This document shows, piece by piece, positions 1-64,000 of a stretch of 64,000 bases of DNA. How positions within the stretch are numbered: position 1 is the stretch's first letter; each line of letters opens with the position of its first letter. The DNA lies in assembly GCA_037893245.1 (NCBI GenBank), contig JBAIAA010000094.1, positions 310,001 to 374,000 on the forward strand, in the 5' to 3' direction. The stretch is from Crossaster papposus (taxonomy: Eukaryota; Echinodermata; Asteroidea; Velatida; Solasteridae). The notes beneath the pieces are model-generated. The model was not told the origin of the DNA and searched no databases. It worked only from the letters and a program-made list of their open reading frames with translations. The position numbers were made by a program, and so were the translations under genes.

Positions 1-57
1 ATATAAGTCGAGAAAATTATCCTCATTCGCAGCCATGTTTTCTTATGTGTATCTATG

Positions 58-67
58 TACACGTGTA
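58..67. other. 10-base palindrome with an E-box core (TACACGTGTA)
   Basis: A perfect palindrome with cacgtg at its centre, at monomer bases 58-67, present in most monomers. Class I has catgtg, Y has tacgtg and some C copies have aacgtg. Cacgtg is the core bound by many bHLH proteins. Binding here is not shown. Confidence 0.6.
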
Positions 68-74
68 TTGCCGC

Positions 75-84
75 ATAGGCCTAT
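75..84. other. 10-base palindrome (ATAGGCCTAT)
   Basis: A perfect palindrome at monomer bases 75-84, seven bases after the E-box palindrome and kept in most classes. K-type monomers carry cattggcctatt instead, which breaks the outer pairs. It contains aggcct, the StuI site. Confidence 0.6.
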
Positions 85-97
85 GTCGCCAGTGCCC

Positions 98-110
98 TGA
101 CGCATGAGTC
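98..110 (+). other. bZIP-like half sites tgacg and tgagtc
   Basis: Monomer bases 98-110 read tgacgcatgagtc, two half sites of the kind bound by AP-1 and CRE-type bZIP proteins. They are kept in nearly all monomers. This is a motif resemblance only. Confidence 0.25.
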
Positions 111-168
111 TCACAGTTTGGGTTCTTTCCATTGAGAAATTTGGCAATATTTTGGCTCAGATGTCGAG

Positions 169-177
169 CTGGTGAGT
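169..177 (+). other. Splice-donor-like motif ctg/gtgagt
   Basis: Monomer bases 169-177 fit the eukaryotic donor consensus closely. A pyrimidine-rich stretch ending in cgcag at bases 17-32 resembles an acceptor. A transcript of the + strand would meet both once per monomer. Class X and the P at 31048 read ggagag and lose the donor. Confidence 0.3.
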
Positions 178-190
178 GTCTCTTCATTCT

Positions 191-209
191 CGAACAACGT
201 TGAGGTTCG
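191..209. other. Nested dyad: cgaac / gttcg arms around caacgttg
   Basis: At monomer bases 191-209, five-base arms cgaac and gttcg face each other. An eight-base palindrome caacgttg at 195-202 overlaps the left arm. Class X (aacaagg), Y (aacgctg) and I-prime (gtggagg) lose parts of it. Confidence 0.5.
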
Positions 210-217
210 CAGCTCAA

Positions 218-434
218 ATTTCAGTCGAGAAAATTATCCTCATTCGCAGCCATGTTTTCTTATGTGTATCTATGTACACGTGTATTGCCGCATAGGCCTA
301 TGTCGCCAGTGCCCTGACGCATGAGTCTCACAGTTTGGGTTCTTTCCATTGAAAAATTTGGCAATATTTTGGCTCAGATGTCGACATGGTGAGTGTCTCT
401 TCATTATCGAACAACGTTGAGGTTCGCACCTAAG
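218..434 (+). repeat. Class A monomer
   Basis: This 217-bp copy is marked by ttgaaaaattt, gacatgg, attatcg and a cacctaag end. The ttgaaaaa form occurs only in monomers starting at 218, 1304, 1956, 3042, 4562, 5648, 27791 and 28877, that is in two blocks more than 20 kb apart. A close relative, A', has ttgagaaa and tgccgcc (8036, 18239, 22581, 24535, 30831, 31700). Confidence 0.9.
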
Positions 435-652
435 ATATAAGTCGAACAAATTATCCTCATTCGCAGCCACTTTTTCTTATGTGTATGTTTGTACACGTGT
501 ATTGCCGCATAGGCCTATGCCGCCAGTGGCCTGACGCATGAGTCTCACGGTTTGGGTTTTTTTCCAGTGAGAAGTTTGGCAATATTTTGGCTCAGATGTC
601 GAACTGGTGAGTGTCTCTTCATTCTCGAACAACGTTGAGGTTCGCAGCTCAA
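435..652 (+). repeat. Class P monomer, 218 bp
   Basis: This class carries one extra base in a seven-T run before ccagtgagaagttt, and is also marked by agtcgaac, ccactttt, a gtttgtac step, tgccgcc and gtggcctgac. It differs from class S at about 13 positions. All 29 monomers of 218 bp in the window are this class, for example at 435, 1521, 8253, 12160, 20410, 34956, 44941, 57960 and 62954. The extra base makes it a length marker for higher-order units. Confidence 0.93.
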
Positions 653-869
653 ATATAAGTCGAGAAAATTATCCTCATTCGCAGCCATGTTTTCTTATGT
701 GTATCTATGTACACGTGTATTGCCGCATAGGCCTATGTCGCCAGTGCCCTGACGCATGAGTCTCACAGTTTGGGTTTTTTCCATTAAGAAATTTGGCAAT
801 ATTTTGGCTCAGATGTCGAGATGGTGAGTGTCTCTTCATTCTTGAACAACGTTGAGGTTCGCAGCTAAG
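653..869 (+). repeat. Class F monomer
   Basis: This 217-bp copy has gagatgg and a cagctaag end, leading into a monomer that starts agtcgaaaaaatt. Two sub-forms exist: one with ttaagaaattt and attcttg (here), one with ttgagaaattt and attctcg (for example 3477 and 6083). It almost always precedes class I. Confidence 0.88.
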
Positions 870-1086
870 ATATAAGTCGAAAAAATTATCCTCATTCGCA
901 GCCACCTTTTCTTATGTGTATGTTTGTACATGTGTATTGCCGCATAGGCCTATGCCGCCAGTGCCCTGACGCATGAGTCTCACAGTTTGGGTTCTTTAAA
1001 TAGATACATTTGGCAATATTTTGGCTACGATGTCGAGCTGGTGAGTGTCTCTTCATTCTCGAACAACGTTGAGGTTCGCAGCTCAA
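870..1086 (+). repeat. Class I monomer
   Basis: This 217-bp copy is marked by agtcgaaaaa, ccacctttt, gtttgtac, catgtg in place of cacgtg, tgccgcc, aaatagatacattt and ggctacg. I count 14 differences from class S. The I_R form ends cacctaag (6300, 8688, 16720, 18891, 29529, 32352). A diverged I-prime form with gggcaat and gtggagg lies at 7602, 9773, 11292 and 12595. Confidence 0.9.
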
Positions 1087-1738
1087 ATATAAGTCGAGAA
1101 AATTATCCTCATTCGCAGCCATGTTTTCTTATGTGTATCTATGTACACGTGTATTGCCGCATAGGCCTATGTCGCCAGTGCCCTGACGCATGAGTCTCAC
1201 AGTTTGGGTTCTTTCCATTGAGAAATTTGGCAATATTTTGGCTCCGATGTCGAGCTGGTGAGTGTCTCTTCATTCTCGAACAACGTTGAGGTTCGCAGCT
1301 CAAATATCAGTCGAGAAAATTATCCTCATTCGCAGCCATGTTTTCTTATGTGTATCTATGTACACGTGTATTGCCGCATAGGCCTATGTCGCCAGTGCCC
1401 TGACGCATGAGTCTCACAGTTTGGGTTCTTTCCATTGAAAAATTTGGCAATATTTTGGCTCAGATGTCGACATGGTGAGTGTCTCTTCATTATCGAACAA
1501 CGTTGAGGTTCGCACCTAAGATATAAGTCGAACAAATTATCCTCATTCGCAGCCACTTTTTCTTATGTGTATGTTTGTACACGTGTATTGCCGCATAGGC
1601 CTATGCCGCCAGTGGCCTGACGCATGAGTCTCACGGTTTGGGTTTTTTTCCAGTGAGAAGTTTGGCAATATTTTGGCTCAGATGTCGAGCTGGTGAGTGT
1701 CTCTTCATTCTCGAACAACGTTGAGGTTCGCAGCTCAA

Positions 1739-3476
1739 ATATAAGTCGAGAAAATTATCCTCATTCGCAGCCATGTTTTCTTATGTGTATCTATGTACAC
1801 GTGTATTGCCGCATAGGCCTATGTCGCCAGTGCCCTGACGCATGAGTCTCACAGTTTGGGTTCTTTCCATTGAGAAATTTGGCAATATTTTGGCTCAGAT
1901 GTCGAGCTGGTGAGTGTCTCTTCATTCTCGAACAACGTTGAGGTTCGCAGCTCAAATTTCAGTCGAGAAAATTATCCTCATTCGCAGCCATGTTTTCTTA
2001 TGTGTATCTATGTACACGTGTATTGCCGCATAGGCCTATGTCGCCAGTGCCCTGACGCATGAGTCTCACAGTTTGGGTTCTTTCCATTGAAAAATTTGGC
2101 AATATTTTGGCTCAGATGTCGACATGGTGAGTGTCTCTTCATTATCGAACAACGTTGAGGTTCGCACCTAAGATATAAGTCGAACAAATTATCCTCATTC
2201 GCAGCCACTTTTTCTTATGTGTATGTTTGTACACGTGTATTGCCGCATAGGCCTATGCCGCCAGTGGCCTGACGCATGAGTCTCACGGTTTGGGTTTTTT
2301 TCCAGTGAGAAGTTTGGCAATATTTTGGCTCAGATGTCGAACTGGTGAGTGTCTCTTCATTCTCGAACAACGTTGAGGTTCGCAGCTCAAATATAAGTCG
2401 AGAAAATTATCCTCATTCGCAGCCATGTTTTCTTATGTGTATCTATGTACACGTGTATTGCCGCATAGGCCTATGTCGCCAGTGCCCTGACGCATGAGTC
2501 TCACAGTTTGGGTTTTTTCCATTAAGAAATTTGGCAATATTTTGGCTCAGATGTCGAGATGGTGAGTGTCTCTTCATTCTTGAACAACGTTGAGGTTCGC
2601 AGCTAAGATATAAGTCGAAAAAATTATCCTCATTCGCAGCCACCTTTTCTTATGTGTATGTTTGTACATGTGTATTGCCGCATAGGCCTATGCCGCCAGT
2701 GCCCTGACGCATGAGTCTCACAGTTTGGGTTCTTTAAATAGATACATTTGGCAATATTTTGGCTACGATGTCGAGCTGGTGAGTGTCTCTTCATTCTCGA
2801 ACAACGTTGAGGTTCGCAGCTCAAATATAAGTCGAGAAAATTATCCTCATTCGCAGCCATGTTTTCTTATGTGTATCTATGTACACGTGTATTGCCGCAT
2901 AGGCCTATGTCGCCAGTGCCCTGACGCATGAGTCTCACAGTTTGGGTTCTTTCCATTGAGAAATTTGGCAATATTTTGGCTCCGATGTCGAGCTGGTGAG
3001 TGTCTCTTCATTCTCGAACAACGTTGAGGTTCGCAGCTCAAATATCAGTCGAGAAAATTATCCTCATTCGCAGCCATGTTTTCTTATGTGTATCTATGTA
3101 CACGTGTATTGCCGCATAGGCCTATGTCGCCAGTGCCCTGACGCATGAGTCTCACAGTTTGGGTTCTTTCCATTGAAAAATTTGGCAATATTTTGGCTCA
3201 GATGTCGACATGGTGAGTGTCTCTTCATTATCGAACAACGTTGAGGTTCGCACCTAAGATATAAGTCGAACAAATTATCCTCATTCGCAGCCACTTTTTC
3301 TTATGTGTATGTTTGTACACGTGTATTGCCGCATAGGCCTATGCCGCCAGTGGCCTGACGCATGAGTCTCACGGTTTGGGTTTTTTTCCAGTGAGAAGTT
3401 TGGCAATATTTTGGCTCAGATGTCGAGCTGGTGAGTGTCTCTTCATTCTCGAACAACGTTGAGGTTCGCAGCTCAA
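1739..3476 (+). repeat. 8-monomer unit, copy 2 (1738 bp)
   Basis: This directly adjoins copy 1 and carries the same sub-class marks in the same order. It continues with an F-I pair (3477-3910) that copy 1 lacks, completing the 2172-bp decamer. Confidence 0.88.
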
Positions 3477-3910
3477 ATATAAGTCGAGAAAATTATCCTC
3501 ATTCGCAGCCATGTTTTCTTATGTGTATCTATGTACACGTGTATTGCCGCATAGGCCTATGTCGCCAGTGCCCTGACGCATGAGTCTCACAGTTTGGGTT
3601 CTTTCCATTGAGAAATTTGGCAATATTTTGGCTCAGATGTCGAGATGGTGAGTGTCTCTTCATTCTCGAACAACGTTGAGGTTCGCAGCTAAGATATAAG
3701 TCGAAAAAATTATCCTCATTCGCAGCCACCTTTTCTTATGTGTATGTTTGTACATGTGTATTGCCGCATAGGCCTATGCCGCCAGTGCCCTGACGCATGA
3801 GTCTCACAGTTTGGGTTCTTTAAATAGATACATTTGGCAATATTTTGGCTACGATGTCGAGCTGGTGAGTGTCTCTTCATTCTCGAACAACGTTGAGGTT
3901 CGCAGCTCAA

Positions 3911-4344
3911 ATATAAGTCGAGACAATTATCCTCATTCGCAGCCATGTTTTCTTATGTGTATCTATGTACACGTGTATTGCCGCATAGGCCTATGTCGCC
4001 AGTGCCCTGACGCATGAGTCTCACAGTTTGGGTTTTTTCCATTAAGAAATTTGGCAATATTTTGGCTCAGATGTCGAGATGGTGAGTGTCTCTTCATTCT
4101 TGAACAACGTTGAGGTTCGCAGCTAAGATATAAGTCGAAAAAATTATCCTCATTCGCAGCCACCTTTTCTTATGTGTATGTTTGTACATGTGTATTGCCG
4201 CATAGGCCTATGCCGCCAGTGCCCTGACGCATGAGTCTCACAGTTTGGGTTCTTTAAATAGATACATTTGGCAATATTTTGGCTACGATGTCGAGCTGGT
4301 GAGTGTCTCTTCATTCTCGAACAACGTTGAGGTTCGCAGCTCAA
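3911..4344 (+). repeat. Extra F-I dimer (434 bp)
   Basis: A second F-I pair directly follows the F-I pair at 3477-3910. The preceding I monomer leads into a junction with gagacaatt. The F here has ttaag and attcttg, whereas the F at 3477 has ttgag and attctcg, so the pair was copied from the other decamer phase rather than from its neighbour. Confidence 0.85.
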
Positions 4345-6733
4345 ATATAAGTCGAGAAAATTATCCTCATTCGCAGCCATGTTTTCTTATGTGTATCTAT
4401 GTACACGTGTATTGCCGCATAGGCCTATGTCGCCAGTGCCCTGACGCATGAGTCTCACAGTTTGGGTTCTTTCCATTGAGAAATTTGGCAATATTTTGGC
4501 TCAGATGTCGAGCTGGTGAGTGTCTCTTCATTCTCGAACAACGTTGAGGTTCGCAGCTCAAATTTCAGTCGAGAAAATTATCCTCATTCGCAGCCATGTT
4601 TTCTTATGTGTATCTATGTACACGTGTATTGCCGCATAGGCCTATGTCGCCAGTGCCCTGACGCATGAGTCTCACAGTTTGGGTTCTTTCCATTGAAAAA
4701 TTTGGCAATATTTTGGCTCAGATGTCGACATGGTGAGTGTCTCTTCATTATCGAACAACGTTGAGGTTCGCACCTAAGATATAAGTCGAACAAATTATCC
4801 TCATTCGCAGCCACTTTTTCTTATGTGTATGTTTGTACACGTGTATTGCCGCATAGGCCTATGCCGCCAGTGGCCTGACGCATGAGTCTCACGGTTTGGG
4901 TTTTTTTCCAGTGAGAAGTTTGGCAATATTTTGGCTCAGATGTCGAACTGGTGAGTGTCTCTTCATTCTCGAACAACGTTGAGGTTCGCAGCTCAAATAT
5001 AAGTCGAGAAAATTATCCTCATTCGCAGCCATGTTTTCTTATGTGTATCTATGTACACGTGTATTGCCGCATAGGCCTATGTCGCCAGTGCCCTGACGCA
5101 TGAGTCTCACAGTTTGGGTTTTTTCCATTAAGAAATTTGGCAATATTTTGGCTCAGATGTCGAGATGGTGAGTGTCTCTTCATTCTTGAACAACGTTGAG
5201 GTTCGCAGCTAAGATATAAGTCGAAAAAATTATCCTCATTCGCAGCCACCTTTTCTTATGTGTATGTTTGTACATGTGTATTGCCGCATAGGCCTATGCC
5301 GCCAGTGCCCTGACGCATGAGTCTCACAGTTTGGGTTCTTTAAATAGATACATTTGGCAATATTTTGGCTACGATGTCGAGCTGGTGAGTGTCTCTTCAT
5401 TCTCGAACAACGTTGAGGTTCGCAGCTCAAATATAAGTCGAGAAAATTATCCTCATTCGCAGCCATGTTTTCTTATGTGTATCTATGTACACGTGTATTG
5501 CCGCATAGGCCTATGTCGCCAGTGCCCTGACGCATGAGTCTCACAGTTTGGGTTCTTTCCATTGAGAAATTTGGCAATATTTTGGCTCCGATGTCGAGCT
5601 GGTGAGTGTCTCTTCATTCTCGAACAACGTTGAGGTTCGCAGCTCAAATATCAGTCGAGAAAATTATCCTCATTCGCAGCCATGTTTTCTTATGTGTATC
5701 TATGTACACGTGTATTGCCGCATAGGCCTATGTCGCCAGTGCCCTGACGCATGAGTCTCACAGTTTGGGTTCTTTCCATTGAAAAATTTGGCAATATTTT
5801 GGCTCAGATGTCGACATGGTGAGTGTCTCTTCATTATCGAACAACGTTGAGGTTCGCACCTAAGATATAAGTCGAACAAATTATCCTCATTCGCAGCCAC
5901 TTTTTCTTATGTGTATGTTTGTACACGTGTATTGCCGCATAGGCCTATGCCGCCAGTGGCCTGACGCATGAGTCTCACGGTTTGGGTTTTTTTCCAGTGA
6001 GAAGTTTGGCAATATTTTGGCTCAGATGTCGAGCTGGTGAGTGTCTCTTCATTCTCGAACAACGTTGAGGTTCGCAGCTCAAATATAAGTCGAGAAAATT
6101 ATCCTCATTCGCAGCCATGTTTTCTTATGTGTATCTATGTACACGTGTATTGCCGCATAGGCCTATGTCGCCAGTGCCCTGACGCATGAGTCTCACAGTT
6201 TGGGTTCTTTCCATTGAGAAATTTGGCAATATTTTGGCTCAGATGTCGAGATGGTGAGTGTCTCTTCATTCTCGAACAACGTTGAGGTTCGCAGCTAAGA
6301 TATAAGTCGAAAAAATTATCCTCATTCGCAGCCACCTTTTCTTATGTGTATGTTTGTACATGTGTATTGCCGCATAGGCCTATGCCGCCAGTGCCCTGAC
6401 GCATGAGTCTCACAGTTTGGGTTCTTTAAATAGATACATTTGGCAATATTTTGGCTACGATGTCGAGCTGGTGAGTGTCTCTTCATTCTCGAACAACGTT
6501 GAGGTTCGCACCTAAGATATAAGTCGAGAAAATTATCCTCATTCGCAGCCATGTTTTCTTATGTGTATCTATGTACACGTGTATTGCCGCATAGGCCTAT
6601 GTCGCCAGTGCCCTGACGCATGAGTCTCACAGTTTGGGTTCTTTCCATTGAGAAATTTGGCAATATTTTGGCTCAGATGTCGAGATGGTGAGTGTCTCTT
6701 CATTCTCGAACAACGTTGAGGTTCGCAGCTCAA

Positions 6734-7943
6734 ATATAAGTCTAGAAAATTATCCTCATTCGCAGCCATGTTTTCTTATGTGTATCTATGTACACGTGTA
6801 TTGCCGCATAGGCCTATGTCGCCAGTGCCCTGACGCATGAGTCTCACAGTTTGGGTTCTTTCCATTGAGAAATTTGGCAATATTTTGGCTCAGATGTCGA
6901 GATGGTGAGTGTCTCTTCATTATCAAACAACGTTGAGGTTCGCACCTAAGATATAAGTCGAACAAATTATCCTCATTCGCAGCCATGTTTTCTTATGTGT
7001 ATGTTTGTACACGTGTATTGCCGCATAGGCCTATGTCGCCAGTGCCCTGACGCATGAGTCTCACAGTTTGGGTTCTTTCCATTGAGAAATTTTGCAATAT
7101 TTTGGCTCAGATGTCGAGCTGGTGAGTGTCTCTTCATTCTCGAACAACGTTGAGGTTCGCAGCTCAAATATAAGTCGAGAAAATTATCCTCATTCGCAGC
7201 CATGTTTTCTTATGTGTATCTATGTACACGTGTATTGCCGCATAGGCCTATGTCGCCAGTGCCCTGACGCATGAGTCTCACAGTTTGGGTTCTTTCCATT
7301 GAGACATTTGGCAATATTTTGGCTCAGATGTCGAGATGGTGAGTGTCTCTTCATTCTCGAACAACGTTGAGGTTCGCACCTAAGATATAAGTCGAACAAA
7401 TTATCCTCATTCGCAGCCACCTTTTCTTATGTGTATGTTTGTACACGTGTATTGCCGCATAGGCCTATGCCGCCAGTGGCCTGACGCATGAGTCTCCCAG
7501 TTTGGGTTCTTTCCATTTAGAAATTTGGCAATATTTTGGCTCAGATGTCGAGATGGTGAGTGTCTCTTCATTCTCGAACAACGTTGAGGTTCGCAGCTAA
7601 GATATAAGTCGAAAAAATTATCCTCATTCGCAGCCACCTTTTCTTATGTGTATGTTTGTACATGTGTATTGCCGCATAGGCCTATGCCGCCAGTGCCCTG
7701 ACGCATGAGTCTCACAGTTTGGGTTCTTTAAATAGATAAATTGGGCAATATTTTGGCTACGATGTCGAGCTGGTGAGTGTCTCTTCATTCTCGAACAACG
7801 TGGAGGTTCGCAGCTCAAATATAAGTCGAGAAAATTATCCTCATTCGCAGCCATGTTTTCTTATGTGTATCTATGTACACGTATATTGCCGCATAGGCCT
7901 ATGTCGCCATTGCCCTGACGCATGAGTCTCACAGTTTGGGTTC
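6734..7943 (+). repeat. Duplicated block, copy 1 (offset 2171 bp)
   Basis: This block matches 8905-10114 at a fixed offset of 2171 bp. Shared rare marks are ttttgcaat near 7090, gagacattt, gtctcccag, gggcaatat, aacgtggagg, cgtatattg and gccattgcc. The match stops inside the monomer that starts at 7819. One visible difference inside is atcaaac here against atcgaac in the other copy. Confidence 0.88.
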
Positions 7944-8904
7944 TTTCCATTGAGAAATTTGGCAATATTTCGGCTCAGATGTCGAGATGGTGAGTGTCTC
8001 TTCATTCTCGAACAACGTTGAGGTTCGCACCTAAGATATAAGTCGAGAAAATTATCCTGATTCGCAGCCATGTTTTCTTATGTGTATCTATGTACACGTG
8101 TATTGCCGCATAGGCCTATGCCACCAGTGCCCTGACGCATGAGTCTCACAGTTTGGGTTCTTTCCATTGAGAAATTTGGCAATATTTTGGCTCAGATGTC
8201 GACATGGTGAGTGTCTCTTCATTATCGAACAACGTTGAGGTTCGCACCTAAGATATAAGTCGAACAAATTATCCTCATTCGCAGCCACTTTTTCTTATGT
8301 GTATGTTTGTACACGTGTATTGCCGCATAGGCCTATGCCGCCAGTGGCCTGACGCATGAGTCTCACGGTTTGGGTTTTTTTCCAGTGAGAAGTTTGGCAA
8401 TATTTTGGCTCAGATGTCGAGCTGGTGAGTGTCTCTTCATTCTCGAACAACGTTGAGGTTCGCAGCTCAAATATAAGTCGAGAAAATTATCCTCATTCGC
8501 AGCCATGTTTTCTTATGTGTATCTATGTACACGTGTATTGCCGCATATGCCTATGTCGCCAGTGCCCTGACGCATGAGTCTCACAGTTTGGGTTCTTTCC
8601 ATTGAGAAATTTGGCAATATTTTGGCTCAGATGTCGAGATGGTGAGTGTCTCTTCATTCTCGAACAACGTTGAGGTTCGCAGCTAAGATATAAGTCGAAA
8701 AAATTATCCTCATTTGCAGCCACCTTTTCTTATGTGTATGTTTGTACATGTGTATTGCCGCATAGGCCTATGCCGCCAGTGCCCTGGCGCATGAGTCTCA
8801 CAGTTTGGGTTCTTTAAATAGATACATTTGGCAATATTTTGGCTACGATGTCGAGATGGTGAGTGTCTCTTCATTCTCGAACAACGTTGAGGTTCGCACC
8901 TAAG
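7819..8904 (+). repeat. Q-A'-P-F-I_R block, shared with 31483-32568
   Basis: Five monomers (1086 bp) that share rare changes with 31483-32568 at an offset of 23,664 bases: tgccaccag in A', gcatatgcc in F and catttgcag at the I junction. Differences include gcgcatgag near 8787 and gagatgg in the last monomer here. Confidence 0.85.
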
Positions 8905-10114
8905 ATATAAGTCGAGAAAATTATCCTCATTCGCAGCCATGTTTTCTTATGTGTATCTATGTACACGTGTATTGCCGCATAGGCCTATGTCGCCAGTGCC
9001 CTGACGCATGAGTCTCACAGTTTGGGTTCTTTCCATTGAGAAATTTGGCAATATTTTGGCTCAGATGTCGAGATGGTGAGTGTCTCTTCATTATCGAACA
9101 ACGTTGAGGTTCGCACCTAAGATATAAGTCGAACAAATTATCCTCATTCGCAGCCATGTTTTCTTATGTGTATGTTTGTACACGTGTATTGCCGCATAGG
9201 CCTATGTCGCCAGTGCCCTGACGCATGAGTCTCACAGTTTGGGTTCTTTCCATTGAGAAATTTTGCAATATTTTGGCTCAGATGTCGAGCTGGTGAGTGT
9301 CTCTTCATTCTCGAACAACGTTGAGGTTCGCAGCTCAAATATAAGTCGAGAAAATTATCCTCATTCGCAGCCATGTTTTCTTATGTGTATCTATGTACAC
9401 GTGTATTGCCGCATAGGCCTATGTCGCCAGTGCCCTGACGCATGAGTCTCACAGTTTGGGTTCTTTCCATTGAGACATTTGGCAATATTTTGGCTCAGAT
9501 GTCGAGATGGTGAGTGTCTCTTCATTCTCGAACAACGTTGAGGTTCGCACCTAAGATATAAGTCGAACAAATTATCCTCATTCGCAGCCACCTTTTCTTA
9601 TGTGTATGTTTGTACACGTGTATTGCCGCATAGGCCTATGCCGCCAGTGGCCTGACGCATGAGTCTCCCAGTTTGGGTTCTTTCCATTTAGAAATTTGGC
9701 AATATTTTGGCTCAGATGTCGAGATGGTGAGTGTCTCTTCATTCTCGAACAACGTTGAGGTTCGCAGCTAAGATATAAGTCGAAAAAATTATCCTCATTC
9801 GCAGCCACCTTTTCTTATGTGTATGTTTGTACATGTGTATTGCCGCATAGGCCTATGCCGCCAGTGCCCTGACGCATGAGTCTCACAGTTTGGGTTCTTT
9901 AAATAGATAAATTGGGCAATATTTTGGCTACGATGTCGAGCTGGTGAGTGTCTCTTCATTCTCGAACAACGTGGAGGTTCGCAGCTCAAATATAAGTCGA
10001 GAAAATTATCCTCATTCGCAGCCATGTTTTCTTATGTGTATCTATGTACACGTATATTGCCGCATAGGCCTATGTCGCCATTGCCCTGACGCATGAGTCT
10101 CACAGTTTGGGTTC
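8905..10114 (+). repeat. Duplicated block, copy 2 (offset 2171 bp)
   Basis: This is the partner of 6734-7943. It diverges from its partner within the monomer at 9990, first by gttcgttcc and then by ttttggctc where the partner has ttcggctc. The end of the duplication is therefore inside a monomer. Confidence 0.87.
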
Positions 10115-13028
10115 GTTCCATTGAGAAATTTGGCAATATTTTGGCTCAGATGTCGAGCTGGTGAGTGTCTCTTCATTCTCGAACAACGTTGAGGTTCGCA
10201 GCTCAAATATAAGTCGAGAAAATTATCCTCATTCGCAGCCATGTTTTCTTATGTGTATCTATGTACACGTGTATTGCCGCATAGGCCTATGTCGCCAGTG
10301 CCCTGACGCATGAGTCTCACAGTTTGGGTTCTTTCCATTGAGAAATTTGGCAATATGTTGGCTCAGATGTCGAGATGGTGAGTGTCTCTTCATTATCGAA
10401 CAACGTTGAGGTTCGCACCTAAGATATAAGTCGAACAAATTATCCTCATTCGCAGCCATGTTTTCTTATGTGTATGTTTGTACACGTGTATTGCCGCATA
10501 GGCCTATGTCGCCAGTGCCCTGACGCATGAGTCTCACAGTTTGGGTTTTTTCCAGTGAGAAATTTGGCAATATTTTGGCTTAGATGTCGAGCTAGTGAGT
10601 GTCTCTTTATTCTCGAACAAGGTTGAGGTTCGCAGCTCAGATACAAGTCGAGAAAATTATCCTCATTCGCAGCCATGTTTTCTTAAGTGTATATATGTAC
10701 ACGTGTATTGCCGCATAGGCCTATGTCGCCAGTGCCCTGACGCATGAGTCTTACAGTTTGGGTTCTTCAAATAGAGAAATTTGACAATATTTTGGCTCAG
10801 ATGTCGAGCTGGTGAGTGTCTCTTCATTCTCGAACAACGTTGAGGTTCGCAGCTAAGATATAAGTCGACAAAATTATCCTCATTCGCAGCCACCTTTTCT
10901 TATGTGTATGTTTGTACACGTGTATTGCCGCATTGGCCTATTCCGCCAGTGCCCCGACGCATGAGTCTCACAGTTTGGGTTCTTTCTATTGGGACATTTG
11001 GCAATATTTTGGCTCCGATGTCGAGCTGGTGAGTGTCTCTTCATTCTCGAACAACGTTGAGGTTCGCAGCTCAAATATAAGTCGAGAAAATTATGCTCAT
11101 TCGCAGCCATGTTTTCTTATGTGTATCTATGTACACGTGTATTGCCGCATAGGCCTATGTCGCCAGTGCCCTGACGCATGAGTCTCACAGTTTGGGTTCT
11201 TTCCATTGAGAAATTTGGCAATATTTTGGCTCAGATGTCGAGATGGTGAGTGTCTCTTCATTCTCGAACAACGTTGAGGTTCGCAGCTAAGATATAAGTC
11301 GAACAAATTATCCTCATTCGCAGCCACCTTTTCTTATGTGTATGTTTGTACATGTGTATTGCCGCATAGGCCTATGCCGCCAGTGCCCTGACGCATGAGT
11401 CTCACAGTTTGGGTTCTTTAAATATATAAATTGGGCAATATTTTGGCTACGATGTCGAGCTGGTGAGTGTCTCTTCATTCTCGAACAACGTGGAGGTTCG
11501 CAGCTCAAATATAAGTCGAGAAAATTATCCTCATTCGCAGCCATGTTTTCTTATGTGTATCTATGTACACTGGAATTGCCGCATAGGCCTATGTCGCCAG
11601 TGCCCTGACGCATGAGTCTCACAGTTTGGGTTCTTTCCATTGAGAAATTTGGCAATATTTTGGCTCAGATGTCGAGCTGGTGAGTGTCTCTTCATTCTCG
11701 AACAACGTTGAGGTTCGCAGCTCAAATATAAGTCGAGAAAATTATCCTCATTCGCAGCCATGTTTTCTTATGTGTATCTATGTACACGTGTATTGCCGCA
11801 TAGGCCTATGTCGCCAGTGCCCTGACGCATGAGTCTCACAGTTTGGGTTCTTTCCATTGAGACATTTAGCAATATTTTGGCTCAGATGTCGAGATGGTGA
11901 GTGTCTCTTCATTCTCGAACAACGTTGAGGTTCGCACCTAAGATATAAGTCGAGAAAATTATCCTCATTCGCAGCCATGTTTTCTTATGTGTATCTATGT
12001 ACACGTGTATTGCCGCATAGGCCTATGTCGCCAGTGCCCTGACGCATGAGTCTCACAGTTTGGGTTCTTTCCATTGAGAAATTTGGCAATATTTTGGCTC
12101 AGATGTCGAGATGGTGAGTGTCTCTTCATTATCAAACAACGTTGAGGTTCGCACCTAAGATATAAGTCGAACAAATTATCCTCATTCGCAGCCACCTTTT
12201 CTTATGTGTATGTTTGTACACGTGTATTGCCGCATAGGCCTATGCCGCCAGTGGCCTGACGCATGAGTCTCACGGTTTGGGTTTTTTTCCAGTGAGAAGT
12301 TTGGCAATATTTTGGCTCAGATGTCGAGCTGGTGAGTGTCTCTTCATTCTCGAACAACGTTGAGGTTCGCAGCTCAAATATAAGTCGAGAAAATTATGCT
12401 CATTCGCAGCCATGTTTTCTTATGTGTATCTATGTACACGTGTATTGCCGCATAGGCCTATGTCGCCAGTGCCCTGACGCATGAGTCTCACAGTTTGGGT
12501 TCTTTCCATTGAGAAATTTGGCAATATTTTGGCTCAGATGTCGAGATGGTGAGTGTCTCTTCATTCTCGAACAACGTTGAGGTTCGCAGCTAAGATATAA
12601 GTCGAAAAAATTATCCTCATTCGCAGACACCTTTTCTTATGTGTATGTTTGTACATGTGTATTGCCGCATAGGCCTATGCCGCCAGTGCCCTGACGCATG
12701 AGTCTCACAGTTTGGGTACTTTAAATAGATAAATTGGGCAATATTTTGGCTACGATGTCGAGCTGGTGAGTGTCTCTTCATTCTCGAACAACGTGGAGGT
12801 TCGCAGCTCAAATATAAGTCGAGAAAATTATCCTCATTCGCAGCCATGTTTTCTTATGTGTATCTATGTACACGTGTATTGCCCAATAGGCCTATGTCGC
12901 CAGTGCCCTGACGCATGAGTCTCACAGTTTGGGTTCTTTCCATTGAGAAATTTGGCAATATTTTGGCTCAGATGTCGAGCTGGTGAGTGTCTCTTCATTC
13001 TCGAACAACGTTGAGGTTCGCAGCTCAA

Positions 13029-14113
13029 ATATAAGTCGAGAAAATTATCCTCATTCGCAGCCATGTTTTCTTATGTGTATCTATGTACACGTGTATTGCC
13101 GCATAGGCCTATGTCGCCAGTGCCCTGACGCATGAGTCTCACAGTTTGGGTTCTTTCCATTGAGAAATTTGGCAGTATTTTGGCTCAGATGTCGAGATGG
13201 TGAGTGTCTCTTCATTCTCGAACAACGTTGAGGTTCGCACCTAAGATATAAGTCGAGAAAATTATCCTCATTCGCAGCCATGTTTTCTTATGTGTATTTA
13301 TGTACACGAGTATTGCCGCATTGGCCTAGGTCGCCAGTGCCCTGACGCATGAGTCTCACGGTTTGGGATTTTTCCAGTGAGAAATTTGGCAATATTGTGG
13401 CTCAGATGTCGAGCTGGTGAGTGTCTCTTCATTCTCGAACAACGTTGAGGTTCGCAGCTCAAATATAAGTCGAGAAAATTATCCTCATTCGCAGCCATGT
13501 TTTCTTATGTGTATCTATGTACACGTGTATTGCCGCATAGGCCTATGTCGCCAGTGCCCTGACGCATGAGTCTCACAGTTTGGGTTCTTTCCATTGAGAA
13601 ATTTGGCAATATTTTGGCTCAGATGTCGAGATGGTGAGTGTCTCTTCATTCTTGAACAACGTTGAGGTTCGCAGCTAAGATATAAGTCGAAAAAATTATC
13701 CTCATTCGCAGCCACCTTTTCTTATGTGTATGTTTGTACATGTGTATTGCCGCATAGGCCTATGCCGCCAGTGCCCTGACGCATGAGTCTCACAGTTTGG
13801 GTTCTTTAAATAGATACATTTGGCAATATTTTGGCTACGATGTCGAGCTGGTGAGTGTCTCTTCATTCTCGAACAACGTTGAGGTTCGCAGCTCAAATAT
13901 AAGTCGAGAAAATTATCCTCATTCGCAGCCATGTTTTCTTATGTGTATCTATGTACACGTGTATTGCCGCATAGGCCTATGTCGCCAGTGCCCTGACGCA
14001 TGAGTCTCACAGTTTGGGTTCTTTCCATTGAGGAATTTGGCAATATTTTGGCTCAGATGTCGAGCTGGTGAGTGTCTCTTCATTCTCGAACAACGTTGAG
14101 GTTCGCAGCTCAA
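13029..14113 (+). repeat. 1085-bp pentamer, copy 1
   Basis: Five 217-bp monomers. Marks shared with 14114-15198 are ggcagtatt, cacgagtattg with cattggcctagg, gggatttttcc, attcttg, and ttgaggaattt in the last monomer. One difference is attgtgg near 13394 against attttgg in copy 2. Confidence 0.9.
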
Positions 14114-15198
14114 ATATCAGTCGAGAAAATTATCCTCATTCGCAGCCATGTTTTCTTATGTGTATCTATGTACACGTGTATTGCCGCATAGGCCTATGTC
14201 GCCAGTGCCCTGACGCATGAGTCTCACAGTTTGGGTTCTTTCCATTGAGAAATTTGGCAGTATTTTGGCTCAGATGTCGAGATGGTGAGTGTCTCTTCAT
14301 TCTCGAACAACGTTGAGGTTCGCACCTAAGATATAAGTCGAGAAAATTATCCTCATTCGCAGCCATGTTTTCTTATGTGTATTTATGTACACGAGTATTG
14401 CCGCATTGGCCTAGGTCGCCAGTGCCCTGACGCATGAGTCTCACGGTTTGGGATTTTTCCAGTGAGAAATTTGGCAATATTTTGGCTCAGATGTCGAGCT
14501 GGTGAGTGTCTCTTCATTCTCGAACAACGTTGAGGTTCGCAGCTCAAATATAAGTCGAGAAAATTATCCTCATTCGCAGCCATGTTTTCTTATGTGTATC
14601 TATGTACACGTGTATTGCCGCATAGGCCTATGTCGCCAGTGCCCTGACGCATGAGTCTCACAGTTTGGGTTCTTTCCATTGAGAAATTTGGCAATATTTT
14701 GGCTCAGATGTCGAGATGGTGAGTGTCTCTTCATTCTTGAACAACGTTGAGGTTCGCAGCTAAGATATAAGTCGAAAAAATTATCCTCATTCGCAGCCAC
14801 CTTTTCTTATGTGTATGTTTGTACATGTGTATTGCCGCATAGGCCTATGCCGCCAGTGCCCTGACGCATGAGTCTCACAGTTTGGGTTCTTTAAATAGAT
14901 ACATTTGGCAATATTTTGGCTACGATGTCGAGCTGGTGAGTGTCTCTTCATTCTCGAACAACGTTGAGGTTCGCAGCTCAAATATAAGTCGAGAAAATTA
15001 TCCTCATTCGCAGCCATGTTTTCTTATGTGTATCTATGTACACGTGTATTGCCGCATAGGCCTATGTCGCCAGTGCCCTGACGCATGAGTCTCACAGTTT
15101 GGGTTCTTTCCATTGAGGAATTTGGCAATATTTTGGCTCAGATGTCGAGCTGGTGAGTGTCTCTTCATTCTCGAACAACGTTGAGGTTCGCAGCTCAA
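14114..15198 (+). repeat. 1085-bp pentamer, copy 2
   Basis: Tandem partner of 13029-14113 at an offset of exactly 1085 bases, with the same five monomers in the same order. It contains no 218-bp P monomer, unlike the 1086-bp pentamers elsewhere. Confidence 0.9.
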
Positions 15199-15633
15199 AT
15201 ATCAGTCGAGAAAATTATCCTCATTCGCAGCCATGTTTTCTTATGTGTATCTATGTACACGTGTATTGCCGCATAGGCCTATGTCGCCAGTGCCCTGACG
15301 CATGAGTCTCACAGTTTGGGTTCTTTCCATTGAGAAATTTGGCAATATTTTGGCTCAGATGTCGAGATGGTGAGTGTCTCTTCATTATCGAACAACGTTG
15401 AGGTTCGCACCTAAGATATAAGTCGAACAAATTATCCTCATTCGCAGCCACCTTTTCTTATGTGTATGTTTGTACACGTGTATTGCCGCATAGGCCTATG
15501 CCGCCAGTGGCCTGACGCATGAGTCTCACGGTTTGGGTTTTTTTCCAGTGAGAAGTTTGGCAATATTTTGGCTCAGATGTCGAGCTGGTGAGTGTCTCTT
15601 CATTCTCGAACAACGTTGAGGTTCGCAGCTCAA
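15199..15633 (+). repeat. Two linking monomers (A-like and P)
   Basis: One monomer with attatcg, gagatgg and a cacctaag end (15199-15415) and one 218-bp P (15416-15633). They sit between the pentamer duplication and the 4342-bp duplication and are not part of either. Confidence 0.85.
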
Positions 15634-18600
15634 ATATAAGTCGAGAAAATTATCCTCATTCGCAGCCATGTTTTCTTATGTGTATCTATGTACACGTGTA
15701 TTGCCGCATAGGCCTATGTCGCCAGTGCCCTGACGCATGAGTCTCACAGTTTGGGTTCTTTCCATTGAGAAATTTGGCAATATTTTGGCTCAGATGTCGA
15801 GATGGTGAGTGTCTCTTCATTATCAAACAACGTTGAGGTTCGCAGCTCAAATATAAGTCGAGACAATTATCCTTATTCGCAGCCATGTTTTCTTATGTGT
15901 ATCTATGTACACGTGTATTGCCGCATAGGCCTATGTCGCCAGTGCCCTGACGCATGAGTCTCACAGTTTGGGTTCTTTCCATTCAGAAATTTGGCAATAT
16001 TTTGGCTCAGATGTCGAGATGGTGAGTGTCTCTTCATTCTTGAACAACGTTGAGGTTCGCAGCTAAGATATAAGTCGAAAAAATTATCCTCATTCGCAGC
16101 CACCTTTTCTTATGTGTATGTTTGTACACGTGTATTGCCGCATAGGCCTATGCCGCCAGTGGCCTGACGCATGAGTCTCACGGTTTGGGTTTTTTTCCAG
16201 TGAGAAGTTTGGCAATATTTTGGCTCAGATGTCGAGCTGGTGAGTGTCTCTTCATTCTCGAACAACGTTGAGGTTCGCAGCTCAAATATAAGTCTAGAAA
16301 ATTATCCTCATTCGCAGCCATGTTTTCTTATGTGTATCTATGTACACGTGTATTGCCGCATAGGCCTATGTCGCCAGTGCCCTGACGCATGAGTCTCACA
16401 GTTTGGGTTCTTTCCATTGAGAAATTTGGCAATATTTTGGCTCAGATGTCGAGATGGTGAGTGTCTCTTCATTATCGAACAACGCTGAGGTTCGCAGCTC
16501 AAATATAAGTCGAGACAATTATCCTCATTCGCAGCCATGTTTTCTTATGTGTATCTATGTACACGTGTATTGCCGCATAGGCCTATGTCGCCAGTGCCCT
16601 GACGCATGAGTCTCACAGTTTGGGTTCTTTCCATTAAGAAATTTGGCAATATTTTGGCTCAGATGTCGAGATGGTGAGTGTCTCTTCATTCTCGAACAAC
16701 GTTGAGGTTCGCAGCTAAGATATCAGTCGAAAAAATTATCCTCATTCGCAGCCACCTTTTCTTATGTGTATGTTTGTACATGTGTATTGCCGCATAGGCC
16801 TATGCCGCCAGTGCCCTGACGCATGAGTTTCACAGTTTGGGTTCTTTAAATAGATACATTTGGCAATATTTTGGCTACGATGTCGAGCTGGTGAGTGTCT
16901 CTTCATTCTCGAACAACGTTGAGGTTCGCACCTAAGATATAAGTCGAGAAAATTATCCTCATTCGCAGCCATGTTTTCTTATGTGTATCTATGTACACGT
17001 GTATTGCCGCATAGGCCTATGTCGCCAGTGCCCTGACGCATGAGTCTCACAGTTTGGGTTCTTTCCATTGAGAAATTTGGCAATATTTTGGCTCAGATGT
17101 CGAGATGGTGAGTGTCTCTTCATTCTCGAACAACGTTGAGGTTCGCAGCTCAAATATAAGTCTAGAAAATTATCCTCATTCGCAGCCATGTTTTCTTATG
17201 TGTATCTATGTACACGTGTATTGCCGCATAGGCCTATGTCGCCAGTGCCCTGACGCATGAGTCTCACAGTTTGGGTTCTTTCCATTGAGAAATTTGGCAA
17301 TATTTTGGCTCAGATGTCGAGATGGTGAGTGTCTCTTCATTATCAAACAACGTTGAGGTTCGCAGCTCAAATATAAGTCGAGACAATTATCCTCATTCGC
17401 AGCCATGTTTTCTTATGTGTATCTATGTACACGTGTATTGCCGCATAGGCCTATGTCGCCAGTGCCCTGACGCATGAGTCTCACAGTTTGGGTTCTTTCC
17501 ATTAAGAAATTTGGCAATATTTTGGCTCAGATGTCGAGATGGTGAGTGTCTCTTCATTCTTGAACAACGTTGAGGTTCGCAGCTAAGATATAAGTCGAAA
17601 AAATTATCCTCATTTGCAGCCACCTTTTCTTATGTGTATGTTTGTACATGTGTATTGCCGCATAGGCCTATGCCGCCAGTGCCCTGACGCATGAGTCTCA
17701 CAGTTTGGGTTCTTTAAATAGATACATTTGGCAATATTTTGGCTACGATGTCGAGCTGGTGAGTGTCTCTTCATTCTCGAACAACGTTGAGGTTCGCAGC
17801 TCAAATATAAGTCGAGAAAATTATCCTCATTCGCAGCCATGTTTTCTTATGTGTATCTATGTACACGTGTATTGCCGCATAGGCCTATGTCGCCAGTGCC
17901 CTGACGCATGAGTCTCACAGTTTGGGTTCTTTCCATTGAGACATTTGGCAATATTTTGGCTCAGATGTCGAGCTGGTGAGTGTCTCTTCATTCTCGAACA
18001 ACGTTGAGGTTCGCAGCTCAAATATCAGTCGAGAAAATTATCCTCATTCGCAGCCATGTTTTCTTATGTGTATCTATGTACACGTGTATTGCCGCATAGG
18101 CCTATGTCGCCAGTGCCCTGACGCATGAGTCTCACAGTTTGGGTTCTTTCCATTGAGAAATTTGGCAATATTTCGGCTCAGATGTCGAGATGGTGAGTGT
18201 CTCTTCATTCTCGAACAACGTTGAGGTTCGCACCTAAGATATAAGTCGAGAAAATTATCCTGATTCGCAGCCATGTTTTCTTATGTGTATTTATGTACAC
18301 GTGTATTGCCGCATAGGCCTATGCCGCCAGTGCCCTGACGCATGAGTCTCACAGTTTGGGTTCTTTCCATTGAGAAATTTGGCAATATTTTGGCTCAGAT
18401 GTCGACATGGTGAGTGTCTCTTCATTATCGAACAACGTTGAGGTTCGCACCTAAGATATAAGTCGAACAAATTATCCTCATTCGCAGCCACTTTGTCTTA
18501 TGTGTATGTTTGTACACGTGTATTGCCGCATAGGCCTATGCCGCCAGTGGCCTGACGCATGAGTCTCACGGTTTGGGTTTTTTTCCAGTGAGAAGTTTGG

Positions 18601-19975
18601 CAATATTTTGGCTCAGATGTCGAGCTGGTGAGTGTCTCTTCATTCTCGAACAACGTTGAGGTTCGCAGCTCAAATATAAGTCGAGAAAATTATCCTCATT
18701 CGCAGCCATGTTTTCTTATGTGTATCTATGTACACGTGTATTGCCGCATAGGCCTATGTCGCCAGTGCCCTGACGCATGAGTCTCACAGTTTGGGTTCTT
18801 TCCATTGAGAAATTTGGCAATATTTTGGCTCAGATGTCGAGATGGTGAGTGTCTCTTCATTCTCGAACAACGTTGAGGTTCGCAGCTAAGATATAAGTCG
18901 AAAAAATTATCCTCATTCGCAGCCACCTTTTCTTATGTGTATGTTTGTACATGTGTATTGCCGCATAGGCCTATGCCGCCAGTGCCCTGACGCATGAGTC
19001 TCACAGTTTGGGTTCTTTAAATAGATACATTTGGCAATATTTTGGCTACGATGTCGAGCTGGTGAGTGTCTCTTCATTCTCGAACAACGTTGAGGTTCGC
19101 ACCTAAGATATAAGTCGAGAAAATTATCCTCATTCGCAGCCATGTTTTCTTATGTGTATCTATGTACACGTGTATTGCCGCATAGGCCTATGTCGCCAGT
19201 GCCCTGACGCATGAGTCTCACAATTTGGGTTCTTTCCATTGAGAAATTTGGCAATATTTTGGCTCAGATGTCGAGATGGTGAGTGTCTCTTCATTCTCGA
19301 ACAACGTTGAGGTTCGCAGCTCAAATATAAGTCTAGAAAATTATCCTCATTCGCAGCCATGTTTTCTTATGTGTATCTATGTACACGTGTATTGCCGCAT
19401 AGGCCTATGTCGCCAGTGCCCTGACGCATGAGTCTCACAGTTTGGGTTCTTTCCATTGAGAAATTTGGCAATATTTTGGCTCAGATGTCGAGATGGTGAG
19501 TGTCTCTTCATTATCAAACAACGTTGAGGTTCGCAGCTCAAATATAAGTCGAGACAATTATCCTCATTCGCAGCCATGTTTTCTTATGTGTATCTATGTA
19601 CACGTGTATTGCCGCATAGGCCTATGTCGCCAGTGCCCTGACGCATGAGTCTCACAGTTTGGGTTCTTTCCATTAAGAAATTTGGCAATATTTTGGCTCA
19701 GATGTCGAGATGGTGAGTGTCTCTTCATTCTTGAACAACGTTGAGGTTCGCAGCTAAGATATAAGTCGAAAAAATTATCCTCATTCGCAGCCACCTTTTC
19801 TTATGTGTATGTTTGTACATGTGTATTGCCGCATAGGCCTATGCCGCCAGTGCCCTGACGCATGAGTCTCACAGTTTGGGTTCTTTAAATAGATACATTT
19901 GGCAATATTTTGGCTACGATGTCGAGCTGGTGAGTGTCTCTTCATTCTCGAACAACGTTGAGGTTCGCAGCTCAA
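15634..19975 (+). repeat. 20-monomer HOR, copy 1 (4342 bp)
   Basis: This matches 19976-24317 at a constant offset of 4342 bases. Rare changes shared by both copies are ccttattcg (15874 and 20216), ccattcag, aacgctgagg, gatatcagtcgaaa, catttgcag, gagacattt, cactttgtc and acaatttggg. I noticed one difference: t at 16829 against c at 21171. Inside the unit, the run I_R-T-C-F-I appears twice, 2171 bp apart (16720 and 18891), so a decamer lies within the 20-mer. Confidence 0.92.
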
Positions 19976-22900
19976 ATATAAGTCGAGAAAATTATCCTCA
20001 TTCGCAGCCATGTTTTCTTATGTGTATCTATGTACACGTGTATTGCCGCATAGGCCTATGTCGCCAGTGCCCTGACGCATGAGTCTCACAGTTTGGGTTC
20101 TTTCCATTGAGAAATTTGGCAATATTTTGGCTCAGATGTCGAGATGGTGAGTGTCTCTTCATTATCAAACAACGTTGAGGTTCGCAGCTCAAATATAAGT
20201 CGAGACAATTATCCTTATTCGCAGCCATGTTTTCTTATGTGTATCTATGTACACGTGTATTGCCGCATAGGCCTATGTCGCCAGTGCCCTGACGCATGAG
20301 TCTCACAGTTTGGGTTCTTTCCATTCAGAAATTTGGCAATATTTTGGCTCAGATGTCGAGATGGTGAGTGTCTCTTCATTCTTGAACAACGTTGAGGTTC
20401 GCAGCTAAGATATAAGTCGAAAAAATTATCCTCATTCGCAGCCACCTTTTCTTATGTGTATGTTTGTACACGTGTATTGCCGCATAGGCCTATGCCGCCA
20501 GTGGCCTGACGCATGAGTCTCACGGTTTGGGTTTTTTTCCAGTGAGAAGTTTGGCAATATTTTGGCTCAGATGTCGAGCTGGTGAGTGTCTCTTCATTCT
20601 CGAACAACGTTGAGGTTCGCAGCTCAAATATAAGTCTAGAAAATTATCCTCATTCGCAGCCATGTTTTCTTATGTGTATCTATGTACACGTGTATTGCCG
20701 CATAGGCCTATGTCGCCAGTGCCCTGACGCATGAGTCTCACAGTTTGGGTTCTTTCCATTGAGAAATTTGGCAATATTTTGGCTCAGATGTCGAGATGGT
20801 GAGTGTCTCTTCATTATCGAACAACGCTGAGGTTCGCAGCTCAAATATAAGTCGAGACAATTATCCTCATTCGCAGCCATGTTTTCTTATGTGTATCTAT
20901 GTACACGTGTATTGCCGCATAGGCCTATGTCGCCAGTGCCCTGACGCATGAGTCTCACAGTTTGGGTTCTTTCCATTAAGAAATTTGGCAATATTTTGGC
21001 TCAGATGTCGAGATGGTGAGTGTCTCTTCATTCTCGAACAACGTTGAGGTTCGCAGCTAAGATATCAGTCGAAAAAATTATCCTCATTCGCAGCCACCTT
21101 TTCTTATGTGTATGTTTGTACATGTGTATTGCCGCATAGGCCTATGCCGCCAGTGCCCTGACGCATGAGTCTCACAGTTTGGGTTCTTTAAATAGATACA
21201 TTTGGCAATATTTTGGCTACGATGTCGAGCTGGTGAGTGTCTCTTCATTCTCGAACAACGTTGAGGTTCGCACCTAAGATATAAGTCGAGAAAATTATCC
21301 TCATTCGCAGCCATGTTTTCTTATGTGTATCTATGTACACGTGTATTGCCGCATAGGCCTATGTCGCCAGTGCCCTGACGCATGAGTCTCACAGTTTGGG
21401 TTCTTTCCATTGAGAAATTTGGCAATATTTTGGCTCAGATGTCGAGATGGTGAGTGTCTCTTCATTCTCGAACAACGTTGAGGTTCGCAGCTCAAATATA
21501 AGTCTAGAAAATTATCCTCATTCGCAGCCATGTTTTCTTATGTGTATCTATGTACACGTGTATTGCCGCATAGGCCTATGTCGCCAGTGCCCTGACGCAT
21601 GAGTCTCACAGTTTGGGTTCTTTCCATTGAGAAATTTGGCAATATTTTGGCTCAGATGTCGAGATGGTGAGTGTCTCTTCATTATCAAACAACGTTGAGG
21701 TTCGCAGCTCAAATATAAGTCGAGACAATTATCCTCATTCGCAGCCATGTTTTCTTATGTGTATCTATGTACACGTGTATTGCCGCATAGGCCTATGTCG
21801 CCAGTGCCCTGACGCATGAGTCTCACAGTTTGGGTTCTTTCCATTAAGAAATTTGGCAATATTTTGGCTCAGATGTCGAGATGGTGAGTGTCTCTTCATT
21901 CTTGAACAACGTTGAGGTTCGCAGCTAAGATATAAGTCGAAAAAATTATCCTCATTTGCAGCCACCTTTTCTTATGTGTATGTTTGTACATGTGTATTGC
22001 CGCATAGGCCTATGCCGCCAGTGCCCTGACGCATGAGTCTCACAGTTTGGGTTCTTTAAATAGATACATTTGGCAATATTTTGGCTACGATGTCGAGCTG
22101 GTGAGTGTCTCTTCATTCTCGAACAACGTTGAGGTTCGCAGCTCAAATATAAGTCGAGAAAATTATCCTCATTCGCAGCCATGTTTTCTTATGTGTATCT
22201 ATGTACACGTGTATTGCCGCATAGGCCTATGTCGCCAGTGCCCTGACGCATGAGTCTCACAGTTTGGGTTCTTTCCATTGAGACATTTGGCAATATTTTG
22301 GCTCAGATGTCGAGCTGGTGAGTGTCTCTTCATTCTCGAACAACGTTGAGGTTCGCAGCTCAAATATCAGTCGAGAAAATTATCCTCATTCGCAGCCATG
22401 TTTTCTTATGTGTATCTATGTACACGTGTATTGCCGCATAGGCCTATGTCGCCAGTGCCCTGACGCATGAGTCTCACAGTTTGGGTTCTTTCCATTGAGA
22501 AATTTGGCAATATTTCGGCTCAGATGTCGAGATGGTGAGTGTCTCTTCATTCTCGAACAACGTTGAGGTTCGCACCTAAGATATAAGTCGAGAAAATTAT
22601 CCTGATTCGCAGCCATGTTTTCTTATGTGTATTTATGTACACGTGTATTGCCGCATAGGCCTATGCCGCCAGTGCCCTGACGCATGAGTCTCACAGTTTG
22701 GGTTCTTTCCATTGAGAAATTTGGCAATATTTTGGCTCAGATGTCGACATGGTGAGTGTCTCTTCATTATCGAACAACGTTGAGGTTCGCACCTAAGATA
22801 TAAGTCGAACAAATTATCCTCATTCGCAGCCACTTTGTCTTATGTGTATGTTTGTACACGTGTATTGCCGCATAGGCCTATGCCGCCAGTGGCCTGACGC

Positions 22901-24317
22901 ATGAGTCTCACGGTTTGGGTTTTTTTCCAGTGAGAAGTTTGGCAATATTTTGGCTCAGATGTCGAGCTGGTGAGTGTCTCTTCATTCTCGAACAACGTTG
23001 AGGTTCGCAGCTCAAATATAAGTCGAGAAAATTATCCTCATTCGCAGCCATGTTTTCTTATGTGTATCTATGTACACGTGTATTGCCGCATAGGCCTATG
23101 TCGCCAGTGCCCTGACGCATGAGTCTCACAGTTTGGGTTCTTTCCATTGAGAAATTTGGCAATATTTTGGCTCAGATGTCGAGATGGTGAGTGTCTCTTC
23201 ATTCTCGAACAACGTTGAGGTTCGCAGCTAAGATATAAGTCGAAAAAATTATCCTCATTCGCAGCCACCTTTTCTTATGTGTATGTTTGTACATGTGTAT
23301 TGCCGCATAGGCCTATGCCGCCAGTGCCCTGACGCATGAGTCTCACAGTTTGGGTTCTTTAAATAGATACATTTGGCAATATTTTGGCTACGATGTCGAG
23401 CTGGTGAGTGTCTCTTCATTCTCGAACAACGTTGAGGTTCGCACCTAAGATATAAGTCGAGAAAATTATCCTCATTCGCAGCCATGTTTTCTTATGTGTA
23501 TCTATGTACACGTGTATTGCCGCATAGGCCTATGTCGCCAGTGCCCTGACGCATGAGTCTCACAATTTGGGTTCTTTCCATTGAGAAATTTGGCAATATT
23601 TTGGCTCAGATGTCGAGATGGTGAGTGTCTCTTCATTCTCGAACAACGTTGAGGTTCGCAGCTCAAATATAAGTCTAGAAAATTATCCTCATTCGCAGCC
23701 ATGTTTTCTTATGTGTATCTATGTACACGTGTATTGCCGCATAGGCCTATGTCGCCAGTGCCCTGACGCATGAGTCTCACAGTTTGGGTTCTTTCCATTG
23801 AGAAATTTGGCAATATTTTGGCTCAGATGTCGAGATGGTGAGTGTCTCTTCATTATCAAACAACGTTGAGGTTCGCAGCTCAAATATAAGTCGAGACAAT
23901 TATCCTCATTCGCAGCCATGTTTTCTTATGTGTATCTATGTACACGTGTATTGCCGCATAGGCCTATGTCGCCAGTGCCCTGACGCATGAGTCTCACAGT
24001 TTGGGTTCTTTCCATTAAGAAATTTGGCAATATTTTGGCTCAGATGTCGAGATGGTGAGTGTCTCTTCATTCTTGAACAACGTTGAGGTTCGCAGCTAAG
24101 ATATAAGTCGAAAAAATTATCCTCATTCGCAGCCACCTTTTCTTATGTGTATGTTTGTACATGTGTATTGCCGCATAGGCCTATGCCGCCAGTGCCCTGA
24201 CGCATGAGTCTCACAGTTTGGGTTCTTTAAATAGATACATTTGGCAATATTTTGGCTACGATGTCGAGCTGGTGAGTGTCTCTTCATTCTCGAACAACGT
24301 TGAGGTTCGCAGCTCAA
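19976..24317 (+). repeat. 20-monomer HOR, copy 2 (4342 bp)
   Basis: Tandem partner of 15634-19975, with the same class order and the same rare changes throughout. The upstream monomer (19759, class I) differs from the one before copy 1 (15416, class P), which fixes the left limit. Near-identity over 4.3 kb implies a very recent duplication or strong homogenisation. Confidence 0.92.
22364..24317 (+). repeat. 9-monomer unit Q-A'-P-F-I_R-T-C-F-I, copy 1 (1954 bp)
   Basis: This is the right end of the second 20-mer and is repeated next door at 24318-26271. The same nine classes also occupy 18022-19975. The unit contains one 218-bp P monomer. Confidence 0.88.
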
Positions 24318-26271
24318 ATATAAGTCGAGAAAATTATCCTCATTCGCAGCCATGTTTTCTTATGTGTATCTATGTACACGTGTATTGCCGCATAGGCCTA
24401 TGTCGCCAGTGCCCTGACGCATGAGTCTCACAGTTTGGGTTCTTTCCATTGAGAAATTTGGCAATATTTCGGCTCAGATGTCGAGATGGTGAGTGTCTCT
24501 TCATTCTCGAACAACGTTGAGGTTCGCACCTAAGATATAAGTCGAGAAAATTATCCTGATTCGCAGCCATGTTTTCTTATGTGTATCTATGTACACGTGT
24601 ATTGCCGCATAGGCCTATGCCGCCAGTGCCCTGACGCATGAGTCTCACAGTTTGGGTTCTTTCCATTGAGAAATTTGGCAATATTTTGGCTCAGATGTCG
24701 ACATGGTGAGTGTCTCTTCATTATCGAACAACGTTGAGGTTCGCACCTAAGATATAAGTCGAACAAATTATCCTCATTCGCAGCCACTTGTTCTTATGTG
24801 TATGTTTGTACACGTGTATTGCCGCATAGGCCTATGCCGCCAGTGGCCTGACGCATGAGTCTCACGGTTTGGTTTTTTTTCCAGTGAGAAGTTTGGCAAT
24901 ATTTTGGCTCAGATGTCGAGCTGGTGAGTGTCTCTTCATTCTCGAACAACGTTGAGGTTCGCAGCTCAAATATAAGTCGAGAAAATTATCCTCATTCGCA
25001 GCCATGTTTTCTTATGTGTATCTATGTACACGTGTATTGCCGCATAGGCCTATGTCGCCAGTGCCCTGACGCATGAGTCTCACAGTTTGGGTTCTTTCCA
25101 TTGAGAAATTTGGCAATATTTTGGCTCAGATGTCGAGATGGTGAGTGTCTCTTCATTCTCGAACAACGTTGAGGTTCGCAGCTAAGATATAAGTCGAAAA
25201 AATTATCCTCATTCGCAGCCACCTTTTCTTATGTGTATGTTTGTACATGTGTATTGCCGCATAGGCCTATGCCGCCAGTGCCCTGACGCATGAGTCTCAC
25301 AGTTTGGGTTCTTTAAATAGATACATTTGGCAATATTTTGGCTACGATGTCGAGCTGGTGAGTGTCTCTTCATTCTCGAACAACGTTGAGGTTCGCACCT
25401 AAGATATAAGTCGAGAAAATTATCCTCACTCGCAGCCATGTTTTCTTATGTGTATCTATGTACACGTGTATTGCCGCATAGGCCTATGTCGCCAGTGCCC
25501 TGACGCATGAGTCTCACAATTTGGGTTCTTTCCATTGAGAAATTTGGCAATATTTTGGCTCAGATGTCGAGATGGTGAGTGTCTCTTCATTCTCGAACAA
25601 CGTTGAGGTTCGCAGCTCAAATATAAGTCTAGAAAATTATCCTCATTCGCAGCCATGTTTTCTTATGTGTATCTATGTACACGTGTATTGCCGCATAGGC
25701 CTATGTCGCCAGTGCCCTGACGCATGAGTCTCACAGTTTGGGTTCTTTCCATTGAGAAATTTGGCAATATTTTGGCTCAGATGTCGAGATGGTGAGTGTC
25801 TCTTCATTATCAAACAACGTTGAGGTTCGCAGCTCAAATATAAGTCGAGACAATTATCCTCATTCGCAGCCATGTTTTCTTATGTGTATCTATGTACACG
25901 TGTATTGCCGCATAGGCCTATGTCGCCAGTGCCCTGACGCATGAGTCTCACAGTTTGGGTTTTTTCCATTAAGAAATTTGGCAATATTTTGGCTCAGATG
26001 TCGAGATGGTGAGTGTCTCTTCATTCTTGAACAACGTTGAGGTTCGCAGCTAAGATATAAGTCGAAAAAATTATCCTCATTCGCAGCCACCTTTTCTTAT
26101 GTGTATGTTTGTACATGTGTATTGCCGCATAGGCCTATGCCGCCAGTGCCCTGACGCATGAGTCTCACAGTTTGGGTTCTTTAAATAGATACATTTGGCA
26201 ATATTTTGGCTACGATGTCGAGCTGGTGAGTGTCTCTTCATTCTCGAACAACGTTGAGGTTCGCAGCTCAA
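24318..26271 (+). repeat. 9-monomer unit, copy 2 (1954 bp)
   Basis: Same class order as 22364-24317. Visible differences are atataag for atatcag at the start, ctatgtac for ttatgtac near 24587, cacttgttc for cactttgtc, an extra t in place of g near 24873, tcactcgcag near 25430, and ttttttcc for ttctttcc near 25962. It is more diverged from its neighbour than the 20-mers are from each other. Confidence 0.88.
24970..26271 (+). repeat. 6-monomer unit F-I_R-T-C-F-I, copy 1 (1302 bp)
   Basis: The last six monomers of the nonamer copy. They carry tcactcgcag near 25430 and acaatttggg near 25516, both repeated 1302 bases later. The tcactcg change is absent from the parent copies at 18.9 and 23.2 kb, so it arose before this duplication but after the 1954-bp one. 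Confidence 0.9.
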
Positions 26272-27573
26272 ATATAAGTCGAGAAAATTATCCTCATTCG
26301 CAGCCATGTTTTCTTATGTGTATCTATGTACACGTGTATTGCCGCATAGGCCTATGTCGCCAGTGCCCTGACGCATGAGTCTCACAGTTTGGGTTCTTTC
26401 CATTGAGAAATTTGGCAATATTTTGGCTCAGATGTCGAGATGGTGAGTGTCTCTTCATTCTCGAACAACGTTGAGGTTCGCAGCTAAGATATAAGTCGAA
26501 AAAATTATCCTCATTCGCAGCCACCTTTTCTTATGTGTATGTTTGTACATGTGTATTGCCGCATAGGCCTATGCCGCCAGTGCCCTGACGCATGAGTCTC
26601 ACAGTTTGGGTTCTTTAAATAGATACATTTGGCAATATTTTGGCTACGATGTCGAGCTGGTGAGTGTCTCTTCATTCTCGAACAACGTTGAGGTTCGCAC
26701 CTAAGATATAAGTCGAGAAAATTATCCTCACTCGCAGCCATGTTTTCTTATGTGTATCTATGTACACGTGTATTGCCGCATAGGCCTATGTCGCCAGTGC
26801 CCTGACGCATGAGTCTCACAATTTGGGTTCTTTCCATTGAGAAATTTGGCAATATTTTGGCTCAGATGTCGAGATGGTGAGTGTCTCTTCATTCTCGAAC
26901 AACGTTGAGGTTCGCAGCTCAAATATAAGTCTAGAAAATTATCCTCATTCGCAGCCATGTTTTCTTATGTGTATCTATGTACACGTGTATTGCCGCATAG
27001 GCCTATGTCGCCAGTGCCCTGACGCATGAGTCTCACAGTTTGGGTTCTTTCCATTGAGAAATTTGGCAATATTTTGGCTCAGATGTCGAGATGGTGAGTG
27101 TCTCTTCATTATCAAACAACGTTGAGGTTCGCAGCTCAAATATAAGTCGAGACAATTATCCTCATTCGCAGCCATGTTTTCTTATGTGTATCTATGTACA
27201 CGTGTATTGCCGCATAGGCCTATGTCGCCAGTGCCCTGACGCATGAGTCTCACAGTTTGGGTTTTTTCCATTAAGAAATTTGGCAATATTTTGGCTCAGA
27301 TGTCGAGATGGTGAGTGTCTCTTCATTCTTGAACAACGTTGAGGTTCGCAGCTAAGATATAAGTCGAAAAAATTATCCTCATTCGCAGCCACCTTTTCTT
27401 ATGTGTATGTTTGTACATGTGTATTGCCGCATAGGCCTATGCCGCCAGTGCCCTGACGCATGAGTCTCACAGTTTGGGTTCTTTAAATAGATACATTTGG
27501 CAATATTTTGGCTACGATGTCGAGCTGGTGAGTGTCTCTTCATTCTCGAACAACGTTGAGGTTCGCAGCTCAA
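26272..27573 (+). repeat. 6-monomer unit F-I_R-T-C-F-I, copy 2 (1302 bp)
   Basis: Tandem partner of 24970-26271. It shares tcactcgcag (near 26732), acaatttggg and ttttttccattaag. I noticed no difference between the two copies. Confidence 0.9.
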
Positions 27574-29311
27574 ATATAAGTCGAGAAAATTATCCTCATT
27601 CGCAGCCATGTTTTCTTATGTGTATCTATGTACACGTGTATTGCCGCATAGGCCTATGTCGCCAGTGCCCTGACGCATGAGTCTCACAGTTTGGGTTCTT
27701 TCCATTGAGAAATTTGGCAATATTTTGGCTCAGATGTCGAGCTGGTGAGTGTCTCTTCATTCTCGAACAACGTTGAGGTTCGCAGCTCAAATATCAGTCG
27801 AGAAAATTATCCTCATTCGCAGCCATGTTTTCTTATGTGTATCTATGTACACGTGTATTGCCGCATAGGCCTATGTCGCCAGTGCCCTGACGCATGAGTC
27901 TCACAGTTTGGGTTCTTTCCATTGAAAAATTTGGCAATATTTTGGCTCAGATGTCGACATGGTGAGTGTCTCTTCATTATCGAACAACGTTGAGGTTCGC
28001 ACCTAAGATATAAGTCGAACAAATTATCCTCATTCGCAGCCACTTTTTCTTATGTGTATGTTTGTACACGTGTATTGCCGCATAGGCCTATGCCGCCAGT
28101 GGCCTGACGCATGAGTCTCACGGTTTGGGTTTTTTTCCAGTGAGAAGTTTGGCAATATTTTGGCTCAGATGTCGAGCTGGTGAGTGTCTCTTCATTCTCG
28201 AACAACGTTGAGGTTCGCAGCTCAAATATAAGTCGAGAAAATTATCCTCATTCGCAGCCATGTTTTCTTATGTGTATCTATGTACACGTGTATTGCCGCA
28301 TAGGCCTATGTCGCCAGTGCCCTGACGCATGAGTCTCACAGTTTGGGTTTTTTCCATTAAGAAATTTGGCAATATTTTGGCTCAGATGTCGAGATGGTGA
28401 GTGTCTCTTCATTCTTGAACAACGTTGAGGTTCGCAGCTAAGATATAAGTCGAAAAAATTATCCTCATTCGCAGCCACCTTTTCTTATGTGTATGTTTGT
28501 ACATGTGTATTGCCGCATAGGCCTATGCCGCCAGTGCCCTGACGCATGAGTCTCACAGTTTGGGTTCTTTAAATAGATACATTTGGCAATATTTTGGCTA
28601 CGATGTCGAGCTGGTGAGTGTCTCTTCATTCTCGAACAACGTTGAGGTTCGCAGCTCAAATATAAGTCGAGAAAATTATCCTCATTCGCAGCCATGTTTT
28701 CTTATGTGTATCTATGTACACGTGTATTGCCGCATAGGCCTATGTCGCCAGTGCCCTGACGCATGAGTCTCACAGTTTGGGTTCTTTCCATTGAGAAATT
28801 TGGCAATATTTTGGCTCAGATGTCGAGCTGGTGAGTGTCTCTTCATTCTCGAACAACGTTGAGGTTCGCAGCTCAAATATCAGTCGAGAAAATTATCCTC
28901 ATTCGCAGCCATGTTTTCTTATGTGTATCTATGTACACGTGTATTGCCGCATAGGCCTATGTCGCCAGTGCCCTGACGCATGAGTCTCACAGTTTGGGTT
29001 CTTTCCATTGAAAAATTTGGCAATATTTTGGCTCAGATGTCGACATGGTGAGTGTCTCTTCATTATCGAACAACGTTGAGGTTCGCACCTAAGATATAAG
29101 TCGAACAAATTATCCTCATTCGCAGCCACTTTTTCTTATGTGTATGTTTGTACACGTGTATTGCCGCATAGGCCTATGCCGCCAGTGGCCTGACGCATGA
29201 GTCTCACGGTTTGGGTTTTTTTCCAGTGAGAAGTTTGGCAATATTTTGGCTCAGATGTCGAGCTGGTGAGTGTCTCTTCATTCTCGAACAACGTTGAGGT
29301 TCGCAGCTCAA
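27574..29311 (+). repeat. S-A-P-F-I pentamers return (8 monomers, 1738 bp)
   Basis: S-A-P-F-I-S-A-P, the same order and total length as 1-1738, including the rare ttgaaaaattt form of A. Both S copies here lead into atatcag. The pentamer organisation of the first 6.5 kb therefore exists again more than 20 kb away. Confidence 0.9.
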
Positions 29312-32300
29312 ATATAAGTCGAGAAAATTATCCTCATTCGCAGCCATGTTTTCTTATGTGTATCTATGTACACGTGTATTGCCGCATAGGCCTATGTCGC
29401 CAGTGCCCTGACGCATGAGTCTCACAGTTTGGGTTCTTTCCATTGAGAAATTTGGCAATATTTTGGCTCAGATGTCGAGATGGTGAGTGTCTCTTCATTC
29501 TCGAACAACGTTGAGGTTCGCAGCTAAGATATAAGTCGAAAAAATTATCCTCATTCGCAGCCACCTTTTCTTATGTGTATGTTTGTACATGTGTATTGCC
29601 GCATAGGCCTATGCCGCCAGTGCCCTGACGCATGAGTCTCACAGTTTGGGTTCTTTAAATAGATACATTTGGCAATATTTTGGCTACGATGTCGAGCTGG
29701 TGAGTGTCTCTTCATTCTCGAACAACGTTGAGGTTCGCACCTAAGATATAAGTCGAGAAAATTATCCTCATTCGCAGCCATGTTTTCTTATGTGTATCTA
29801 TGTACACGTGTATTGCCGCATAGGCCTATGTCGCCAGTGCCCTGACGCATGAGTCTCACAGTTTGGGTTCTTTCCATTGAGAAATTTGGCAATATTTTGG
29901 CTCAGATGTCGAGATGGTGAGTGTCTCTTCATTCTCGAACAACGTTGAGGTTCGCAGCTCAAATATAAGTCTAGAAAATTATCCTCATTCGCAGCCATGT
30001 TTTCTTATGTGTATCTATGTACACGTGTATTGCCGCATAGGCCTATGTCGCCAGTGCCCTGACGCATGAGTCTCACAGTTTGGGTTCTTTCCATTGAGAA
30101 ATTTGGCAATATTTTGGCTCAGATGTCGAGATGGTGAGTGTCCCTTCATTATCAAACAACGTTGAGGTTCGCAGCTCAAATATAAGTCGAGACAATTATC
30201 CTCATTCGCAGCCATGTTTTCTTATGTGTATCTATGTACACGTGTATTGCAGCATAGGCCTATGTCGCCAGTGCCCTGACGCATGAGTCTCACAGTTTGG
30301 GTTCTTTCCATTAAGAAATTTGGCAATATTTTGGCTCAGATGTCGAGATGGTGAGTGTCTCTTCATTCTTGAACAACGTTGAGGTTCGCAGCTAAGATAT
30401 AAGTCGAAAAAATTATCCTCATTCGCAGCCACCTTTTCTTATGTGTATGTTTGTACATGTGTATTGCCGCATAGGCCTATGCCGCCAGTGCCCTGACGCA
30501 TGAGTCTCACAGTTTGGGTTCTTTAAATAGATACAATTGGCAATATTTTGGCTACGATGTCGAGCTGGTGAGTGTCTCTTCATTCTCGAACAACGTTGAG
30601 GTTCGCAGCTCAAATATAAGTCGAGAAAATTATCCTCATTCGCAGCCATGTTTTCTTATGTGTATCTATGTACACGTGTATTGCCACATAGGCCTATGTC
30701 GCCAGTGCCCTGACGCATGAGTCTCACAGTTTGGGTTCTTTCCATTGAGAAATTTGGCAATATTTCGGCTCAGATGTCGAGATGGTGAGTGTCTCTTCAT
30801 TCTCGAACAACGTTGAGGTTCGCACCTAAGATATAAGTCGAGAAAATTATCCTGATTCGCAGCCATGTTTTCTTATGTGTATCTATGTACACGTGTATTG
30901 CCGCATAGGCCTATGCCGCCAGTGCCCTGACGCATGAGTCTCACAGTTTGGGTTCTTTCCATTGAGAAATTTGGCAATATTTTGGCTCAGATGTCGACAT
31001 GGTGAGTGTCTCTTCATTATCGAACAACGTTGAGGTTCGCACCTAAGATATAAGTCGAACAAATTATCCTCATTCGCAGCCACTTTTTCTTATGTGTATG
31101 TTTGTACACGTGTATTGCCGCATAGGCCTATGCCGCCAGTGGCCTGACGCATGAGTCTCACGGTTTGGGTTTTTTTCCAGTGAGAAGTTTGGCAATATTT
31201 TGGCTCAGATGTCGAGCTGGAGAGTGTCTCTTCATTCTCGAACAACGTTGAGGTTCGCAGCTCAAATATAAGTCGAGAAAATTATCCTCATTCGCAGCCA
31301 TGTTTTCTTATGTGTATCTATGTACACGTGTATTGCCGCATAGGCCTATGTCGCCAGTGCCCTGACGCATGAGTCTCACAGTTTGGGTTCTTTCCATTGA
31401 GAAATTTGGCAATATTTTGGCTCAGATGTCGAGCTGGTGAGTGTCTCTTCATTCTCGAACAACGTTGAGGTTCGCAGCTCAAATATCAGTCGAGAAAATT
31501 ATCCTCATTCGCAGCCATGTTTTCTTATGTGTATCTATGTACACGTGTATTGCCGCATAGGCCTATGTCGCCAGTGCCCTGACGCATGAGTCTCACAGTT
31601 TGGGTTCTTTCCATTGAGAAATTTGGCAATATTTCGGCTCAGATGTCGAGATGGTGAGTGTCTCTTCATTCTCGAACAACGTTGAGGTTCGCACCTAAGA
31701 TATAAGTCGAGAAAATTATCCTGATTCGCAGCCATGTTTTCTTATGTGTATCTATGTACACGTGTATTGCCGCATAGGCCTATGCCACCAGTGCCCTGAC
31801 GCATGAGTCTCACAGTTTGGGTTCTTTCCATTGAGAAATTTGGCAATATTTTGGCTCAGATGTCGACATGGTGAGTGTCTCTTCATTATCGAACAACGTT
31901 GAGGTTCGCACCTAAGATATAAGTCGAACAAATTATCCTCATTCGCAGCCACTTTTTCTTATGTGTATGTTTGTACACGTGTATTGCCGCATAGGCCTAT
32001 GCCGCCAGTGGCCTGACGCATGAGTTTCACGGTTTGGGTTTTTTTCCAGTGAGAAGTTTGGCAATATTTTGGCTCAGATGTCGAGCTGGTGAGTGTCTCT
32101 TCATTCTCGAACAACGTTGAGGTTCGCAGCTCAAATATAAGTCGAGAAAATTATCCTCATTCGCAGCCATGTTTTCTTATGTGTATGTATGTACACGTGT
32201 ATTGCCGCATATGCCTATGTCGCCAGTGCCCTGACGCATGAGTCTCACAGTTTGGGTTCTTTCCATTGAGAAATTTGGCAATATTTTGGCTCAGATGTCG

Positions 32301-33436
32301 AGATGGTGAGTGTCTCTTCATTCTCGAACAACGTTGAGGTTCGCAGCTAAGATATAAGTCGAAAAAATTATCCTCATTTGCAGCCACCTTTTCTTATGTG
32401 TATGTTTGTACATGTGTATTGCCGCATAGGCCTATGCTGCCAGTGCCCTGACGCATGAGTCTCACAGTTTGGGTTCTTTAAATAGATACATTTGGCAATA
32501 TTTTGGCTACGATGTCGAGCTGGTGAGTGTCTCTTCATTCTCGAACAACGTTGAGGTTCGCACCTAAGATATAAGTCGAGAAAATTATCCTCATTCGCAG
32601 CCATGTTTTATTATGTGTATCTATGTACACGTGTATTGCCGCATAGGCCTATGTCGCCAGTGCCCTGACGCATGAGTCTCACAGTTTGGGTTCTTTCCAT
32701 TGAGAAATTTGGCAATATTTTGGCTCAGATGTCGAGATGGTGAGTGTCTCTTCATTCTCGAACAACGTTGAGGTTCGCAGCTCAAATATAAGTCTAGAAA
32801 ATTATCCTCATTCGCAGCCATGTTTTCTTATGTGTATCTATGTACACGTGTATTGCCGCATAGGCCTATGTCGCCAGTGCCCTGACGCATGAGTCTCACA
32901 GTTTGGGTTCTTTCCATTGAGAAATTTGGCAATATTTTGGCTCAGATGTCGAGATGGTGAGTGTCTCTTCATTATCAAACAACGTTGAGGTTCGCAGCTC
33001 AAATATAAGTCGAGACAATTATCCTCATTCGCAGCCATGTTTTCTTATGTGTATCTATGTACACGTGTATTGCCGCATAGGCCTATGTCGCCAGTGCCCT
33101 GACGCATGAGTCTCACAGTTTGGGTTCTTTCCATTAAGAAATTTGGCAATATTTTGGCTCAGATGTCGAGATGGTGAGTGTCTCTTCATTCTTGAACAAC
33201 GTTGAGGTTCGCAGCTAAGATATAAGTCGAAAAAATTATCCTCATTCGCAGCCACCTTTTCTTATGTGTATGTTTGTACATGTGTATTGCCGCATAGGCC
33301 TATGCCGCCAGTGCCCTGACGCATGAGTCTCACAGTTTGGGTTCTTTAAATAGATACATTTGGCAATATTTTGGCTACGATGTCGAGCTGGTGAGTGTCT
33401 CTTCATTCTCGAACAACGTTGAGGTTCGCAGCTCAA
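29312..33436 (+). repeat. Nonamer and decamer units, F-I_R-T-C-F-I-Q-A'-P then S-Q-A'-P-F-I_R-T-C-F-I
   Basis: 29312-31265 is the 1954-bp nonamer in a rotated phase. 31266-33436 is a 2171-bp decamer with the order seen at 17805-19975. Private single changes are ttgcagcat (30249), gccacatagg (30686), ctggagagtg (31220), ttttattatg (32608) and tttcctatg (33478). Confidence 0.87.
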
Positions 33437-33870
33437 ATATAAGTCGAGAAAATTATCCTCATTCGCAGCCATGTTTTCCTATGTGTATCTATGTACACGT
33501 GTATTGCCGCATAGGCCTATGTCGCCAGTGCCCTGACGCATGAGTCTCACAGTTTGGGTTCTTTCCATTGAGAAATTTGGCAATATTTTGGCTCAGATGT
33601 CGAGCTGGTGAGTGTCTCTTCATTCTCGAACAACGTTGAGGTTCGCAGCTCAAATATCAGTCGAGAAAATTATCCTCATTCGCAGCCATGTTTTCTTATG
33701 TGTATCTATGTACACGTGTATTGCCGCATAGGCCTATGTCGCCAGTGCCCTGACGCATGAGTCTCACAGTTTGGGTTCTTTCCATTGAGAAGTTTGGCAA
33801 TATTTTGGCTCAGATGTCGAGCTGGTGAGTGTCTCTTCATTCTCGAACAACGTTGAGGTTCGCAGCTCAA
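33437..33870 (+). repeat. Two linking monomers
   Basis: An S monomer leading into atatcag (33437-33653) and a monomer with gagaagtttgg and gagctgg (33654-33870). The second carries the gaagttt mark of class P without the extra T, so it looks mosaic. Confidence 0.8.
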
Positions 33871-34521
33871 ATATAAGTCTAGAAAATTATCCTCATTCGC
33901 AGCCATGTTTTCTTATGTGTATCTATGTATACGTGTATTGCCGCATAGGCCTATGTCGCCAGTGCCCTGACGCATGAGTCTCACAGTTTGGGTTCTTTCC
34001 ATTGAGAAATTTGACAATATTTTGGCTACGATGTCGAGCTGGTGAGTGTCTCTTCATTATTGAACAACGCTGAGGTTCGCAGCTCAAATATAAGTCGAGA
34101 CAATTATCCTCATTCGCAGCCATGTTTTCTTATGTGTATCTATGTACACGTGTATTGCCGCATAGGCCTATGTCGCCAGTGCCCTGACGCATGAGTCTCA
34201 CAGTTTGGGTTCTTTCCATTAAGAAATTTGGCAATATTTTGGCTCAGATGTCGAGATGGTGAGTGTCTCTTCATTCTCGAACAACGTTGAGGTTCGCAGC
34301 TCAAATATAAGTCTAGAAAATTATCCTCATTCGCAGCCATGTTTTCTTATGTGTATCTATGTATACGTGTATTGCCGCATAGGCCTATGTCGCCAGTGCC
34401 CTGACGCATGAGTCTCACAGTTTGGGTTCTTTCCATTGAGAAATTTGACAATATTTTAGCTACGATGTCGAGCTGGTGAGTGTCTCTTCATTATTGAACA
34501 ACGCTGAGGTTTGCAGCTCAA

Positions 34522-34738
34522 ATATAAGTCGAGACAATTATCCTCATTCGCAGCCATGTTTTCTTATGTGTATCTATGTACACGTGTATTGCCGCATAGG
34601 CCTATGCCGCCAGTGCCCTGACGCATGAGTCTCACAGTTTGGGTTCTTTAAATAGATACATTTGGCAATATTTTGGCTCAGATGTCGACATGGTGAGTGT
34701 CTCTTCATTATCGAACAACGTTGAGGTTCGCACCTAAG
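34522..34738 (+). repeat. Three-part mosaic monomer
   Basis: It starts like a C-follower (gagacaatt, ccatg, ctatgtac), carries the class I middle (tgccgcc, aaatagatacattt) and ends as class A (ggctcag, gacatgg, attatcg, cacctaag). Switches lie about monomer bases 52-86 and 136-160. This combination occurs once in the window. Confidence 0.85.
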
Positions 34739-34955
34739 ATATAAGTCGAACAAATTATCCTCATTCGCAGCCACTTTTTCTTATGTGTATGTTTGTACAC
34801 GTGTATTGCCGCATAGGCCTATGCCGCCAGTGCCCTGACGCATGAGTCTCACAGTTTGGGTTCTTTCCATTGAGAAATTTGGCAATATTTTGGCTCAGAT
34901 GTCGACATGGTGAGTGTCTCTTCATTATCGAACAACGTTGAGGTTCGCACCTAAG
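34739..34955 (+). repeat. P-to-A' mosaic monomer
   Basis: The first 60 bases are class P (agtcgaac, ccactttt, gtttgtac) but the rest is class A' (gtgccc, ttctttcc, gacatgg, attatcg, cacctaag), and the length is 217, not 218. It directly follows the mosaic at 34522 and precedes a normal P at 34956. Confidence 0.85.
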
Positions 34956-36041
34956 ATATAAGTCGAACAAATTATCCTCATTCGCAGCCACTTTTTCTTA
35001 TGTGTATGTTTGTACACGTGTATTGCCGCATAGGCCTATGCCGCCAGTGGCCTGACGCATGAGTCTCACGGTTTGGGTTTTTTTCCAGTGAGAAGTTTGG
35101 CAATATTTTGGCTCAGATGTCGAGCTGGTGAGTGTCTCTTCATTCTCGAACAACGTTGAGGTTCGCAGCTCAAATATAAGTCTAGAAAATTATCCTCATT
35201 CGCAGCCATGTTTTCTTATGTGTATCTATGTATACGTGTATTGCCGCATAGGCCTATGTCGCCAGTGCCCTGACGCATGAGTCTCACAGTTTGGGTTCTT
35301 TCCATTGAGAAATTTGACAATATTTTGGCTACGATGTCGAGCTGGTGAGTGTCTCTTCATTATTGAACAACGCTGAGGATCGCAGCTCAAATATAAGTCG
35401 AGACAATTATCCTCATTCGCAGCCATGTTTTCTTATGTGTATCTATGTACACGTGTATTGCCGCATAGGCCTATGTCGCCAGTGCCCTGACGCATGAGTC
35501 TCACAGTTTGGGTTCTTTCCATTAAGAAATTTGGCAATATTTTGGCTCAGATGTCGAGATGGTGAGTGTCTCTTCATTCTCGAACAACGTTGAGGTTCGC
35601 AGCTCAAATATAAGTCTAGAAAATTATCCTCATTCGCAGCCATGTTTTCTTATGTGTATCTATGTATACGTGTATTGCCGCATAGGCCTATGTCGCCAGT
35701 GCCCTGACGCATGAGTCTCACAGTTTGGGTTCTTTCCATTGAGAAATTTGACAATATTTTGGCTACGATGTCGAGCTGGTGAGTGTCTCTTCATTATTGA
35801 ACAACGCTGAGGTTTGCAGCTCAAATATAAGTCGAGACAATTATCCTCATTCGCAGCCATGTTTTCTTATGTGTATCTATGTACACGTGTATTGCCGCAT
35901 AGGCCTATGTCGCCAGTGCCCTGACGCATGAGTCTCACAGTTTGGGTTCTTTCCATTAAGAAATTTGGCAATATTTTGGCTCAGATGTCGAGATGGTGAG
36001 TGTCTCTTCATTCTCGAACAACGTTGAGGTTCGCAGCTAAG

Positions 36042-37561
36042 ATATAAGTCGAAAAAATTATCCTCATTTGCAGCCACCTTTTCTTATGTGTATGTTTGTA
36101 CATGTGTATTGCCGCATAGGCCTATGCCGCCAGTGCCCTGACGCATGAGTCTCACAGTTTGGGTTCTTTAAATAGATACATTTGGCAATATTTTGGCTAC
36201 GATGTCGAGCTGGTGAGTGTCTCTTCATTTTCGAACAACGTTGAGGTTCGCAGCTCAAATATAAGTCGAGAAAATTATCCTCATTCGCAGCCATGTTTTC
36301 TGATGTGTATCTATGTACACGTGTATTGCCGCATAGGCCTATGTCGCCAGTGCCCTGACGCATGAGTCTCACAGTTTGGGTTCTTTCCATTGAGAAATTT
36401 GGCAATATTTTGGCTCAGATGTCGAGCTGGTGAGTGTCTCTTCATTCTCGAACAACGTTGAGGTTCGCAGCTCAAATATAAGTCTAGAAAATTATCCTCA
36501 TTCGCAGCCATGTTTTCTTATGTGTATCTATGTACACGTGTATTGCCGCATAGGCCTATGTCGCCAGTGCCCTGACGCATGAGTCTCACAGTTTGGGTTC
36601 TTTCCATTGAGAAATTTGGCAATATTTTGGCTCAGATGTCGAGATGGTGAGTGTCTCTTCATTATCGAACAACGTTGAGGTTCGCAGCTCAAATATAAGT
36701 CGAGACAATTATCCTCATTCGCAGCCATGTTTTCTTATGTGTATCTATGTACACGTGTATTGCCGCATGGGCCTATGTCGCCAGTGCCCTGACGCATGAG
36801 TCTCACAGTTTGGGTTTTTTCCAGTGAGAAATTTGGCAATATTTTGGCTCAGATGTCGAGCTGGAGAGTGTCTCTTCATTCTCGAACAAGGTTGAGGTTC
36901 GCAGCTCAGATACAAGTCGAGAAAATTATCCTCATTCGCAGCCATGTTTTCTTATGTGTATCTATGTACACGTGTATTGCCGCATAGGCCTATGTCGCCA
37001 GTGCCCTGACGCATGAGTCTCACAGTTTGGGTTCTTTCCATTGAGAAATTTGGCAATATTTCGGCTCAGATGTCGAGATGGTGAGTGTCTCTTCATTCTC
37101 GAACAACGTTGAGGTTCGCACCTAAGATATAAGTCGAGAAAATTATCCTCATTCGCAGCCATGTTTTCTTATGTGTATCTATGTACACGTGTATTGCCGC
37201 ATAGGCCTATGTCGCCAGTGCCCTGACGCATGAGTCTCACAGTTTGGGTTCTTTCCATTGAGAAATTTTGCAATATTTTGGCTCAGATGTCGAGATGGTG
37301 AGTGTCTCTTCATTATCGAACAACGTTGAGGTTCGCACCTAAGATATAAGTCGAACAAATTATCCTCATTCGCAGCCACCTTTTCTTATGTGTATGTTGG
37401 TACACGTGTATTGCCGCATAGGCCTATGCCGCCAGTGGCCTGACGCATGAGTCTCACGGTTTGGGTTTTTTTCCAGTGAGAAGTTTGGCAATATTTTGGC
37501 TCAGATGTCGAGCTGGTGAGTGTCTCTTCATTCTCGAACAACGTTGAGGTTCGCAGCTCAA
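36042..37561 (+). repeat. Linking block I-S-C-X-Q-A-like-P
   Basis: Seven monomers. The first X copy in the window lies at 36693 (ccagtgag, ctggagag, aacaagg, ctcagatacaag). The Q copy at 36910 has ttcggctc. The P at 37344 has tgttggtac, a change I see elsewhere only near 58,013. A single change ttctgatg lies at 36300. Confidence 0.85.
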
Positions 37562-40166
37562 ATATAAGTCTAGAAAATTATCCTCATTCGCAGCCATGTT
37601 TTCTTATGTGTATCTATGTACACGTGTATTGCCGCATAGGCCTATGTCGCCAGTGCCCTGACGCATGAGTCTCACAGTTTGGGTTCTTTCCATTGAGAAA
37701 TTTGGCAATATTTTGGCTCAGATGTCGAGATGGTGAGTGTCTCTTCATTATCGAACAACGTTGAGGTTCGCAGCTCAAATATAAGTCGAGACAATTATCC
37801 TCATTCGCAGCCATGTTTTCTTATGTGTATCTTTGTACACGTGTATTGCCGCATAGGCCTATGTCGCCAGTGCCCTGACGCATGAGTCTCACAGTTTGGG
37901 TTTTTTCCAGTGAGAAATTTGGCAATATTTTGGCTCAGATGTCGAGCTGGAGAGTGTCTCTTCATTCTCGAACAAGGTTGAGGTTCGCAGCTCAGATACA
38001 AGTCGAGAAAATTATCCTCATTCGCAGCCATGTTTTCTTATGTGTATCTATGTACACGTGTATTGCCGCATAGGCCTATGTCGCCAGTGCCCTGACGCAT
38101 GAGTCTTACAGTTTGTGTTCTTCAAATAGAGAAATTTTGCAATATTTTGGCTCAGATGTCGAGCTGGTGAGTGTCTCTTCATTCTCGAACAACGTTGAGG
38201 TTCGCAGCTAAGATATAAGTCGAGAAAATTATCCTCATTCGCAGCCACCTTTTCTTATGTGTATGTTTGTACACGTGTATTGCCGCATTGGCCTATTCCG
38301 CCAGTGCCCCGACGCATGAGTCTCACAGTTTGGGTTCTTTGTATTGGGACATTTGGCAATATTTTGGCTCCGATGTCGAGCTGGTGAGTGTCTCTTCATT
38401 CTCGAACAACGTTGAGGTTCGCAGCTCAAATATAAGTCGAGAAAATTATCCTCATTCGCAGCCATGTTTTCTTATGTGTATCTATGTACACGTGTATTGC
38501 CGCATAGGCCTATGTCGCCAGTGCCCTGACGCATGAGTCTCACAGTTTGGGTTCTTTCCATTGAGAAATTTGGCAATATTTTGGCTCAGATGTCGAGATG
38601 GTGAGTGTCTCTTCATTCTCGAACAACGTTGAGGTTCGCAGCTAAGATATAAGTCGAAAAAATTATCCTCATTCGCAGCCACCTTTTCTTATGTGTATCT
38701 ATGTACACGTGTATTGCCGCATAGGCCTATGTCGCCAGTGCCCTGACGCATGAGTCTCACAGTTTGGGTTCTTTCCATTGATAAATTTGGCAATATTTTG
38801 GCTCAGATGTCGAGCTGGTGAGTGTCTCTTCATTCTCGAACAACGTTGAGGTTCGCACCTAAGATATAAGTCGAGAAAATTATTCTCATTCGCAGCCATG
38901 TTTTCTTATGTGTATCTATGTACACGTGTATTGCCGCATAGGCCTATGTCGCCAGTGCCCTGACGCATGAGTCTCACAGTTTGGGTTCTTTCCATTGAGA
39001 AATTTGGCAATATTTTGGCTCAGATGTCGAGATGGTGAGTGTCTCTTCATTATCGAACAACGTTGAGGTTCGCACCTAAGATATAAGTCGAACAAATTAT
39101 CCTCATTCGCAGCCACCTTTTCTTATGTGTATGTTTGTACACGTGTATTGCCGCATAGGCCTATGCCGCCAGTGGCCTGACGCATGAGTCTCACGGTTTG
39201 GGTTTTTTTCCAGTAAGAAGTTTGGCAATATTTTGGCTCAGATGTCGAGCCGGTGAGTGTCTCTTCATTCTCGAACAACGTTGAGGTTCGCAGCTCAAAT
39301 ATAAGTCTAGAAAATTATCCTCATTCGCAGCCATGTTTTCTTATGTGTATCTATGTAAACGTGTATTGCCGCATAGGCCTATGTCGCCAGTGCCCTGACG
39401 CATGAGTCTCACAGTTTGGGTTCTTTCCATTGAGAAATTTGGCAATATTTTGGCTCAGATGTCGAGATGGTGAGTGTCTCTTCATTATCGAACAACGTTG
39501 AGGTTCGCAGCTCAAATATAAGTCGAGACAATTATCCTCATTCGCAGCCATGTTTTCTTATGTGTATCTATGTACACGTGTATTGCCGCATAGGCCTATG
39601 TCGCCAGTGCCCTGACGCATGAGTCTCACAGTTTGGGTTTTTTCCAGTGAGAAATTTGGCAATATTTTGGCTCAGATGTCGAGCTGGAGAGTGTCTCTTC
39701 ATTCTCGAACAAGGTTGAGGTTCGCAGCTCAGATACAAGTCGAGAAAATTATCCTCATTCGCAGCCATGTTTTCTTATGTGTATCTATGTACACGTGTAT
39801 TGCCGCATAGGCCTATGTCGCCAGTGCCCTGACGCATGAGTCTTACAGTTTGTGTTCTTCAAATAGAGAAATTTGGCAATATTTTGGCTCAGATGTCGAG
39901 CTGGTGAGTGTCTCTTCATTCTCGAACAACGTTGAGGTTCGCAGCTAAGATATAAGTCGAGAAAATTATCCTCATTCGCAGCCACCTTTTCTTCTGTGTA
40001 TGTTTGTACACGTGTATTGCCGCATTGGCCTATTCCGCCAGTGCCCCGACGCATGAGTCTCACAGTTTGGGTTCTTTGTATTGGGACATTTGGCAATATT
40101 TTGGCTCCGATGTCGAGCTGGTGAGTGTCTCTTCATTCTCGAACAACGTTGAGGTTCGCAGCTCAA
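37562..40166 (+). repeat. 12-monomer unit (2605 bp), copy 1
   Basis: Order C-X-N-K, F-like, ttgataaa type, A-like, P, C-X-N-K. The first half is repeated from 40167 at an offset of 2605 bases, sharing atctttgtac in X (37831 and 40436) and ttttgcaat in N (38136 and 40741). Confidence 0.87.
39299..40166 (+). repeat. C-X-N-K tetramer (868 bp), copy 1
   Basis: Four 217-bp monomers repeated directly at 40167-41034. This copy has gtaaacg in C and cttctgtg in K. The C-X-N-K cassette recurs at 37562, 45159, 48414, 50366, 53404, 55356, 56658 and 58178, making it the main module of the right half of the window. Confidence 0.9.
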
Positions 40167-41034
40167 ATATAAGTCGAGAAAATTATCCTCATTCGCAGCC
40201 ATGTTTTTTTATGTGTATCTATGTACACGTGTATTGCCGCATAGGCCTATGTCGCCAGTGCCCTGACGCATGAGTCTCACAGTTTGGGTTCTTTCCATTG
40301 AGAAATTTGGCAATATTTTGGCTCAGATGTCGAGATGGTGAGTGTCTCTTCATTATCGAACAACGTTGAGGTTCGCAGCTCAAATATAAGTCGAGACAAT
40401 TATCCTCATTCGCAGCCATGTTTTCTTATGTGTATCTTTGTACACGTGTATTGCCGCATAGGCCTATGTCGCCAGTGCCCTGACGCATGAGTCTCACAGT
40501 TTGGGTTTTTTCCAGTGAGAAATTTGGCAATATTTTGGCTCAGATGTCGAGCTGGAGAGTGTCTCTTCATTCTCGAACAAGGTTGAGGTTCGCAGCTCAG
40601 ATACAAGTCGAGAAAATTATCCTCATTCGCAGCCATGTTTTCTTATGTGTATCTATGTACACGTGTATTGCCGCATAGGCCTATGTCGCCAGTGCCCTGA
40701 CGCATGAGTCTTACAGTTTGTGTTCTTCAAATAGAGAAATTTTGCAATATTTTGGCTCAGATGTCGAGCTGGTGAGTGTCTCTTCATTCTCGAACAACGT
40801 TGAGGTTCGCAGCTAAGATATAAGTCGAGAAAATTATCCTCATTCGCAGCCACCTTTTCTTATGTGTATGTTTGTACACGTGTATTGCCGCATTGGCCTA
40901 TTCCGCCAGTGCCCCGACGCATGAGTCTCACAGTTTGGGTTCTTTGTATTGGGACATTTGGCAATATTTTGGCTCCGATGTCGAGCTGGTGAGTGTCTCT
41001 TCATTCTCGAACAACGTTGAGGTTCGCAGCTCAA
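40167..41034 (+). repeat. C-X-N-K tetramer (868 bp), copy 2
   Basis: Same four classes as 39299-40166, but by its private marks (gtacacg in C, ctttgtac in X, ttttgcaat in N, cttatgtg in K) it is the sister of 37562-38429. It therefore arrived with the 2605-bp duplication, not by copying its left neighbour. Confidence 0.88.
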
Positions 41035-41251
41035 ATATAAGTCGAGAAAATTATCCTCATTCGCAGCCATGTTTTCTTATGTGTATCTATGTACACGTGT
41101 ATTGCCGCATAGGCCTATGTCGCCAGTGCCCTGACGCATGAGTCTCACAGTTTGGGTTCTTTCCATTGAGAAATTTGGCAATATTTTGGCTCAGATGTCG
41201 AGATGGTGAGTGTCTCTTCATTCTCGAACAACGTTGAGGTTCGCAGCTAAG

Positions 41252-42336
41252 ATATAAGTCGAAAAAATTATCCTCATTCGCAGCCACCTTTTCTTATGTG
41301 TATCTATGTACACGTGTATTGCCGCATAGGCCTATGTCGCCAGTGCCCTGACGCATGAGTCTCACAGTTTGGGTTCTTTCCATTGATAAATTTGGCAATA
41401 TTTTGGCTCAGATGTCGAGCTGGTGAGTGTCTCTTCATTCTCGAACAACGTTGAGGTTCGCACCTAAGATATAAGTCGAGAAAATTATTCTCATTCGCAG
41501 CCATGTTTTCTTATGTGTATCTATGTACACGTGTATTGCCGCATAGGCCTATGTCGCCAGTGCCCTGACGCATGAGTCTCACAGTTTGGGTTCTTTCCAT
41601 TGAGAAATTTGGCAATATTTTGGCTCAGATGTCGAGATGGTGAGTGTCTCTTCATTCTCGAACAACGTTGAGGTTCGCAGCTAAGATATAAGTCGAAAAA
41701 ATTATCCTCATTCGCAGCCACCTTTTCTTATGTGTATCTATGTACACGTGTATTGCCGCATAGGCCTATGTCGCCAGTGCCCTGACGCATGAGTCTCACA
41801 GTTTGGGTTCTTTCCATTGATAAATTTGGCAATATTTTGGCTCAGATGTCGAGATGGTGAGTGTCTCTTCATTCTCGAACAAAGTTGAGGTTCGCAGCTA
41901 AGATATAAGTCGAACAAATTATCCTCATTCGCAGCCACCTTTTCTTATGTGTATGTTTGTACATGTGTATTGCCGCATAGGCCTATGCCGCCAGTGCCCT
42001 GACGCATGAGTCTCACAGTTTGGGTTCTTTCCATTGAGAAATTTGGCAATATTTTGGCTCAGATGTCGAGCTGGTGAGTGTCTCTTCATTCTCGAACAAC
42101 GTTGAGGTTCGCACCTAAGATATAAGTCGAAAAAATTATCCTCATTCGCAGCCACCTTTTCTTCTGTGTATGTTTGTACACGTGTATTGCCGCATAGGCC
42201 TATGCCGCCAGTGCCCTGACGCATGAGTCTCACAGTTTGGGTTCTTTCAATAGAGAAATTTGGCAATATTTTGGCTCCGATGTCGAGCTGGTGAGTGTCT
42301 CTTCATTCTCGAACAACGTTGAGGTTCGCAGCTCAA
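41252..42336 (+). repeat. 1085-bp pentamer with ttgataaa marks, copy 1
   Basis: Order: ttgataaa type, F-like, ttgataaa with aacaaag, S-like ending cacctaag, M (ttcaatagag, ggctccg, cttctgtg). Repeated at 42337-43421. The two copies differ at their first 40 bases (agtcgaaaaa plus ccacc here, agtcgagaaa plus ccatg there), so the true left limit of the duplication lies inside this monomer. Confidence 0.9.
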
Positions 42337-43421
42337 ATATAAGTCGAGAAAATTATCCTCATTCGCAGCCATGTTTTCTTATGTGTATCTATGTACACGT
42401 GTATTGCCGCATAGGCCTATGTCGCCAGTGCCCTGACGCATGAGTCTCACAGTTTGGGTTCTTTCCATTGATAAATTTGGCAATATTTTGGCTCAGATGT
42501 CGAGCTGGTGAGTGTCTCTTCATTCTCGAACAACGTTGAGGTTCGCACCTAAGATATAAGTCGAGAAAATTATTCTCATTCGCAGCCATGTTTTCTTATG
42601 TGTATCTATGTACACGTGTATTGCCGCATAGGCCTATGTCGCCAGTGCCCTGACGCATGAGTCTCACAGTTTGGGTTCTTTCCATTGAGAAATTTGGCAA
42701 TATTTTGGCTCAGATGTCGAGATGGTGAGTGTCTCTTCATTCTCGAACAACGTTGAGGTTCGCAGCTAAGATATAAGTCGAAAAAATTATCCTCATTCGC
42801 AGCCACCTTTTCTTATGTGTATCTATGTACACGTGTATTGCCGCATAGGCCTATGTCGCCAGTGCCCTGACGCATGAGTCTCACAGTTTGGGTTCTTTCC
42901 ATTGATAAATTTGGCAATATTTTGGCTCAGATGTCGAGATGGTGAGTGTCTCTTCATTCTCGAACAAAGTTGAGGTTCGCAGCTAAGATATAAGTCGAAC
43001 AAATTATCCTCATTCGCAGCCACCTTTTCTTATGTGTATGTTTGTACATGTGTATTGCCGCATAGGCCTATGCCGCCAGTGCCCTGACGCATGAGTCTCA
43101 CAGTTTGGGTTCTTTCCATTGAGAAATTTGGCAATATTTTGGCTCAGATGTCGAGCTGGTGAGTGTCTCTTCATTCTCGAACAACGTTGAGGTTCGCACC
43201 TAAGATATAAGTCGAAAAAATTATCCTCATTCGCAGCCACCTTTTCTTCTGTGTATGTTTGTACACGTGTATTGCCGCATAGGCCTATGCCGCCAGTGCC
43301 CTGACGCATGAGTCTCACAGTTTGGGTTCTTTCAATAGAGAAATTTGGCAATATTTTGGCTCCGATGTCGAGCTGGTGAGTGTCTCTTCATTCTCGAACA
43401 ACGTTGAGGTTCGCAGCTCAA
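42337..43421 (+). repeat. 1085-bp pentamer with ttgataaa marks, copy 2
   Basis: Tandem partner of 41252-42336. Shared marks are ttattctcattcg, two ttgataaa monomers, aacaaagttg, and M with ttcaatagag. After the first 40 bases I noticed no difference. Confidence 0.9.
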
Positions 43422-46400
43422 ATATAAGTCGAGAAAATTATCCTCATTCGCAGCCATGTTTTCTTATGTGTATCTATGTACACGTGTATTGCCGCATAGG
43501 CCTATGTCGCCAGTGCCCTGACGCATGAGTCTCACAGTTTGGGTTCTTTCCATTGAGAAATTTGGCAATATTTCGGCTCAGATGTCGAGATGGTGAGTGT
43601 CTCTTCATTCTCGAACAACGTTGAGGTTCGCACCTAAGATATAAGTCGAGAAAATTATCCTCATTCGCAGCCATGTTTTCTTATGTGTATCTATGTACAC
43701 GTGTATTGCCGCATAGGCCTATGTCGCCAGTGCCCTGACGCATGAGTCTCACAGTTTGGGTTCTTTCCATTGAGAAATTTGGCAATATTTTGGCTCAGAT
43801 GTCGAGATGGTGAGTGTCTCTTCATTCTCGAACAACGTTGAGGTTCGCAGCTCAAATATAAGTCTAGAAAATTATCCTCATTCGCAGCCACCTTTTCTTA
43901 TGTGTATCTATGTACACGTGTATTGCCGCATAGGCCTATGTCGCCAGTGCCCTGACGCATGAGTCTCACTGTTCGGGTTCTTTCCATTGAGAAATTTGGC
44001 AATATTTTGGCTCAGATGTCGAGATGGTGAGTGTCTCTTCATTATCGAACAACGTTGAGGTTCGCAGCTCAAATATAAGTCGAGACAATTATCCTCATTC
44101 GCAGCCATGTTTTCTTATGTGTATCTATGTACACGTGTATTGCCGCATAGGCCTATGTCGCCAGTGCCCTGACGCATGAGTCTCACAGTTTGGGTTTTTT
44201 CCATAGAGAAATTTGGCAATATTTTGGCTCCGATGTCGAGCTGGTGAGTGTCTCTTCATTCTCGAACAACGTTGAGGTTCGCAGCTCAAATATAAGTCGA
44301 GAAAATTATCCTCATTCGCAGCCACCTTTTCTTATGTGTATGTTTGTACACGTGTATTGCCGCATTGGCCTATTCCGCCAGTGCCCCGACGCATGAGTCT
44401 CACAGTTTGGGTTCTTTCCATTGAGAAATTTGGCAATATTTTGGCTCAGATGTCGAGATGGTGAGTGTCTCTTCATTCTCGAACAACGTTGAGGTTCGCA
44501 CCTAAGATATAAGTCGAGAAAATTATCCTCATTCGCAGCCATGTTTTCTTATGTGTATCTATGTACACGTGTATTGCCGCATAGGCCTATGTCGCCAGTG
44601 CCCTGACACATGAGTCTCACAGTTTGGGTTCTTTCCATTGAGAAATTTGGCAATATTTTGGCTCAGATGTCGAGATGGTGAGTGTCTCTTCATTATCGAC
44701 CAACGTTGAGGTTCGCACCTAAGATATATGTCGAACAAATTATCCTCATTCGCAGCCACCTTTTCTTATGTGTATGTTTGTACACGTGTATTGCCGCATA
44801 GGCCTATGTCGCCAGTGCCCTGACGCATGAGTCTCACAGTTTGGGTTCTTTCCATTGATAAATTTGGCAATATTTTGGCTCAGATGTCGAGATGGTGAGT
44901 GTCTCTTCATTATCGAACAACGTTGAGGTTCGCACCTAAGATATAAGTCGAACAAATTATCCTCATTCGCAGCCACCTTTTCTTATGTGTATGTTTGTAC
45001 ACGTGTATTGCCGCATAGGCCTATGCCGCCAGTGGCCTGACGCATGAGTCTCACGGTTTGGGTTTTTTTCCAGTAAGAAGTTTGGCAATATTTTGGCTCA
45101 GATGTCGAGCCGGTGAGTGTCTCTTCATTCTCGAACAACGTTGAGGTTCGCAGCTCAAATATAAGTCTAGAAAATTATCCTCATTCGCAGCCATGTTTTC
45201 TTATGTGTATCTATGTAAACGTGTATTGCCGCATAGGCCTATGTCGCCAGTGCCCTGACGCATGAGTCTCACAGTTTGGGTTCTTTCCATTGAGAAATTT
45301 GGCAATATTTTGGCTCAGATGTCGAGATGGTGAGTGTCTCTTCATTATCGAACAACGTTGAGGTTCGCAGCTCAAATATAAGTCGAGACAATTATCCTCA
45401 TTCGCAGCCATGTTTTCTTATGTGTATCTATGTACACGTGTATTGCCGCATAGGCCTATGACGCCAGTGCCCTGACGCATGAGTCTCACAGTTTGGGTTT
45501 TTTCCAGTGAGAAATTTGGCAATATTTTGGCTCAGATGTCGAGCTGGAGAGTGTCTCTTCATTCTCGAACAAGGTTGAGGTTCGCAGCTCAGATACAAGT
45601 CGAGAAAATTATCCTCATTCGCAGCCATGTTTTCTTATGTGTATCTATGTACACGTGTATTGCCGCATAGGCCTATGTCGCCAGTGCCCTGACGCATGAG
45701 TCTTACAGTTTGTGTTCTTCAAATAGAGAAATTTGGCAATATTTTGGCTCAGATGTCGAGCTGGTGAGTGTCTCTTCATTCTCGAACAACGTTGAGGTTC
45801 GCAGCTAAGATATAAGTCGAGAAAATTATCCTCATTCGCAGCCACCTTTTCTTCTGTGTATGTTTGTACACGTGTATTGCCGCATTGGCCTATTCCGCCA
45901 GTGCCCCGACGCATGAGTCTCACAGTTTGGGTTCTTTGTATTGGGACATTTGGCAATATTTTGTCTCCGATGTCGAGCTGGTGAGTGTCTCTTCATTCTC
46001 GAACAACGTTGAGGTTCGCAGCTCAAATATAAGTCGAGAAAATTATCCTCATTCGCAGCCATGTTTTTTATGTGTATCTATGTACACGTGTATTGCCGCA
46101 TAGGCCTATGTCGCCAGTGCCCTGACGCATGAGTCTCACAGTTTGGGTTCTTTCCATTGAGAAATTTGGCAATATTTTGGCTCAGATGTCGAGATGGTGA
46201 GTGTCTCTTCATTCTCGAACAAAGTTGAGGTTCGCAGCTAAGATATAAGTCGAACAAATTATCCTCATTCGCAGCCACCTTTTCTTATGTGTATGTTTGT
46301 ACATGTGTATTGCCGCATAGGCCTATGCCGCCAGTGCCCTGACGCATGAGTCTCACAGTTTGGGTTCTTTCCATTGAGAAATTTGGCAATATTTTGGCTC

Positions 46401-46676
46401 AGATGTCGAGCTGGTGAGTGTCTCTTCATTCTCGAACAACGTTGAGGTTCGCACCTAAGATATAAGTCGAAAAAATTATCCTCATTCGCAGCCACCTTTT
46501 CTTCTGTGTATGTTTGTACACGTGTATTGCCGCATAGGCCTATGCCGCCAGTGCCCTGACGCATGAGTCTCACAGTTTGGGTTCTTTCAATAGAGAAATT
46601 TGGCAATATTTTGGCTCCGATGTCGAGCTGGTGAGTGTCTCTTCATTCTCGAACAACGTTGAGGTTCGCAGCTCAA
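43422..46676 (+). repeat. 15-monomer HOR, copy 1 (3255 bp)
   Basis: Matches 46677-49931 at a constant offset of 3255. Shared rare marks are ctcactgttcgg, ccatagag, gacacatgag, tcgaccaac, atatatgtcg, cagtaagaag with gagccgg, gtaaacg, ttttgtctcc and the one-base-short atgttttttatg. Differences I noticed are ccacctttt for ccatgtttt near 43891, ctatgacgcc for ctatgtcgcc near 45460, and gcatgagtc here for gcaagagtc near 48083. Confidence 0.92.
46027..46242 (+). repeat. 216-bp monomer (one-base deletion)
   Basis: This monomer has atgttttttatg, one base shorter than the usual form. The same short monomer sits at 49282-49497, 52102-52317 and 54272-54487, each after a K copy with ttttgtctcc, so all four descend from one event. 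The related monomer at 59046 has the c-to-t change without the deletion, and the one at 40167 likewise, suggesting the order of change. Confidence 0.88.
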
Positions 46677-49600
46677 ATATAAGTCGAGAAAATTATCCTC
46701 ATTCGCAGCCATGTTTTCTTATGTGTATCTATGTACACGTGTATTGCCGCATAGGCCTATGTCGCCAGTGCCCTGACGCATGAGTCTCACAGTTTGGGTT
46801 CTTTCCATTGAGAAATTTGGCAATATTTCGGCTCAGATGTCGAGATGGTGAGTGTCTCTTCATTCTCGAACAACGTTGAGGTTCGCACCTAAGATATAAG
46901 TCGAGAAAATTATCCTCATTCGCAGCCATGTTTTCTTATGTGTATCTATGTACACGTGTATTGCCGCATAGGCCTATGTCGCCAGTGCCCTGACGCATGA
47001 GTCTCACAGTTTGGGTTCTTTCCATTGAGAAATTTGGCAATATTTTGGCTCAGATGTCGAGATGGTGAGTGTCTCTTCATTCTCGAACAACGTTGAGGTT
47101 CGCAGCTCAAATATAAGTCTAGAAAATTATCCTCATTCGCAGCCATGTTTTCTTATGTGTATCTATGTACACGTGTATTGCCGCATAGGCCTATGTCGCC
47201 AGTGCCCTGACGCATGAGTCTCACTGTTCGGGTTCTTTCCATTGAGAAATTTGGCAATATTTTGGCTCAGATGTCGAGATGGTGAGTGTCTCTTCATTAT
47301 CGAACAACGTTGAGGTTCGCAGCTCAAATATAAGTCGAGACAATTATCCTCATTCGCAGCCATGTTTTCTTATGTGTATCTATGTACACGTGTATTGCCG
47401 CATAGGCCTATGTCGCCAGTGCCCTGACGCATGAGTCTCACAGTTTGGGTTTTTTCCATAGAGAAATTTGGCAATATTTTGGCTCCGATGTCGAGCTGGT
47501 GAGTGTCTCTTCATTCTCGAACAACGTTGAGGTTCGCAGCTCAAATATAAGTCGAGAAAATTATCCTCATTCGCAGCCACCTTTTCTTATGTGTATGTTT
47601 GTACACGTGTATTGCCGCATTGGCCTATTCCGCCAGTGCCCCGACGCATGAGTCTCACAGTTTGGGTTCTTTCCATTGAGAAATTTGGCAATATTTTGGC
47701 TCAGATGTCGAGATGGTGAGTGTCTCTTCATTCTCGAACAACGTTGAGGTTCGCACCTAAGATATAAGTCGAGAAAATTATCCTCATTCGCAGCCATGTT
47801 TTCTTATGTGTATCTATGTACACGTGTATTGCCGCATAGGCCTATGTCGCCAGTGCCCTGACACATGAGTCTCACAGTTTGGGTTCTTTCCATTGAGAAA
47901 TTTGGCAATATTTTGGCTCAGATGTCGAGATGGTGAGTGTCTCTTCATTATCGACCAACGTTGAGGTTCGCACCTAAGATATATGTCGAACAAATTATCC
48001 TCATTCGCAGCCACCTTTTCTTATGTGTATGTTTGTACACGTGTATTGCCGCATAGGCCTATGTCGCCAGTGCCCTGACGCAAGAGTCTCACAGTTTGGG
48101 TTCTTTCCATTGATAAATTTGGCAATATTTTGGCTCAGATGTCGAGATGGTGAGTGTCTCTTCATTATCGAACAACGTTGAGGTTCGCACCTAAGATATA
48201 AGTCGAACAAATTATCCTCATTCGCAGCCACCTTTTCTTATGTGTATGTTTGTACACGTGTATTGCCGCATAGGCCTATGCCGCCAGTGGCCTGACGCAT
48301 GAGTCTCACGGTTTGGGTTTTTTTCCAGTAAGAAGTTTGGCAATATTTTGGCTCAGATGTCGAGCCGGTGAGTGTCTCTTCATTCTCGAACAACGTTGAG
48401 GTTCGCAGCTCAAATATAAGTCTAGAAAATTATCCTCATTCGCAGCCATGTTTTCTTATGTGTATCTATGTAAACGTGTATTGCCGCATAGGCCTATGTC
48501 GCCAGTGCCCTGACGCATGAGTCTCACAGTTTGGGTTCTTTCCATTGAGAAATTTGGCAATATTTTGGCTCAGATGTCGAGATGGTGAGTGTCTCTTCAT
48601 TATCGAACAACGTTGAGGTTCGCAGCTCAAATATAAGTCGAGACAATTATCCTCATTCGCAGCCATGTTTTCTTATGTGTATCTATGTACACGTGTATTG
48701 CCGCATAGGCCTATGTCGCCAGTGCCCTGACGCATGAGTCTCACAGTTTGGGTTTTTTCCAGTGAGAAATTTGGCAATATTTTGGCTCAGATGTCGAGCT
48801 GGAGAGTGTCTCTTCATTCTCGAACAAGGTTGAGGTTCGCAGCTCAGATACAAGTCGAGAAAATTATCCTCATTCGCAGCCATGTTTTCTTATGTGTATC
48901 TATGTACACGTGTATTGCCGCATAGGCCTATGTCGCCAGTGCCCTGACGCATGAGTCTTACAGTTTGTGTTCTTCAAATAGAGAAATTTGGCAATATTTT
49001 GGCTCAGATGTCGAGCTGGTGAGTGTCTCTTCATTCTCGAACAACGTTGAGGTTCGCAGCTAAGATATAAGTCGAGAAAATTATCCTCATTCGCAGCCAC
49101 CTTTTCTTCTGTGTATGTTTGTACACGTGTATTGCCGCATTGGCCTATTCCGCCAGTGCCCCGACGCATGAGTCTCACAGTTTGGGTTCTTTGTATTGGG
49201 ACATTTGGCAATATTTTGTCTCCGATGTCGAGCTGGTGAGTGTCTCTTCATTCTCGAACAACGTTGAGGTTCGCAGCTCAAATATAAGTCGAGAAAATTA
49301 TCCTCATTCGCAGCCATGTTTTTTATGTGTATCTATGTACACGTGTATTGCCGCATAGGCCTATGTCGCCAGTGCCCTGACGCATGAGTCTCACAGTTTG
49401 GGTTCTTTCCATTGAGAAATTTGGCAATATTTTGGCTCAGATGTCGAGATGGTGAGTGTCTCTTCATTCTCGAACAAAGTTGAGGTTCGCAGCTAAGATA
49501 TAAGTCGAACAAATTATCCTCATTCGCAGCCACCTTTTCTTATGTGTATGTTTGTACATGTGTATTGCCGCATAGGCCTATGCCGCCAGTGCCCTGACGC

Positions 49601-49931
49601 ATGAGTCTCACAGTTTGGGTTCTTTCCATTGAGAAATTTGGCAATATTTTGGCTCAGATGTCGAGCTGGTGAGTGTCTCTTCATTCTCGAACAACGTTGA
49701 GGTTCGCACCTAAGATATAAGTCGAAAAAATTATCCTCATTCGCAGCCACCTTTTCTTCTGTGTATGTTTGTACACGTGTATTGCCGCATAGGCCTATGC
49801 CGCCAGTGCCCTGACGCATGAGTCTCACAGTTTGGGTTCTTTCAATAGAGAAATTTGGCAATATTTTGGCTCCGATGTCGAGCTGGTGAGTGTCTCTTCA
49901 TTCTCGAACAACGTTGAGGTTCGCAGCTCAA
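46677..49931 (+). repeat. 15-monomer HOR, copy 2 (3255 bp)
   Basis: Tandem partner of 43422-46676, with the same order of 15 classes ending in M. It is followed by a partial third copy that keeps the first two monomers and a C, then switches to X-N-K at 50583. Confidence 0.92.
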
Positions 49932-52597
49932 ATATAAGTCGAGAAAATTATCCTCATTCGCAGCCATGTTTTCTTATGTGTATCTATGTACACGTGTATT
50001 GCCGCATAGGCCTATGTCGCCAGTGCCCTGACGCATGAGTCTCACAGTTTGGGTTCTTTCCATTGAGAAATTTGGCAATATTTCGGCTCAGATGTCGAGA
50101 TGGTGAGTGTCTCTTCATTCTCGAACAACGTTGAGGTTCGCACCTAAGATATAAGTCGAGAAAATTATCCTCATTCGCAGCCATGTTTTCTTATGTGTAT
50201 CTATGTACACGTGTATTGCCGCATAGGCCTATGTCGCCAGTGCCCTGACGCATGAGTCTCACAGTTTGGGTTCTTTCCATTGAGAAATTTGGCAATATTT
50301 TGGCTCAGATGTCGAGATGGTGAGTGTCTCTTCATTCTCGAACAACGTTGAGGTTCGCAGCTCAAATATAAGTCTAGAAAATTATCCTCATTCGCAGCCA
50401 TGTTTTCTTATGTGTATCTATGTACACGTGTATTGCCGCATAGGCCTATGTCGCCAGTGCCCTGACGCATGAGTCTCACTGTTTGGGTTCTTTCCATTGA
50501 GAAATTTGGCAATATTTTGGCTCAGATGTCGAGATGGTGAGTGTCTCTTCATTATCGAACAACGTTGAGGTTCGCAGCTCAAATATAAGTCGAGACAATT
50601 ATCCTCATTCGCAGCCATGTTTTCTTATGTGTATCTATGTACACGTGTATTGCCGCATAGGCCTATGTCGCCAGTGCCCTGACGCATGAGTCTCACAGTT
50701 TGGGTTTTTTCCAGTGAGAAATTTGGCAATATTTTGGCTCAGATGTCGAGCTGGAGAGTGTCTCTTCATTCTCGAACAAGGTTGAGGTTCGCAGCTCAGA
50801 TACAAGTCGAGAAAATTATCCTCATTCGCAGCCATGTTTTCTTATGTGTATCTATGTACACGTGTATTGCCGCATAGGCCTATGTCGCCAGTGCCCTGAC
50901 GCATGAGTCTTACAGTTTGTGTTCTTCAAATGGAGAAATTTGGCAATATTTTGGCTCAGATGTCGAGCTGGTGAGTGTCTCTTCATTCTCGAACAACGTT
51001 GAGGTTCGCAGCTAAGATATAAGTCGAGAAAATTATCCTCATTCGCAGCCACCTTTTCTTATGTGTATGTTTGTACACGTGTATTGCCGCATTGGCCTAT
51101 TCCGCCAGTGCCCCGACGCATGAGTCTCACAGTTTGGGTTCTTTGTATTGGGACATTTGGCAATATTTTGGCTCCGATGTCGAGCTGGTGAGTGTCTCTT
51201 CATTCTCGAACAACGTTGAGGTTCGCAGCTCAAATATAAGTCGAGAAAATTATCCTCATTCGCAGCCATGTTTTCTTATGTGTATCTATGTACACGTGTA
51301 TTGCCGCATAGGCCTATGTCGCCAGTGCCCTGACGCATGAGTCTCACAGTTTGGGTTCTTTCCATTGAGAAATTTGGCAATATTTCGGCTCAGATGTCGA
51401 GATGGTGAGTGTCTCTTCATTCTCGAACAACGTTGAGGTTCGCACCTAAGATATAAGTCGAGAAAATTATCCTCATTCGCAGCCATGTTTTCTTATGTGT
51501 ATCTATGTACACGTGTATTGCCGCATAGGCCTATGTCGCCAGTGCCCTGACGCATGAGTCTCACAGTTTGGGTTTTTTCCAGTGAGAAATTTGGCAATAT
51601 TTTGGCTCAGATGTCGAGCTGGAGAGTGTCTCTTCATTCTCGAACAAGGTTGAGGTTCGCAGCTCAGATACAAGTCGAGAAAATTATCCTCATTCGCAGC
51701 CATGTTTTCTTATGTGTATCTATGTACACGTGTATTGCCGCATAGGCCTATGTCGCCAGTGCCCTGACGCATGAGTCTTACAGTTTGTGTTCTTCAAATA
51801 GAGAAATTTGGCAATATTTTGGCTCAGATGTCGAGCTGGTGAGTGTCTCTTCATTCTCGAACAACGTTGAGGTTCGCAGCTAAGATATAAGTCGAGAAAA
51901 TTATCCTCATTCGCAGCCACCTTTTCTTCTGTGTATGTTTGTACACGTGTATTGCCGCATTAGCCTATTCCGCCAGTGCCCCGACGCATGAGTCTCACAG
52001 TTTGGGTTCTTTGTATTGGGACATTTGGCAATATTTTGTCTCCGATGTCGAGCTGGTGAGTGTCTCTTCATTCTCGAACAACGTTGAGGTTCGCAGCTCA
52101 AATATAAGTCGAGAAAATTATCCTCATTCGCAGCCATGTTTTTTATGTGTATCTATGTACACGTGTATTGCCGCATAGGCCTATGTCGCCAGTGCCCTGA
52201 CGCATGAGTCTCACAGTTTGGGTTCTTTCCATTGAGAAATTTGGCAATATTTTGGCTCAGATGTCGAGATGGTGAGTGTCTCTTCATTCTCGAACAAAGT
52301 TGAGGTTCGCAGCTAAGATATAAGTCGAACAAATTATCCTCATTCGCAGCCACCTTTTCTTATGTGTATGTTTGTACATGTGTATTGCCGCATAGGCCTA
52401 TGCCGCCAGTGCCCTGACGCATGAGTCTCACAGTTTGGGTTCTTTCCATTGAGAAATTTGGCAATATTTTGGCTCAGATGTCGAGCTGGTGAGTGTCTCT
52501 TCATTCTCGAACAACGTTGAGGTTCGCACCTAAGATATAAGTCGAAAAAATTATCCTCATTCGCAGCCACCTTTTCTTCTGTGTATGTTTGTACACG
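47608..52597 (+). repeat. 23-monomer tandem duplication, left unit (4990 bp)
   Basis: Monomers from 47.6 to 51.45 kb recur at an offset of 4990 bases. The right end of the unit is the chimeric monomer at 52535-52751. The unit overlaps the second 3255-bp copy, so it was duplicated after the 15-mer pair formed. Confidence 0.85.
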
Positions 52598-52751
52598 TGT
52601 ATTGCCGCATTGGCCTATTCCGCCAGTGCCCCGACGCATGAGTCTCACAGTTTGGGTTCTTTCCATTGAGAAATTTGGCAATATTTTGGCTCAGATGTCG
52701 AGATGGTGAGTGTCTCTTCATTCTCGAACAACGTTGAGGTTCGCACCTAAG
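52535..52751 (+). repeat. Chimeric junction monomer
   Basis: The left part (agtcgaaaaa, ccacc, cttctgtg) matches the M copy at 49715. The right part (cattggcc, ttccgcc, gccccgac, ttccattgag, gagatgg, cacctaag) matches the monomer at 47545. The switch lies between about 52,579 and 52,610. This is what an unequal exchange between two monomers in register would leave. Confidence 0.83.
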
Positions 52752-55700
52752 ATATAAGTCGAGAAAATTATCCTCATTCGCAGCCATGTTTTCTTATGTG
52801 TATCTATGTACACGTGTATTGCCGCATAGGCCTATGTCGCCAGTGCCCTGACACATGAGTCTCACAGTTTGGGTTCTTTCCATTGAGAAATTTGGCAATA
52901 TTTTGGCTCAGATGTCGAGATGGTGAGTGTCTCTTCATTATCGACCAACGTTGAGGTTCGCACCTAAGATATATGTCGAACAAATTATCCTCATTCGCAG
53001 CCACCTTTTCTTATGTGTATGTTTGTACACGTGTATTGCCGCATAGGCCTATGTCGCCAGTGCCCTGACGCATGAGTCTCACAGTTTGGGTTCTTTCCAT
53101 TGATAAATTTGGCAATATTTTGGCTCAGATGTCGAGATGGTGAGTGTCTCTTCATTATCGAACAACGTTGAGGTTCGCACCTAAGATATAAGTCGAACAA
53201 ATTATCCTCATTCGCAGCCACCTTTTCTTATGTGTATGTTTGTACACGTGTATTGCCGCATAGGCCTATGCCGCCAGTGGCCTGACGCATGAGTCTCACG
53301 GTTTGGGTTTTTTTCCAGTAAGAAGTTTGGCAATATTTTGGCTCAGATGTCGAGCCGGTGAGTGTCTCTTCATTCTCGAACAACGTTGAGGTTCGCAGCT
53401 CAAATATAAGTCTAGAAAATTATCCTCATTCGCAGCCATGTTTTCTTATGTGTATCTATGTAAACGTGTATTGCCGCATAGGCCTATGTCGCCAGTGCCC
53501 TGACGCATGAGTCTCACAGTTTGGGTTCTTTCCATTGAGAAATTTGGCAATATTTTGGCTCAGATGTCGAGATGGTGAGTGTCTCTTCATTATCGAACAA
53601 CGTTGAGGTTCGCAGCTCAAATATAAGTCGAGACAATTATCCTCATTCGCAGCCATGTTTTCTTATGTGTATCTATGTACACGTGTATTGCCGCATAGGC
53701 CTATGTCGCCAGTGCCCTGACGCATGAGTCTCACAGTTTGGGTTTTTTCCAGTGAGAAATTTGGCAATATTTTGGCTCAGATGTCGAGCTGGAGAGTGTC
53801 TCTTCATTCTCGAACAAGGTTGAGGTTCGCAGCTCAGATACAAGTCGAGAAAATTATCCTCATTCGCAGCCATGTTTTCTTATGTGTATCTATGTACACG
53901 TGTATTGCCGCATAGGCCTATGTCGCCAGTGCCCTGACGCATGAGTCTTACAGTTTGTGTTCTTCAAATAGAGAAATTTGGCAATATTTTGGCTCAGATG
54001 TCGAGCTGGTGAGTGTCTCTTCATTCTCGAACAACGTTGAGGTTCGCAGCTAAGATATAAGTCGAGAAAATTATCCTCATTCGCAGCCACCTTTTCTTCT
54101 GTGTATGTTTGTACACGTGTATTGCCGCATTGGCCTATTCCGCCAGTGCCCCGACGCATGAGTCTCACAGTTTGGGTTCTTTGTATTGGGACATTTGGCA
54201 ATATTTTGTCTCCGATGTCGAGCTGGTGAGTGTCTCTTCATTCTCGAACAACGTTGAGGTTCGCAGCTCAAATATAAGTCGAGAAAATTATCCTCATTCG
54301 CAGCCATGTTTTTTATGTGTATCTATGTACACGTGTATTGCCGCATAGGCCTATGTCGCCAGTGCCCTGACGCATGAGTCTCACAGTTTGGGTTCTTTCC
54401 ATTGAGAAATTTGGCAATATTTTGGCTCAGATGTCGAGATGGTGAGTGTCTCTTCATTCTCGAACAAAGTTGAGGTTCGCAGCTAAGATATAAGTCGAAC
54501 AAATTATCCTCATTCGCAGCCACCTTTTCTTATGTGTATGTCTGTACATGTGTATTGCCGCATAGGCCTATGCCGCCAGTGCCCTGACGCATGAGTCTCA
54601 CAGTTTGGGTTCTTTCCATTGAGAAATTTGGCAATATTTTGGCTCAGATGTCGAGCTGGTGAGTGTCTCTTCATTCTCGAACAACGTTGAGGTTCGCACC
54701 TAAGATATAAGTCGAAAAAATTATCCTCATTCGCAGCCACCTTTTCTTCTGTGTATGTTTGTACACGTGTATTGCCGCATAGGCCTATGCCGCCAGTGCC
54801 CTGACGCATGAGTCTCACAGTTTGGGTTCTTTCAATAGAGAAATTTGGCAATATTTTGGCTCCGATGTCGAGCTGGTGAGTGTCTCTTCATTCTCGAACA
54901 ACGTTGAGGTTCGCAGCTCAAATATAAGTCGAGAAAATTATCCTCATTCGCAGCCATGTTTTCTTATGTGTATCTATGTACACGTGTATTGCCGCATAGG
55001 CCTATGTCGCCAGTGCCCTGACGCATGAGTCTCACAGTTTGGGTTCTTTCCATTGAGACATTTGGCAATATTTCGGCTCAGATGTCGAGATGGTGAGTGT
55101 CTCTTCATTCTCGAACAACGTTGAGGTTCGCACCTAAGATATAAGTCGAGAAAATTATCCTCATTCGCAGCCATGTTTTCTTATGTGTATCTATGTACAC
55201 GTGTATTGCCGCATAGGCCTATGTCGCCAGTGCCCTGACGCATGAGTCTCACAGTTTGGGTTCTTTCCATTGAGAAATTTGGCAATATTTTGGCTCAGAT
55301 GTCGAGATGGTGAGTGTCTCTTCATTCTCGAACAACGTTGAGGTTCGCAGCTCAAATATAAGTCTAGAAAATTATCCTCATTCGCAGCCATGTTTTCTTA
55401 TGTGTATCTATGTACACGTGTATTGCCGCATAGGCCTATGTCGCCAGTGCCCTGACGCATGAGTCTCACTGTTTGGGTTCTTTCCATTGAGAAATTTGGC
55501 AATATTTTGGCTCAGATGTCGAGATGGTGAGTGTCTCTTCATTATCGAACAACGTTGAGGTTCGCAGCTCAAATATAAGTCGAGACAATTATCCTCATTC
55601 GCAGCCATGTTTTCTTATGTGTATCTATGTACACGTGTATTGCCGCATAGGCCTATGTCGCCAGTGCCCTGACGCATGAGTCTCACAGTTTGGGTTTTTT

Positions 55701-56440
55701 CCAGTGAGAAATTTGGCAATATTTTGGCTCAGATGTCGAGCTGGAGAGTGTCTCTTCATTCTCGAACAAGGTTGAGGTTCGCAGCTCAGATACAAGTCGA
55801 GAAAATTATCCTCATTCGCAGCCATGTTTTCTTATGTGTATCTATGTACACGTGTATTGCCGCATAGGCCTATGTCGCCAGTGCCCTGACGCATGAGTCT
55901 TACAGTTTGTGTTCTTCAAATGGAAAAATTTGGCAATATTTTGGCTCAGATGTCGAGCTGGTGAGTGTCTCTTCATTCTCGAACAACGTTGAGGTTCGCA
56001 GCTAAGATATAAGTCGAGAAAATTATCCTCATTCGCAGCCACCTTTTCTTATGTGTATGTTTGTACACGTGTATTGCCGCATTGGCCTATTCCGCCAGTG
56101 CCCCGACGCATGAGTCTCACAGTTTGGGTTCTTTGTATTGGGACATTTGGCAATATTTTGGCTCCGATGTCGAGCTGGTGAGTGTCTCTTCATTCTCGAA
56201 CAACGTTGAGGTTCGCAGCTCAAATATAAGTCGAGAAAATTATCCTCATTCGCAGCCATGTTTTCTTATGTGTATCTATGTACACGTGTATTGCCGCATA
56301 GGCCTATGTCGCCAGTGCCCTGACGCATGAGTCTCACAGTTTGGGTTCTTTCCATTGAGAAATTTGGCAATATTTCGGCTCAGATGTCGAGATGGTGAGT
56401 GTCTCTTCATTCTCGAACAACGTTGAGGTTCGCACCTAAG
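52598..56440 (+). repeat. 23-monomer duplication, right unit (3.84 kb retained)
   Basis: Same class order as 47608-51450. Differences I noticed are gtctgtac near 54541 against gtttgtac, gagacattt near 55057 against gagaaattt, atggaaaa near 55921 against atggagaa, and gcatgag near 53072 against gcaagag. Correspondence stops at 56441, where this copy has T and the other has X. Confidence 0.85.
54922..56223 (+). repeat. 6-monomer unit Q-T-C-X-N-K, copy 1 (1302 bp)
   Basis: Repeated at 56224-57525. Shared marks are ctcactgtttgg in C and atgga in N (this copy has atggaaaa, the next atggagaa). This copy alone has gagacattt in Q. Confidence 0.9.
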
Positions 56441-57525
56441 ATATAAGTCGAGAAAATTATCCTCATTCGCAGCCATGTTTTCTTATGTGTATCTATGTAC
56501 ACGTGTATTGCCACATAGGCCTATGTCGCCAGTGCCCTGACGCATGAGTCTCACAGTTTGGGTTCTTTCCATTGAGAAATTTGGCAATATTTTGGCTCAG
56601 ATGTCGAGATGGTGAGTGTCTCTTCATTCTCGAACAACGTTGAGGTTCGCAGCTCAAATATAAGTCTAGAAAATTATCCTCATTCGCAGCCATGTTTTCT
56701 TATGTGTATCTATGTACACGTGTATTGCCGCATAGGCCTATGTCGCCAGTGCCCTGACGCATGAGTCTCACTGTTTGGGTTCTTTCCATTGAGAAATTTG
56801 GCAATATTTTGGCTCAGATGTCGAGATGGTGAGTGTCTCTTCATTATCGAACAACGTTGAGGTTCGCAGCTCAAATATAAGTCGAGACAATTATCCTCAT
56901 TCGCAGCCATGTTTTCTTATGTGTATCTATGTACACGTGTATTGCCGCATAGGCCTATGTCGCCAGTGCCCTGACGCATGAGTCTCACAGTTTGGGTTTT
57001 TTCCAGTGAGAAATTTGGCAATATTTTGGCTCAGATGTCGAGCTGGAGAGTGTCTCTTCATTCTCGAACAAGGTTGAGGTTCGCAGCTCAGATACAAGTC
57101 GAGAAAATTATCCTCATTCGCAGCCATGTTTTCTTATGTGTATCTATGTACACGTGTATTGCCGCATAGGCCTATGTCGCCAGTGCCCTGACGCATGAGT
57201 CTTACAGTTTGTGTTCTTCAAATGGAGAAATTTGGCAATATTTTGGCTCAGATGTCGAGCTGGTGAGTGTCTCTTCATTCTCGAACAACGTTGAGGTTCG
57301 CAGCTAAGATATAAGTCGAGAAAATTATCCTCATTCGCAGCCACCTTTTCTTATGTGTATGTTTGTACACGTGTATTGCCGCATTGGCCTATTCCGCCAG
57401 TGCCCCGACGCATGAGTCTCACAGTTTGGGTTCTTTGTATTGGGACATTTGGCAATATTTTGGCTCCGATGTCGAGCTGGTGAGTGTCTCTTCATTCTCG
57501 AACAACGTTGAGGTTCGCAGCTCAA
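56224..57525 (+). repeat. 6-monomer unit Q-T-C-X-N-K, copy 2 (1302 bp)
   Basis: Tandem partner of 54922-56223. One private change is gccacatagg near 56512. The same six classes also lie at 49932-51233. Confidence 0.9.
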
Positions 57526-59696
57526 ATATAAGTCGAGAAAATTATCCTCATTCGCAGCCATGTTTTCTTATGTGTATCTATGTACACGTGTATTGCCGCA
57601 TAGGCCTATGTCGCCAGTGCCCTGACGCATGAGTCTCACAGTTTGGGTTCTTTCCATTGAGAAATTTGGCAATATTTTGGCTCAGATGTCGAGATGGTGA
57701 GTGTCTCTTCATTCTCGAACAACGTTGAGGTTCGCACCTAAGATATAAGTCGAGAAAATTATCCTCATTCGCAGCCATGTTTTCTTATGTGTATCTATGT
57801 ACACGTGTATTGCCGCATAGGCCTATGTCGCCAGTGCCCTGACGCATGAGTCTCACAGTTTGGGTTCTTTCCATTGAGAAATTTGGCAATATTTTGGCTC
57901 AGATGTCGAGATGGTGAGTGTCTCTTCATTATCGAACAACGTTGAGGTTCGCACCTAAGATATAAGTCGAACAAATTATCCTCATTCGCAGCCACCTTTT
58001 CTTATGTGTATGTTGGTACACGTGTATTGCCGCATAGGCCTATGCCGCCAGTGGCCTGACGCATGAGTCTCACGGTTTGGGTTTTTTTCCAGTGAGAAGT
58101 TTGGCAATATTTTGGCTCAGATGTCGAGCTGGTGAGTGTCTCTTCATTCTCGAACAACGTTGAGGTTCGCAGCTCAAATATAAGTCTAGAAAATTATCCT
58201 CATTCGCAGCCATGTTTTCTTATGTGTATCTATGTACACGTGTATTGCCGCATAGGCCTATGTCGCCAGTGCCCTGACGCATGAGTCTCACAGTTTGGGT
58301 TCTTTCCATTGAGAAATTTGGCAATATTTTGGCTCAGATGTCGAGATGGTGAGTGTCTCTTCATTATCGAACAACGTTGAGGTTCGCAGCTCAAATATAA
58401 GTCGAGACAATTATCCTCATTCGCAGCCATGTTTTCTTATGTGTATCTATGTACACGTGTATTGCCGCATAGGCCTATGTCGCCAGTGCCCTGACGCATG
58501 AGTCTCACAGTTTGGGTTTTTTCCAGTGAGAAATTTGGCAATATTTTGGCTCAGATGTCGAGCTGGAGAGTGTCTCTTCATTCTCGAACAAGGTTGAGGT
58601 TCGCAGCTCAGATACAAGTCGAGAAAATTATCCTCATTCGCAGCCATGTTTTCTTATGTGTATCTATGTACACGTGTATTGCCGCAGAGGCCTATGTCGC
58701 CAGTGCCCTGACGCATGAGTCTTACAGTTTGTGTTCTTCAAATAGAGAAATTTGGCAATATTTTGGCTCAGATGTCGAGCTGGTGAGTGTCTCTTCATTC
58801 TCGAACAACGTTGAGGTTCGCAGCTAAGATATAAGTCGAGAAAATTATCCTCATTCGCAGCCACCTTTTCTTCTGTGTATGTTTGTACACGTGTATTGCC
58901 GCATTGGCCTATTCCGCCAGTGCCCCGACGCATGAGTCTCACAGTTTGGGTTCTTTGTATTGGGACATTTGGCAATATTTTGGCTCCGATGTCGAGCTGG
59001 TGAGTGTCTCTTCATTCTCGAACAACGTTGAGGTTCGCAGCTCAAATATAAGTCGAGAAAATTATCCTCATTCGCAGCCATGTTTTTTTATGTGTATCTA
59101 TGTACACGTGTATTGCCGCATAGGCCTATGTCGCCAGTGCCCTGACGCATGAGTCTCACAGTTTGGGTTCTTTCCATTGAGAAATTTGGCAATATTTTGG
59201 CTCAGATGTCGAGATGGTGAGTGTCTCTTCATTCTCGAACAAAGTTGAGGTTCGCAGCTAAGATATAAGTCGAACAAATTATCCTCATTCGCAGCCACCT
59301 TTTCTTATGTGTATGTTTGTACATGTGTATTGCCGCATAGGCCTATGCCGCCAGTGCCCTGACGCATGAGTCTCACAGTTTGGGTTCTTTCCATTGAGAA
59401 ATTTGGCAATATTTTGGCTCAGATGTCGAGCTGGTGAGTGTCTCTTCATTCTCGAACAACGTTGAGGTTCGCACCTAAGATATAAGTCGAAAAAATTATC
59501 CTCATTCGCAGCCACCTTTTCTTCTGTGTATGTTTGTACACGTGTATTGCCGCATAGGCCTATGCCGCCAGTGCCCTGACGCATGAGTCTCACAGTTTGG
59601 GTTCTTTCAATAGAGAAATTTGGCAATATTTTGGCTCCGATGTCGAGCTGGTGAGTGTCTCTTCATTCTCGAACAACGTTGAGGTTCGCAGCTCAA
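57526..59696 (+). repeat. T/A-like/P, C-X-N-K, then short-form, S-like and M monomers
   Basis: Ten monomers. 57526-58611 resembles 36910-37995 at an offset of 20,616, including the rare tgttggtac in P. 59046-59696 resembles 46027-46676 but without the one-base deletion. A change gccgcagagg lies at 58,687 in N. Confidence 0.86.
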
Positions 59697-60348
59697 ATAT
59701 AAGTCGAGAAAATTATCCTCATTCGCAGCCATGTTTTCTTATGTGTATCTATGTACACGTGTATTGCCGCATAGGCCTATGTCGCAAGTGCCCTGACGCA
59801 TGAGTCTCACAGTTTGGGTTCTTTCCATTGAGAAATTTGGCAATATTTTGGCTCAGATGTCGAGATGGTGAGTGTCTCTTCATTCTCGAACAACGTTGAG
59901 GTTCGCAGCTAAAATATAAGTCGAAAAAATTATCCTCATGCGCAGCCACCTTTTCTTATGTGTATGTTTGTACATGTGTATTGCCGCATAGGCCTATGCC
60001 GCCAGTGGCCTGACGCATGAGTCTCACGGTTTGGGTTTTTTTCCAGTGAGAAGTTTGGCAATATTTTGGCTCAGATGTCGAGCTGGTGAGTGTCTCTTCA
60101 TTCTCGAACAACGTTGAGGTTCGCAGCTCAAATATAAGTCGAGAAAATTATCCTCATTCGCAGCCATGTTTTCTTATGTGTATCTATGTACACGTGTATT
60201 GCCGCATAGGCCTATGTCGCCAGTGCCCTGACGCATGAGTCTCACAGTTTGGGTTCTTTAAATAGAGAAATTTGGCAATATTTTGGCTCCGATGTCGAGC
60301 TGGTGAGTGTCTCTTCATTCTCGAACAACGTTGAGGTTCGCAGCTCAA
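59697..60348 (+). repeat. Three linking monomers (F-like, P, I/S mosaic)
   Basis: An F-like copy with cgcaagtg and ctcatgcgc marks, a P copy that carries catgtg like class I (59914-60131), and a copy with aaatagagaaattt and ggctccg (60132-60348). Confidence 0.83.
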
Positions 60349-61434
60349 ATATAAGTCGAGAAAATTATCCTCATTCGCAGCCATGTTTTCTTATGTGTAT
60401 CTATGTACACGTGTATTGCCGCATAGGCCTATGTCGCCAGTGCCCTGACGCATGAGTCTCACAGTTTGGGTTCTTTCCATTGAGAAATTTGGCAATATTT
60501 TGGCTCAGATGTCGAGATGGTGAGTGTCTCTTCATTATCGAACAACGTTGAGGTTCGCAGCTCAAATATAAGTCGAGAAAATTATCCTCATTCGCAGCCA
60601 TGTTTTCTTATGTGTATCTATGTACACGTGTATTGCCGCATAGGCCTATGTCGCCAGTGCCCTGACGCATGAGTCTCACAGTTTGGTTTTTTTCCAGTGA
60701 AAAATTTGGCAATATTTTGGCTTAGATGTCGAGCTAGTGAGTGTCTCTTTATTCTCGAACAACGTTGAGGTTCGCAGCTCAGATATAAGTCGACAAAATT
60801 ATCCTCATTCGCAGCCATGTTTTCTTATGTGTATCTATGTACACGTGTATTGCCGCATAGGCCTATGTCGCCAGTGCCCTGACGCATGAGTCTCACAATT
60901 TGGGTTCTTTCCATTGAGAAATTTGGCAATATTTTGGCTCAGATGTCGAGCTGGTGAGTGTCTCTTCTTTCTCGAACAACGTTGAGGTTCGCAGCTCAAA
61001 TATAAGTTGAGAAAATTATCCTCATTCGCAGCCATGTTTTCTTATGTGTATCTATGTACACGTGTATTGCCGCATAGGCCTATGTCGCCAGTGCCCTGAC
61101 GCATGAGTCTCACAGTTTGGGTTCTTTCCATTGAGAAATTTGGCAATATTTTGGCTCAGATGTCGAGATGGTGAGTGTCTCTTCATTCTCGAACAACGTT
61201 GAGGTTCGCACCTATGATATAAGTCGAACAAATTATCCTCATTCGCAGCCACCTTTTCTTATGTGTATGTTTGTACACGTGTATTGCCGCATAGGCCTAT
61301 GCCGCCAGTGGCCTGACGCATGAGTCTCACGGTTTGGGTTTTTTTCCAGTGAGAAGTTTGGCAATATTTTGGCTCAGATGTCGAGCTGGTGAGTGTCTCT
61401 TCATTCTCCAACAACGTTGAGGTTCGCAGCTCAA
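60349..61434 (+). repeat. 1086-bp pentamer, copy 1 (diverged type)
   Basis: Five monomers including a P at 61217. Marks shared with 61435-62520 are ccagtgaaaaattt with ggcttag and ctagtgag, agtcgacaaaatt, acaatttggg, and agttgagaaaatt. Private changes are tcttctttctc near 60967 and cctatgata near 61212. Confidence 0.88.
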
Positions 61435-62520
61435 ATATAAGTCGAGAAAATTATCCTCATTCGCATCCATGTTTTCTTATGTGTATCTATGTACACGTGT
61501 ATTGCCGCATATGCCTATGTCGCCAGTGCCCTGACGCATGAGTCTCACAGTTTGGGTTCTTTCCATTGAGAAATTTGGCAATATTTTGGCTCAGATGTCG
61601 AGATGGTGAGTGTCTCTTCATTATCGAACAACGTTGAGGTTCGCAGCTCAAATATAAGTCGAGAAAATTATCCTCATTCGCAGCCATGTTTTCTTATGTG
61701 TATCTATGTACACGTGTATTGCCGCATAGGCCTATGTCGCCAGTGCCCTGACGCATGAGTCTCACAGTTTGGGTTTTTTCCAGTGAAAAATTTGGCAATA
61801 TTTTGGCTTAGATGTCGAGCTAGTGAGTGTCTCTTTATTTTCGAACAACGTTGAGGTTCGCAGCTCAGATATAAGTCGACAAAATTATCCTCATTCGCAG
61901 CCATGTTTCCTTATGTGTATCTATGTACACGTGTATTGCCGCATAGGCCTATGTCGCCAGTGCCCTGACGCATGAGTCTCACAATTTGGGTTCTTTCCAT
62001 TGAGAAATTTGGCAATATTTTGGCTCAGATGTCGAGCTGGTGAGTGTCTCTTCATTCTCGAACAACGTTGAGGTTCGCAGCTCAAATATAAGTTGAGAAA
62101 ATTATCCTCATTCGCAGCCATGTTTTCTTATGTGTATCTATGTACACGTGTATTGCCGCATAGGCCTATGTCGCCAGTGCCCTGACGCATGAGTCTCACA
62201 GTTTGGGTTTTTTCCAGTGAGGAATTTGGCAATATTTTGGCTCAGATGTCGAGCTAGTGAGTGTCTCTTTATTCTCGAACAACGTTGAGGTTCGCACCTA
62301 AGATATAAGTCGAACAAATTATCCTCATTCGCAGCCACCTTTTCTTATGTGTATGTTTGTACACGTGTATTGCCGCATAGGCCTATGCCGCCAGTGGCCT
62401 GACGCATGAGTCTCACGGTTTGGGTTTTTTTCCAGTGAGAAGTTTGGCAATATTTTTGCTCAGATGTCGAGCTGGTGAGTGTCTCTTCATTCTCGAACAA
62501 CGTTGAGGTTCGCAGCTCAA
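61435..62520 (+). repeat. 1086-bp pentamer, copy 2 (diverged type)
   Basis: Partner of 60349-61434. The fourth monomer (62086) differs from its counterpart (61000): it has ttttttccagtgagg and ctagtgag, so it was converted from another class. Private changes are cattcgcatcc, gcatatgcc and atatttttgct. Confidence 0.86.
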
Positions 62521-63821
62521 ATATAAGTCGAGAAAATTATCCTCATTCGCAGCCATGTTTTCTTTGTGTATCTATGTACACGTGTATTGCCGCATAGGCC
62601 TATGTCGCCAGTGCCCTGACGCACGAGTCTCACAGTTTGGGTTTTTTCCAGTGAGAAATTTGGCAATATTTTGGTTCAGATGTCGAGCTAGTGAGTGTCT
62701 CTTTATTCTCGAACAACGTTGAGGTTCGCAGCTAAGATATAAGTCGAAAAAATTATCCTCATTCGCAGCCACCTTTTCTTATGTGTATGTTTGTACACGT
62801 GTATTGCCGCATAGGCCTATGTCGCCAGTGCCCTGACGCATGAGTCTCACAGTTTGGGTTCTTTCCATTGAGAAATTTGGCAATATTTTGGCTCAGATGT
62901 CGAGATGGTGAGTGTCTCTTCATTCTCGAACAACGTTGAGGTTCGCACCTAAGATATAAGTCGAACAAATTATCCTCATTCGCAGCCACCTTTTCTTATG
63001 TGTATGTTTGTACACGTGTATTGCCGCATAGGCCTATGCCGCCAGTGGCCTGACGCATGAGTCTCACGGTTTGGGTTTTTTTCCAGTGAGAAGTTTGGCA
63101 ATATTTTGGCTCCGATGTCGAGCTGGTGAGTGTCTCTTCATTCTCGAACAACGTTGAGGTTCGCAGCTCAAATATAAGTCGAGAAAATTATCCTCATTCG
63201 CAGTCATGTTTTCTTATGTGTATCTATGTACACGTGTATTGCCGCATAGGCCTATGTCGCCAGTGCCCTGACGCATGAGTCTCACAGTTTGGTTTTTTCC
63301 AGTGAGAAATTTGGCAATATTTTGGCTTAGATGTCGAGCTAGTGAGTGTCTCTTTATTCTCGAACAACGTTGAGGTTCGCAGCTCAGATATAAGTCGAGA
63401 AAATTAACCTCATTCGCAGCCATGTTTTCTTGTGTGTATCTATGTACACGTGTATTGCCGCACTGGCCTATGTCGCCAGTGCCCTGACTCATGAGTCTCA
63501 CAGTTTGGGTTCTTTCCATTGAGAAATTTGGCAATATTTTTGCTCAGATGTTGAGCTGGAGAGTGTCTCTTCATTCTCGAACAACGTTGAGGTTCGCAGC
63601 TAAGATATAAGTCGAGAAAATTATCCTCATTCGCAGCCACCTTTTCTTATGTGTATGTTTGTACACGTGTATTGCCGCATTGGCCTATTCCGCCAGTGCC
63701 CCGACGCATGAGTCTCACAGTTTGGGTTCTTTCTATTGGGAAATTTGGCAATATTTTGGCTCCGATGTCGAGCTGGTGAGTGTCTCTTCATTCTCGAACA
63801 ACGTTGAGGTTCGCAGCTCAA
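62521..63821 (+). repeat. Diverged right-hand monomers
   Basis: Six monomers, two of them 216 bp (62521-62736, a base lost in ttctttgtg; 63172-63387, agtttggttttttcc). The P at 62954 has ggctccg. The density of private changes (for example gcacgag, ttggttcag, attaacctc, cttgtgtg, cactggcc, gactcatg, atgttgag) is higher than in the middle of the window. Confidence 0.85.
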
Positions 63822-64000
63822 ATATAAGTCGAGAAAATTATACTCATTCGCAGCCATGTTTTCTTATGTGTATCTATGTACACGTGTATTGCCGCATAGG
63901 CCTATGTCGCCAGTGCCCTGACGCATGAGTCTCACAGTTTGGGTTCTTTCCATTGAGAAATTTGGCAATATTTTGGCTCAGATGTCGAGATGGTCAGTGT
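63822..64000 (+). repeat. Partial monomer at the window edge (179 bp)
   Basis: The first 179 bases of a monomer, cut by the window edge after gagatggtcagtgt. The array clearly continues to the right. The ggtcagtg form is private (ggtgagtg elsewhere). Confidence 0.9.

What the first reader, a model, noticed from the sequence alone, without database searches (positions are those of the whole stretch)
1..64000. Undisturbed 64 kb satellite with nested higher-order repeats
Seen: 294 monomers with no transposon, no inversion and no unique sequence; classes about 6% apart but units nearly identical. Established: this two-level pattern is the mark of homogenised satellites such as alphoid DNA. Inference: an active, young core of a centromeric or pericentromeric array. 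I do not recognise the family.
Basis: partly seen in the sequence, partly recalled or inferred. Interest (0 to 1): 0.75.

Follow-up and report, generated by a model that had tools for sequence, protein, structure and literature searches.

The report
Ordinary 217-bp satellite DNA array
The whole 64 kb stretch is one head-to-tail satellite repeat whose recent history of local block duplications can be read from it, which is ordinary for such DNA; whether it lies at a centromere cannot be told from the sequence.

Summary
The array is real. The window is one uninterrupted, single-orientation array of a 217-bp monomer: 294 whole monomers of 216-218 bp, no inverted copy of four conserved words. Monomers differ by 5.6% on average, while blocks recur at offsets of 4-23 monomers with 99-100% identity. 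Monomer order is far from random: the longest near-identical run is 20 monomers, against at most 5 in 50 permuted orders. 'Nested higher-order repeats' is only partly right: no unit runs through the array. There are overlapping local block duplications, each tandem run about two copies deep. LD between variable sites decays over about 200 bp, across monomer borders, so finer exchange is inferred too. The centromere reading is untested: no host genome is held, and no CENP-B-like box was found. No convincing relative was found in the viral, plasmid, phage or prokaryote collections. Eight paper searches gave no confirmed match; two of four 217-bp nuclear repeats found were excluded, two could not be compared. 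Most likely a non-coding eukaryotic satellite shaped by unequal exchange: a new member of a known kind, of low interest.

The parts
1..64000 (+). Continuous head-to-tail array of a 217-bp satellite monomer; it reaches both ends of the window
22..238 (+). First whole monomer in the register used here (cut at the conserved anchor)
125..139 (+). Most variable stretch of the monomer (alignment columns 105-119), shown in the first monomer; multi-base variants
   Evidence: 9 of 15 columns vary by more than 5%; p = 0.008 by permutation of columns; haplotypes
74..85 (.). 12-bp perfect palindrome of the consensus (monomer positions 53-64), shown in the first monomer; a 10-bp palindrome ends six bases before it
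   Evidence: longest palindrome p = 0.055, summed palindromes p = 0.017 against mononucleotide shuffles
1..3644 (+). Block duplication at offset 8 monomers: 1-1906 identical to 1739-3644
1681..6510 (+). Block duplication at offset 12 monomers: 1681-3904 identical to 4287-6510
15576..24469 (+). Block duplication at offset 20 monomers (4,342 bp): 15576-20127 against 19918-24469, in two exact pieces that meet at a one-base break
24912..27741 (+). Block duplication at offset 6 monomers: 24912-26439 identical to 26214-27741
42907..50483 (+). Block duplication at offset 15 monomers (3,255 bp), a run of 20 monomers with 5 differences in 4,340 bp
48084..55924 (+). Block duplication at offset 23 monomers (about 4,990 bp), a run of 18 monomers with 5 differences in 3,906 bp; the span given is that of its two longest exact pieces
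28819..30142 (+). 1,324 bp identical to 5590-6913, 23.2 kb away: an exact repeat whose two copies are not neighbours

Best explanation
This is a non-coding eukaryotic satellite DNA array. New sequence is added by duplication of multi-monomer blocks (about 4-23 monomers, 0.9-5 kb), by unequal crossing-over or break-induced copying between misaligned sister or homologous arrays. Exchange over shorter stretches shuffles variants inside and across monomers. Shown: the array, the blocks, their identity and the LD decay. Inferred: the recombination mechanism, the eukaryotic origin, and any role in chromosome structure such as heterochromatin or a centromere.
For: Single 217-bp array over all 64 kb; no inserts and one orientation. 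Block copies at 99-100% against 5.6% difference between monomers in general. The nearest place at which a monomer finds its best match is a median of 12 monomers away, commonest 5 (43 of 294), 6 (30) and 15 (29). Run length far above permuted order. LD (r2) falls from 0.256 at 0-19 bp to 0.033 at 200-219 bp and 0.024 from 400 bp on, measured across monomer borders. No RNA family on the whole window, no tRNA, no Pfam match in 4 ORFs tested of 295 listed. No match in plasmids or phages (first 3,000 bases only) or in viral contigs (two exact words). Of two exact words scanned in prokaryote genomes, one gave 0; the other gave 63 stretches with at most 20 exact bases, or 23 bases at 96%, in the 30 best blastn rows shown, which cover 15 of the 63.
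Against: No source genome could be searched, so abundance, location and even the host kingdom are not shown. The 63 prokaryote hits of the 18-base word are more than the 7-8 that a uniform-base estimate gives (2 x 257 Gb / 4^18, my arithmetic); I put the excess down to the composition of the word, which was not tested. A mis-assembly that duplicated or collapsed blocks cannot be excluded without reads. The LD decay could in part reflect convergent mutation rather than exchange, and copied blocks make its cells non-independent.
Confidence: 0.9

Rival explanations
1. It is the active centromere core: the 217-bp monomer carries CENP-A/CENH3 nucleosomes and the array is homogenised because the kinetochore sits there.
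For: Homogeneous array with recent block duplications; monomer not far above nucleosome length (recalled); several short palindromes, summed p = 0.017 against mononucleotide shuffles. A 217-bp repeat was used to place centromeres in rice bean (one passage), but its sequence was not seen.
Against: No CENP-B-like box: at most 6 of 9 core bases in the consensus and 7 of 9 once in the window. Single-strand folding of one monomer is ordinary, z = -0.52. Conserved runs in the monomer are no longer than in permuted columns. Nothing in the sequence separates a centromere from other heterochromatin.
Confidence: 0.35
2. The array lies in heterochromatin outside the kinetochore core (pericentromeric, subtelomeric, sex- or B-chromosome block, or a single knob) and is a passive product of unequal exchange.
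For: The same anatomy is expected there (inference); for example HvarSat03-217 of a ladybird gives FISH signal on one bivalent only (PMC7397073, passages).
Against: No positional evidence either way.
Confidence: 0.5
3. Part of the block structure is an assembly artefact (duplicated or collapsed long-read contigs).
For: Some blocks are exactly identical over 1.9-3.3 kb, which is where assemblers may err (recalled).
Against: Blocks of ten different unit sizes, with 0-9 differences per run, overlap in a graded way, which a single assembly error would not give (inference).
Confidence: 0.1

Closest known systems
Alpha satellite cascading higher-order repeats (human chromosome 15; PMC11050224, abstract and section list seen)
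   Same: Monomer types recur inside a block, blocks contain sub-blocks, and unit sizes (15 and 20 monomers, with a 5-monomer subfragment) are alike.
   Different: There, hundreds of copies of one unit (429 copies of a 15mer); here each tandem run is about two copies deep. Monomer 217 bp against about 171 bp; no sequence relation was tested.
HvarSat03-217, ladybird Hippodamia variegata (PMC7397073, passages seen)
   Same: Monomer length 217 bp; Kimura divergence 6.67% there, mean pairwise difference 5.6% here (different measures).
   Different: Its two PCR primers fit the window no better than random 19-mers (7-8 mismatches at best; 40 random 19-mers gave 5-9). A+T 59.9% against about 56%.
Pp08_217, moss Physcomitrella patens (PMC6302065, section 11 read)
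   Same: Tandem repeat of 217 bp.
   Different: blastn of the two units, words of 7, E up to 10: no hit.
217-bp centromere-specific repeat of rice bean Vigna umbellata, rnd-6_family-604 (PMC9523027, one passage seen)
   Same: Repeat length 217 bp, used by its authors to place centromeres.
   Different: The sequence is not in the passage seen, so identity could not be tested.
HF 252, Hedysarum flavescens (PMC11595117, passages seen)
   Same: Repeat length 217 bp; weak FISH signals in pericentromeric regions.
   Different: Only 0.014% of that genome; sequence not in the passages seen, so identity could not be tested.
Tribolium madens major and minor satellites (PMC13081366, abstract and section list seen)
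   Same: Long satellite arrays; there in putative (peri)centromeres.
   Different: Hallmark there is macro-dyad symmetry (inverted arrays); here four words occur 0 times on the minus strand. Both satellites there derive from an element of about 110 bp.

Membership tests
Satellite DNA (tandem, head-to-tail, non-coding) | Long uninterrupted tandem array of a monomer of 100-1000 bp | tested here: met
Satellite DNA (tandem, head-to-tail, non-coding) | No conserved coding frame or RNA gene | tested here: met
   217 is not a multiple of 3; listed ORFs stay at 113 aa or less; no Pfam match in 4 of 295 ORFs tested; no Rfam match; no tRNA
Satellite DNA (tandem, head-to-tail, non-coding) | High copy number in the genome, heterochromatic location | not testable with these tools
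   no host genome held
Regular (Willard-type) higher-order repeat array | One multi-monomer unit repeated in register through the array | tested here: not met
   best offset of 1-273, 23 monomers, pairs 17.7% of monomers at 3 or fewer differences
Locally duplicated or cascading HOR organisation | Multi-monomer blocks nearly identical while monomers within differ | tested here: met
Alpha satellite or CENP-B-box satellite | CENP-B box, 9 core bases | tested here: not met
   6 of 9 at best in the consensus, one site with 7 of 9 in the window; the motif used is recalled
Centromeric satellite | CENP-A/CENH3 enrichment, position at the primary constriction | not testable with these tools
   no chromatin or positional data
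HvarSat03-217 | Carries the published primer sites | tested here: not met
   7-8 mismatches at best, as for random words
Physcomitrella Pp08_217 | Sequence similarity to the published unit | tested here: not met
   no blastn hit at E up to 10

The most novel reading that the evidence does not exclude
An undescribed satellite family with an unusual growth rule: multi-monomer blocks are copied and single monomers almost never are. Only 1 of 293 neighbouring pairs has 3 or fewer differences, against 18.5 expected in permuted order, and monomers of one type (P) tend not to lie side by side. If this avoidance is a constraint and not only inherited through block copies, it would resemble the alternating box-carrying monomers of alphoid DNA (recalled) and point to a spaced protein-binding site in a centromere.
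Probability: 0.07. Interest if true: 0.5.

Novelty: new member of a known kind. Interest (0 to 1): 0.17.

Why it matters
It is a clean example of satellite growth by local block duplication that can be read at base level. If the host is known and the family proves centromeric, the P/Q monomer classes and block borders would be useful markers. By itself it changes no general picture.

Tried and rejected
Centromere by CENP-B box: no support. Unusual DNA folding: the fold of one monomer is ordinary; palindromes are only mildly enriched, and were tested against mononucleotide shuffles only. Conserved binding blocks: the longest conserved runs are no longer than in permuted columns (p = 0.49, 0.42 and 0.68 at three thresholds). 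Bacterial promoter or terminator patterns in the first 2,200 bases: none found. Sub-repeats inside one monomer: only short two-copy matches of 8-17 bases, taken as chance; no shuffle was run. Avoidance of like neighbours: strong when every pair is counted (1 of 293 against 18.5, minimum 4 of 5,000 permutations; PP pairs 14 against 31.1, minimum 16 of 5,000). Once each distinct neighbour pair is counted once it shrinks to p = 0.037, 0.077 and 0.32 at three cluster cut-offs, so it is mostly inherited through block copies; this correction was not run for the P type itself.

Relation to published 217-bp repeats: Hippodamia excluded by its primers and Physcomitrella Pp08_217 by blastn; Vigna and Hedysarum HF 252 not comparable, no sequence in the passages seen. 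A 217-bp repeat in an aphid mitochondrial genome (PMC7872531, listing only) was not followed. The 40 papers (10 listed) were not opened. Searching the literature for six 13-15-base words of the monomer gave 3 papers, judged unrelated from the listing alone. Prokaryote 18-mer hits (63 loci): judged chance matches to an A+T-rich word, as no more than 23 bases aligned in the 30 rows shown, covering 15 of 63 loci.

Full report
Observation. Tandem Repeats Finder reports a single array over 1-64000, period 217, 294.8 copies, 93% matches and 0% indels. Cutting at a conserved 14-base anchor gives 295 sites and 294 whole monomers: 259 of 217 bp, 29 of 218 and 6 of 216; 136 are distinct and the mean pairwise difference is 5.63%. 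Four conserved words are found 294-295 times on the + strand and never on the - strand with up to 2 mismatches, so there is no sign of inversion. With no monomer outside 216-218 bp there is no insert either. G+C is even, 0.434-0.445 in 4-kb steps.

Higher-order structure. Clustering the 294 monomers at 5 differences gives 31 classes. Their order shows recurring words: D-C-A-E-B 10 times, all starting by monomer 146; F-H-I-G 10 times and J-K-L 6 times, all from monomer 173 on (monomers numbered from 0). Near-identical runs (3 or fewer differences per monomer) reach 20 monomers at offset 20 (1 difference in 4,340 bp), 20 at offset 15 (5 in 4,340) and 18 at offset 23 (5 in 3,906). A run of 8 at offset 8 and one of 9 at offset 12 show no difference. 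In 50 permuted orders the longest run was 5. The inventory of tandem runs (offsets 1-30, run at least 4 monomers and at least 0.75 of the unit) holds 16 runs with unit sizes 4, 5, 6, 7, 8, 9, 12, 15, 20 and 23 monomers; 5 of the 16 have unit 5. Each is 1.75-2.6 copies deep. No unit holds over the array: the best offset (23) pairs 17.7% of monomers. Exact repeats also join distant places, for example 1,324 bp at 5590-6913 and 28819-30142. The thirds of the window are no more alike within than between (11.97-12.46 differences), although classes H, I, J, K and L occur only from monomer 169 on. So 'nested HORs' is better put as overlapping local block duplications of several sizes.

Finer exchange. 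Linkage between variable sites, measured along the DNA and across monomer borders, falls from r2 0.256 (0-19 bp) to 0.033 (200-219 bp) and 0.024 (from 400 bp on); in the 136 distinct monomers it falls from 0.259 to 0.064 with circular distance. The monomer border as cut here is therefore no boundary for exchange. I infer short-tract conversion or crossing-over at arbitrary points on top of block duplication; convergent mutation may add to it.

Neighbour avoidance. Neighbouring monomers are less alike than random pairs: 1 of 293 has 3 or fewer differences, against 18.5 in permuted order with a minimum of 4 in 5,000; the mean is 13.87 differences against 12.22. A type P (96 of 294 monomers, five linked sites) lies beside another P 14 times, against 31.1 expected and a minimum of 16 in 5,000 shuffles. 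But blocks are copied, so pairs are not independent. Counting each distinct neighbour pair once, self-pairs are 0 of 97 (3.2 expected, p 0.037), 1 of 72 (4.1, p 0.077) and 3 of 40 (4.5, p 0.32) at three cut-offs. The plain reading is that duplications have rarely been of a single monomer.

Function. No Rfam match in the first 6,000 bases at E up to 1 or in the window at gathering score; no tRNA; ORFs of 113 aa or less, and no Pfam match at E up to 1 in the 4 tested of 295. The CENP-B box (recalled motif) is not present: at most 6 of 9 core bases in the consensus and 7 of 9 at one site. CpG observed/expected is 0.95, so there is no sign of long CpG decay. The consensus has palindromes of 12, 10 and 8 bp, mildly more than mononucleotide shuffles, and one monomer folds no better than shuffles as a single strand (z -0.52). 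Variable columns cluster at 105-119 of the alignment (p 0.008), while conserved runs are not longer than expected.

Relatives. No whole genome is held for the window. The first 3,000 bases match nothing in plasmids or phages. One word of 25 and one of 19 bases match no viral contig. A 24-base word matches no prokaryote genome contig. An 18-base word matches 63 stretches; all were given to blastn, and the 30 best rows shown (15 loci) are limited to 19-23 bases. I take them as chance, although 63 exceeds a uniform-base estimate of 7-8. In the literature library eight of ten searches sought this repeat. Four nuclear repeats of 217 bp were met: the ladybird family is excluded by its primers, the moss repeat by blastn; the rice bean centromere repeat and Hedysarum HF 252 could not be compared. 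Absence of a published match is limited to these searches; supplementary files were not open to me.

Verdict. A eukaryotic (inferred) satellite array, a new member of a known kind, with readable block-duplication history. The centromere claim stays open.

Noticed in passing
monomer alignment columns 105-119 (window 125-139 in the first monomer): Hypervariable stretch with multi-base haplotypes, some shared by both P and Q types; could come from short-tract exchange with a diverged variant.
   Followed up: partly
1-64000, rare variants: Alleles seen once in 294 monomers are 31 transversions to 15 transitions, a lack of transition bias; 7 of these 46 are at CpG bases, which are 9.2% of the monomer. 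Small numbers.
   Followed up: no
5590-6913 and 28819-30142: Exact 1,324-bp repeat 23 kb apart, which duplication of neighbouring blocks does not explain by itself.
   Followed up: no
1-64000: CpG observed/expected 0.95 and a steady AT skew of about -0.18 to -0.20 over the whole array.
   Followed up: no
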